Positions 1-43,468 of a stretch of DNA of 43,468 bases are shown here, piece after piece (positions within the stretch are counted from its first letter, which is position 1; the number at the start of each line of letters is the position of its first letter). The DNA is from a virus. The notes under the pieces were generated by a model. The model was not told the origin of the DNA and did not search any database. It was given only the letters and a program-made list of their open reading frames with translations. Made by a program: the position numbers and the translations under genes. Location of the stretch: IMG/VR virus record IMGVR_UViG_3300046804_003549, positions 1-43,468 of that record; one strand, given 5' to 3'.

Positions 1-1126
1 TTACTTTCTCCTTGATCTCGCTGCCTCTAGGGTCCGCAAGGAGGCTTCGGTTTCCCAGTGCACGGGGGCCGAACTCGGCTCGGCCGGAAGCCACTCCCAC
101 AATTTTCCTAGCAAGAAGCTCATCCAGGCAGTCCCCAACAGGATAAACACCAGGTATGTTATGGCCAAGAAAAGCACTGGTCCAGTTAATTCTACGCCTA
201 TGAACCAAAGCGGCAGCACCAAGGCTGCTGCCAGCGTCACCAGGGCAAGGCATAATCCATATATTGTCAAAGTAACTTCCTATTCTTGCGTTGGCCGCAC
301 AGTTAAGAGCAACACCGCCCATGTAAACCAAATTGTTGCTCCAATGGAATTTTTTCGCACGAGCCATTATATTTAAGATCAATTCTTCTGCCAGCTCCTG
401 TGCGCCGGCCGCAAGATCAAAGTCTTTGACATTGCTAAGATACTTTTGACTCAGTCCGGTATGTAGATTTTCTCGAAATCTAACTTCCCATTCATCGTCA
501 ATCAAATCAAATCTCAGTCGATTGGCAGTGTTTCTGGCGCCGTAGGCTGCCATGCCCATCAAGATGTATTCTTCATCTAGTGGGCGTAGACCCACGCGAC
601 CAGTGACTGCACTGTAGAACAATCCAATTGAATGCGGGTACCGTTGTCGCCACAGTCGCTTATAAACTGCACAACCCTTGCGATCATATTCTGCTGCCCA
701 GATTGAAATGGTATCAAATTCGCCTATGGCATCTATCACTACAACTGTGGCACGATCAAATGGGCTGGTCTGAAATCCAGCAGCGGCATGACTGAGATGA
801 TGATTGAAACTGTGTAGTTGCGCATCTCCCAACAATTTTGGTTTTAATTGTTGCCTAATAATGCTGTTTACCCTTAGTTTGTTCCACTCAATGCCTTGTC
901 CCGAATACAGTTGTCGCAACTGTTTCATCACAGGACGTTCGTAATATGCAATGTCTGAAATATCATATCCGTACAGTTCAGTAACTAGGTCTGGATGTAT
1001 GTCAGCATCATTTTTTTGTTTTGAATAACGTTCGGCATGACCGGCAAACACAATATCTCCTTGCTGAGAAATCAAACTCACAGCCGCATCATGAAAGCCT
1101 GCAGATAATCCTATAATATGTTTCAT
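1..1126 (-). CDS. Carbamoyltransferase, NodU/CmcH/TobZ family (3' end outside window)
   Basis: The reading frame starts with ATG at 1126 and stays open for 375 codons to the left edge, so the C-terminus is missing. Members of this family transfer a carbamoyl group from carbamoyl phosphate, through carbamoyl-adenylate, to a hydroxyl on a sugar or natural product. The visible part covers the Kae1-like N-terminal domain. It has HHLSH (His109, His113), Asp132 in VVVIDAIGE and Asp297 in PCPGDAGSSLGAA, which match the expected metal and nucleotide ligands, plus GGVALNCAANARI (270-282). EFGPRALGNRS (351-361), which opens the C-terminal carbamoyltransferase domain, lies just before the edge. The start overlaps the stop of the 33-aa gene as ATGA. 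NodU-like genes are known in cyanophages. Its place at the end of a glycosyltransferase and radical SAM operon suggests sugar O-carbamoylation, but the acceptor is unknown. Confidence 0.93.
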   Translation of the reverse strand, partial: MKHIIGLSAGFHDAAVSLISQQGDIVFAGHAERYSKQKNDADIHPDLVTELYGYDISDIAYYERPVMKQLRQLYSGQGIEWNKLRVNSIIRQQLKPKLLGDAQLHSFNHHLSHAAAGFQTSPFDRATVVVIDAIGEFDTISIWAAEYDRKGCAVYKRLWRQRYPHSIGLFYSAVTGRVGLRPLDEEYILMGMAAYGARNTANRLRFDLIDDEWEVRFRENLHTGLSQKYLSNVKDFDLAAGAQELAEELILNIMARAKKFHWSNNLVYMGGVALNCAANARIGSYFDNIWIMPCPGDAGSSLGAAALVHRRRINWTSAFLGHNIPGVYPVGDCLDELLARKIVGVASGRAEFGPRALGNRSLLADPRGSEIKEKV

Positions 1127-1224
1127 TTATAGATAAAAGGATCTCGCTTGCGTAATTCTTTTAGCTTTTTGCGATAGCGTATTTCCAGTCGAATTCTAGC
1201 CCAAATTTGTTTAATCCAATTCAT
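1123..1224 (-). CDS. 33-aa basic small protein coupled to carbamoyltransferase
   Basis: This very short gene begins with ATG at 1224 and stops with TGA at 1125-1123. It encodes 33 residues, MNWIKQIWARIRLEIRYRKK followed by LKELRKRDPFIYK. The stop of the 345-aa gene overlaps its start as ATGA, and its own stop overlaps the carbamoyltransferase start as ATGA, so both junctions look translationally coupled. The peptide is strongly basic, with an amphipathic helical N-terminal half and a tail ending in RDPFIYK. From memory, similar tiny proteins ending in DPFIY occur beside carbamoyltransferase genes in marine phages and cyanobacteria, but I cannot check that here. A role as partner or membrane anchor of the carbamoyltransferase is inference. 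Confidence 0.7.
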   Translation of the reverse strand: MNWIKQIWARIRLEIRYRKKLKELRKRDPFIYK

Positions 1225-2258
1225 TTTAGTGCCTCAATCTGTTGTTCTGTGTAATCTGGATCGCTCCAGCAGTAGTCATATGTAGCTTCACAATCTGATG
1301 TGCGTATTTTATACACATCCAGCTTAGTGGATAGCTGGCTCCATATTTGTTGATAATCCCCGGTGCCAAATGACCTGGATAAATCAACTTGCCCGACCTT
1401 GGGATGGCCGATTGTGAGAGTTCGGTCATCTGGATCAAATCCATTTGCGAGAAGCCAGGTACGGAATTCAGCCAGCTGTGTGATTTGCCAGTGGTACGCA
1501 CCTGGATCACGGGCCCACTCAATATCAAAGTCTCCAGCGGCTTGAGTCTGCGCTCTAAGGGCCGACGTTGTAAGTTCACTAATACGCGAATCCCGTCCTT
1601 CATCGTTGAAAACTTCCCAATGATGCTTGCCCACCGCTTTATTGACACCAACATATACGCCACCAAGGCTGCGATTAATAGTGTCAATACCAAATAGTTC
1701 ATAATCCGATTCCTCTAATTCAAAACGTGGAGCATTTAGCCAACACATTAATTGGCTAGGCCTGCGCCATTCTGGAGCATCTCGTAATTTACGCATAGAT
1801 AGCACCAGGCTTTCTATTTCGTGACACAGCAAATTAAGTTGTCTAATGTGCCAACGTGTGTAGTTATCTGCGGTTGTGTAGTGTGTACTAATTGCCCCTG
1901 CGGTACCTTGCAGATCTTCAAAATAACGATGCAAACGATTCATTTTATCATGGTTCACGTCAAGATCTGGCTGTATTACCGTGGACGAACTAAAAAATTC
2001 CTGAATGCGATAATCCAACATAGAACTGTTGATTGCATTGACACTGCGATTGACCTGTGTGCAAAGATAATTGATGTCACGAGCACTTTCAGTCCAGCCT
2101 AACCAGCAGTAGTTCTTTTCCAGGTGCAGATTGCGTTTGATGATGTCGTTCAGTGCTGCAAGCCATTTACGGCTGAGACTGTTGTCGTGTACATTGATGT
2201 ATACGTCAAGCAATTCGTCGTTGTTGCCACGCAGTGTAATTGTGATTTCGTCAAGCAA
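1221..2258 (-). CDS. Conserved-looking hypothetical protein, 345 aa (TTG start)
   Basis: I do not recognise a named family. The frame opens at a TTG (2258) preceded by GGTGG seven bases upstream, a reasonable ribosome binding site, and no in-frame ATG lies near. The start overlaps the end of the preceding radical SAM gene by 8 nt. The N-terminus looks like a short beta-rich segment (EITITLRG, DVYINV). The middle is helical, with aromatic and His-rich stretches (NRLHRYFEDLQG around 106-117). The C-terminal part carries GGVYVGVNKAVGKHHWEVF and TLTIGHPKVGQVDL. No signal peptide or membrane segment is visible. It sits between the last radical SAM gene and the carbamoyltransferase pair, so it probably works with one of them. 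Function unknown. Confidence 0.8.
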   Translation of the reverse strand: MLDEITITLRGNNDELLDVYINVHDNSLSRKWLAALNDIIKRNLHLEKNYCWLGWTESARDINYLCTQVNRSVNAINSSMLDYRIQEFFSSSTVIQPDLDVNHDKMNRLHRYFEDLQGTAGAISTHYTTADNYTRWHIRQLNLLCHEIESLVLSMRKLRDAPEWRRPSQLMCWLNAPRFELEESDYELFGIDTINRSLGGVYVGVNKAVGKHHWEVFNDEGRDSRISELTTSALRAQTQAAGDFDIEWARDPGAYHWQITQLAEFRTWLLANGFDPDDRTLTIGHPKVGQVDLSRSFGTGDYQQIWSQLSTKLDVYKIRTSDCEATYDYCWSDPDYTEQQIEALK

Positions 2259-3543
2259 TTTGCATCCACCATTGTAGTACGTCTGAACGTGCGCCCAAGA
2301 TATCTGTCATTGTCACTGGTTGTGTTCGTATGCGTTCTAGTTGTAACACGCGAGACTTGCCTTTTGAGAGTCCCGCACGATATTCGTCGGGCCATTGTTC
2401 TTCAAATGTGGGCCGTTGTTTTAGTTGTAGCAGTACGTCACGCATGGCACCTTGACTACGCCCTGCCAATTCGTCAACCCAAGGGTCCAACAAGTGTCGG
2501 GGCAGTGCCAAAGGACTCATTATAATATCCGGGGAGAATGAAAATACGACCTTGGCCAGCAGTTCCACACCCAGTTCTGCGGCCAGGCAATTCATTGCGT
2601 CCACTTCGGTCATGCCCGGCAGTGTGAGCGTAAAGTCCAGGCGCATCTGTCTGGGATTGGAGGCTATCTTTAATCCCTGTTGGAAATTGTCTAAAAATAG
2701 TGAATAGGATAAACCTGTTCGGATGTATTCTCCTGTGGCGCCGGTTCCGTCGAGGCTGGCGCAGATTTGCCAGTCTCGTATGCGTGATAAAATATCTCGA
2801 TAAAGATTGATACCGCGATGATCAATCCTACTAAGGTTAGTATTATACCTAGCATATAGTTTTCCTCCATCTCCTAATTCAATAATCCGTTGCATGTAAC
2901 GCCAGTGCTGTTCGTACATCAGCGGCTCTCCTCCAACCCAATAGACTTCTTCCACGGTATGTCGTTCCACGGCGGCAGCAAATTCGGCTTCAACTTGATC
3001 CTCTTGAAAATCTTTGATTTGGGAACGTATATCTGCTCGCATCCAATTATTCTTTGGATCATGCCAATTGACCATGTTGTGAGACTTTTCTTCGCTTTCC
3101 CAGGCGCTTGAAAGCATATCTCCGCAGGTTCTGCACTTAAAGTTGCATAGATTTGAAAACCTATAATCCCACGACACAGGATCCATAGTCGTTGAGCCAT
3201 CTGGACTTGTGTTAGCATATACATCGGCGAGTTTGTGCTGAAATAGATGATCGAAGTAGGTCCTGTAGACCGTAGTGTTAAGGAGTTTAGCATTGCATAC
3301 TTCACATTCAGGTAAGGTTTCTCCGGCCATCATTCTACGGCGCACACTTTTCATGTGCTCCGAATTCCAATGTTGTTCTAGTGTGACAGGAATATATCGT
3401 CCGGTGCCCGATGATGTGTCTATATACTGCTCAAAGTTCTGTGCAGGTTCACGGCTAGCACAGCACATTCGTCGTTCGGTTTGCGGGCTAAGATATGTGT
3501 GTGTCCAAGGTGCTAAACACATTGTATCAGGCTTGTTCATCAT
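2251..3543 (-). CDS. Twitch-domain radical SAM protein 1
   Basis: The protein is about 430 aa when started at the tandem ATG ATG (3543/3540); the frame is open further upstream to 3630, but that would run about 100 nt into the SGNH gene. Numbering from the second Met, the N-terminal auxiliary-cluster (twitch) region has C8-LAPW, the pair C26-C27, and C79/C82 after RRRMMAGETLPE. The radical SAM cluster motif CNFKCRTC is at 132-139 and supplies the SAM-binding [4Fe-4S] cluster, and a GGEPLM motif follows. This is the layout of N-terminal-twitch radical SAM proteins, which are found in aquatic phages. The reaction is unknown; relatives with twitch or SPASM domains often modify peptides or sugars. 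It overlaps the SGNH gene upstream and the 345-aa gene downstream. Confidence 0.9.
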   Translation of the reverse strand: MMNKPDTMCLAPWTHTYLSPQTERRMCCASREPAQNFEQYIDTSSGTGRYIPVTLEQHWNSEHMKSVRRRMMAGETLPECEVCNAKLLNTTVYRTYFDHLFQHKLADVYANTSPDGSTTMDPVSWDYRFSNLCNFKCRTCGDMLSSAWESEEKSHNMVNWHDPKNNWMRADIRSQIKDFQEDQVEAEFAAAVERHTVEEVYWVGGEPLMYEQHWRYMQRIIELGDGGKLYARYNTNLSRIDHRGINLYRDILSRIRDWQICASLDGTGATGEYIRTGLSYSLFLDNFQQGLKIASNPRQMRLDFTLTLPGMTEVDAMNCLAAELGVELLAKVVFSFSPDIIMSPLALPRHLLDPWVDELAGRSQGAMRDVLLQLKQRPTFEEQWPDEYRAGLSKGKSRVLQLERIRTQPVTMTDILGARSDVLQWWMQIA

Positions 3544-4057
3544 GTTTTTTTCTAAATATTTCCGCAACCCACCCATGCCACTCGGGGCTGTAATGATGTC
3601 CCAATTTCGAAAGAGGCCAACGATCAGCATGATCTATATAAGGTATTAAATCATACAGCGTCATTTCTATTAATTTTATATTGTGCTCCTGGCACATGGT
3701 TTGAATTTTTAATTGTTGAATTGCAAAATTATCCTGGAGCCACTGATCTGTTGCTTGCTCCATAAAATGAATTCTGTCTGGGTGATTGGGTAAACTTTGC
3801 TTGTATTCATTACCGACTTGATATTCAAATCTAGTCCAGTCTGGCCACAGCACGTAGATACAACTTGGGCTGTATTGTTCCACAATGCCGGGTGCTATCC
3901 TAGCAACAAAATCAGCACTAACACCTTCTGCCCCAAAATTCATAGCTCCTAATAAGTAGGACCAAGTTTCGTTGGCTTCCACTCCTGTTCCCCAGGTGTG
4001 ACTGCATCCAAATGCCACAGCGTCACTGTGCTCAATGATATTTCTATGCATATCCAA
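3527..4057 (-). CDS. SGNH/GDSL-hydrolase-like protein, 176 aa
   Basis: The N-terminus carries AVAFGCSHTWGTGVEANETW, resembling block I of SGNH hydrolases as often written in phage members (GCSHT in place of GDS, with Ser as nucleophile). NFGAEGVSADF resembles block II with its Gly/Asn, and the C-terminal HHYSPEWHGWVAEIF resembles block V with a candidate catalytic His. The strand-helix spacing fits the small SGNH fold. Known members are esterases or acyl/acetyl transfer enzymes acting on carbohydrates or lipids, so a deacylation or acyl-transfer step on a glycan would fit the neighbourhood. The gene overlaps the flanking radical SAM genes by about 14 nt at each end. A second in-frame ATG lies two codons into the frame, at 4051. 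The family call is from motif shape only. Confidence 0.7.
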   Translation of the reverse strand: MDMHRNIIEHSDAVAFGCSHTWGTGVEANETWSYLLGAMNFGAEGVSADFVARIAPGIVEQYSPSCIYVLWPDWTRFEYQVGNEYKQSLPNHPDRIHFMEQATDQWLQDNFAIQQLKIQTMCQEHNIKLIEMTLYDLIPYIDHADRWPLSKLGHHYSPEWHGWVAEIFRKKHDEQA

Positions 4058-5249
4058 TTATCGCTGCCCACTCTGGCATTACTTGTGCTAGACTTTGATT
4101 TCTACGTTGATCCAATTGTTTCATAGCTGCCAACATAGCAGCACCATCCGACGATTCCCCACCCTTCATAAAGTCTATAATACGCTGGAACTCGCCTAGA
4201 TATTCTGTGGGCACGGGCACAGTCTTTAAATGTGTTTCTAGCACTGTCTTTACAATATTAGGAAGTCTAGCAATAGAGAAATACCAAATTTCATGTAGTA
4301 TGTTCCAATACACAAAATCAAATGATTCTCGATTGTTATATATCCAAGACGCAACATGATCTATATAATATATGTTAAAGACGTTTACAGTGGTGCAGAT
4401 CTGTAGTTTGATATTATCATAGATTTCTTTTAAGTCGCGGAACTTATCTAAGTTAGCACATACTTCGTCCCACTTAGCGTTAGTGCGTTGGTATTCAAAA
4501 CGACTGCCTAAATCGTCTATAGAGAACGCTATTTCCACAGTTTTAAAGTGGCGCCAAATGTCTTCTGCGTATTCAGGGAATTGGGTTCCATTTGTGTTGT
4601 AGTGTATCTCAACTTGTCCAGCGATACCACGTTGCACAATGCCTGCTAGCATGTCAAAGTGTTCTTGTATTAAAAATGGTTCACCGCCAGTGAATTCAAT
4701 GTAGCGTATATCATTTAAGCACGAATCAATTTGACTCCAGAACTGATCATTTTCCTGGGGCCACTCACCTGCTTTAAGCATTTGATAATGAAATGAATTC
4801 TTTTTGTCTTTAATGAACTTTAGTTCTTCTGCTGCAAATTGACTCGACGACCAGGATCCGCATATACGACATTTTAAATTACAAATGTTGCCCAGCTTTA
4901 GGTCAAGAAACATCAGTGGTTTGGCAGAGTGCGTCCAAACATCGCCCATATTAATATGCTTGAGTCTATCTATTGTATGCATACGCTTAGACGTGCGACC
5001 AGCTGACTCTTCCGACCAACACTTACGACACGTGTCGGGCTTTGCTCCTGCCAAAAACTCTTGCCGTAATTGATACATATATTGTGAGTTTTGAATAGAT
5101 TTAAAGTCAGCGTTTCTTAAATTAAATTTAACGCTGTGGTTATCAGTTATTTCTTCTTCGGCCAAACAGCAAGGGCGCACAGTACCAATAGGCGATGCTT
5201 CTAGACTGATCCAAGGCAGTACACAAAAAGTGGTATTGGGTAAATTCAT
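4044..5249 (-). CDS. Twitch-domain radical SAM protein 2
   Basis: This 401-aa protein has the auxiliary-cluster cysteines at C9 (CVLPW), C27-C28 (RPCC) and C74/C77 (CRKC), then the SAM-cluster motif CNLKCRIC at 123-130, preceded by FLDLKLGN. The SAM-binding FTGGEPFLIQEHF follows in the middle of the TIM-barrel region. The N-terminal placement of the auxiliary cluster, ahead of the barrel, sets these proteins apart from classic C-terminal SPASM enzymes. It shares the ATGA overlap with the upstream radical SAM gene and overlaps the SGNH gene by 14 nt. The C-terminus ends in MPEWAAIIGYA, like the PEL-type ends of its paralogues. Substrate and product cannot be read from the sequence. Confidence 0.92.
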   Translation of the reverse strand: MNLPNTTFCVLPWISLEASPIGTVRPCCLAEEEITDNHSVKFNLRNADFKSIQNSQYMYQLRQEFLAGAKPDTCRKCWSEESAGRTSKRMHTIDRLKHINMGDVWTHSAKPLMFLDLKLGNICNLKCRICGSWSSSQFAAEELKFIKDKKNSFHYQMLKAGEWPQENDQFWSQIDSCLNDIRYIEFTGGEPFLIQEHFDMLAGIVQRGIAGQVEIHYNTNGTQFPEYAEDIWRHFKTVEIAFSIDDLGSRFEYQRTNAKWDEVCANLDKFRDLKEIYDNIKLQICTTVNVFNIYYIDHVASWIYNNRESFDFVYWNILHEIWYFSIARLPNIVKTVLETHLKTVPVPTEYLGEFQRIIDFMKGGESSDGAAMLAAMKQLDQRRNQSLAQVMPEWAAIIGYA

Positions 5250-6493
5250 GTCAAACTCATTGGTTGTTGAGCTAGTGCAAACTGGACTTTGAGGTCCGGA
5301 TACAATTCGTGATCAATGTCATAGACATTGTTGCGGTCAAATTCTGCTTGACTCCACGTGCCCCAATTCCACATCTTTTGCCAATTAATATGATTTATGC
5401 CTAGGTCACGACACAGTGCCACAAACGCTGGAATTTCTCGATAGTTAGCTCTTTGCACCACAAAGTCCGCGATTAGTTTAGTGTTGACACCCATATCTGT
5501 GATAGTTTGACGCAACCAACGTACATTGTCTATCAATTGATTCCATTGGCCATTTATACGTATTTGTTGATAAGTTAACTCTGAGGCAGCATCAAAACTC
5601 ACTCGAATTTCACGTACCGTAGGCAATAAAGCAATTATCAAATCAGATTTTTTCTGAAGATAACTGCCATTGGTTTGTATGATGTGGCTGATGTTGTTTT
5701 TGCCAGTCTGCACAATGTAGTCTAATAAATCTAAATATACGTCACTGATAAACGGTTCGCCACCACACCAACGTATTTCCACTGGCTGTTGTTGTATTTC
5801 ATCAATGATAAGAGTCTTTATGGCGGCCACAATGCGGTCATTTATAGGACGCATGATATGATGGTTATTGTTGTTGATCAATTCAGTTCGACAACTGGGG
5901 CAACGGAAATTACAAGTGTAGTCAAAATCTAAAATAATATTCTTAGGTATTTGATTAAGCAATAGTTCGCTTTTGGTGACCAGTGGCTGTGCTGAAGTTT
6001 TGTCCCCTGATTGCTGATATTCCGTGCGTGGAATACCAGCAAAAAAACTGCAAATACGATTGTTGCAGTAAGTGTAGCGACCAGCTAGAATTTCTTGACG
6101 TATGCTCTGTGCTGTTTCGCTGTTGATTACTTGATATATGCTGTCGCACTGTAACACATTGCCCACAAACAACGGAATCCAACTGGGACTACTGCAAATA
6201 AAAACATCTCCATTGCTGTTCACCCCCAGGGTAGACCAAGCAACCGAACAGGCCTTGCCTGAATATTGTTTATCAAAAAATATTTGACGTTGACGTTGTT
6301 GATTTGCCTGGGCCAATACATCGCCGTGTAGAGTTTGCGCTTCGTAACTTTCCTGCATCATACGCACAAATTCCTGCACTTCTTGTTGTATCACAGGATC
6401 TGTTCCTAGTTCGTTTTGAATCACAGATTCGTAACTAGGCCAATCTGGACCGGCAAAAACTTTGTAATCCTGAAGACTTATGATGTGTTTCAT
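5246..6493 (-). CDS. Radical SAM protein 3, divergent N-terminal auxiliary cluster
   Basis: This 415-aa protein has a helical N-terminal segment of about 80 residues, followed by a SPASM/twitch-like region: C82-SVAW, NSNGDVFIC (C100), then YC (C143) and C148. The SAM-cluster motif CNFRCPSC is at 194-201, and WCGGEPFISDVYLDLLDY carries the SAM-contacting GGEP. The auxiliary-cluster spacing, and the absence of the usual CxxPW and CC pair, make it the most divergent of the seven paralogues. It is joined to both neighbours by ATGA overlaps, so it is translated with radical SAM 2 and 4. NGDVFIC resembles the G-x-V-x-x-C start of SPASM domains in peptide-modifying enzymes. That similarity alone does not prove a peptide substrate. 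Confidence 0.9.
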   Translation of the reverse strand: MKHIISLQDYKVFAGPDWPSYESVIQNELGTDPVIQQEVQEFVRMMQESYEAQTLHGDVLAQANQQRQRQIFFDKQYSGKACSVAWSTLGVNSNGDVFICSSPSWIPLFVGNVLQCDSIYQVINSETAQSIRQEILAGRYTYCNNRICSFFAGIPRTEYQQSGDKTSAQPLVTKSELLLNQIPKNIILDFDYTCNFRCPSCRTELINNNNHHIMRPINDRIVAAIKTLIIDEIQQQPVEIRWCGGEPFISDVYLDLLDYIVQTGKNNISHIIQTNGSYLQKKSDLIIALLPTVREIRVSFDAASELTYQQIRINGQWNQLIDNVRWLRQTITDMGVNTKLIADFVVQRANYREIPAFVALCRDLGINHINWQKMWNWGTWSQAEFDRNNVYDIDHELYPDLKVQFALAQQPMSLT

Positions 6494-8058
6494 AGCAAAG
6501 CTTTCAATTCTGGTATTACGTCTAATAACTTTTCGTTTCTAATAGCATCCAGCTGATTGGTCTTTTCCCAAAACTTAGGAATTAAATGACTACGATCTTC
6601 TTCAAACATAAAATTCACAAGTGCTTGATAACGTGCTATTACAGATTCTGTGCCAGTGTAGTTAGATAACCATTGACAATGAGATTGTATTTTTTCCTTT
6701 ACTATTTCTTTGTAGGCTTTTGTGGCTATATCTACTCTGTAATAGCTAGGCTCTTGTAACCAGTTGAGACTAAAGTTATTTGGATCAATTAAGCCTTTTT
6801 CTACCCAATCCCGGTGGAAGTCCGGCAAATGCCATATATTCAATATGCTAGCTGTTGGCTGTACACTAAAACTTGTGCTCGGGCATTCAGCCATCATTCG
6901 ACGACGATTGTTTTCAATTTCGTCCCAGTTTCTGTCTTTTCTAATATACTCTGCACGTGGTCCTTGAGCGTCTAGGCTCGCGCCCACGGTAACTGACTTG
7001 AACTTTTTCCAGTATTCAAACACAGCGCGAGTTTTTAGCTTGGTCTGAGTAAAGTTTGTGTTATAAAATAATTCTACATCAAATCGTTGCAGTTTTTCTA
7101 ACTCTTCTAAGATACGATACTGCTCTTCCATGACCAATGGTTCCCCACCAGCAAAATAAATCCGTTCTACATGACCAAGATGCGGTTGTATTTGTTCCCA
7201 CATATCTGTGTCTGTTTTGCCCGATTTCATAATCACTGGTTTGTTGTACGAAGGGTCAAGTTTTATTTCATCTTGATACCATTTTGAACTAGAATGATGA
7301 TTGCAGGTTCTACAGCGTATGTTACATAGATTAGTAAATCTCATGTCGAGATATAACAACTTAAAATCATCAACTTGTTTGTTTTGTTTAATTTGGGGGA
7401 TTTTATCTTTGAACCTGTGATTCAATGATATACGTGTTGAACGATTGCCGTTGCGTTCTTGCTCATAGCACTTTTCGCAATTGGTATGATAGCTGTTATT
7501 CAACAGCGTAGTCCTAATCTCTTTTAAAGAATCACTAGTCCAGGCATCTTTCAGCGTGATCTCATTGAGATATCCCAGTGTGTCAGTTCCCAAGCAACAA
7601 GTCTTGATTTCATGATAGGGAGTAACCATTAGATGTATCCAGGGTGCAACACAGAATGTATCTCTGTTGTCTAATAGAGCACTGCTAGCACCGCTGTAGT
7701 ATTCAATCTTGGGCAGCACAGGATCTGAGCTGTATTTCTTAAAGTATTGTTCAACAGTTCCTACTTCGCCGTTGACCAAGATAACTGCAAAAAAGTTACT
7801 TACGTCTACTTTATTCAATATTTTTATAAATTTCTTAAAGAAAATTTCAAACGACAGCTTATCGTAATCATTGGTATCAAATATAAAGACTATGCGCTCA
7901 TTATTGTTGAATGTTTCCTTTCTTACAGAGGAAAGCTGATTTTTAAATTCATCCCATGCTATTATCAATTTAGCCGGAGTCCAGCCAGCTAAAGAAATAG
8001 TATCTAGTACTACAAAATTCTCTTTTTGATATTCGACTAATTCTTCTATTGTTTTCAT
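6490..8058 (-). CDS. Twitch-domain radical SAM protein 4 with extra N-terminal domain
   Basis: At 522 aa this is the longest of the set. Residues 1 to about 130 form an extra N-terminal domain that I do not recognise; hydrophobic strands (RIVFIFDTND at 55-64, FFAVILVNGE at 89-98) alternate with helices, suggesting an alpha/beta fold. The standard layout follows: C136 (CVAPW), C154-C155, C194/C197, SAM motif CNIRCRTC at 245-252 and FAGGEPLVMEEQY. From the auxiliary cluster to the end it is a close paralogue of the next radical SAM protein. Both finish with an almost identical FWEKTNQLDAIRNE segment. Its coding strand is visibly richer in A and T (many Lys, Asn, Ile) than its neighbours. ATGA overlaps join it to radical SAM genes 3 and 5. 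Confidence 0.92.
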   Translation of the reverse strand: MKTIEELVEYQKENFVVLDTISLAGWTPAKLIIAWDEFKNQLSSVRKETFNNNERIVFIFDTNDYDKLSFEIFFKKFIKILNKVDVSNFFAVILVNGEVGTVEQYFKKYSSDPVLPKIEYYSGASSALLDNRDTFCVAPWIHLMVTPYHEIKTCCLGTDTLGYLNEITLKDAWTSDSLKEIRTTLLNNSYHTNCEKCYEQERNGNRSTRISLNHRFKDKIPQIKQNKQVDDFKLLYLDMRFTNLCNIRCRTCNHHSSSKWYQDEIKLDPSYNKPVIMKSGKTDTDMWEQIQPHLGHVERIYFAGGEPLVMEEQYRILEELEKLQRFDVELFYNTNFTQTKLKTRAVFEYWKKFKSVTVGASLDAQGPRAEYIRKDRNWDEIENNRRRMMAECPSTSFSVQPTASILNIWHLPDFHRDWVEKGLIDPNNFSLNWLQEPSYYRVDIATKAYKEIVKEKIQSHCQWLSNYTGTESVIARYQALVNFMFEEDRSHLIPKFWEKTNQLDAIRNEKLLDVIPELKALL

Positions 8059-9314
8059 TTTAGAATTCCTAGCTCGGGTATTACTGCTAATAGACTTTCA
8101 TTTCTGATTGCATCTAGTTGATTGGTCTTTTCCCAGAACGTAGGAATCAAATGGCTGTTGTCTGTAGCGTTCATAAACTGTACAGCAGATTCAAAGCCTT
8201 GTGTGGCTCTGTTTAACGGATCCTTGTCACGTAGCCATTGAATATGATTTAGATAGCGTGTGCTTAGTTCTTCTTTGTATTCTGTAGTAGCAATGTCTAT
8301 ACGGTAGTGTGGAGGATCTTGTAGTATGTTTACGTTTAAATCCTGTGGGCGGATCAGTCCCATTTCTACCCATGTGCGATGAAATAAAGGCAAATGCTTG
8401 GCATTCATAATGCTCAGTGTAGGACTAATATAAAAGTCTACTTCTGGGCACACACGCTGCATTTCTACTCTATTAGCGTGTACTTGACGCCAATCTGTGC
8501 CTTTTCTGATGTACTCTGCTCTGGCATCCATAGCGTCAAGACTGGCACCCACAGCCACACTGTCAAACTGTTTCCAATATTCAAAAACACTTCGTCCTTT
8601 TAAATCAGTGTGCGTGAAGTTTGTGTTGTAGATCAGTCTAACATCTGTGCGCCCACGATTTACTAGCTCTTCAAGAATGTTATAGTGTTCTTCCATGAGC
8701 AAAGGCTCGCCGCCAGCAAAGTAAATCTGTTCCACATAATCCAGGTGTGGCTCTAGCTGTTCCCACATATCCGTTTCGGTACGGCCAGCATAGTTTAGCA
8801 CTGAGTTTTGTTCTCGCCAATGATCTCCGGCCAACTTTACTTGATCCTGATACCATTGCGAACTAAAGATATGCCCGCAACTGCGACAGCGCAGGTTGCA
8901 TAGGTTAGAGAAGCGAATGTCCCAGTACGTTAATTCAAATGGATTTGATTCCAACTTCTTTATGTGATGCCCATGATGCTTGTTAGCACTCTTTCTACCC
9001 GAAAAGAAACCACTCTCTTCTTGCTCATAACAACGTTTGCATGCGGAATTGGGTGTTTCACTCAGCATGTCTGCACGTAGCATATTCATTGGTTCACCGT
9101 GCCAAATCTCCTCCAAGGTCTGTGTACGACAATTGCCCACTACACCAGGCTTCATCTCTGCGTGACAGCAGGGATAGGCTTCGCCTGTGGGATAAGCATG
9201 TATGTGTATCCAAGGGTAGATGCAGAAGGTCCGAGAATCCTTTAATAAGAACTCCTCACGTTCAGTGAGCTCTGTAGGCCGTACCAAATCTGTGGAATTG
9301 TAATTATATGTCAT
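8055..9314 (-). CDS. Twitch-domain radical SAM protein 5
   Basis: This 419-aa protein has C31 (CIYPW), C49-C50, C92/C95 (CKRC), the SAM-cluster motif CNLRCRSC at 139-146 and FAGGEPLLMEEHYNILEEL. The aligned blocks YFAGGEPL, VGASLDA, RAEYIRK and FWEKTNQLDAIRNE are shared with radical SAM 4, so the two look like a tandem duplication in which 4 gained or 5 lost the N-terminal domain. The end overlaps the start of radical SAM 4 as ATGA, and the start overlaps the end of radical SAM 6 by 11 nt. The conserved VGASLDA and EYIRK segments lie in the barrel after GGEP and occur in most members of this set. Reaction unknown. Confidence 0.92.
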   Translation of the reverse strand: MTYNYNSTDLVRPTELTEREEFLLKDSRTFCIYPWIHIHAYPTGEAYPCCHAEMKPGVVGNCRTQTLEEIWHGEPMNMLRADMLSETPNSACKRCYEQEESGFFSGRKSANKHHGHHIKKLESNPFELTYWDIRFSNLCNLRCRSCGHIFSSQWYQDQVKLAGDHWREQNSVLNYAGRTETDMWEQLEPHLDYVEQIYFAGGEPLLMEEHYNILEELVNRGRTDVRLIYNTNFTHTDLKGRSVFEYWKQFDSVAVGASLDAMDARAEYIRKGTDWRQVHANRVEMQRVCPEVDFYISPTLSIMNAKHLPLFHRTWVEMGLIRPQDLNVNILQDPPHYRIDIATTEYKEELSTRYLNHIQWLRDKDPLNRATQGFESAVQFMNATDNSHLIPTFWEKTNQLDAIRNESLLAVIPELGILK

Positions 9315-10644
9315 TTAATGAATTATACCATTGTGCCAATTCGGGAAATGTTGCAACAAAATCTTTTCCACGACGCTGATCATATTGAGCGTAAAATTTA
9401 TAGAAATCATTTTTCAGCGCAGGCAAGTCAAATGCTTCCGAGTGCGGAGTCTTGACCACATCCAAGTAGTCGATCAGGCGTAGCACATGATTGATTTCGT
9501 GTTCTTGCAAATAAGAATAACCTTTATGCCGCACAACAAAGTCTACCAGGCGATCACGTGCGGCTGTGCGCAGTGTGTCGGGCAAGACAAGTGGTGATTG
9601 GAAGCTGGGGAAGCGCAAGATATTCAATGTGAAAGAGATCGCTTCGCGTCCGTATTCCAGTTTCCAATTAACAATACAATCCAGCAGTTTGTCCAGGCTG
9701 TCTAAGCACAGGGCGTTAATGGTACACATGACATGTATGCCACGCAATTTGCCGGAGTCTAATAGCCGTTCTACATTGTTGACCCAGTCGTCCCACACAA
9801 GTCCGTCACGAATATATTCTGCCTGCAGGCCAATGGCTTCGTTTGATGTGTATAAGTCAATGTCTAGGCCTTCTGTGGAGGCCAGCAAACGATCGATGTC
9901 CACTTCAGTTCCAAGATTACTGTTAATAGCCAAGCGTGTAGTACTGCGGCCCCGATTATCCCGGAACCAGTCAATGAGCCGCCAGGTGTGACCGGACATG
10001 AGGGGCTCTCCTCCCGTGATTCTAAGTTCCTGTAGACTATGATGTAAATCCGACTCCCACCATGCAAAAAATGCATCAATATAGGGATTGATTTCTGTAA
10101 TCCGGAAGGGCTGAGCAGATTCATGACTGTGAGTATAATGATTGCGACCATCGGATTCAAGGTGTTGATAAGGTCCGTTGCGTCGAATATCATTAGCCCA
10201 TGTTGTAGAGAAAGCAGGGTTGCAATAGCTGCAAGCAAACTGACAGGTACGATCGAAAGCAATTTCCAGTGTTCGTAGGTTAACGTCCGAATCGGCGGGT
10301 GTATTTCTAGCTTCATGCAAGGCCTCTATGGGGTAGATTTTTGATTTGTAAACACGATCACTTACAGCGTCGCGGCCCATGTCTTCAATTTTCCAGCAGT
10401 ATTCACAACCTGGGGGTCGTTCGCCTGCCAGCATCATTTTACGGTCCGCTTTCTTTTGGTCAGTGTTGTGCAGTAACCCTGGGTTGGCGCGAACTCGATC
10501 ACGATCCACCTGATGGGCCGGGGGATGATGGCAACTTGTGGTCATCCCACTACCTAACCAAATGGTAGCATTGTACCATTTGGCCGCACAAAAACTGTCG
10601 CTGATTTTATCCAAGACTTCTTGGCGAAATTCTAGATCGTTCAT
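9304..10644 (-). CDS. Twitch-domain radical SAM protein 6 (CxAKW/HPP subtype)
   Basis: This 446-aa protein belongs to a second subtype. In place of CxxPW and CC it has C19-AAKW and SCHHPPAH (C38), then C80/C83 (CEYCW), still giving four cysteines for an auxiliary iron-sulfur cluster. The SAM-cluster motif is CQFACSYC at 134-141, followed by ITGGEPLMSGHTW. The C-terminal DFYKFYAQYDQRRGKDF matches that of radical SAM 7, so the two are paralogues separated by a glycosyltransferase-like gene. The start codon at 10644 lies 38 nt inside that upstream gene. No later Met precedes C19, so this overlap appears real. Substrate unknown. Confidence 0.91.
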   Translation of the reverse strand: MNDLEFRQEVLDKISDSFCAAKWYNATIWLGSGMTTSCHHPPAHQVDRDRVRANPGLLHNTDQKKADRKMMLAGERPPGCEYCWKIEDMGRDAVSDRVYKSKIYPIEALHEARNTPADSDVNLRTLEIAFDRTCQFACSYCNPAFSTTWANDIRRNGPYQHLESDGRNHYTHSHESAQPFRITEINPYIDAFFAWWESDLHHSLQELRITGGEPLMSGHTWRLIDWFRDNRGRSTTRLAINSNLGTEVDIDRLLASTEGLDIDLYTSNEAIGLQAEYIRDGLVWDDWVNNVERLLDSGKLRGIHVMCTINALCLDSLDKLLDCIVNWKLEYGREAISFTLNILRFPSFQSPLVLPDTLRTAARDRLVDFVVRHKGYSYLQEHEINHVLRLIDYLDVVKTPHSEAFDLPALKNDFYKFYAQYDQRRGKDFVATFPELAQWYNSLNDI

Positions 10645-11698
10645 TGATAAATTGAAAAAAGCGGTCGGGAAATTCTTGGCGAACTTTTACAGCCATTTCC
10701 TTGTGATGTTGCTGATTGTATTTACTTACATTGTAACACTCTTTTAAGAAAGTCACAAGGTCTTGCTGGCATAAGTCATGCACAATCTCAGCAATACGAT
10801 CTAACCGATCTTGATTGTTGTCTATCAAATCGAAGCTTTCGTCTATTAGGTGACTGTAGGTTTGAAACCCTAGGTTGTGCATGTCTCGATAAAATCCGCG
10901 ATTGGCCACTGCTATCCAAGGATGCCCCATAACAATGGGTTTCCAGATCTTTTCTGTGCGGAAACTGTAGGGCATCTCAAACACAGTTTCTGTAACCAAA
11001 CTAAAATAGCTATCAATGTATGGTTTGGGATATAGATATATTTCTCCCCACTCATTTTTAAACAAGTCAAATTTGACATATCTGTGATCCGATACAGGAT
11101 TGCTGGTATCTTGATAGCGAGGTACTTCATATTGTGACGGCAACGTGCGTGACAGCCCAGGGCCTGCGTCCAAATCAGTCCACAGTGCCGAATCTAATAT
11201 GTCTTTTAATTTATTAATTAAATCTCTTCTGTGTCGTCGTTGACGGCCATTCAAAAAAAGAAATTTATATGGCTTGTGTTCTTTGGTGTATATCTGATCT
11301 GATTGTGCTTGTGCCTGTAAATTTTCTTTGTAGTCCAGGATTTCTGGCAAAAACTTGTCGTATTGCAAACAAAGCCAATCAGGCGGCATATCTCCCCCGC
11401 CTATGACTAATATTTTGTGGCTCTGGGCCAGATCCAACAAACCTAAATGTGTTAGTTGTTTAACCAATGTAGCGGACCCTTCGTGCGGGTTACTCATTAC
11501 TACTTGCACAATTCCAGATTCGGCCATGTTTCTCACACGTTCGCGATTGTCTATGTACTGTTTGCGTCCTATCACATACACAGCACCAGGTACAGTGTTG
11601 TGCTGATTCAGGTCCCAGAACTCATCATGAGCATGGGATCTCAGCATGGGATAGACTTCGCTGAATGTGTCCAGTACGAGTTTAGCTGTGCTTGGCAT
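10607..11698 (-). CDS. Putative glycosyltransferase (exostosin/GT10-like C-terminal part)
   Basis: This 363-aa protein has KFLFLNGRQRRHR at 145-157 and, at 238-290, a stretch with TVFEMPYSFRTEKIWKP, GHPWIAV, LGFQTY and DESFD. This arrangement (a Ser/Thr-Glu-Lys segment in which a charged TEK precedes a hydrophobic HP-F/W strand, then a GF-x-TF and DESYD segment) recurs in exostosin- and fucosyltransferase-like proteins of aquatic phages, where it forms the nucleotide-sugar-binding half of a GT-B fold. No membrane segment is visible. It lies between radical SAM 7 and radical SAM 6 and overlaps both (17 and 38 nt), so it is made with them. A donor sugar cannot be predicted. The call rests on motif pattern and context. 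Confidence 0.62.
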   Translation of the reverse strand: MPSTAKLVLDTFSEVYPMLRSHAHDEFWDLNQHNTVPGAVYVIGRKQYIDNRERVRNMAESGIVQVVMSNPHEGSATLVKQLTHLGLLDLAQSHKILVIGGGDMPPDWLCLQYDKFLPEILDYKENLQAQAQSDQIYTKEHKPYKFLFLNGRQRRHRRDLINKLKDILDSALWTDLDAGPGLSRTLPSQYEVPRYQDTSNPVSDHRYVKFDLFKNEWGEIYLYPKPYIDSYFSLVTETVFEMPYSFRTEKIWKPIVMGHPWIAVANRGFYRDMHNLGFQTYSHLIDESFDLIDNNQDRLDRIAEIVHDLCQQDLVTFLKECYNVSKYNQQHHKEMAVKVRQEFPDRFFQFINERSRISPRSLG

Positions 11699-13073
11699 GA
11701 TACTCGCACTGTTTCCAGAAAGCAGTCATTTCTGGAAACACTAGATTAAAATCTGTGCCTCTGCGTCGGTCATGCTCACTGAAGAAACGATAAAAGTCGG
11801 CACGTCGTTGTGCCAGGATCTTGGGATCTATACTTTGTCCTTCACGCATCCAGGCAATGTCTCGGTCCAGTCTTGAAATTTCATAGTCTTTGAACACATG
11901 CATGGGATCAGGATTGACATCGTGTCTGCAAGGATTCAGCATCCAGGCCCACACAGTTTCCAACTGATCCGCATAGCTTTCCGGCAGTATCTGCAGGCTT
12001 TGCCATCCTGGTTGTCGTAGCACAGGTGTATCAAACCAAACTCGTTGATAGGTTTTGCTATACAGTCTGCGCAGTCCCAGTATGCCCGAAAACAAATGAC
12101 CCAGAGTTGTAACGCTGAGATTGTTCATGGTCACAATAAAAGTAATGCTGGAATATCCAGGAATCTCAGTCAAGAATTGATTGACTCTGTCCCACAACAA
12201 ATCGAAGTCCAGACCGTGGCGAATGTATTCTGCTTGCGGCCCCCAACCATCCAAGCTCACATACTGCATGAAATGTTCAATGCGTCCATCGCAAATGCGT
12301 TTGATTTTGTCCAAATAATTTTGCCAAAGTTTTTCGTCTACTGAAAAATTGCTTGTGACATTCAAATGCAAATGTGGACTGGGGTTTTTGATCACATAGT
12401 CTAACACACGATGTGTGTTGCGATCCATCAGTGGCTCACCCCCGGTCATTCTAAAGTGACGTAGCTGTGGGTAAAGCGTGGGCCACCACTGCCAAAATGC
12501 TTCCACATACGGATTGTGATCCTTTACCGGAATAGGGCGATTGCGTCCGGTAAAATGACTAGGATCGTTATGAACACGACCAGTCGGGTAGCCGCCCCAT
12601 CGATCCACCTCGGCCTGCCAGGTTGAACTAAATTGAGGGCTACAATAACTGCAACTGAGGTTGCAAGCGTGATTAAAATTAACTTCGACGTAACTAGGGA
12701 CAACATCCTCATCTCCTGTTGAGTTTTTAATTTTTTCAAAGTCCACAGCGGCCCAGGGTTCGCCCGATCTATAGTGTCGGTCCGACATCTTGCCAAGATC
12801 CTCCATGTTCCAACAATATTGACACTCCGACGGGCGCTCATTGCGTAACATAATCCTACGCTGTTCTTTTTTGTATGCAGTGTTATGCAGACCTGCAGAA
12901 TTATCGGCTATGTCAGACAATTCAATTTTATGCAAGGGAGGATGATAACAACTGTTGGTCTGTCCTGTGGTCAAATGCAGGCTTACTTGCTGCCATTTGG
13001 CTAGGCAGAGTGCAGGACCCAAGTTGTCCTTCATAAACTCTGCACTGGCCATAAAATCACTTTTTGTTAACAT
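11682..13073 (-). CDS. Twitch-domain radical SAM protein 7 (CxAKW/HPP subtype)
   Basis: This 463-aa protein carries C23-LAKW, SCYHPPLH (C42), C84/C87 (CQYCW), the SAM-cluster motif CNLSCSYC at 137-144 and MTGGEPLMDRNTH. YVSLDGWGPQAEYIRHGLDFD later in the barrel matches the SLDA...EYIR block of the other paralogues. It is closest to radical SAM 6, with which it shares the HPP-containing auxiliary region and the C-terminal DFYRFFSEHDRRRGTDF. It is the first radical SAM gene of the operon in transcription order and overlaps the sulfotransferase-like gene by 17 nt. The segment after the SAM motif is rich in Trp, Tyr and Pro, as in radical SAM 6. Function unknown. Confidence 0.91.
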   Translation of the reverse strand: MLTKSDFMASAEFMKDNLGPALCLAKWQQVSLHLTTGQTNSCYHPPLHKIELSDIADNSAGLHNTAYKKEQRRIMLRNERPSECQYCWNMEDLGKMSDRHYRSGEPWAAVDFEKIKNSTGDEDVVPSYVEVNFNHACNLSCSYCSPQFSSTWQAEVDRWGGYPTGRVHNDPSHFTGRNRPIPVKDHNPYVEAFWQWWPTLYPQLRHFRMTGGEPLMDRNTHRVLDYVIKNPSPHLHLNVTSNFSVDEKLWQNYLDKIKRICDGRIEHFMQYVSLDGWGPQAEYIRHGLDFDLLWDRVNQFLTEIPGYSSITFIVTMNNLSVTTLGHLFSGILGLRRLYSKTYQRVWFDTPVLRQPGWQSLQILPESYADQLETVWAWMLNPCRHDVNPDPMHVFKDYEISRLDRDIAWMREGQSIDPKILAQRRADFYRFFSEHDRRRGTDFNLVFPEMTAFWKQCEYHAKHS

Positions 13074-13701
13074 TTGGTACCGTTTGGGTCAAGTATTCAC
13101 TAATCTCTCTATGGTTAACAAACAAATCTTCTAGCGTCAGACCATAGTTGTTTGGGCTCCAATTGATGGTTGTTCCTGCTATGTGTTTAAGTTCGTCATA
13201 GTCTAAGCTTACATCAGTTTGAAATAAATTTACAATGTGATGCTCAAGTAGCCAACCTCCAATGATGTTGATATCAAAATCTACACGTTTGTCTATGTGT
13301 TTGAAATGTGCGTATTGTTGAGGATTGCCGCCATGGTGCGGCAAATTAGTAGAGTTAAATCGCTGCTCTAGTGTATTAGAATATTTCCAGAGATAATCAG
13401 ATATCCAATGATCTACTTTGTTTTTTCGAGTTAGTTGAACCGTGTGCCATTGTGCAAACTGTTCTTGATTGCCTACAAGATATATTTTAGGCACTACAGA
13501 ATTAAGAATCGCAATGGCATAACTGTTATATGTGGCAGTCAAGAATTGCGTATCGCTTACTTCGTCGAGATTTCTAACCGGCTTAGTTTTGCGTATATGT
13601 GCCAGTAGATTATTAGAAAGAAAATGGGTACCAGCTCGATAATTTGAGATTATTACTGTGCCAATTTTATTTGCATTCCAAAAATTGTTAATATTTGTCA
13701 T
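13057..13701 (-). CDS. Putative sulfotransferase-like protein, 214 aa
   Basis: The N-terminus contains GTVIISNYRAGTHFLSNNLL, a strand followed by a basic Ser/Gly-Thr loop and a helix. It resembles the 5'-phosphosulfate-binding loop (PRSGSTFL type) of PAPS-dependent sulfotransferases. The rest is mixed alpha/beta, with VVPKIYLVGNQEQFAQWHTV resembling the strand that positions the acceptor, and a C-terminal segment LTLEDLFVNHREISEYL. At 214 aa it is short for the family but within the range of phage versions. A sulfate donor step would fit an operon full of glycosyltransferases and a carbamoyltransferase. It might instead be another P-loop-like transferase, because a clear 3'-phosphate-binding motif is not evident. 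It overlaps radical SAM 7 by 17 nt. Confidence 0.5.
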   Translation of the reverse strand: MTNINNFWNANKIGTVIISNYRAGTHFLSNNLLAHIRKTKPVRNLDEVSDTQFLTATYNSYAIAILNSVVPKIYLVGNQEQFAQWHTVQLTRKNKVDHWISDYLWKYSNTLEQRFNSTNLPHHGGNPQQYAHFKHIDKRVDFDINIIGGWLLEHHIVNLFQTDVSLDYDELKHIAGTTINWSPNNYGLTLEDLFVNHREISEYLTQTVPNVNKK

Positions 13702-13705
13702 TATG

Positions 13706-14602
13706 TTATTCCCTTGACATTATATCTTTATTTTTAAACTGACTCATATAGTGACGTTTGAAAAATGCTGATTGTTCATTTTCTAAAATAATCATTGGCA
13801 AATCTAGCTGTGAGTTTAATTCTGTGGCAATACGATTGGCAACCAATCTTGGTTGATCATTTTCCACAGTTTTAAATAACTCTGCTAACACATCAAAGTC
13901 CTGCACCTGTGTGTGATCCCACTGTGTAAGCATGGTCATATATGTGCCCATGCGAGATCCGGCAATGGCCCATTCGCCGTATTCTACATCTGCACCTACA
14001 TTGTGCCAGATAGTTAAGTTATCCAAGTTTTTGCTGTGTACACGACTCTGAAATTCACTAACCGATGGCTTTCGCCCCCGGTCCAAGCACATTTTGACGC
14101 CTTCACGGAATCCAGCACGCCAGGCATGAAATGCTGATCCATTGGGATATGTAGTAGAAAAACAATCATGCATGGCCCAATACAGGGGATCAAAGCAAAA
14201 CTCCACTTGAGTTTCTGTTCTACCATCTGAGGCTTCATGAGTTTGCATATAATATGCAAACTCCTTGGTCCAACTAGATAAACCACCGTTGCCATACATC
14301 AGTCCATTGATATGGTTACGTGCCCGCCAGCGAAACACAGCCTTGCTATATTCTTCATCAGGAAGAACAAGCGTTTGATTAAAAAACGTTGGATCGGGGA
14401 GATTGTCTCCGTCGATAAGAATAAATCTATCCGTATCTGAAGCATCGGCTGCTGCTTTATGTGCAGCATCGCTGCCCTTAACGCCATCCACCCGTTGGGC
14501 CCAAGGCACCATGTTCTTAATCTTAACCCAAAATTCTTCACGACGTGGTTCGTCATATGTTAGATAAATGCAGTCCAAGTCTGCGATGTCAATTTGTTTC
14601 AT
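13706..14602 (-). CDS. Glycosyltransferase-like protein with DGDN motif, 298 aa
   Basis: The start is placed at ATG 14602, which has GGAG about 12 bases upstream; the frame is open to 14722, but that extension would overlie the preceding gene. The N-terminus reads LDCIYLTYDEPR, then VPWAQRVDGVKGSDAAHKAA and RFILIDGDNLPD (Asp64, Asp66). This fits a GT-A fold with a DxD-type metal and nucleotide-sugar site. HINGLMYGNGGLSSW and MQTHEASDGRTETQVEFCFD follow. From memory this YDEP...GVKGxxAAHKAAA...DGDN family is common in cyanophages and their hosts, often unannotated. It overlaps the 115-aa gene upstream by 14 nt and ends 4 nt before the sulfotransferase-like gene. Donor and acceptor unknown. Confidence 0.72.
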   Translation of the reverse strand: MKQIDIADLDCIYLTYDEPRREEFWVKIKNMVPWAQRVDGVKGSDAAHKAAADASDTDRFILIDGDNLPDPTFFNQTLVLPDEEYSKAVFRWRARNHINGLMYGNGGLSSWTKEFAYYMQTHEASDGRTETQVEFCFDPLYWAMHDCFSTTYPNGSAFHAWRAGFREGVKMCLDRGRKPSVSEFQSRVHSKNLDNLTIWHNVGADVEYGEWAIAGSRMGTYMTMLTQWDHTQVQDFDVLAELFKTVENDQPRLVANRIATELNSQLDLPMIILENEQSAFFKRHYMSQFKNKDIMSRE

Positions 14603-14936
14603 TTGTTTTTGTTCTCCAATATTGATGCTCATCATCCACAGCAACAACAATGCTAACATCCTGAGGATGACATGGTGTTCCTGTGGTGCTGGGCTGCAAT
14701 TTTTTGACAGGATTTGTGGCAAGTTCTACCAGCTGACCGTTGCGAATCCGCACACGCATACTGGCCCGTTGATACTGCTCAGGTGTTACATCAATGTAAT
14801 TACCTGGTCTGTCCTCTTGAGTGTAAAACAATGGAAAGCCTTGTTCATCATAATGCAGTCTCCAAAATATCACAGGAGGTTGATAAGGTTCCAAGTTGTT
14901 CCAAACTTGCCAAAAGTTTTCAGTGGTTTCATTCAT
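14589..14936 (-). CDS. Conserved phage-type hypothetical protein, 115 aa
   Basis: The likely start is ATG 14936 (MNETTENFW); an upstream in-frame ATG at 14954 adds six residues but lies deeper in the preceding gene. The protein contains VIFWRLHYDEQGFPLFYTQE, DRPGNYIDVTPEQY, a MRVRIRNGQLVEL strand pair, then GTPCHPQDVSIVV near the end. This order resembles small uncharacterised proteins I recall from aquatic T4-like phages, but no function is known to me. There is no signal peptide or membrane segment. It overlaps the glycosyltransferase genes on both sides (8 and 14 nt), so it is co-translated with them and may be an accessory subunit. That is inference. Confidence 0.75.
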   Translation of the reverse strand: MNETTENFWQVWNNLEPYQPPVIFWRLHYDEQGFPLFYTQEDRPGNYIDVTPEQYQRASMRVRIRNGQLVELATNPVKKLQPSTTGTPCHPQDVSIVVAVDDEHQYWRTKTNETN

Positions 14937-15705
14937 GGTACCAGTCCTTGACATTTAAGTGCACAAATCCCCATTGGGCCACTGTCTGGATACGCATAGG
15001 GTTGTATTCCCAAACCAATTCATCTGTCCAACGTCGTGCTGTGTAAGGGTTTATTCCCGGCTTCATGTGAACTATTTGCGGGCCAAATCCTCTAGGTAAT
15101 GTTACTTGTTCAGGTCCTAAGATTTGTGCTGACATGGCGTACACCACATCTGTGGACGGCACGTCTTCGGGAAACTTTAACAATGTTTTATATTCGTCCC
15201 AATTTTCAAATATTTTACGGACCAAAGCAAAGAAGTCTTGTGCAGTTTTGCTTAGACGCCAGTATGTTACAGCATTGTAAACGTCAGGTAGATGGTTGTT
15301 GTCAAATAGATGTCGATACTTTCTACTGGTTGCTGTTTGATTGTAAAATGTTCTGCAACCTTGGCTGATCACCACATCTCGATGCTCAAACATAGTCCAC
15401 CAATGATCTACCGCAGATGCAACTATCATATCAGCTTCTAGCTTGATAGTTTGTCTAAAAGGTGATTGATGAAACACCAACCAATCATTGGCAAAAGGAT
15501 TGTGTTTGTTGATGTCTTCTACTACATGTGTGTATGCAAATAGTGTGGCATCAGCTGCCCAGGGTTGGTTAGTCAGCAAACATATGCGAGCAGCAGGGTG
15601 CTGCATCAGCAGTGTTTTGGCAAGATTCCTTGCACAATCTACATAATCAATGTTGTTGACATTGAATGCAGGAATAATGTAACCACGTTCTTCAATGGGC
15701 GTCAA
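14929..15705 (-). CDS. GT-A-like glycosyltransferase paralogue B, 258 aa
   Basis: The start is RGYIIPAFNVNNIDYVDCARN, then a Rossmann-like ICLLTN strand and PFRQTIKLEADMIV, where Glu90-x-Asp92 lies in the DxD position of a GT-A nucleotide-sugar site. VYNAVTYWRLSKTAQDFFALV and NWDEYK follow. The same blocks in the same order occur in the next upstream gene (ALVFAFNNEKIDYVKMA, QTLVLDSDYVV, MMFRKSPTAQYIF, NWQHYREL), so the two are diverged tandem copies. The first acidic residue is Glu rather than Asp here, which may alter metal use. It overlaps its paralogue by 14 nt and the 115-aa gene by 8 nt. The sugar is not predictable. Confidence 0.7.
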   Translation of the reverse strand: MTPIEERGYIIPAFNVNNIDYVDCARNLAKTLLMQHPAARICLLTNQPWAADATLFAYTHVVEDINKHNPFANDWLVFHQSPFRQTIKLEADMIVASAVDHWWTMFEHRDVVISQGCRTFYNQTATSRKYRHLFDNNHLPDVYNAVTYWRLSKTAQDFFALVRKIFENWDEYKTLLKFPEDVPSTDVVYAMSAQILGPEQVTLPRGFGPQIVHMKPGINPYTARRWTDELVWEYNPMRIQTVAQWGFVHLNVKDWYHE

Positions 15706-16498
15706 TTACTGCCTCCAGGTGACTTTTGCCCATGGCATGAAAATCTTGCCCAAACAGTCCAATAGACTTGAGTTTGTGGTCTATGTCTTTGAACTTTATG
15801 TTCCAAACTTCAGGATCAATAGATATTCTTGACAGTTCTGAGTCAGGAAGCACATTACACATAGACCAAGGTATAGCATCAACTTTGAGAGTATGTCCAC
15901 TAACGATACCCAACGCAATACTTAACGCATAATCGTTGCGATAATTGCGTTCTGCTATGCTGTAGAGTTCTCTGTAGTGCTGCCAATTATTTTTTATCAT
16001 AGTCATTGACTCAAAAATATATTGAGCGGTAGGACTCTTGCGAAACATCATCACTGTGGCCCACCACATGGGAAAATTGTTACGACCAAAAGTGTTTAAA
16101 AATTCTTGATCTGGCCGGGCAACGTCAATGGCATTGCGATGTGCCAAAAAATCCTGCGGTGAATTCAGGACCTGTTGCAATTGTGTGCCACATACCACAT
16201 AATCAGAATCAAGTACAAGAGTTTGATCATAAGGACTCAACCGATATGCCTCTGTTCTTGCAGCATTGTGCCAAGACACAGTATCATTGTAATCCTCAAA
16301 GTATCGATAACCCCCAGTTTGTGCATCGATATATATGACATGATCAAATTGTTGAGCTAATGCAGGATCTGTAGAATCTGTAACAACTGAAACTGGGATG
16401 TAGAGCCAGTGCCTAATGCGTTCAGCACTCCAAGATGCCATCTTAACATAATCAATTTTTTCATTGTTGAAAGCAAATACAAGTGCACCAGTAGTCAT
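15692..16498 (-). CDS. GT-A-like glycosyltransferase paralogue A, 268 aa
   Basis: This 268-aa protein opens with ALVFAFNNEKIDYVKMASWS, continues with a Rossmann-like PVSVVTDS strand, and has QTLVLDSDYVV with Asp97-x-Asp99, a typical DxD of GT-A glycosyltransferases. MWWATVMMFRKSPTAQYIFE and NWQHYREL resemble acceptor-side helices of this group. It is a tandem paralogue of the following gene. Its ATG overlaps the stop of the 101-aa gene as ATGA. It is the first glycosyltransferase of the accessory operon. A role in attaching a sugar to a surface glycan or a virion protein is inference from the DxD motif and the neighbours. Confidence 0.73.
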   Translation of the reverse strand: MTTGALVFAFNNEKIDYVKMASWSAERIRHWLYIPVSVVTDSTDPALAQQFDHVIYIDAQTGGYRYFEDYNDTVSWHNAARTEAYRLSPYDQTLVLDSDYVVCGTQLQQVLNSPQDFLAHRNAIDVARPDQEFLNTFGRNNFPMWWATVMMFRKSPTAQYIFESMTMIKNNWQHYRELYSIAERNYRNDYALSIALGIVSGHTLKVDAIPWSMCNVLPDSELSRISIDPEVWNIKFKDIDHKLKSIGLFGQDFHAMGKSHLEAVIDAH

Positions 16499-16800
16499 CG
16501 TTTTTTTTGGTTATTTTCGTGCTCTACAAGCCATGCATTCATTTGTTCTTGCCAATGTTGCTGACTTTGAGCATACAGTTCTTTGGTGTTAACCCGTGTG
16601 GGATTTTCATATAGATCTAACAGCACAGCCTCTGCGTCTGGGCAGGTCAGTAATGTGGTTTGTAGTTCGGGGCCGGCTCGCCACATACCGCCACCATAGG
16701 TGAATAGCATTTTGGCTTGATATTTTTCTTTCAGTACTCTTTTTGCCGCCTCGTGATCAAATCGCGCTCGTGCATGAGCAATAATGTTCTCGGTGTTCAT
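16495..16800 (-). CDS. Conserved small phage protein, 101 aa
   Basis: This 101-aa protein, starting MNTENIIAHARARFDHEAAK, is mainly helical, with a central KMLFTYGGGMWRAGPELQTTL and a C-terminal HWQEQMNAWLVEHENNQKKR. From memory, very similar small proteins (MNTENI...ARFDHxAAKRVLKEKY, then a GGGM loop) are widespread in cyanophages next to tail genes, without known function. It is the first gene after the 16.84-kb terminator. No Shine-Dalgarno sequence precedes its ATG, and a sigma70-like -10 box lies 5 to 11 bases upstream. Its stop overlaps the first glycosyltransferase start as ATGA, so it may lead the accessory operon. Confidence 0.85.
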   Translation of the reverse strand: MNTENIIAHARARFDHEAAKRVLKEKYQAKMLFTYGGGMWRAGPELQTTLLTCPDAEAVLLDLYENPTRVNTKELYAQSQQHWQEQMNAWLVEHENNQKKR

Positions 16801-16806
16801 TGAGAT

Positions 16807-16835
16807 AGTATAAATGAATTACAGATAAAAGTAAA
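16807..16835 (-). promoter_or_regulatory. Possible sigma70-type promoter for the accessory operon
   Basis: On the minus strand TTTACT (16835-16830) and TATACT (16812-16807) are separated by 17 bases, a spacing and match (4/6 and 5/6) compatible with a bacterial sigma70 promoter. The box lies directly behind the terminator and directly before the 101-aa gene, so the transcript would have almost no leader, consistent with the missing ribosome binding site. It could be chance in an AT-rich gap. Confidence 0.35.
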
Positions 16836-16852
16836 GGGCCCAGGGGCCCTTT
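16833..16852 (-). terminator. Rho-independent terminator after the structural module
   Basis: On the minus strand AAAGGGCC and GGCCCTTT form an 8-bp stem around a short CCTG loop, and a T-rich stretch (TTTACTTTT) follows. It lies 19 nt after the stop of the 325-aa fibre-like gene and about 30 nt before the 101-aa gene. The perfect GC-rich stem supports termination, and the palindrome could also act in the other direction. Confidence 0.8.
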
Positions 16853-16870
16853 TGGTAAAACTCTAAATAA

Positions 16871-17848
16871 TCAAGTTTGAGCTGTGGTTGCAGATATAGT
16901 AATCGCACCCCATGTATTGGAAAGGTATGTTGTTTCAGGAGCAATATAGTTGACCACTGTGGTAGGGCCTGTGCCGGCAACACCACCTGTGATAATTTCG
17001 GTAGAACCCGGTGTGGCAGTGCTAGCATTAACCCATGTTGTGGTGTATGTCAATGTAGTGGGTGCGGTATTGCTGTTGACTGCGGCAGTTAATCTAATAT
17101 AGTCAGCAGTGTAAGGTGCAGTGTCAGCTGCTTGTTGATATATCGTGGTTGCAGTTGTGGTTAGATTGTAAAATCCTGTGGTGGTGGACAATGTGGTTGG
17201 AGTTCCTGTTCCGCCCGACTTTGTAGCACCTGTGTAAGCGACGCCGTTGATTGTGTGTGCTGTGTTGGCTCCGCTTAAATAAATGATACCCGCTAAGTTA
17301 GTTGCCAAATCGTTCCACTCTGTATCAGCTTCAGTTCCAGTAGATGTCTTAGCCACTTGCCATTTTATCAATCCACCTGAATTAAAAAACCAAGAAGCTG
17401 CACTGGTATTGGCAAATGTAATTGTATGTGTTGTAGTAATGGTCCAAGTTGAATTCGGCGTGTTAGTTGCTTGCCACCAAGTTCCAGTGGCTGGGGTTAC
17501 TGTAGCACCAGAACTAGCAGCATTAGCACGGTTGGTCCACAGAGTTGACAAATCTGTAGCTACGTTATTCAATATAGTAATTGTATTGCCAGCAACAGGT
17601 GCAGTTCTACTGGTAATAGTTACACCAGTATGGTTACCAATGCTGGTAATTCTATTAACTAAGTCTGCCCAACTAGTGGCAGTTACTGTTCCGCCTACTG
17701 CTACAGTTGAAAGAGTAGTTGTTTGACCGTAGCCGTAATTAGCTGATCCAGAATTTCCCCATATAGCGTTAACGTTGCCGTTTGCTGTGGTGCTTGCAAA
17801 ACCGTTGTAGTCTGTTGCCTCAATTAATCCGCCTACTGTATATGTCAT
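16871..17848 (-). CDS. Fibre-like virion structural protein, 325 aa
   Basis: This is a Thr-, Ala-, Ser- and Gly-rich protein with almost no Cys. It starts MTYTVGGLIEATDYNGF, then has AIWGNSGSANYGYGQ, TATSWADLVNRITSIGNHTG and TEWNDLATNLAGIIYL. These blocks recur in fibre or appendage proteins of marine myoviruses as I remember them, where the first segment is the conserved attachment end and the rest is beta-rich. No enzymatic motif is visible. GGGAT is placed as a ribosome binding site upstream of the ATG. It is the last gene of the structural module and is followed by the terminator. A role in adsorption or a neck/baseplate appendage is inferred from composition and position. Confidence 0.75.
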   Translation of the reverse strand: MTYTVGGLIEATDYNGFASTTANGNVNAIWGNSGSANYGYGQTTTLSTVAVGGTVTATSWADLVNRITSIGNHTGVTITSRTAPVAGNTITILNNVATDLSTLWTNRANAASSGATVTPATGTWWQATNTPNSTWTITTTHTITFANTSAASWFFNSGGLIKWQVAKTSTGTEADTEWNDLATNLAGIIYLSGANTAHTINGVAYTGATKSGGTGTPTTLSTTTGFYNLTTTATTIYQQAADTAPYTADYIRLTAAVNSNTAPTTLTYTTTWVNASTATPGSTEIITGGVAGTGPTTVVNYIAPETTYLSNTWGAITISATTAQT

Positions 17849-17861
17849 TTTTTTATCCCAA

Positions 17862-19151
17862 TTATTTGATTGTCACAATGGCTTCCACTATACCGTGTGC
17901 CTGATCAAGTTTAGATTCTAAGCTGCGACCAATCACGTTAAAGGCAGTTGCTTCGCCTGGTTGAGCAGCTCTTGCAAGTCCGTTACCTGCTGAAACAAGG
18001 CGATCGCCTTTGCGCACTGTGCCAATTACTTTGACTGGAACACGTCCGGTCATTGCAACCGGTGGATGAGTTCGATCATCACCGGCATTGCTATTCATCA
18101 AATAGGCTGCTCTTGTACTTATGACGCCAAATACATTATCGCTTAAATCACCAATAACTTTGGTGATTTCTTTAAGTCCGCCTAATTCAACCACTGTGCC
18201 GGGCTCTAATAATTCATCAGCAGCAAATCGTTCAGCAACGTCAGCATAGTTTGCATTGACTTGGTTACCAGCCACTGTGCCGTTGGCACCGTAAATGGTC
18301 AATGCTGTGGTTGGTGTGCCACCAACATTGACCGAAAATGTCATATTTTGTCCGCTGGTTTGGTTGGCCAAGGTAACTACCCCGGCACCACTGACACTGA
18401 GTTTTGCATCTTGATCGACACCCACTGTTAATCCGCTGTCGTTTAAAATGCCTAGAGTACCACTGGTTGTATCATTACTGATTGCGCTTAAAAAGCCAGT
18501 AGAGTCAATACCATCTAACAATTGACTGTCGGTGGCAGTTCCTTGGAACAACGGAGTTTGACCGCCAACTGACGTGGCCATGGTCATACCCGGACGAACA
18601 GTGGTAAATCCCGAAATAGCACTTTGTGGGGTAAATGTTGCGTCCTTGCTCATAATAGCAACAACACTGTCTTCAACATAGAATTTGATCACAACATGGC
18701 TAACGGCTGTGTTGTCAACAATGGTATCAACAATGGCGCCAGTTGTACCAGTACCAGCAGTAAACGCTGGACCTACCAATAACCAAGCAGAACCTGTGTA
18801 TACTTTTAATTGTGCATTGGTTGTATCATACCAAAGGTCTCCTTGTTCACTTGTGGCTCCTGATGGTGCGCTGGCACTGGCAGTGGCGCCACCAATTCTT
18901 TTCCAGGCTGTGCCATTGTAAACATTGAGAATACCGTTGCCTGAATCCCACCAGATTTGACCTGTGAGTGGTGCACCCGGTGCAGTGCTGTTTGAAGCAT
19001 TCTCCAACAGGTGAATAAAGTTTTCATCTAAAAATTCACCGTAACCGGCGTAGTTTTTACCTACCAGTGTCATTGAGCTGGAGGTGTTAATGGTACCATC
19101 TGCAATAGTAGCAAAAATTGATCCATTAGTGAGGTTAATTGTATATGCCAT
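17862..19151 (-). CDS. Fibre-like protein with possible self-cleaving C-terminal domain, 429 aa
   Basis: The N-terminus (AYTINLTNGSIFATIADGTI, GKNYAGYGEFLDENFIHLLE) resembles a conserved virion protein of aquatic T4-like phages. Two tandem repeats of the type GxLWxDxxxxxLxVYxGxxW follow at about 63-87 and 103-127, as in many tail fibres. From about residue 300, NYADVAERFAADELLEPGTV, VFGVIST and GRVPVKVIGTVRKGDRLV resemble the Peptidase_G2/intramolecular-chaperone domain, which trimerises fibres and then cuts itself off. The start has GGAG about ten bases upstream, and a late-promoter-like box lies in the gap before it. The self-cleavage call rests on motif memory, and the catalytic residues were not verified. 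Confidence 0.75.
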   Translation of the reverse strand: MAYTINLTNGSIFATIADGTINTSSSMTLVGKNYAGYGEFLDENFIHLLENASNSTAPGAPLTGQIWWDSGNGILNVYNGTAWKRIGGATASASAPSGATSEQGDLWYDTTNAQLKVYTGSAWLLVGPAFTAGTGTTGAIVDTIVDNTAVSHVVIKFYVEDSVVAIMSKDATFTPQSAISGFTTVRPGMTMATSVGGQTPLFQGTATDSQLLDGIDSTGFLSAISNDTTSGTLGILNDSGLTVGVDQDAKLSVSGAGVVTLANQTSGQNMTFSVNVGGTPTTALTIYGANGTVAGNQVNANYADVAERFAADELLEPGTVVELGGLKEITKVIGDLSDNVFGVISTRAAYLMNSNAGDDRTHPPVAMTGRVPVKVIGTVRKGDRLVSAGNGLARAAQPGEATAFNVIGRSLESKLDQAHGIVEAIVTIK

Positions 19152-19175
19152 TTGGGTTGCTCCGTGTCCTAACTT

Positions 19176-19183
19176 TATTTATT
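19176..19183 (-). promoter_or_regulatory. Possible T4-type late promoter
   Basis: On the minus strand this reads AATAAATA, matching the ATAAATA core of T4-like late promoters, within a longer run TAAATAAATAAAG. It lies in the 51-nt gap between the 201-aa gene and the 429-aa fibre-like gene, about 25 nt before that start. AT-richness makes chance possible. Confidence 0.4.
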
Positions 19184-19202
19184 TACCGTTAATCTATCCA
19201 TA

Positions 19203-19808
19203 TTACGCTTGACTTAAATTAGTCAGTGTTTGAATTCTCAATGTGTAATCGATTTGAATTTGACGGTTCAAACTCTTTTGCACTGGGTGAAAAATTACAT
19301 GAGTAATCAAGCGTAGATCTGTTGCGCTGCCGTTCCAGCATTTCAACCCCAGTTCATCGAACACATATTCGCCGTTGAAATTTGTAGAATTATCAAATGC
19401 TTGTTGCCCTGGGGGCTCGCCATAATCCAGCAAGCAAGTAACTAAAATATCAGTGTAAACTTTTCCAGTTGTATGCAACACAGTCATCTTATTGTTGGCT
19501 GCATCTGTATTGGCACTACTGTTGTCGTCGACAACCTTGGCGTAGGTTTCGTTGTATAGGTCTGCATTTTGCCCGGTAGTGTTTGGGGGCAAATAAGTGA
19601 TAACACCAGTGGGGTCAACAGAGCTTCCACCGTTTCCAAAAGCCATGAGATAAATCCAGCCTAAGTCTCTATTGCTCAGTGTCTGTGCCATGGCAATAGA
19701 AATGTTTTCATAATGGATTGCGTTCTTTTTGTCCACAAAAACTTCGCCACTTTTTGGATCGTGTATCTTTACGAATCCTTCAATTTTTGCCAGTCCGGGC
19801 TGGATCAT
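19203..19808 (-). CDS. Conserved virion structural protein, 201 aa
   Basis: The N-terminus reads IEGFVKIHDPKSGEVFVDKK followed by NAIHYENISIAMAQ. The middle has WIYLMAFGNGGSSVDPTGVI and TYLPPNTTG, then VYTDILVTCLLDYGEPPGQQ and GEYVFDELGL. I recall this set of motifs from structural proteins of cyanophages and related myoviruses, encoded between baseplate and fibre genes. The exact location in the virion is not known to me. It may occupy a place like T4 gp8 or a baseplate-fibre adaptor, which is speculation from gene order. The ATG overlaps the TGA of the 53-aa gene, whose product repeats the IEGFV...DP...FV motif. No catalytic motif is seen. Confidence 0.8.
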   Translation of the reverse strand: MIQPGLAKIEGFVKIHDPKSGEVFVDKKNAIHYENISIAMAQTLSNRDLGWIYLMAFGNGGSSVDPTGVITYLPPNTTGQNADLYNETYAKVVDDNSSANTDAANNKMTVLHTTGKVYTDILVTCLLDYGEPPGQQAFDNSTNFNGEYVFDELGLKCWNGSATDLRLITHVIFHPVQKSLNRQIQIDYTLRIQTLTNLSQA

Positions 19809-19966
19809 GCTCGTTTCTCCACAAATTTTTCTTTGGTGTTTGGATCAAAAATACGCACAAAGCCTTCTACATTTATACTACCAGTCTCGTTTGGACGTTT
19901 AGGCACAGGTTGTTGTTGTTCTTGTTCCTGGACAATTGGCTTGTTTGTTTGGTTGCTTTGATTCAT
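19805..19966 (-). CDS. 53-aa protein repeating the N-terminal motif of its neighbour
   Basis: The gene runs from ATG 19966 to TGA 19807-19805. The first half is polar and Gln-rich (QEQEQQQPVPKRP), and the second half reads EGFVRIFDPNTKEKFVEKRA. That second half aligns with EGFVKIHDPKSGEVFVDKKN at the start of the 201-aa virion protein encoded immediately downstream, with an ATGA overlap joining the genes. It therefore looks like a partial duplication kept as a separate small gene. The EGFVxIxDP strand pair may be a docking module onto the same virion partner. Function unknown. Confidence 0.72.
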   Translation of the reverse strand: MNQSNQTNKPIVQEQEQQQPVPKRPNETGSINVEGFVRIFDPNTKEKFVEKRA

Positions 19967-19983
19967 GAATTATTTACCTTGTT

Positions 19984-22900
19984 TTAAATCCCACGCAAGA
20001 ACCTTGCGGCCTGTGTATCTGTGTCCTGCAATGCCACCCCGTTGCTGGGTGTACCTGCACCCGGGGCATACCAAGTTACACCGCGTCTCACTAAAATAGT
20101 AATTCCAACCCCATCTGCAGGGGCAACATCAAATTCAACGCTAACTGGATTTGCACCTAGTAGAGTGTATCCATCAGTGACTCTGGTTCCACCAACATAC
20201 ACTTCTACAGCATCTATTTCCAGGGTGCTGTCATTGTCGTTGAATGAGATGTTGGTTGCATCAAATTGCACAGTTGATCCATTTCCTACAAAGTAATTAC
20301 TGTCTATGTAGTTTTGGAATTCTGCAGGCATGATTTGGCCTTGTCCCAATGCATACACGTATGAACCCGGATTGTGGTCTGCAATGGCTGTTCCAGCAGT
20401 TCCTCTTCGCAAACTGCTGACAGTGTTGTTGACAGTATCTCTGTTGCGATACATGATGCGTTCGCCATTGATTGTTAAAACTCCCCAAATGTTTTTCTCT
20501 AGGCTAGGTTCATCAAGATTTGAAGCATCATCGACATAAATTATATCATCACCGCTTTCGAGCGGTTGAGACAATGTTGTTGTAGAGTTTTCTGTAATTC
20601 TGTAAGTTGCCTGTACCCCACGCATGTCTTGAAAGATTCTGAATGCCATTGCATCAGGTGTAATACTATTTGTAAATTCAGTTATTATCACAACATCATT
20701 TACTTGTAACAATCCCGATGCCAATATAATTTCTTCATTGACAATGGTAAAGTTTTCTCCGTAGAATAATTGACTACCATTCAGTGTTATCCACAACTTG
20801 TCTGGATTAATGGTTGGTCTTGTCAAGAATAAATCATTGTTTTGCACAACAATTCCTGCGGCGTAATCAAAGCTGCCTGGTGTATCAGACAAGCTGGCAG
20901 CATCAAAATCTGTAGTATCGTATCCTTCAGTAACAACTGCTCCAGAAGAAACTGGACCAACATACACACTGGTTAGAATATTCTGTTGACGAGTATCGTT
21001 CCATGTAATTACCTCAATTATATCTCCCAAAATTGGAGTATATCCCAGGGTTGTGTCAATGAATAGATACTGTCCACCAGTTACTCTGGCCTGAGTGTTG
21101 GTAGTAACAGATATCAAGATTCTTTCTCCGGTTGCCGGAGTAGATGTAAAAACAACATGTCTTGTATCGCCAGTGTATGGTTCTACAGTAAAATCAACTC
21201 CTAACACCTGTGGTATATCATTGATGTAAACAAGAACTTCATTGTCTGCAATCAACGACTGACTAAATCCCAAACGGTCGGGCAATAGGTATGCTGAACT
21301 ACCATCAGCATAGTATTCAATACCAGCCGCAGTTCTTAAACGTTGTCCGTTTGCTAGAACTATGATGTTTGCAGGGTTGGTGTACTCAAGACTGTTGTCG
21401 AGCTCAAACAAAGTTGAAGAACCATCAGCAATTATTGTTTGAGTAACAGGGGTGCTCCAGCTGTAATTTACTGTGGTTGATCCTATTGTGGTTGGGCCAA
21501 GCACATAAACAACAACAAAATCGCTGACAGTAAATGTGTCGTTGAATGTTACAACTGTGGTATTGTTGGGGCCGGCAACATAAGTCAATCCAGTGTAGGG
21601 CACTCCGTTAACCCATACATCAACTTCTTGTATTTGCTGGTATTCAACTGGCACAGTAATTTGATTATTGACAATTCTATTGCCAGCATAGTTTTGGCGA
21701 TACAATTGATTGCCGCCGCCAACTCCATAAGCAATACCAATCACTGTGTTGCCAATATTACAACCTGATACAATTGTAACTGTTTTTGTCTCCCAATCAA
21801 TGGTATAATTAACTGCCTCAATGAGTTCCACTCCAGTATTTTGATTAGAGAACCCAAAGCTTACCAAATACGGAATTTGATTAAACCAAACAGATAGATC
21901 ATAGGTAGCAGGCAAACTTTCTATGTCTACGCCAAAACTATAACTCTTAAATCCGTGGCCGTTGCTGGTCCAATCTGCGCCGGGTCTTGTGTAAACTCTA
22001 AAATCCAGTGTGTCAAATTCTGATCCTGGCACCAGTTCTTCTGGTGCAAAACTAGAGTAAGTGTCGATATATGCACCACCATCCACATTGATGTCTGTTG
22101 GGCGTGTTCCCAGGAACGGATCAAGATAAGGACTTTCGTATATTGCGTCTAGGATAGCAGGATCGTATGTTGGCTGACCTTCGGGTCCGTAACTGATATT
22201 ATCAAAAGGATTAATATCAAAGTTTCCAATATCAAACCCGGTATCTTGATTGAAGTCAACAGCTGCAACCTGAACTCCAGGATACTCTACACCGTCAACA
22301 AGCAACGGTAATTGCAGTCCTGGTTCATTGACAAACGGAGTATAGAATCCCATGGTTCTGTTTACGCCGCTGAGTGTAGAAGCAGGAACTTGAGTCCATT
22401 GCTCGGGATCAAATTCTGTGCTTTGAACTGTGCTGTTGGCGCTCCATACTTTGTTGTTGTATCTTACCTGTGTGTCTTGCAAATATTCAACATTGGCTTG
22501 CCAATCAACAATCGTAGAGTTATATTCAGTTCTATCATATTTGATTGTGGTTTTTATTGAACGTACCAAAGAATTGCCCATGATGGCGTATGCTCTTGCG
22601 CCCAGGCCATTTCCTTCACTGATCGTTATTACTGCTGTGGTAGAGTATCCTTCACCAGGATCAATAACATCGATTGCAACCACTTTTCCTGCTGAGTTTA
22701 TAACTGCTTGCAACACAGCAGGAGACACTGCATCGCCAGTAACTGTTACCACAGGAGGTTCTGTGTAACCTGCCCCACCATCAATGATTTCAACTTGTTC
22801 TATGCTCAATAGGTAATTGTTGAACCAATTACTCCAGGGCCACTCAGTCCAAATTTCTGCATCCGAAGGAGTATCCGCAATGCTGCTTGGTGTTCCGGTA

Positions 22901-25900
22901 CCCACTGCATTGCTCTTTGCATATGGCAGCAGCACGGGATTAACATATTGAGGAATCTCCAACAATCTGTTGTAGTATGATGGAGAGTCAAAGTCAGTTA
23001 CATTTCCGTCATATTGATCTTGACCATTATAGATTAGATTAAATTCTCGAATTTGAACGTGATAGGGCTTGACTTCTTGAATATAATCTAACACAAAGTC
23101 CTGATTATCTTGTCGGAAAATTTGGAAAGGCAACAATTCACGAATTTTATGATTTACATCAATCAAGCTAGTCTTTGTTAGCCAACCTGGAGCCTTGAAT
23201 TCACTTAATACAAAGTTGAATGTCAAGATTAATGCTTTGTTTCTGTATATTGCCAAGTCATCTATAAACAATTCTTCATTGATGGCCTGAATAATTTTTC
23301 TAGTTTCAATCACAGGTTCAGCATCAAAATACTGTGCATCAAACACTTCAACATCAAATCCAAAGCGTCCGAGACTATAGTTCCACAGTTCTTCTTTGAA
23401 CTCAATGGTTCCGTCTTGTAGACCTACTCTATCCCAGCCAGTAAGTGTTCTTTGATATATTTCAAATTTGCCTTGGGCGTTGGTCGTGACTTTGACACTA
23501 CCACCAACAGGAGTAGAAAACTCCACAGTGGCCAACGCAGAAAAGTTTGGAACTTCAAACAATGGGACAATGCTGCTGTTATATCCTGTTGCATACCAAT
23601 CAATATGCTGCCAATATTTTCTAGTGTCGTAATTTTGAACTCTCACAAGCTGTGTGTACTTTTGGCCGCCAAGAACTCCAGTTGTTTGTTCAACTTGATA
23701 GATAGTCCAAAGTCCGCCGTTGTTGCTGTCTGAGATAATTAGATATCTGTACCCAACAGAAACTTCATTCAAGTCTTGATAGCTGAGCTCTTGTATATTT
23801 GCCAATCTCATGTTCCATTCACCGCTGGCAGCTGTGGGTTCAGGCTCAGAGCTGTTTAACAATATAAATGTTCGACTCTCAACAATGGGGAACATCAATA
23901 AAACAGAGTTGGCATATGTCAAATAATTATTTAATGCAGTGAACCTGTCAGCAAACATGCTTTGACGAGGGCGATATTGAACTCCGTATTGTTCAGCTAT
24001 ACTCAACGACACATCAGGTACAGCAGCGCCTGCAGAGTTCACTCCGCAAAAACTATCTTGTAACTTGCGATATAGATTAGCACTTAGGAAGCTGTCGGGA
24101 TTATCTTGTGCGATCAGTTCGTATTCAGTGTGAATATTATCATTGTTGAATTCACGATCATAACCAATGTGTATGATTGTGTCTGACGCACTTAAAAATT
24201 CAAGTCCATTGTATATTGCAATTGTGCTGGCATCAATTGGTGCAATGTATGGAATTCCTGAGCTTCTGGGATTTTCAATGTATCTTGCGATTCCAACTGT
24301 GCTCAATGTTTTGCCGGCAGTGTTATCAATTTGATCAATGTTGGTTACCCAGAAATAATATTTGGTTTCGAATATACCTTGTTGATTCAATACTGATCTT
24401 ACTGTAAAGCTTGTGGTATCTTTGGGCGTGCCAGGTCCAGTGTACTGTGATGGCGATACTGCGCTTTCAGTCCATTGATATATGTCAACTCTGCTGCCGG
24501 GAAAAATCTGTGCCCAGCGACGACTGATGTATGTGATGTTATTTTGAAGAGGATCAATAAATCTTACACTACTGATGTCCCACCAAATTTCTCCGATTTT
24601 GTTGTTGGCCCAGTAATTTCCATCATTGTTAACCGACCCAGCATTGTATTTTGCAGGATCATCAGATCCAATATAATCGATATTTTGTCTGGCCGCTCCT
24701 AGTATTTTACCCTGCAACGGATTTATAAAATCAAAGAAGTGTGTTCTACCAGAATCAAGTTGATTGTACATAAACACACTGTTAAATAGTTCAGAATTTG
24801 CAACAGGGACTTGAACGTGTATTGGATACCATGCAGGGCGATTGGTGGTATTTTCAAAAACACCAATACGACCAAAGTCTACTGCGCTGTCTCCAAGATC
24901 GCTGCCTGGTGAACCCACTAGTAATCTACCGTTGACATAACTTACTGCGGCTCCCCACTGATCCAATGGTTCAACCTCGTAATCGTAAATTTGTTGTCCA
25001 AATACAAATTTTCCTGGATTGTCAACTGAACTGTGTGCACTGGGCAAGAAATCATATGAATATACCACCCCAGAATTTTGTTCAAGATTGAAATAACTTG
25101 TGCTTCGATCGTCGAAGTAAGTAGTGCCACTGTCAAATACAACAGGTTCTACCACGTTGCCGCTTGGGGCTCCAACAATTAGAGTTGTTGCATCTGTAGA
25201 CACTGTCAAGGCAGATCCAAAATTTGCTCCAACAGTTGGATTTGGACTGTTTATTGTCTGTGCATAAGCATAGATATTGAATCCAAGAGAATCAAATGCC
25301 GATCCCACTGTGCCTGGTAATACCAATAGTTTGTTAAATTCTGTTGCGGCCTCTATGTTAATTGTGTTAATGGTTAACAATCCATTTGCCACCGAAGAAC
25401 TAACATTGGGTATGCCTGATTGATTTATAGCGATACTCAATCCTTGCACAGTGTTATTGGGCACAGATGGTACAGATACTAATTGATCATTGATTCTAAT
25501 ATTATCACCAGCAGTGAGCACAGGGTTTGCATTGGTTGATGTGATTACTCCATACAATCTTGATTGATTTACCATGCGTTGTACACTACCTGCCTGTGTT
25601 TGAACAGTTCCGTCTAACGGAGCACCAATGTACAAGCTACAGTTTGTTGGGCAGATGTCAAGAGCGGCACCAAACGCAGACTGATCGTATGGTTGGCCGG
25701 ACTGAATTTTTTGAACTAATGTGAAAATATTATTTTCAATCTCTACAATATCACCAACATTCAACGCAACATCAACAGTTACAGTTGAGCCAACAATGCT
25801 GAATTGACCGTTGACAAAGTTTGCAGAATTTTGCAAATATTCTCCATTGACAATCACTGCCACTGGTTCAGCAAATCCAACTGGTAGTGTAAATGTGTTC

Positions 25901-28900
25901 TGTGAAGGATTATCAACAATGTATTTGACAGCACCGCGGTCAAATACATAAGATGTTCCTGTGTTAGTGACTGTGTCTGAATCGTCGTTTTGGGCACCAA
26001 CAACAATCATTCTACCATTGTCAGTCTGAGCTATACTGCAACCAAATCGGGCATCTGGCTGTGCTGGAACTGTCAAGGTATCAACAAACTCAAACTGTGT
26101 TTTTGCAATTAGATCGATGTTTGCACCCGCGGTTGGAACAGTATTAAACACAATATCATTGGCATAGGCACTGTCGTTGTTGAAATCGTAATCAATAAAT
26201 GGCCGTTGCAATATTCCGTCTACAGTAACAGTAATGTCCCAAATGCTGTTTACAGCGTAAAGATATGGGTCAACTGGGAAAATATAGTTGGTGCCAATGC
26301 CGCTTCCGCTGGTGGTGTAAGAAACTATTCCTCCTGCTCCATCAACTTCAGCAATTGTAATAACAAGATTGTTGGCTGGGGCAGTAGGGCTTGCTGGTAA
26401 CGAATTATCTGTAGCAAGCAAGTCGCCATTGATGGTGACAGTATCACCAATAGCATAACCTGATCCAGCGGTTGTTACCGTGGCAAAATATTGACCACGT
26501 GTGTTCAAAATTGTAAACTTTGCGCCCAGGCCTGAGCCGGTGGTGCTATTTTGCACAACATCGTAGAAAATTTTAGAATCTAATTTTTGAGCTTGTTTGC
26601 GTTGAATGATCAAAGATTGGCCAGCTGGGGGCAAGTCGACCAATACTACACTGATTGCGTTTACAGTATAATCGTTTCCGTAGCTCAACAATTTGTTGTT
26701 GTATATAACAACCAGTTGTTCTGGCTGTGCTGTATCAATTTGTATACTTTGAGCATAGTTATAGATCTTAGTTAGGCCATCTGTTGTATAACGAACTTGT
26801 TGTAATTCAACATCGTTGCGAGCAAACGCATATACTTTGTTGTTTCCTGGTGCTCCAATAAACATCCAACGTTCATTTTTACTAACCGACACAGCATATC
26901 CAAATTCGCCAGCGCCAAAATCTTGATCTGGTGACACCAAAAGCTGACGCTGTTCAAAGGCATTGCTGTCTTCTGCTCGATATATTACACCAGCATAGCC
27001 CATGTTGGCATTAGACTTGCTGGCTCCAGCGGCAATCCAGCTTTGTTCACCAAGATCAACTGAGTTTCCATAGCCCAATGTGTCAGTGGCGCCAAGAAGT
27101 AAAATTGAATTTTCAGCGTATTGATTTGTAATGTCTTTGATATAGGAATATACCGCCCCAACAGATGGGGAACTTTCTGAAATTTTGTAGCCAGGTGCGC
27201 CTGCAACGGCTGCAATATTGTTTGTGCCTTGAGAAATACTGGAGCCAAGTCGGCTTTGATAAATGGGATTGGTTTGAGGAATATTTTTAGACTGAAGTTG
27301 TGTGAAAGGTGTTTGTTTTTCTAACACAGTCCATTTGCCAAATCCGTTGTTGTCTACCCAAGCTCTAGATCCCGAAGTCAATTCATTTGCATAGCTAAGA
27401 TTGATAACGTCACTGGCCTGAGACACACGCATGGTGCGTAATACCACAGCTATTCCATTGCCTGTAACATCGCGAGTAACGGTTAATTGAATAATTATTG
27501 TGTCGGCTGTGGGTGCGGCCAGTACTCTGTAAACTCCATCAATTTCTGAGTTGAAATATCTAATTACGATGATATTTCCAGCTATTAGATTATGTTTCTT
27601 GGTAAATTTTACAACGCTGGTGTTGTTTAAATTAGAACTTACTAATTCAACATACCCTGGAACTGACATGCAACGAAACACTCCCCAGTCGTAGGCATTT
27701 GTTTTGGCAGCCCAGATTGTTGTTCCAATTCCAATAGAATCTAAAACACCCGGTGCTAGTTGTGGTCTTGCATCCAGACTAAACACTGTGATGTCAACGT
27801 CATCAAGGCTGACATATCCTGCGGTGGGCAAAGCCGAATCTTGTACTGCTGTTGTGGTAGTAGGAAATACATTTGTGCTGGTAATTTTATAACTTTGTCT
27901 CCAAAGATCTGTATATAGAACAGTTTGATCGGCTTTGCTTTCTTCTCCCACATTGACAATTTGCACAACCGAAGGGTCTGCAAGCAAATCAGCTTCATTG
28001 AGTCTCAATTCAACAAAACTTTTGTTTGCGTTGGCTCCGTATGTGCCGCGAAGCACAGCCCAGTTCTCATAAAGATCGTATTCAGCAATTTCTTTGTCAG
28101 TTTTTGCATTGCCTATTAACTGAACTGATCTAATGGTTCCTTTATCTCTAAGGAACTGCTTGTATACATTGACTTGGCTAATATCGTCAAGATTCAACGC
28201 AGACATGTACTGTCTTGGTCTAAACCCTATCAGTCCGTATGCCATTAAATCCTGATCACTTTCAAGATTTGCGTCATTTATACTATAGCTATTGGCCAAT
28301 TGGTTGCTAAAGTTAGGTAAGTTTTGTAACATACCCCTTTGTATTTTTGTATAATCACTCTTGATCCAATCGTTGTAGTCAAAATTAATCTTAGGCTGAA
28401 CAATGGTCTGTGCAGACCAATAGTTGTTCTTGTAAAGAACAATTTCTCCCTTGGTATATTTTTTGTTCTGGCTCCATTCCTCAATTGTGGAATTGTCGTT
28501 GTATATAAAGCCACGTGCATCAAGTTGACCGTTCCAGCCTGAATTTATAATTGCTGTTACATTAACACGGCTCTGCCTTGCTCCTGTAATAGGATCATAA
28601 ATCAAATCATTGAACACACTGATATTGTCAAGAACTACCAAGCTTTCATAAGAAGTGTATTTGAGATCTAAATAACTGATAGTTTGTTCATTCATTGAAG
28701 ATACTTTGAAAATATTTTCAAATCTTTCAACAACCAGGTCTCTGACAGTAACTGTGGTTCTATTTTGATCTAGAATATTATTTTCAGGTGTTTGTGCTAC
28801 AATTTCATCAATGATTGCTTGATCTTTGTATGCGGTTAGGCTAAATGCAGTAGGGTTAAGATTAATAATAGCACCCGGTTCCCAGCCTTGGTTTGCCCAG

Positions 28901-31900
28901 TACAAAAATTCCTGCGCCATTTGTTGCCAGTTAAGATCATAGCCATTTTGTTTGTCGTTGAAAATCAATCCCTGAGTAGAAAGCAGTTCACCGTAACTCA
29001 ATAAGAAATCAACAACAACACTTTTATTGGTAAAAACATATCCATAAGGAATTTTAATCACTTGATCAGTGTATTGGTTTGGAACAGATATAGTTTCGCC
29101 CCCGGCAGTGATAGATGTTGTGGTCCCGTAGGGCTTGCTGGTTAAAATTTCAAAGTATGGGTTGTTAATACTGTATCCATACACTGCGTATCCGTTTTCC
29201 AACGTTTGAAAAATCACAGAACTGTAAATTATGCGGTCAAATGGTTGGTTTTTATACAGAAGTAAGTTGTAGCTGTTGTCGGGTAACAATAAACTTGAGT
29301 TCAAACTGTTGGGACTTGACTTTTCTGTGTAAATGTTGAGATATTGCTTGTCTGTGAATGCGCCCACACGATAGCAAAGTCTTACATCAAGACTCTCTAG
29401 ATCTTTGCTTAATTGATTGCTGCTGTTGATTCCAGCTTGTTGGTTATAATCCACAATCCAATCAATGTAACTGGCCTTGCTTGTTCCGTTGCCATAAACT
29501 TCAATGCCATTGGCGTCAAGACGATATCGATCATTGTAAAGATACTGATTGTAGTCTGTGTCAAATTTGTAAAGGTCTCGATCAACAAACAACGAAAAGA
29601 ATTCAGCTGGTCTCGTTAGAGCCAGCAATCTCATTAGTGCAAACGGATAACTAGAACTGCGTATCCAGGAATATTCTACTGGGCCGCCATCACCAAATAC
29701 CCAACTCTTTTGGAACTGGCTGGTATCATAAAATCCAACTACACTATCAAATGGACTTAGCAGTTCTCCTTCGGTACCAGTGGGTATTACTTCAGTAAGT
29801 TGCGGGCGAGCATATTCAGGGCGAAAATATTCTCCCGCTGGGTCAGCCACACGGCCTGCTGCAAGATCGTCCCAGAGCACTAAGTTATCACTGGTATAAG
29901 GTGCAGCGCCATAGACATCTTCCCACCAAGTAGGTTGAATACTAAATCCTAGCATTTCCCAGGGAGTAGTATTGGGACTGGTGGTATCATAGAACCAACG
30001 ATACAATCCTCTCCAAGCACCCACTGGCATAGGACTTTCATTTGGCCCAGTTAATTTGTTGCCAGTTGCAATGTAATTCCACGTAAATTCATTGGAAGCA
30101 GAGAAATCTTGTTCTTGATAATTTAGTTTGTTCCATCCAATCCAACTCAAGAAGTCAGAGCTCAGTATCTGATTAATTTCACTCAATGAATAGTCTGTTG
30201 TTCTAAACTGGCCGGGCACAACTTCTGTAGCAGACAGTGGTACGGCGCTTTTAATTTTTAAGTTGTTAAAAATTCTTTTTTCAAATTCTAACAAAAGTTC
30301 GTCACGGAAATCACCAAACGCCGCAGTAAGACTGCCATCATGACCCTGTATCATGACCTGAGGATTTACATAATTGGTGTCAACATAAATTTTTGGCACA
30401 AACGCAGGATACAATCCCAGTTTGGTGGGTGTGTTGGGAACAAAATTACCATACGTAGTTGGATATTCTCTAATGGTAACAGTATCACCCAGGACCAATG
30501 GAGAAATAATAGTAAGTCTAGGTCCATCATCTGAGACAATATAGTCTTTGTTGATAATCAACAATGTATCATTTACATATACCAATAGACCTTGATAATT
30601 TGAACTTGTAAAATTGTAGGTGCTAGATAAATCAAACACATTGGTGCTGATTGGTGTTATTTTACTAATTCGTTGAGTGTATACCGAACTAGCAGGTAAC
30701 ATGTCTGACCAGTAGAATGGTGAGGTTTGAGTTTTTCCTGAATTAATATCATTGATGACCGAAGTCAGCATGTCAGTAATTGTATAATTGGTATAGTCGT
30801 TACGAGTTGCTGTGTCCAATAATTGTGCTTTGAATTTTTCATATTCTCTGCTGTTATAAGACAATGCATTGAATATATTGTATTCATTGCTTCTCATAAA
30901 ATATCCAGCAAGAGTCATTGGAGCACTCTGTTGTAAAATGTTCTGACCGTAAGGAATTATATTACCAAGATCTCTAGAATTGTTAGCTCCGTTTATAGGG
31001 CCAACCAATTGTTTTAGATTTTGACCAATTGACTGATAGTGGGATCTGATTGTTCCCAGAGTAAACGTTGAACTGTTTCCATTGAGAGGATTGTTTTCTA
31101 AATTGTTCGGAACTTGATAAAAGGCAAATTTACTAACTTTGTCACTGAGAGCATCAACTTCGATCAATGATCCCAAACCGCCAAATTTATCAATACTGTT
31201 TAATACAATAGTGGTTGTGTCACCAGAAACTGCAACTGTATAATTGATTGGTTCGATAAAAATACCTGCTATGTACAATTGAACGGCAGGAAATACCGAT
31301 GTAATATCAACTGGTACGTCTAGCACCAGTGGTGACCCGTCGTATTCAAAACTAAATTGTTGTCTAACAATGCTTTTTGCCGCAGCAGGTTGCCATCCAA
31401 TTTCTTTAATAAAATCTGTTCTTGAACGATATTGACGGACGTAGCCCATGCTAATCATTTCAGTGGTAGAAACACTGTCTTTGGTATAAACAAAGGAATC
31501 TGTATAGAGATTGTTTTCAAAAACAATGTCGCCTACGTTGCTGAGACTGAGATACTTTAGAGGGAATCCCAGTACTGTGTCATCGGTACCTGTGCCAACA
31601 GCATAGGAAAACAATTTGCTACCTAAAAAGTTTGTTGATGGATATTTAGATCTATCTCCAAGGCTTGTACCCGATACGTCATAAACATCGAACAATGGTG
31701 CTTGGTTGGTTTCGGTTTTTTGTTGCGCAGGAAACCAAGTAATACCGTCAAAGTAAAAAGATTTACCTTGTTGAACAATGCCAGAAATGCAAACAACAGT
31801 TTGATTTACTAAGATTGTAGAATCATCAGCAGGCACTAAATTGATAATTGGTTCTGCAATTAGAGGTGGCACAGTGTCAGGAACAATAAATTCAACCTGA

Positions 31901-34116
31901 TAAATTTTATTTCTAACATTGGCATCAAGGTCTGCAGCAAAAATAACACGAGTACCATTGATAAATGAATATCCATCAATGCTGTAACCTACACTACCGT
32001 TGATTGTGCTCATTGCATCTGTGGCAGCAAAGTCAATGATGTTAATTGGTTGTTTGCCTTCGGTACCAAAGTTGAAAAGTCTGGTATTGGCTCTAAATTC
32101 AATGATGGGTCTTTTGGCTCTGTAATTGTTGTCCAATAGTGCCACAGTATTGTTGTAACCTGCGCTGGCATTGATAACATCAATGTGGAACCAGCGATTA
32201 CTTCTGGACCAAGCATTGCGATCTAGGCTTGCTCGATTGATAGTTAGATAGTCAGGAACCAGCGGCTGATTAAGGCTGGCATCATAATTGCCCACATCAA
32301 AGGGTGTGCTATCATAAGGTATTGTTGCGCTCTGTGTGTATGTTTCTGGGGTAATAAAATTGCCGACTGGTAATAGTGTAATTGCAGTACCCACACCCTC
32401 AACATAGTATGTGTTGTTTGCATAGGATTCAGGCACTACATTTCCAACAAAAGTTACTTTCAGTCCGTTGGTAAATTCTACAGCATTGGGACTGATGTAA
32501 TTCTTCTTGCCAATGATGTCAGCAACGTTGAGCTGTTCTTGATTGGTTTGATCAACCAATTCAATTCTGCCAAGAATTTCAGGATCTGTTCCGTCTTGAT
32601 AATACAGTGTTGATTTAACAGCAGTCAACAATGGAATTTGTTCAAACACAAAGCTTGAATTTTTGAACCACTGAGTGCTGGAATACACTGTTCCATATAG
32701 AATATCAAATTTCTGTAGTTTTTCTACTGACAAAAAACTGGTAAGCTTGATATATTTGATTTCGTCTATTGTTTCGTAGTTGGCTAACCAAACGCCGTAT
32801 CGCTGATTCTCTGGCACAGGAACTGATTCGTCAAACTCTTCGCCAAATCCACCGCCAATAACATTGTATTCCCAACCAGCCGCAGTTTCTTGAAACACTA
32901 GAGTTTTGCCGTTGATATTGGAAATGCCGTCAATTCCACCATAAGTGGCCACAAATAAATCAACAGGTATATTGTTTATTTGATTAAAGTTGAGATTGGT
33001 AATGAGATCAACCCCACGATTAGGCAAAGAATTATTGATGCTTTGCAACGAATAGTAAAAATTTTGATCCGTGGTCAACGGAACATTAAATGTTACTGTG
33101 CCAAGATCTTCGCCGTTGTTCACTACACCTAACACATCTCTACCACTGATGTTGGGTGTGTTAATTAAATTTCCACTGATACCAGGATCAACTTGAATCC
33201 AAAATCCAGGGCCGGTACCCGGTACCGCATCAACAATTTCTATTGTGCCCTTCATGTTTCTCTGTAGATCATTACAGTAGTAAAGAACGTCGGGTGCATC
33301 CTGTGGCACAGTGAAAGTGATTTTACCAGAAACGAGACCATTATTGGTGACGCCGTCAGTGTATTGATTAGTAGTTCCTAGGGTTGGCTCTGTTTTTATA
33401 TAAAACTTGTATTCGTTTCTAACCAATGTAAACACATAGGTATTGCCTCGAACCAATTTTAAAGTTGGGTTGTCTTCGTAATCAATAACAAATGCACTTG
33501 TACCTTTGCTGCTGACTCGAAAATTTACTGTTTCTTTGTCATTTTGAGAAACATCGAATTTGTATGTTCCACCACGGACCAATCTAATCACAGGATTGTT
33601 GCCTGTTTGATTACTGAAAGTATACACACCATCCTGTCTAGTAACTTCAAACGTATCTTGCAATGGAAGTTCGCCTGAAAATACATTTACAGCATCAGGG
33701 CCAGCAGGCAACCAGTAATATTGACTAAAGTTTGTAAATTTGTCTAGATCGACAAACGGATCCCAGGTATAGTAATCACTGGTATAGAGTCGATCAGCAT
33801 TGTTAGTATATCCGCCGGCTTGACCAACGGCATCAGTTATGCCAGGATATGTGATAGCATCCTGGACCTGATTGGTATCATATTTTTTTAATACCACGCC
33901 CGGCTCAAGTTGATAATTTGTTCTTACTGCGGTTGTTTCTTTGATGTATTCGTTGTTGGGATTGACGCCTGGGCCCACTCGACGGCCAACAAAACCTTGA
34001 ATTTTTGTAAAATCGGGCTCTTGAACAAGTTGGTCCAGAGTGGCCGAAAGAAATTGTTTATTTGTAGAAGTTTGAAAAATTTCAGGTAAAAATTCTACGG
34101 TTCTGACTCTCGCCAT
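19984..34116 (-). CDS. Giant virion structural protein, 4710 aa (baseplate/tail, after gp6)
   Basis: This single frame fills a third of the window. The N-terminus (FLPEIFQTSTNKQFLSATLD, then YQLEPGVV) matches my memory of the large structural proteins that follow gp6 in marine T4-like phages, the place of T4 gp7. Residues about 174-296 hold two cupredoxin-like segments (LVRGGTYKFDVS, LVRGNTYVF, LYYCNDLQRNMKG). Residues about 2290-3090 hold seven FG-GAP-like blades with GAP or GSP turns, consistent with a seven-bladed beta propeller carrying inserts. At least eight modules of the form VxVNGxxLxxGxDYTV...PxxGDxIxI are spread along the protein, and GAGYTEPPVVTVTG-type modules also occur. It starts 2 nt after gp6, behind GGAG. 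It probably forms baseplate periphery and host-contacting arms, which is inference. Confidence 0.88.
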   Translation of the reverse strand: MARVRTVEFLPEIFQTSTNKQFLSATLDQLVQEPDFTKIQGFVGRRVGPGVNPNNEYIKETTAVRTNYQLEPGVVLKKYDTNQVQDAITYPGITDAVGQAGGYTNNADRLYTSDYYTWDPFVDLDKFTNFSQYYWLPAGPDAVNVFSGELPLQDTFEVTRQDGVYTFSNQTGNNPVIRLVRGGTYKFDVSQNDKETVNFRVSSKGTSAFVIDYEDNPTLKLVRGNTYVFTLVRNEYKFYIKTEPTLGTTNQYTDGVTNNGLVSGKITFTVPQDAPDVLYYCNDLQRNMKGTIEIVDAVPGTGPGFWIQVDPGISGNLINTPNISGRDVLGVVNNGEDLGTVTFNVPLTTDQNFYYSLQSINNSLPNRGVDLITNLNFNQINNIPVDLFVATYGGIDGISNINGKTLVFQETAAGWEYNVIGGGFGEEFDESVPVPENQRYGVWLANYETIDEIKYIKLTSFLSVEKLQKFDILYGTVYSSTQWFKNSSFVFEQIPLLTAVKSTLYYQDGTDPEILGRIELVDQTNQEQLNVADIIGKKNYISPNAVEFTNGLKVTFVGNVVPESYANNTYYVEGVGTAITLLPVGNFITPETYTQSATIPYDSTPFDVGNYDASLNQPLVPDYLTINRASLDRNAWSRSNRWFHIDVINASAGYNNTVALLDNNYRAKRPIIEFRANTRLFNFGTEGKQPINIIDFAATDAMSTINGSVGYSIDGYSFINGTRVIFAADLDANVRNKIYQVEFIVPDTVPPLIAEPIINLVPADDSTILVNQTVVCISGIVQQGKSFYFDGITWFPAQQKTETNQAPLFDVYDVSGTSLGDRSKYPSTNFLGSKLFSYAVGTGTDDTVLGFPLKYLSLSNVGDIVFENNLYTDSFVYTKDSVSTTEMISMGYVRQYRSRTDFIKEIGWQPAAAKSIVRQQFSFEYDGSPLVLDVPVDITSVFPAVQLYIAGIFIEPINYTVAVSGDTTTIVLNSIDKFGGLGSLIEVDALSDKVSKFAFYQVPNNLENNPLNGNSSTFTLGTIRSHYQSIGQNLKQLVGPINGANNSRDLGNIIPYGQNILQQSAPMTLAGYFMRSNEYNIFNALSYNSREYEKFKAQLLDTATRNDYTNYTITDMLTSVINDINSGKTQTSPFYWSDMLPASSVYTQRISKITPISTNVFDLSSTYNFTSSNYQGLLVYVNDTLLIINKDYIVSDDGPRLTIISPLVLGDTVTIREYPTTYGNFVPNTPTKLGLYPAFVPKIYVDTNYVNPQVMIQGHDGSLTAAFGDFRDELLLEFEKRIFNNLKIKSAVPLSATEVVPGQFRTTDYSLSEINQILSSDFLSWIGWNKLNYQEQDFSASNEFTWNYIATGNKLTGPNESPMPVGAWRGLYRWFYDTTSPNTTPWEMLGFSIQPTWWEDVYGAAPYTSDNLVLWDDLAAGRVADPAGEYFRPEYARPQLTEVIPTGTEGELLSPFDSVVGFYDTSQFQKSWVFGDGGPVEYSWIRSSSYPFALMRLLALTRPAEFFSLFVDRDLYKFDTDYNQYLYNDRYRLDANGIEVYGNGTSKASYIDWIVDYNQQAGINSSNQLSKDLESLDVRLCYRVGAFTDKQYLNIYTEKSSPNSLNSSLLLPDNSYNLLLYKNQPFDRIIYSSVIFQTLENGYAVYGYSINNPYFEILTSKPYGTTTSITAGGETISVPNQYTDQVIKIPYGYVFTNKSVVVDFLLSYGELLSTQGLIFNDKQNGYDLNWQQMAQEFLYWANQGWEPGAIINLNPTAFSLTAYKDQAIIDEIVAQTPENNILDQNRTTVTVRDLVVERFENIFKVSSMNEQTISYLDLKYTSYESLVVLDNISVFNDLIYDPITGARQSRVNVTAIINSGWNGQLDARGFIYNDNSTIEEWSQNKKYTKGEIVLYKNNYWSAQTIVQPKINFDYNDWIKSDYTKIQRGMLQNLPNFSNQLANSYSINDANLESDQDLMAYGLIGFRPRQYMSALNLDDISQVNVYKQFLRDKGTIRSVQLIGNAKTDKEIAEYDLYENWAVLRGTYGANANKSFVELRLNEADLLADPSVVQIVNVGEESKADQTVLYTDLWRQSYKITSTNVFPTTTTAVQDSALPTAGYVSLDDVDITVFSLDARPQLAPGVLDSIGIGTTIWAAKTNAYDWGVFRCMSVPGYVELVSSNLNNTSVVKFTKKHNLIAGNIIVIRYFNSEIDGVYRVLAAPTADTIIIQLTVTRDVTGNGIAVVLRTMRVSQASDVINLSYANELTSGSRAWVDNNGFGKWTVLEKQTPFTQLQSKNIPQTNPIYQSRLGSSISQGTNNIAAVAGAPGYKISESSPSVGAVYSYIKDITNQYAENSILLLGATDTLGYGNSVDLGEQSWIAAGASKSNANMGYAGVIYRAEDSNAFEQRQLLVSPDQDFGAGEFGYAVSVSKNERWMFIGAPGNNKVYAFARNDVELQQVRYTTDGLTKIYNYAQSIQIDTAQPEQLVVIYNNKLLSYGNDYTVNAISVVLVDLPPAGQSLIIQRKQAQKLDSKIFYDVVQNSTTGSGLGAKFTILNTRGQYFATVTTAGSGYAIGDTVTINGDLLATDNSLPASPTAPANNLVITIAEVDGAGGIVSYTTSGSGIGTNYIFPVDPYLYAVNSIWDITVTVDGILQRPFIDYDFNNDSAYANDIVFNTVPTAGANIDLIAKTQFEFVDTLTVPAQPDARFGCSIAQTDNGRMIVVGAQNDDSDTVTNTGTSYVFDRGAVKYIVDNPSQNTFTLPVGFAEPVAVIVNGEYLQNSANFVNGQFSIVGSTVTVDVALNVGDIVEIENNIFTLVQKIQSGQPYDQSAFGAALDICPTNCSLYIGAPLDGTVQTQAGSVQRMVNQSRLYGVITSTNANPVLTAGDNIRINDQLVSVPSVPNNTVQGLSIAINQSGIPNVSSSVANGLLTINTINIEAATEFNKLLVLPGTVGSAFDSLGFNIYAYAQTINSPNPTVGANFGSALTVSTDATTLIVGAPSGNVVEPVVFDSGTTYFDDRSTSYFNLEQNSGVVYSYDFLPSAHSSVDNPGKFVFGQQIYDYEVEPLDQWGAAVSYVNGRLLVGSPGSDLGDSAVDFGRIGVFENTTNRPAWYPIHVQVPVANSELFNSVFMYNQLDSGRTHFFDFINPLQGKILGAARQNIDYIGSDDPAKYNAGSVNNDGNYWANNKIGEIWWDISSVRFIDPLQNNITYISRRWAQIFPGSRVDIYQWTESAVSPSQYTGPGTPKDTTSFTVRSVLNQQGIFETKYYFWVTNIDQIDNTAGKTLSTVGIARYIENPRSSGIPYIAPIDASTIAIYNGLEFLSASDTIIHIGYDREFNNDNIHTEYELIAQDNPDSFLSANLYRKLQDSFCGVNSAGAAVPDVSLSIAEQYGVQYRPRQSMFADRFTALNNYLTYANSVLLMFPIVESRTFILLNSSEPEPTAASGEWNMRLANIQELSYQDLNEVSVGYRYLIISDSNNGGLWTIYQVEQTTGVLGGQKYTQLVRVQNYDTRKYWQHIDWYATGYNSSIVPLFEVPNFSALATVEFSTPVGGSVKVTTNAQGKFEIYQRTLTGWDRVGLQDGTIEFKEELWNYSLGRFGFDVEVFDAQYFDAEPVIETRKIIQAINEELFIDDLAIYRNKALILTFNFVLSEFKAPGWLTKTSLIDVNHKIRELLPFQIFRQDNQDFVLDYIQEVKPYHVQIREFNLIYNGQDQYDGNVTDFDSPSYYNRLLEIPQYVNPVLLPYAKSNAVGTGTPSSIADTPSDAEIWTEWPWSNWFNNYLLSIEQVEIIDGGAGYTEPPVVTVTGDAVSPAVLQAVINSAGKVVAIDVIDPGEGYSTTAVITISEGNGLGARAYAIMGNSLVRSIKTTIKYDRTEYNSTIVDWQANVEYLQDTQVRYNNKVWSANSTVQSTEFDPEQWTQVPASTLSGVNRTMGFYTPFVNEPGLQLPLLVDGVEYPGVQVAAVDFNQDTGFDIGNFDINPFDNISYGPEGQPTYDPAILDAIYESPYLDPFLGTRPTDINVDGGAYIDTYSSFAPEELVPGSEFDTLDFRVYTRPGADWTSNGHGFKSYSFGVDIESLPATYDLSVWFNQIPYLVSFGFSNQNTGVELIEAVNYTIDWETKTVTIVSGCNIGNTVIGIAYGVGGGNQLYRQNYAGNRIVNNQITVPVEYQQIQEVDVWVNGVPYTGLTYVAGPNNTTVVTFNDTFTVSDFVVVYVLGPTTIGSTTVNYSWSTPVTQTIIADGSSTLFELDNSLEYTNPANIIVLANGQRLRTAAGIEYYADGSSAYLLPDRLGFSQSLIADNEVLVYINDIPQVLGVDFTVEPYTGDTRHVVFTSTPATGERILISVTTNTQARVTGGQYLFIDTTLGYTPILGDIIEVITWNDTRQQNILTSVYVGPVSSGAVVTEGYDTTDFDAASLSDTPGSFDYAAGIVVQNNDLFLTRPTINPDKLWITLNGSQLFYGENFTIVNEEIILASGLLQVNDVVIITEFTNSITPDAMAFRIFQDMRGVQATYRITENSTTTLSQPLESGDDIIYVDDASNLDEPSLEKNIWGVLTINGERIMYRNRDTVNNTVSSLRRGTAGTAIADHNPGSYVYALGQGQIMPAEFQNYIDSNYFVGNGSTVQFDATNISFNDNDSTLEIDAVEVYVGGTRVTDGYTLLGANPVSVEFDVAPADGVGITILVRRGVTWYAPGAGTPSNGVALQDTDTQAARFLRGI

Positions 34117-34117
34117 A

Positions 34118-37100
34118 TTAAATTACTCCACTCCCAGGTGCTGTTCTTAGATTGGTGCTGGTCAATGCTTCAATCACTTCAATATTATTTACTGTCGCTG
34201 CATTTACAAAGATTTGGTTGGGAGCTGATCTTATTTCGTATAGATCACCAAAACTCTTTTGAGGATCCAGTGGAACTAACACTACCGAACTAATTACTCC
34301 TTGCAATTGATCATGCAAGTAAGAAGCTAGTTCTGAGAAGTAGAATGTGTCTCCAAAATCCCACTTATCAATGCTGAAATACTGATTGAGATAGGTCACC
34401 ACAAGGTTTTTAATTTCACTGACACTTGCAGTGCTGTTAAATGCCTTGATCACTTTGATCGTTGCTCTCAGTGTTGGGTCTGCCTTGTTGCCAAACAATG
34501 GTTTAAATTCAACAGAATTTAAAATCACAGAGTCTGAAATCATTTTATAATCTTGCAGTCCTTGATAGGCATTGGTTAACTCATTTATTGTTGGTGGAAT
34601 AGGTTCAGGAACAGTTCCTGTCACGTCTTGAACATAATTGCGATATGCTGTGTAATACTGAGCCGTTACCACATAGATATCGATAATGTTGGTTGTACCA
34701 GGGTCAAGTCTTGATGTTAATGGACTATTGTGTCGATACTGAAAATAAAGGTCTTGACGACCAGTTCTTGCCAGCCACGAGTTGCTGACATCCACTAATG
34801 TTCTTAAACCAGTGACAGGGCTAACTGTTAATTGATAAAACAATTCGCTTTGGTATGCATAAAATATCTGACCTTTAACAAACTGCTCCTTGATCAATTC
34901 AATGGCAGTTAGGTCAGGGTAGTCTGAGTTTACTCTCCCTTGTTCTACCAAAAGATAACGTTCAAGATTGTCAAAATCCACAGTCTTTTCCAAGAACACA
35001 AGTTTTGCAGTTGGATTAATCTCTGGAGCAACAATTTCATTGAAAAAATCTGGATTGTCTGGTACCCCGTCGGCATCAGCGTCGCTGAAGCTAACCAAGA
35101 CTTGAAAATCGTCGACATAGCCATCGCTGAGTACAGGTTGATCAACAATGGTTAACCTGGTATCTTCTGACAATGGTAGTGCACTGTCTGGTTTGCTATT
35201 GGTTTTTAGAATATTGATAAAATCTCTAATTACTGTTCCTGTGCGACTGTCATAAATTTTCTCTGGTCCATAAAAGAAGAATCGTGTTTGCAATACAGAT
35301 CCAAACACATAATTAAGCGCACGTGATGTTACTGTGTAAGTGCTGCCGTTGGTAACAAATTCTACCAACCAGCTGGCATCAAGATTGGTTCCGCTGGTAT
35401 TACCTGCATTTGACAAACTAAACTGAGAATCTTGTGCTAGATTTGTGGATGTAATTACATACCAATTTCCTGGAGTACCTGTCACAGTGCCAATGCTGTC
35501 GTACCCGATGCCAAAGTTTCTATTCAGCAAAATTTGGTCAGACATTTGTGTTTCAACTGACAAAGGCAAATCTGTTTTAAAAATTGGTATGACTTCGGTT
35601 GCAATGGCGCCAGTGGGCACAAAATTATTCAACGACACTGGCCCAATACCGCTGGCAAAGTTGCCTTGTCCTTCGTTGGTTCCGTCGAGATATATTTTGG
35701 TAGGGCTAGCCCATATCACTAGTTTTTCATCTGGTCGAACAGGTACGCCAGGTTTGAGTCGGTTATTGATGTCAAAGAAAAATCCTGGCGGCGGAACAAA
35801 TTTAACAAGACTTTCAACAGTGATGTATTTTGTATTGCTACTGCCAGTGCCTACTATTACTGGATTTCCAATAGAGTTTTTAAAATATCCAGTGGTAGTA
35901 TTAGAAATGCTTGTGCTCTGATTCCAACTAATGTTCAAAGATACCAAACTTGGTCTGGGGAATTCGCTGTAATAAAATTGCTGCATCAAGCTCTGTGCCA
36001 ACAGCGGCTGAATTTGATTTGCAATAACATTGGCAACCTCATTGTTGGTTGTGTAGGTAAATTGAAAGCTTGGAGATTCGTAGTTTTCATACAACGCCCC
36101 GTCACTACCAAACACATTAGTAGATGCGTATTTTCCTGTGCTATCAATCAACTCAAGGTATCTGCTGGTACCGATAGAAGCACGATTTAACGCCTTGCTT
36201 TTTAAAATAGAATTATATGTGGTGAAAGGAAAATTGTTGTAGTCTTCTCCGTTGACCATGCGATTCTGTGTGTAATAACGAGCAGGAGCACGTTGTTTGA
36301 TTTCTTCAATGCTCTCACGTGGTTGAGCGTTGGACACAGGTGTGGTAATGCCACAAGTAAATGTAATAGTTTCCAACTGTCCGGTGCGACTAACGTAACT
36401 AATGGGAATTACAACACTCTGCATTTCTTCAGGATTAATAATGTATTGTAATCCGTTGCTGGCACGAACATACATGCGAAAGATTCCAACTGGAATAGCA
36501 CTGAATACGCCATCGCCAAAATTTAGTGTAATTTGATCGTTTGTTCTGCTGGTGATAGAAAACAGTTTTCGCACACCAGGATCAGTTTGTTCGGCAGCGG
36601 CTGCATAAACGCTTTCTACAAATTTCCATTCGCTGACAACAGTGCCAACATCGTCAAGTTGATACAACCAATGATCTTCGTTGTTGCACCCTTCAATATT
36701 GATAGCAACGGTTCTATTGCTGACTCGATCAGCAAGATTAAAGTCTTGACTTTGTAATACGCCTTGCTTGAACAAAAAGAAGTAACCAGTGTTTGCAGAA
36801 TTAAATCCCAAGCTGTCGTTACGGAATAAGATATTAAATTCTCCATTGGGCTGTGGGCTTGGTTCGTATACGTAGTTTTTGTTAATGGTAGACGCATTGA
36901 CTGCTTCAAACGGCATGCTTATGCCGTCTACTGTAGAAGTATAAGGAATTACTGGCAAAAATCCTGGCACCAAATTAACAGTGTATTCAGCAGTATCTAT
37001 GCCCAGTATGTTGGTTCTATTAGCAGGTCGCCCAATACGTTGACTGCTGACCAAACTAGCATTGATGACTGCTGCAAACTGTTCTTGCCAACTGAAGTTA

Positions 37101-37543
37101 GTGGGATCGGCCCAATTAATAGTTACATTGGATAAGTTAATTCCATTGATGTCCGTGACATTTTCTGTTGTGGTCACTGAAAAAATCTTTAAAAAACCCG
37201 ATGCAGCGGTGTTACGCTTGGGTGTGTAACTTATCAAATTGGCCAGGCGAACCACTGAGTCTCTACGCTCTGCTGTATCAATGTAGTTTTCTCTGGCATT
37301 TAAGTCGTTGCGAAAGGCCAAGCTTTGACCCATAAATGCAATGACGTCCAGCAAAGCAATAAATTCTGAGCTTTCAATGTAGTCATTGAAAGTTTCAGGA
37401 TAGTACAGACGAAGGTAATCAACAAAACTTTTTCGCAGAGTTTCAAAGTCATAGCTCTGAAAATCTGCTTCTCGATAAGTCTGATAGATTCTTTTCCAAT
37501 CTTCGACCCCAAATATAGCGGTTTGTCTAGTAGTCTTAGCCAT
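34118..37543 (-). CDS. 6: Baseplate wedge protein gp6, 1141 aa
   Basis: The N-terminus (DFQSYDFETLRKSFVDYLRL, YYPETFNDYIESSEFIALLD, then AFMGQSLAFRNDLNARENYI) is the characteristic start of T4-like gp6. The C-terminus (WDFGDTFYFSELASYLHDQL, SSVVLVPLDP, NQIFVNAATVNNIEVIEAL) also fits. In T4, gp6 forms the inner ring of the baseplate with gp7, gp25 and gp53 and drives the baseplate shape change. At 1141 aa it is much longer than T4 gp6 (660 aa); the extra length lies in the middle. A consensus late promoter TATAAATA sits 19 nt before the ATG. The gene lies between gp25 and the giant protein, the expected order for this phage group. Confidence 0.93.
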   Translation of the reverse strand: MAKTTRQTAIFGVEDWKRIYQTYREADFQSYDFETLRKSFVDYLRLYYPETFNDYIESSEFIALLDVIAFMGQSLAFRNDLNARENYIDTAERRDSVVRLANLISYTPKRNTAASGFLKIFSVTTTENVTDINGINLSNVTINWADPTNFSWQEQFAAVINASLVSSQRIGRPANRTNILGIDTAEYTVNLVPGFLPVIPYTSTVDGISMPFEAVNASTINKNYVYEPSPQPNGEFNILFRNDSLGFNSANTGYFFLFKQGVLQSQDFNLADRVSNRTVAINIEGCNNEDHWLYQLDDVGTVVSEWKFVESVYAAAAEQTDPGVRKLFSITSRTNDQITLNFGDGVFSAIPVGIFRMYVRASNGLQYIINPEEMQSVVIPISYVSRTGQLETITFTCGITTPVSNAQPRESIEEIKQRAPARYYTQNRMVNGEDYNNFPFTTYNSILKSKALNRASIGTSRYLELIDSTGKYASTNVFGSDGALYENYESPSFQFTYTTNNEVANVIANQIQPLLAQSLMQQFYYSEFPRPSLVSLNISWNQSTSISNTTTGYFKNSIGNPVIVGTGSSNTKYITVESLVKFVPPPGFFFDINNRLKPGVPVRPDEKLVIWASPTKIYLDGTNEGQGNFASGIGPVSLNNFVPTGAIATEVIPIFKTDLPLSVETQMSDQILLNRNFGIGYDSIGTVTGTPGNWYVITSTNLAQDSQFSLSNAGNTSGTNLDASWLVEFVTNGSTYTVTSRALNYVFGSVLQTRFFFYGPEKIYDSRTGTVIRDFINILKTNSKPDSALPLSEDTRLTIVDQPVLSDGYVDDFQVLVSFSDADADGVPDNPDFFNEIVAPEINPTAKLVFLEKTVDFDNLERYLLVEQGRVNSDYPDLTAIELIKEQFVKGQIFYAYQSELFYQLTVSPVTGLRTLVDVSNSWLARTGRQDLYFQYRHNSPLTSRLDPGTTNIIDIYVVTAQYYTAYRNYVQDVTGTVPEPIPPTINELTNAYQGLQDYKMISDSVILNSVEFKPLFGNKADPTLRATIKVIKAFNSTASVSEIKNLVVTYLNQYFSIDKWDFGDTFYFSELASYLHDQLQGVISSVVLVPLDPQKSFGDLYEIRSAPNQIFVNAATVNNIEVIEALTSTNLRTAPGSGVI

Positions 37544-37561
37544 AGTAATCCATTATTGTTT

Positions 37562-37569
37562 TATTTATA
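37562..37569 (-). promoter_or_regulatory. T4-type late promoter (TATAAATA) before gp6
   Basis: The minus strand reads CTATAAATAAAA here, an exact copy of the T4 late consensus TATAAATA recognised by the gp55-type late sigma factor. It lies in the short gap between the gp25 remnant and gp6, with a predicted start point some 6 nt downstream and the gp6 ATG at 37543. It should drive gp6 and the genes behind it late in infection. Confidence 0.8.
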
Positions 37570-37588
37570 GAAACTAAAAACGGCGTAG

Positions 37589-37708
37589 TTAAACGTAGCT
37601 GGCAGATCGTGTGTTCTGGTCAAAGAATATAGCCAGGCGTTGGGGTTCTGTACTGGGTACAAAAATCAATTCGACCTGCAGAAGGATGCCGTTCTGTTGT
37701 GGGAAAAT
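37589..37708 (-). pseudogene. 25: C-terminal remainder of gp25 behind an in-frame TAA
   Basis: Directly after the TAA that closes the 84-aa gp25 frame, the same frame continues for 39 codons without a stop: IFPQQNGILLQVELIFVPST, then EPQRLAIFFDQNTRSASYV and TAA. This is what the last part of a gp25/GPW-family protein should look like (a strand pair QNGILLQVELIFV and a final LAIFFDQNT strand). No ATG, GTG or ribosome binding site fits an independent start at the break. The full frame would give about 124 residues, close to T4 gp25 (132). The interruption is either a base substitution, an assembly error or a read-through stop. Confidence 0.8.
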
Positions 37709-37963
37709 TTAAATGTTAGAAATTTGCAAACGAGGGTCACCGCCGGCAACTCGCTGAATTTCGTTTATTAGTGCCTGATCTGTTTCGTTGCTTTGATTTT
37801 CAAACAAGTTGTCCCAGATAATGGTTCCAACTTGCGGCCGGCCAGGTATCTGCCCTTGACGTATGTTAAGAGCATTTAATAAATCTCTTTTGATCAATGC
37901 GGCATCAGTCAATGTAAATTTTTTATATTGACCTTGTGTGTTAAATCCAATAAAAGCAGGCAT
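37709..37963 (-). CDS. 25: Baseplate wedge protein gp25, N-terminal 84 aa (interrupted)
   Basis: MPAFIGFNTQGQYKKFTLTD, followed by an ALIKRDLLNALNIRQGQIPG helix-turn and TIIWDNLFE...EIQRVAGGDPRLQI, is the recognisable core of the gp25/W lysozyme-like (GPW_gp25) family. In T4, gp25 joins the wedge to the inner baseplate and is essential for assembly. The frame stops at TAA 37711-37709, in the middle of the usual fold, while the missing C-terminal strands are encoded in the same frame just downstream. The gene lies 8 nt after the gp5-like gene and shares its transcript. If the stop is real and not read through, the protein would lack its final beta strands. Confidence 0.9.
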   Translation of the reverse strand: MPAFIGFNTQGQYKKFTLTDAALIKRDLLNALNIRQGQIPGRPQVGTIIWDNLFENQSNETDQALINEIQRVAGGDPRLQISNI

Positions 37964-37971
37964 GACTGTAT

Positions 37972-40407
37972 TTAACCTTTGTTGGATCCTGGAGCAAAGC
38001 GGAACAAACCGTTTTCGTTTTCATTGGTAATTGTTACTGGAACCCTGACAATCGAACCATTGGGCTGTATTATAGATGTTGTGTTCTGTGTGGGGTCTTC
38101 CACTGCTGCAGAAATTTCAGTGTATTGAGGTATCGGAACTTTGGGGTTCCCAATTATATCAGCCACAGCTTGATCAATCTCAGTTCTAGTTGCTTCAAAC
38201 GGACCAGTTGGCACAGTATCTAGTAGATTTATATCTTGATTGTAATAATCAGCAAAATCAATGGCGTATTGGCCCTGTCGTGCTGTGATAGACAGTTCAG
38301 ATTGCAGTTGACTGCTGGCGAACCCGTCTGCCCATTGAGTCACTGCATCTACCCCGTAGGTAGTAGCAGGTTGAACAAATGTTGCAGTGTATGATGGCGG
38401 CTCGTCGCCCTTTAAAACGCCTCTTTCTGTTAGCCCAGTATATGCGGCCAACAACAGTCCAACTTGCACAACATTTTGCAAAGTTTTGTTGTTGAGATAA
38501 TCATTGATGGTATTGATGCCGTACTGTCCTGTCCAGGTTGAAGGTGACTTTAACACAGCATCTGGCGAAACACCAGATGCTATCAAATTCAATGCTGCAG
38601 GATTGACCAGGCCAGAAGACACTAGGCCGCCGACCTGTTGTCCATAAACGCCAATGCCGCGAGTTGGACTGCCTAGCTCGGTGCCCACATAAACTGGGTC
38701 GTTGCTTTCGTTTAGTTCCCAACCTGGATATAAATTACCATCGTCGTCATAGGCCCCGAATCTACCGGCATAATCTGCAGCAGTTTGTGCGGTCATCACT
38801 GTTACCTGAGATGTTGACAAGGTGCCTACCGCAACTGGTGACACTGGTTCGCTAACAACTTGTTCCAAGGTAACTGGATGTTGAACCGGCAATGATCGGA
38901 CCTGTGTATAAATTTGTCCTGTTGCCGAATTTGAATCAGGAATTGTAACATCAATGGGATTTAGATTTATATTGACATTTGCACCTTGACTTTGATTTGC
39001 AAATGGTTGGTGTGTGGGTGCGCGAGTTACTGTTGTATCTAACTTATCAGGTATGGACGTCCAGCCACGACCAGTCACGTATTCAGTATCAGGTAATTTC
39101 ACAGTTGGCACCGCAGGTGCGTCAGGAACCGAAGCCGCTTGAGCACCGTTGAGATTTATCAGTGATGCTTTCAAGTTCAACTGAGATGAACTTTTTATTG
39201 AAGCAAATTTTCCTTGAAGTCCTAGAGTGCCGTCGCTGCGAAGTCCCAGAAATTGCTTTGACGATACCAGTGTAAGTTTTTCGCTGTTTAAGAATAAGTT
39301 TTCTGAACTGTCTATCAACATTGATTTTTTGGTTTTTACCCTAAATGTACCGCCACTGTACATATTGATTCCTTGGTCTGCATGAAAATTCAACACACCT
39401 TTGGTTCTAAGGTTTATAGAGTTGGTAGAGAAAACATCAACTGTGCCTGCCTTGCCGAATTCTAACCAAGTTTGTCCATTGGCATGTGTGATAAAAAATG
39501 CATCGCCGTCGTCACTCATGGTAATTTGATGACCTTTGGCAGTGCGGATGCGAATCAATGTGTCCTTGCCGTCAATGTCACCGTCGTCCATTACAAAGGT
39601 ATGGCCGCCTTGTCGTCCAATCACTGCAATGTCTTGTAGCTTGACCTGTCCTTTTTCCAAGGCCTGTTTAAAAGTTCGATCGTTGTACCCGCCTTGATAG
39701 ATGGGTTTGCCTGGTGTAGAAATACCATAACAGTTGCTGGGGCTTTCACGTTGTGCACTGCTTTTTATTGGGCCACGAATAGGATCTCTATTCAATCCTT
39801 GCTGAAATAGCACTGCTTCCACAGTCGATTGCACAGGTTTTTTCTGATCAAAAAATCTAGGATTGTCAGTGATTTTGGGATCAATATCGTTGATTTCTGT
39901 GACCGGTGCAGCAGGTGTGTCGGTTAAAAGTTGTTGTTGAATATTATTGTTGGGTGCATAGTTAGAGCTTGCACCAATGGCAGGAATCATATGGTTGAGG
40001 CCGTCTTCGGGGATGCAACCAATATAATATCCCCCCATGGCCGGGTCGCCTGACACAAAGAAGCACAAAACTTGTGTGCCAAGTTCAGGTGGAGTGAACC
40101 ACATGCCGTAACTGTTGCTGTTACCCGGATAAGATCCTGCGCCCGAATTACCGCTTTGTTTTGTAGCTCCGTAAAATGGACTGCAATATCTCACAGTTCT
40201 CCAAGTGGAAGGATCGTCAAGTTTGGGACTTCCATCTAAGTCAGTTGCACCAAACTGCTGAATCCAAACTTGTAAACGACCTGATCGTGTATTGTCGACG
40301 TTGTTGACCACAATGCCAATGTAAGGGCCCATTTCCACAGGCGTGCCGCCGCGGTCAAATTTATACTCTTCTGGCCGACCTCTGTTGCGTTCTGTATTCT
40401 CTGCCAT
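37972..40407 (-). CDS. 5: Baseplate hub/central spike protein, gp5-like, 811 aa
   Basis: The N-terminus (GPYIGIVVNNVDNTRSGRLQ, VWIQQFG, then WRTVRYCSPFYGAT and LGTQVLCFFVSGDP) is the OB-fold domain of gp5/VgrG-type hub proteins. From about residue 260, GGHTFVMDDGD, KGHQITMSDDGDAFFITHAN and repeated VDVFSTNSINLRTKGVLNFH strands form the beta-helical spike. The T4 gp5 lysozyme domain that normally lies between these parts is not visible. A C-terminal extension of about 300 aa contains SPSTWTGQYGINTINDYLNN, LQNVVQVGLLLAAYTGL, a helical motif I recall from baseplate proteins of aquatic T4-like phages. It is the piercing device of the tail. The ATG overlaps nothing; the preceding gene ends 3 nt before it. 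Confidence 0.87.
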   Translation of the reverse strand: MAENTERNRGRPEEYKFDRGGTPVEMGPYIGIVVNNVDNTRSGRLQVWIQQFGATDLDGSPKLDDPSTWRTVRYCSPFYGATKQSGNSGAGSYPGNSNSYGMWFTPPELGTQVLCFFVSGDPAMGGYYIGCIPEDGLNHMIPAIGASSNYAPNNNIQQQLLTDTPAAPVTEINDIDPKITDNPRFFDQKKPVQSTVEAVLFQQGLNRDPIRGPIKSSAQRESPSNCYGISTPGKPIYQGGYNDRTFKQALEKGQVKLQDIAVIGRQGGHTFVMDDGDIDGKDTLIRIRTAKGHQITMSDDGDAFFITHANGQTWLEFGKAGTVDVFSTNSINLRTKGVLNFHADQGINMYSGGTFRVKTKKSMLIDSSENLFLNSEKLTLVSSKQFLGLRSDGTLGLQGKFASIKSSSQLNLKASLINLNGAQAASVPDAPAVPTVKLPDTEYVTGRGWTSIPDKLDTTVTRAPTHQPFANQSQGANVNINLNPIDVTIPDSNSATGQIYTQVRSLPVQHPVTLEQVVSEPVSPVAVGTLSTSQVTVMTAQTAADYAGRFGAYDDDGNLYPGWELNESNDPVYVGTELGSPTRGIGVYGQQVGGLVSSGLVNPAALNLIASGVSPDAVLKSPSTWTGQYGINTINDYLNNKTLQNVVQVGLLLAAYTGLTERGVLKGDEPPSYTATFVQPATTYGVDAVTQWADGFASSQLQSELSITARQGQYAIDFADYYNQDINLLDTVPTGPFEATRTEIDQAVADIIGNPKVPIPQYTEISAAVEDPTQNTTSIIQPNGSIVRVPVTITNENENGLFRFAPGSNKG

Positions 40408-40410
40408 ATT

Positions 40411-43400
40411 TTATCCTGGGTTCCCATCTTTAACCATACGTTGCGATCCGTTGCCACCGTTGCCCGGAACTGGTGTTCCTGAAGTATCTCTAATGCCTGG
40501 TATTACTGTGCCCGAATAATTGTTTGTGCCAGCTGCAAATGCCGCTCGAGCTGCATCCAGAGCTGCCTGTGGGGTAGCTCCATTTTTTCTTGCTTGTATA
40601 TACACAGGACTAGCCGTGAGTTGACTCAAAGTAGGATCGCTGAGTTGTGAGGGAGGTCTCAATATTTGTTGAGTGCCAATTGCCAAAGCACTTTGCGGGT
40701 TTGGATCTGTGATAAAAGTTGGTCGAGCCCAGGCAGGTGTTTTCGTTACTGCCGGGGCAGCCACTTGAGTGGCATTGGTTATACGTGCAGTTTGCTCAGG
40801 GGGTCGGCGTCCTTCACCACGACCTGGAGGATAATAAGTCATTAGACTTCCTTTGAGGTTTTGAATAAACTTTCCGCGTTCAAATATACTGGTGCATTCT
40901 TTGGCAATGTAAATTCTACTGAATTGAGCAGGACCTGGGGTTTTTGTCTGTTGGTCAATTTGAGTAACAGTGTTTAATTTATCTGCTGTGGGTTGAGCCA
41001 GGCCAGTGGCTAGATTATAATCTCTAGGCGCATTGAATGCGATTTCAAACAGTATCTGTTGAGCATCAAAATTGATGGTTCCATCAGCCAAAAATGATTG
41101 AAAGTAATTGGGATCATTTTTATTCAGTGCAACCCAGGCTTCTCCTTGCTGTAACCAAGCAGGATCTCCCACAATGGTTACATTTGCCTCTTTAAGGTCA
41201 CTGGGGCTGTAGAGTTGGTCAGCTGCATTAGCAGCAGGTTCTTGAGTCTTGGGGTTAGCACCACCTTGTGTACTTTGTCCGCTGGCAGTGGTAGGCAAAA
41301 ATTTTAATTGTTCGTTGATATTCAATGCGCCTTCGCTTGAGCTGGTGACTCCACCTAGGTTAGTGTTTGTTAATGCAATATAGTATAGATTGTTGAGACT
41401 TTCTTCGTAGCTAATAACTTCGGTGTTTTCGCCAGTGAACCAGTATTTGTATTGTTTGTGAACACCTCTGAACACAGGACTCTTGAAATAGGGCGAATTC
41501 AATTGACTGATTAAAAAAGGCGATATTGTATAGGTAATTTTGTAAGCATAATCATTGCGAATTTCATCATACTTGTCAAGCATGGGAACTGCTTTGAATC
41601 CAATTCGATACCAAGTGGTGTTTTTTAGATTTCCTCCTGCACCGGGTCGGCTTATACCAGTTTTATTATCAACAATTTGTGTTTGTTGATCTCTAACATA
41701 GCTGCTACGACGTAAAACACCATCAATGAACTGCACAATTTGTTGCCCGGCAATAGCGCCTCCAATTTGTGTGTTAACGTCCATGCTTTGTTTAATAGGT
41801 AGTTTTTGATCAGCGGCAGTGCCAGGTTGAGCCATGGATGTGGATCCTTTGTCAAGGCCTGGATTTACGATTGTAGCATTGGCCATGGTATCCAACACAA
41901 ATTCAATGTTGTATTCATCTGGATGTTGAACAGTACCAGCTTTCACACACTGAGCTTGCCATTCATTCAGCCGTTGCATAAGTCCTGTTCGTACTGTGGG
42001 CTTGGGTGTTGGTATTGCATTGGCATTGGCAGGCGGGCGTGTGATTGCAGGATCAGTGCCAGGCCGCACATAAGGTGTAACTATACCAGTTGCAGGATCT
42101 GATATGTATTCAACTTCGGTCTGCGCTGCTGCTCTGGTGGTGGCCGCTGCCGTGGCCGCAGGAGATCCTGCCGACACTGCTGATTGTCCAGCTGAATAGG
42201 TATCTGGACCAGCCAAAATGTCTTTGACTGTTTTTCCGCTGAATTCCATGTTGTATGGAATACTGGCTCTACCTTGCCCTCCATTGATAACGTAGGGAGG
42301 TGCCTTGAATTGTATGTCGTATTCAACAGCTTTGTTGGCAATTCTAAATCCAAATTTGGTAACCACCAATGGATAGAATTTTTCTACAAATGCGTTGGGA
42401 TCACTGGTCTGATTGGCACTGGTGCCGCCTCGGACCAAGTTGCCTTGCTGATCGTACCCATAGAATTTGATTACTAGTAAATAAATTTGACTGGCAAAAT
42501 TTCTCCTATTTCCTGTGTTAGAAATTCCAAAATACTTTGTTGTTGCTGCTTCAAGATTCTGTAATAAACTTATGCCATTGGGCTCAATAACAGTCATCTT
42601 TACTTCTTTGACATTGTGTGCCAATCGTGTGCCACGCCCGACAAAAAAACTTTTAAGTTCTATTTTGTCAATGTAATAGTCTAGACTAAAAAAGTCAGCA
42701 CGACCCGAAGCTGATGCACCACCAGTTTGCATTAATAATGCAGCGTCGCTTAGATTCTTGGATCCTGTGTTTAAGATGCGCTGATAATTTTTACTTTCAA
42801 TGAGATACAAGCTGGCTTGATAACTGTAACTGGCATACTGACTCAACACATTATTTCTTGCAACAATTTTTTCTGTCCAATCAATGGCATTCAATGAAGA
42901 CACTAGTTCTTGTGCTCCACGATCGTCGCTGGCAGCACCTACACCTATTCTTGATGATCCTGGGACTGCATTCCTACCATCTCGAACACTGTCTGAAGTT
43001 GATGCCGCTGTTGGACCAAAACTTTGGCCGTCAGCGGTTGCTGAAATTTGATTTGGTGGAGCTTGAGTTTCACTAAGTGGGCGTGTTCTGTCGTTGACCC
43101 CAATGTCAATTACAACATCTCTTTGAAACCTTAATGCATTGGATTGTGTGTTAGTGTCAGGCGGTAACTCGACCCGTCCGTTTTGTAATACTAGGATTTG
43201 GCCGGGCGGATCAACCGGGTTGGAATTGTTGCCTCTAGCAGCCTGATCGTCACGGGCTATGTCGCCTGAACTATTGATTGCTTGCAATGATTCTATTTCT
43301 AAGACCACTGCACGTATTCTTGCATTAAGGTCTTTGATCTGAGGCAGTAGGTTTTTTTCGCCAGCTTCGTATCTGTCGCCTAATGCATTTCTTTCGGCCA

Positions 43401-43443
43401 CCAATCTTTGATATTGGATTTCGAGGTCAACAAGATTGGACAT
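40411..43443 (-). CDS. Baseplate-hub-like virion structural protein, 1010 aa
   Basis: Residues 1-55 are predicted coiled coil (LVDLEIQYQRLVAERNALGD, then LLPQIKDLNARIRAVVLEIE). A Pro-, Ser- and Ala-rich linker follows. The beta-rich FFSLDYYIDKIELKSFFVGR, VKEVKMTVIEPNGISLLQNL and QIYLLVIKFYGYDQQGNLV segments recur in hub-associated structural proteins of large marine myoviruses. A second such pair sits after a long linker (YIAKECTSIF, FIQNLKGSLMTYYPPGRG). The C-terminus is disordered-looking (PGNGGNGSQRM). The gene lies just upstream of gp5, so a hub role is likely. Cyanophage annotations use names such as VrlC for large proteins in this position; I cannot verify that equivalence. Length and linkers argue against an enzyme. 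Confidence 0.72.
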   Translation of the reverse strand: MSNLVDLEIQYQRLVAERNALGDRYEAGEKNLLPQIKDLNARIRAVVLEIESLQAINSSGDIARDDQAARGNNSNPVDPPGQILVLQNGRVELPPDTNTQSNALRFQRDVVIDIGVNDRTRPLSETQAPPNQISATADGQSFGPTAASTSDSVRDGRNAVPGSSRIGVGAASDDRGAQELVSSLNAIDWTEKIVARNNVLSQYASYSYQASLYLIESKNYQRILNTGSKNLSDAALLMQTGGASASGRADFFSLDYYIDKIELKSFFVGRGTRLAHNVKEVKMTVIEPNGISLLQNLEAATTKYFGISNTGNRRNFASQIYLLVIKFYGYDQQGNLVRGGTSANQTSDPNAFVEKFYPLVVTKFGFRIANKAVEYDIQFKAPPYVINGGQGRASIPYNMEFSGKTVKDILAGPDTYSAGQSAVSAGSPAATAAATTRAAAQTEVEYISDPATGIVTPYVRPGTDPAITRPPANANAIPTPKPTVRTGLMQRLNEWQAQCVKAGTVQHPDEYNIEFVLDTMANATIVNPGLDKGSTSMAQPGTAADQKLPIKQSMDVNTQIGGAIAGQQIVQFIDGVLRRSSYVRDQQTQIVDNKTGISRPGAGGNLKNTTWYRIGFKAVPMLDKYDEIRNDYAYKITYTISPFLISQLNSPYFKSPVFRGVHKQYKYWFTGENTEVISYEESLNNLYYIALTNTNLGGVTSSSEGALNINEQLKFLPTTASGQSTQGGANPKTQEPAANAADQLYSPSDLKEANVTIVGDPAWLQQGEAWVALNKNDPNYFQSFLADGTINFDAQQILFEIAFNAPRDYNLATGLAQPTADKLNTVTQIDQQTKTPGPAQFSRIYIAKECTSIFERGKFIQNLKGSLMTYYPPGRGEGRRPPEQTARITNATQVAAPAVTKTPAWARPTFITDPNPQSALAIGTQQILRPPSQLSDPTLSQLTASPVYIQARKNGATPQAALDAARAAFAAGTNNYSGTVIPGIRDTSGTPVPGNGGNGSQRMVKDGNPG

Positions 43444-43444
43444 G

Positions 43445-43468
43445 TCAGAATCCCAACACTTCTTGTAA
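43445..43468 (-). CDS. C-terminal tip of an upstream gene (cut by window edge)
   Basis: The minus strand at the right edge reads LQEVLGF followed by TGA (43447-43445), 1 nt before the ATG of the 1010-aa gene. This tight spacing fits the end of another structural gene outside the window. Only seven codons are visible, so neither reading frame nor identity can be confirmed. Confidence 0.35.
   Translation of the reverse strand, partial: LQEVLGF

Follow-up and report, generated by a model that had tools for sequence, protein, structure and literature searches.

A conserved, tail-linked operon of radical SAM enzymes and a carbamoyltransferase in uncultured giant phages

What does a giant phage build with a run of radical SAM (rSAM) enzymes encoded next to its tail genes? 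We addressed this question in a window of 43,468 nucleotides (the whole stretch of DNA analysed, IMG/VR record IMGVR_UViG_3300046804_003549), which covers part of the genome of an uncultured jumbo myophage. Pseudomonas phage PA5oct is a distant relative, and no near-DNA relatives were found among named phages. A first-pass annotation had described seven complete rSAM genes in a single minus-strand operon, and all seven frames are indeed present and intact. The unit is larger than the extent then given, 2251-16498, running from o101 (16800) through unk into a carbamoyltransferase gene. The conserved small gene u121 was missing from the earlier list, and the start of gt3, placed at 14722, is probably 14602, based on the alignment of relatives. 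Adjacent frames overlap by 4-38 nt, with the exception of a longer nominal overlap between rS7 and the SGNH-like frame; the true start of rS7 may lie near 3543. The features are as follows.

pepG2, 17862..19151, minus strand: tail protein with a Peptidase_G2 domain, homologue of PA5oct gp359
fib, 16871..17848, minus strand: Ser/Thr-rich (32%) tail protein, homologue of PA5oct gp360
Terminator-like hairpin, 16833..16852, minus strand: between fib, the last tail gene, and the operon
Promoter-like -10 box TATACT, 16812-16807, minus strand: after the hairpin, 6 nt ahead of the o101 start
o101, 16495..16800, minus strand: small conserved protein, first operon gene
gt1, 15692..16498, minus strand: core, glycosyltransferase-like, invariant DxD (D97/D99), paralogue of gt2
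gt2, 14929..15705, minus strand: core, glycosyltransferase-like, invariant E90 and D92, phrog_1903
u121, 14589..14954, minus strand: core, small conserved protein
gt3, 13706..14602, minus strand: core, putative GT-A-like enzyme, invariant DGD
Sulfotransferase-like P-loop protein, 13057..13701, minus strand: accessory, by motif only, low G+C (0.361)
rS1, 11682..13073, minus strand: core N-twitch rSAM, NF033640 310.7 bits
gtX, 10607..11698, minus strand: core, putative glycosyltransferase, motif TEK..KP..G.P
rS2, 9304..10644, minus strand: core N-twitch rSAM, NF033640 293.1 bits
rS3, 8055..9314, minus strand: core N-twitch rSAM, the most conserved, NF033640 384.1 bits
rS4, 6490..8058, minus strand: accessory N-twitch rSAM, sister (paralogue) of rS3 with an N-terminal extension, low G+C (0.369)
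rS5, 5246..6493, minus strand: accessory, divergent rSAM/SPASM-like protein, NF033640 103.6 bits
rS6, 4044..5249, minus strand: core N-twitch rSAM, NF033640 338 bits
SGNH-hydrolase-like protein, 3527..4057, minus strand: accessory, by motif only
rS7, 2251..3630, minus strand: core N-twitch rSAM, NF033640 279.2 bits
unk, 1221..2258, minus strand: conserved core protein
Carbamoyltransferase (NodU/TobZ-type), 2..1126, minus strand: core, truncated at the window edge (base 2)

The identity of the rSAM enzymes is clear. Against the full NF033640 profile (N_Twi_rSAM, curated cutoff 170 bits), rS1, rS2, rS3, rS4, rS6 and rS7 score 279-384 bits, and rS5 falls under the cutoff. Translations and alignment confirm the earlier statement that every one of the seven carries both CxxxCxxC and GGEP, and CxxxCxxC is found in 428/428 rSAMs of relatives. 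The four N-terminal cysteines (C...C...CxxC), predicted ligands of a Twitch/SPASM auxiliary cluster, occur in 100% of every core family. Among roughly 80 relatives, about 100% keep all seven Fe-S cysteines of the five core rSAMs (100% of 79 for rS1). Each core rSAM forms one clade and has at least one further cysteine, past the CxxxCxxC motif, that is invariant among relatives. From sequence, these residues are compatible with a hydrogen-atom donor. The carbamoyltransferase proposed for the operon end is also real, although edge-cut (Carbam_trans_N 6.8e-36, Carbam_trans_C 2.6e-11; phrog_1601 1.7e-49); in relatives the protein is about 493 aa long, and the C-terminus of the window copy is lost at the edge.

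This operon is carried by uncultured giant bacterial viruses of a widespread group. We compared gene order in 65 related contigs, all of which span the operon, and found the core order o101-gt1-gt2-u121-gt3-rS1-gtX-rS2-rS3-rS6-rS7-unk-carbamoyltransferase. The conserved genes are collinear in 63 of these loci, each of the remaining two having one additional rS2-like gene, and the gene set is therefore not randomly assorted among relatives. Seven is the right number of rSAMs for the window, but the conserved number is five, as rS4 and rS5 are accessory, like the sulfotransferase-like and SGNH-like genes. Where gt2 and gt3 are both present, u121 lies between them (68/68 loci), and loci retrieved with unk have rS7 upstream and the carbamoyltransferase downstream in 72/72 cases each. 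A search seeded with a tail gene yielded 54 loci, and in 54/54 the operon front follows the tail genes, o101 being present in every one. Lineage-wide presence could be explained by common descent alone. The core rSAMs are under purifying selection, with median dN/dS values of 0.07-0.11, and on this basis we conclude that the operon is a real feature under selection. Viral scans seeded with rS4 or with the Vibrio phage K566 gave zero matches. In cellular genome contigs, unk had three matches, all on MAG contigs without the core operon and at least two with phage-like genes; these are probably misbinned phage sequence.

The PA5oct record flags the homologues of fib and pepG2 as seen by mass spectrometry and shows no such operon downstream of them. 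Co-expression of the operon with the tail genes is only putative, since the terminator-like hairpin and the promoter-like box part the two. A comparable hairpin pattern is seen in 33/45 relatives, and the sequence CCTRTANMAT is found near the o101 start in 22/45. A T4-type late promoter, TATAAATA, had a single match in the window, which is within chance level.

The remaining proteins are assigned with less certainty. The four proteins annotated earlier as glycosyltransferase-like do show the motif resemblance, with DxD-type residues invariant in gt1-gt3, but they match no known GT family. In profile searches, gt1, gt2, gt3 and gtX had no match in Pfam or the PDB and none to a PHROG with a named function, so 'glycosyltransferase' here denotes DxD-type motifs; the fold of gt3 was predicted at low confidence and had no significant PDB match. 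The motif resemblance also stands for the sulfotransferase-like protein (no Pfam or PHROG family match) and the SGNH-hydrolase-like protein (no Pfam, PHROG or NCBIfam match). The predicted structure of unk is a usable model (pLDDT 78) with no fold match in the PDB, and its only relatives are uncharacterised phage proteins. Across relatives, fixed slots in the operon hold interchangeable nucleotide-sugar enzymes, the cargo families including GDP-mannose dehydratase/epimerase, UDP-glucose dehydrogenase, GHMP kinase, DegT, hexapeptide transferase and GDSL. An amidinotransferase, kin to AGAT and inosamine-phosphate amidinotransferase, is convergent to the operon in 51/57 relatives; it lies on the opposite strand and outside the window. 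By hydropathy, almost no membrane proteins are predicted in either core or cargo.

We found no description of this lineage's operon in openly licensed PMC full text, but did find partial precedents. The first-pass annotation knew of no described phage pathway with this many rSAMs together with tailoring transferases; phages with many clustered rSAMs were in fact published in 2010. Campylobacter phages CP220 and CPt10 (Firehammervirus) have 11 and 12 rSAMs, respectively, and each has a module of five rSAMs and an amidinotransferase, described as both interchangeable and likely non-essential (PMC2853527). The module follows baseplate genes; in CP220 it also encodes two nucleotide-diphospho-sugar-transferase-domain proteins, and its amidinotransferase shows homology to the gene that neighbours the operon in relatives (22% identity, E 4e-8). 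However, the CP220 rSAMs are short (about 250-340 aa), match NF033640 over the rSAM core only and below the cutoff, and belong to families unlike those of this operon. Moreover, no carbamoyltransferase is annotated in the CP220 module, and in our relatives the amidinotransferase is on the strand opposite the operon. In pelagimyophages, an aquatic myophage lineage, rSAM cassettes and glycosyltransferases occur near tail-fibre genes within a host-recognition cluster (PMC7029224), but that region is hypervariable and its rSAM cassettes are optional, while here the five core rSAMs are invariant and keep one order. Jumbo cyanophages such as S-SSM6a combine clusters of glycosyltransferase genes with another cluster, for sugar and amino-acid modification, that includes carbamoyltransferases; polysaccharide decoration or a metabolite was proposed. 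These clusters are sporadic and polymorphic, and the passages found mention 2OG oxygenases and a halogenase rather than rSAMs (PMC7824862). Vibrio phage K566 has GT8 and GT4-like genes interspersed with N-twitch rSAMs, of which two exceed the NF033640 cutoff and three fall below it, but identity is about 24%, gene order is unlike that of this operon and no carbamoyltransferase was seen in the 10 proteins scanned.

Of the surface-modifying role suggested earlier, the part well supported is a conserved biosynthetic system linked to the tail module, while virion glycan, host glycan and peptide are inseparable by sequence. We infer the substrate, step order and acceptor as follows. The phage would draw on host nucleotide-sugars, which some relatives may remodel with a slot epimerase, dehydratase or kinase, and the soluble glycosyltransferase-like gt1-gt3 and gtX would assemble a short glycan. 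C-H chemistry on this glycan could then follow in successive steps, with the five core N-twitch rSAMs epimerising, oxidising, deoxygenating or cross-linking it, and hydroxyl or amine groups would be capped by the carbamoyltransferase and, in relatives, the amidinotransferase. The acceptor would most likely be the phage's own tail-fibre region (fib/pepG2, neighbouring the operon), with fib itself a possible acceptor and a host surface glycan a close second. Judged on sequence evidence, a pathway for a virion or host-surface glycan of rSAM-tailored, carbamoylated sugars, with the tail fibre as likeliest acceptor, is the best explanation, held tentatively at a little short of an even chance. The swappable nucleotide-sugar genes in the slots favour a sugar or glycan product over a plain modified peptide, and the few predicted membrane proteins are expected for a cytoplasmic acceptor, e.g., unassembled virion proteins. 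We further speculate, with more doubt, that the five paralogous rSAMs of the 13-gene core act in sequence to produce a new carbamoylated, probably guanidinylated tail-fibre sugar, and that the swappable cassettes set a phage-specific glycan type.

The same sugar chemistry might instead be directed, during infection, at the LPS or capsule of the host, changing a surface glycan so as to exclude superinfection or allow release from receptors. The glycosyltransferases of the pelagimyophage cluster have been read in this way (PMC7029224), as have the glycosyltransferase and carbamoyltransferase clusters of jumbo cyanophages (PMC7824862); cassette swapping in slots recalls O-antigen loci, and epimerases could suit host surface sugars equally. 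However, with almost no membrane proteins predicted, neither core nor cargo gives any sign of a flippase, polymerase or ligase, and the operon was in every tail-seeded locus tested, while such clusters are described as sporadic; we consider this reading unlikely, if not greatly so. It should be noted that auxiliary-cluster rSAMs act on peptides too. Distinctly improbable in our view is that the rSAMs are peptide modifiers, maturing a virion or small operon protein (o101, u121 or fib) by epimerisation or cross-links, with sugars added later. SPASM/twitch families are often peptide maturases, and NCBIfam gave weak cross-matches to maturases, those of sactipeptides and cyclophanes among them. The proteins o101 and u121 are small and never missing, and the invariant extra cysteines would fit. 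Yet we recognised no precursor-like features in o101 or u121 and no protease, exporter or leader-peptide genes, and the cargo is mainly sugar metabolism.

The combination of rSAMs, amidinotransferase, carbamoyltransferase and sugar epimerases resembles an aminocyclitol-antibiotic-like toolkit, the PDB relatives include inosamine-phosphate amidinotransferase, BtrN and cytosylglucuronate decarboxylase, and a secondary-metabolite cluster was proposed for a cyanophage (PMC7824862). A diffusible, aminoglycoside-like or nucleoside-like small molecule affecting the host or rivals is nevertheless very improbable, as no exporter or self-resistance genes were recognised and the constant linkage to tail genes would be left unexplained. 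NodU-type carbamoyltransferases and glycosyltransferases participate in some DNA modifications. However, a thymidylate-synthase-fold (hydroxymethylase-type) gene is absent from seven relatives of 286-353 kb in searches with positive controls, and we give hardly any credence to hypermodification of DNA with carbamoylated or glycosylated bases. A Tet/JBP search was empty; it was run without a positive control and is hence uninformative.

The glycan proposal is testable, since each of its five parallel enzyme families offers dozens of distinct orthologues and a named Vibrio phage has related rSAM and GT8 genes. If true, it would define a locus with a constant core and variable cassettes, comparable to O-antigen loci, demonstrate radical chemistry on phage glycans and give a function to the large, unassigned N_Twi_rSAM family. 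Some of what passes for accessory metabolism in this very common lineage of giant phages would then be a core pathway that modifies the virion or a surface.

The first-pass annotation had claimed seven radical SAM (rSAM) proteins with CxxxCxxC and GGEP, followed by a carbamoyltransferase at the operon end. Both motifs are indeed present in all seven proteins (rS1-rS7), each of which matches the N-terminal twitch rSAM model NF033640 (six above the curated cutoff, rS5 below it), and matches to Carbam_trans_N, Carbam_trans_C and phrog_1601 bear out the terminal gene. The window is a whole contig, a single IMG/VR virus record of 43,468 bases, in which the glycosyltransferase (gt1, gt2, gt3, gtX), sulfotransferase and SGNH names were assigned from motifs.

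16800 to left edge of window, minus strand: operon, genes overlapping or closely spaced
From 16800 leftward, minus strand: o101, gt1, gt2, u121, gt3, sulfotransferase-like, rS1, gtX, rS2, rS3
Continuing leftward, minus strand: rS4, rS5, rS6, SGNH-like, rS7, unk, carbamoyltransferase (incomplete at window edge)

The accessory genes are rS4, rS5 and the sulfotransferase-like and SGNH-like genes; G+C is lowest in rS4 and in the sulfotransferase-like gene. o101 is separated from fib, a Ser/Thr-rich tail protein gene, by a GC-rich hairpin that ends in a T-rich tail. A -10-like box comes next, a few bases 5' of the o101 start (pattern matches in 33/45 relatives for the hairpin and 22/45 for the box). 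The operon is predicted, from these signals, to be its own transcription unit.

A search with rS3 yielded 188 IMG/VR relatives, the best 80 of which were examined and include ~59 distinct rS3 proteins at <98% identity. Conserved genes are collinear in 63 of the 65 loci spanning gt3 to carbamoyltransferase, the remaining two differing solely by an additional rS2-like gene at the end, and all 65 carry five to eight rSAM genes. The core families (rS1, rS2, rS3, rS6 and rS7) form one supported clade each in a quick tree (SH-aLRT 98-100), and ~100% of the 73-81 orthologues per family retain the seven Fe-S cysteines (four N-terminal, three core). The rSAMs have a median dN/dS of 0.07-0.11, against 0.19 for fib. 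gt2 and gt3 flank u121 in 68/68 loci. Two seeds independent of any rSAM gene were also used, each with its best 80 matches, and these searches therefore cover the closer members of the lineage. Around unk, rS7 is directly upstream and carbamoyltransferase downstream in 72/72. Where at least 8 kb follow the tail gene for a 201-aa protein, o101, gt1, gt2, u121 and gt3 are present in 54/54 loci and rS1 in 52/54. Contigs assigned to Pacearchaeota, TMED46 and Rickettsiales MAGs (L108, L109, L110) also carry homologues of unk; these contigs are probably misbinned phage sequence, and in L109 TctA/TctC-looking transporter genes follow unk.

The baseplate hub shares 35% identity, across about half its length, with that of the PA5oct-group jumbo phages. 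In the tail module, baseplate wedge, giant protein, 201-aa protein, pepG2 (Peptidase_G2 domain) and fib correspond in this order to PA5oct gp354/355/357/359/360, four of the five correspondences resting on direct comparison, and the PA5oct record marks these proteins with ESI-MS/MS. The following feature matches, in position, a giant protein of the PA5oct tail module:

19984-34116: virion structural protein, 4,710 aa, phrog_10938

No rSAM operon follows gp360 in the PA5oct record, and the N_Twi model gave a single weak match, below cutoff, across that whole record. Given the same tail order without the operon, it looks, from sequence comparison, like a gain in this lineage behind the last tail gene. 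Genomes of relatives reach 353 kb and hold 7-19 N_Twi matches each, the weakest probably generic rSAMs. The contigs of L083 (G011, 320 kb) and L028 (G004, 353 kb), each a single jumbo-phage genome, have up to 19, and many of these lie outside the main operon; such a load is unusually high for a virus.

The relatives have 281 cargo genes, which group into 63 clusters and sit in the gaps between core genes, mainly those behind gt3 and rS6. Those named by Pfam include GDP-mannose dehydratase and epimerase families, UDP-glucose/GDP-mannose dehydrogenase and GHMP kinase, and further DegT aminotransferase, hexapeptide transferase, methyltransferases, AMP-ligase, TctC receptor and GDSL lipase. Beyond the carbamoyltransferase, in 51 of the 57 relatives whose sequence extends far enough, there is a convergent gene whose C-terminal part matches L-arginine:glycine and inosamine-phosphate amidinotransferases, usually beside gtX-like genes. 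A second copy lies elsewhere in these genomes, in some loci close to rSAM or gtX genes.

L073:2494-3414, L011:3411-4496, L009:4493-5203: recurrent trio after gt3 (TctC-type periplasmic receptor, AMP-binding ligase, SGNH-like protein)
L099:17835-19007 (G004:207835-209007) and loci L194-L264: second amidinotransferase, sometimes with rSAM and gtX flanks

The sugar cargo, the carbamoyl- and amidino-transfer genes and the DxD-type proteins all favour a glycan or sugar as the product. Predicted membrane proteins are nearly absent and the position behind the tail genes is constant, which points to a cytoplasmic acceptor such as an unassembled tail protein. The role we would give the five core rSAMs comes from their enzyme class. 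An extra cysteine serves as hydrogen donor in known rSAM epimerases, and the conserved one in the core rSAMs (at least one further invariant cysteine after CxxxCxxC in every family) would suit this function, which we offer as a lead only. Among other explanations, modification of a host-surface glycan ranks first, ahead of peptide maturation and then a small molecule, with DNA modification last.

We found no published description of this operon in openly licensed papers. The nearest described case is that of the Campylobacter phages CP220 and CPt10, which have 11 and 12 rSAMs and a five-rSAM module with an amidinotransferase (PMC2853527); the CP220 module has sugar-transferase-like neighbours, but the rSAM families differ from those of the window lineage. 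Pelagimyophages (PMC7029224) and jumbo cyanophages (PMC7824862) share parts of the operon. Phage glyco/rSAM modules near tail genes are a kind already known, of which the window operon is a variant. N-twitch rSAMs are interleaved with GT8 genes in a named phage, Vibrio phage K566, which is a possible laboratory model:

L088:27901-37362: N-twitch rSAM and GT8 genes of Vibrio phage K566

Follow-up and report, generated by a model that had tools for sequence, protein, structure and literature searches.

The gp25-like baseplate wedge gene in the window, i.e., the whole stretch of 43,468 nucleotides that we analyzed, is interrupted by an in-frame TAA codon created by a single-base substitution private to this contig, and this substitution is probably an error of sequencing or assembly that entered the consensus. 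None of the other contigs searched has the substitution, and an otherwise identical one (IMGVR_UViG_3300043446_003960; L002/L078, from sample 3300043446, 10,356 bases, hereafter L078) carries the gene intact. Since no other base differs between the two over a shared stretch of 8,403 bases, the stop represents either an error or a stray dead mutant; it is not special biology, and the phage baseplate gene that it interrupts is of an ordinary kind. Of these two origins, an error appears the more likely. The gene, its interruption and its two neighbors are as follows.

37709 to 37963, minus strand: gp25-like baseplate wedge gene, 5' part, 84 codons plus the internal TAA (PF04965, phrog_43)
37709 to 37711, minus strand: internal TAA, whose first base, 37711, is the sole difference from L078 in 8403 bases
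37589 to 37708, minus strand: 39 codons in the same frame, encoding the C-terminal beta strands, and then the usual terminal TAA; protein same as in L002/L078
34118 to 37543, minus strand: gp6-like baseplate wedge gene, downstream of gp25, open frame (phrog_10646, E 4.6e-286)
37972 to 40407, minus strand: baseplate hub or tail lysozyme-like gene, upstream of gp25, open frame (phrog_13211, E 1.1e-29)

Translation of the minus strand from 37963 to 37589 showed a frame that begins with ATG and comprises 84 sense codons, TAA, 39 sense codons and a terminal TAA. The initial annotation had placed an in-frame stop at 37711-37709 within gp25, and both the stop and its coordinates are right. Without the internal TAA, the frame would encode a protein of 124 amino acids.

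The identity of the gene was examined by profile searches. The 84 residues encoded ahead of the stop match phrog_43, "baseplate wedge subunit," with an E value of 1.8e-6, and Pfam PF04965 (GPW_gp25) weakly, with an E value of 7.6e-4 that falls under the curated cut-off. Both matches lie over the N-terminal helical part of the family. When the match was extended across the stop, the E value for phrog_43 became 6.8e-9 and the aligned profile positions went from 13-83 to 13-113. This lengthening, together with the presence of the same segment in the relatives, bears out the earlier proposal that the 39 codons after the stop encode the missing C-terminal strands. Those strands are absent from the window product after residue 84 but present in L078 and in the relatives, and the segment at 37589 to 37708 is homologous in all relatives that extend this far. 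The intact copy of L078 also matches T4 gp25 in the PDB (5iw9, 5iv5; E 3e-4). The position of the gene between the hub/lysozyme-like and gp6-like genes is as expected for a contractile-tail baseplate module.

Other features of the window were noted beside this module. A single open frame of 4710 codons at 19984-34116, on the minus strand, adjoins the gp6-like gene and perhaps encodes a giant tail protein. Further to the left, seven genes in one run at 2251-13073, on the minus strand, match radical-SAM PHROGs.

2251-3630, 4044-5249, 5246-6493, 6490-8058, 8055-9314, 9304-10644 and 11682-13073, minus strand: genes matching radical-SAM PHROGs

This run lies near a Nol-like carbamoyltransferase at 1-1126 and looks like a large set for one phage neighborhood.

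We compared the window base by base with L078, which overlaps it at 35066-43468. The two contigs agree at 8402 of 8403 bases, and they differ solely at 37711, where the TAA begins. In L078 the site is a sense codon within a complete gp25 frame of 124 amino acids, confirming the earlier statement that one base change restores the gene and indicating that a nearly identical phage, recovered in a separate record, has a whole gp25. An IMG/VR scan with the 43-base neighborhood of the site, leaving base 37711 open, found only L078, again with the sense codon. For the left part of the window, two scans for contigs of the same phage yielded only relatives whose protein identity did not exceed 93%, and private substitutions can therefore be counted only over 35066-43468.

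To look beyond the same phage, IMG/VR was scanned with the 84 residues that precede the stop, a query unbiased about the stop itself. None of the 76 related contigs recovered, L078 being one of them, has a stop at the homologous codon, which specifies Glu, Gln, Val, Asn, Asp or Ile in all of them. The relatives run on in frame to the same C-terminal segment, usually ending in ...ASYV, with the exception of one locus (L036) whose retrieved DNA does not reach that far. Stricter recounting across the retrieved loci gave the same result. The site is thus not a conserved recoding site.

It is possible, if less likely than an error, that a recent and real nonsense mutation is present in part of the phage population, yielding an 84-residue fragment and particles that are either defective or survive by mixed infection. 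A single substitution in an otherwise intact and conserved gene is what such a mutation would look like, and the existence of a nearly identical phage with an intact copy makes complementation possible. Nevertheless, a structural-gene mutation that is lethal would not be expected to become the consensus in a sample, there are zero other substitutions between the two contigs in 8403 bases, and the stop occurs in none of the relatives. A random single substitution here would create a stop in approximately 4% of cases, or in 8% if it is a G:C to T:A change, figures that do not discriminate between an error and a mutant because the case was picked for being a stop.

If the stop were real, its product would most likely be non-functional, judging from a structural model. 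An AlphaFold2 model of the intact copy, built with 15 sequences, has a mean pLDDT of 65, the C-terminal half being better, and places strands at residues 79-89, 92-101, 107-115 and 120-123. As the stop falls inside the first of these strands, the 84-residue product would lack most of the sheet according to this moderate-confidence model. Foldseek searches with the same model of moderate confidence returned no match under an E value of 0.001; a contractile-injection baseplate chain, 9gtp, ranked 15th with a probability of 0.98 and a TM score of 0.58. gp25 has been described as the wedge protein that starts sheath polymerization and is needed for baseplate assembly (PMC4604203), and the gp25-like protein HsiF is essential for type VI secretion (PMC3352280). 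By analogy with published findings, which concern T4 and type VI secretion, gp25 would be essential here as well.

We asked whether interruption extends beyond gp25 by comparing each window gene with the C-termini of its homologues, which was done for the 18 genes with close relatives. gp25 was the only one with a large C-terminal loss, its homologues running on for a median of 40 residues. The next largest overhang was that of the gene at 13706-14722, on the minus strand, whose relatives run a median of 10 residues beyond its stop. The genes at 3527-4057, 6490-8058 and 13057-13701, with no relatives at 55% identity or more, lay outside this comparison, as did the 4710-amino-acid frame, the gene truncated at the left end of the window and that at 40411-43443. 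The comparison of homologue C-termini was clean, whereas looking for stops by alignment to every six-frame ORF of the relatives gave too much noise, since ORFs in the wrong frame or on the antisense strand also align. Stop usage was then counted in the 22 other complete genes of the window, which end in TAA (10 genes), TGA (11 genes) or TAG (1 gene). The initial annotation had judged wholesale TAA reassignment unlikely, and the normal use of TAA at the ends of 10 of these genes is in agreement with that view.

These data bear on the idea that full-length gp25 is made by read-through of the TAA, whether by means of a suppressor tRNA, an altered code or leaky termination. The frame after the stop is indeed open and conserved, and a suppressor tRNA gene might lie in a part of the genome outside the record. 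However, the stop is absent from the relatives, even from the near-identical L078, the other tested genes are uninterrupted, and TAA ends other genes. A search for suppressor tRNA genes had been suggested; the window, itself a genome fragment, yielded no tRNA gene, and neither did L078 or 25 related loci. Likewise, RNA folding at the site of the stop is no better than that of shuffled sequences (z = 0.02). Stop-free relatives, intact frames in the other genes tested, normal TAA ends and the lack of a tRNA gene or an unusual fold in the sequences searched make recoding or reassignment very unlikely, and we discarded both. That the stop is real and suppressed by something elsewhere in the genome or in the host, resulting in a reduced level of gp25, is less probable still. 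Thus, of the three origins initially offered for the stop, an error and a recent mutation are both supported by the intact L078 copy and the absence of stops from the 76 relatives, while evolved read-through is not.

Least probable of all is a true pseudogene whose role has passed to another gp25 gene in a different part of the genome, a situation raised in the initial annotation and conceivable in that the record is a fragment, but unsupported, since a search of the 43-kb record found a single gp25, the decay amounts to one base in a gene otherwise identical to the intact copy, and the gene lies between the hub and gp6 genes, where a functional baseplate gene is expected.

With a consensus error as the preferred explanation, the gp25 of the phage population would be ordinary and intact, with 124 residues, and homology predicts for it a part in building the baseplate and initiating the contractile sheath. 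The case matters mainly for the annotation of metagenomic phages. Before a nonsense codon seen in a single contig is taken as evidence of recoding or of a pseudogene, other assemblies from the same population should be consulted; in the present instance, the comparison with L078 alone goes most of the way to an answer.

Isolated consensus errors or rare nonsense variants occur in metagenome-assembled viral contigs, and the present case resembles them in affecting one base, in one contig, with an intact copy elsewhere. With respect to the GPW_gp25 family (PF04965), which includes the type VI secretion proteins TssE/HsiF, the gene is alike in sequence, including to T4 gp25 itself, and is likewise flanked by a gp6-like wedge gene and a hub gene. 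The family has a conserved EPR turn that joins the helix to the first strand. An EPRL motif has been described in this family, and the Glu of its EPR was reported to be essential in the type VI homologue HsiF1 (PMC3352280). Where the family has EPR, the window gene has DPR at residues 76-78 (37730-37738, minus strand), a conservative change of Glu to Asp found in all listed relatives too. The other difference from the family is the one interrupting TAA, in this contig only.
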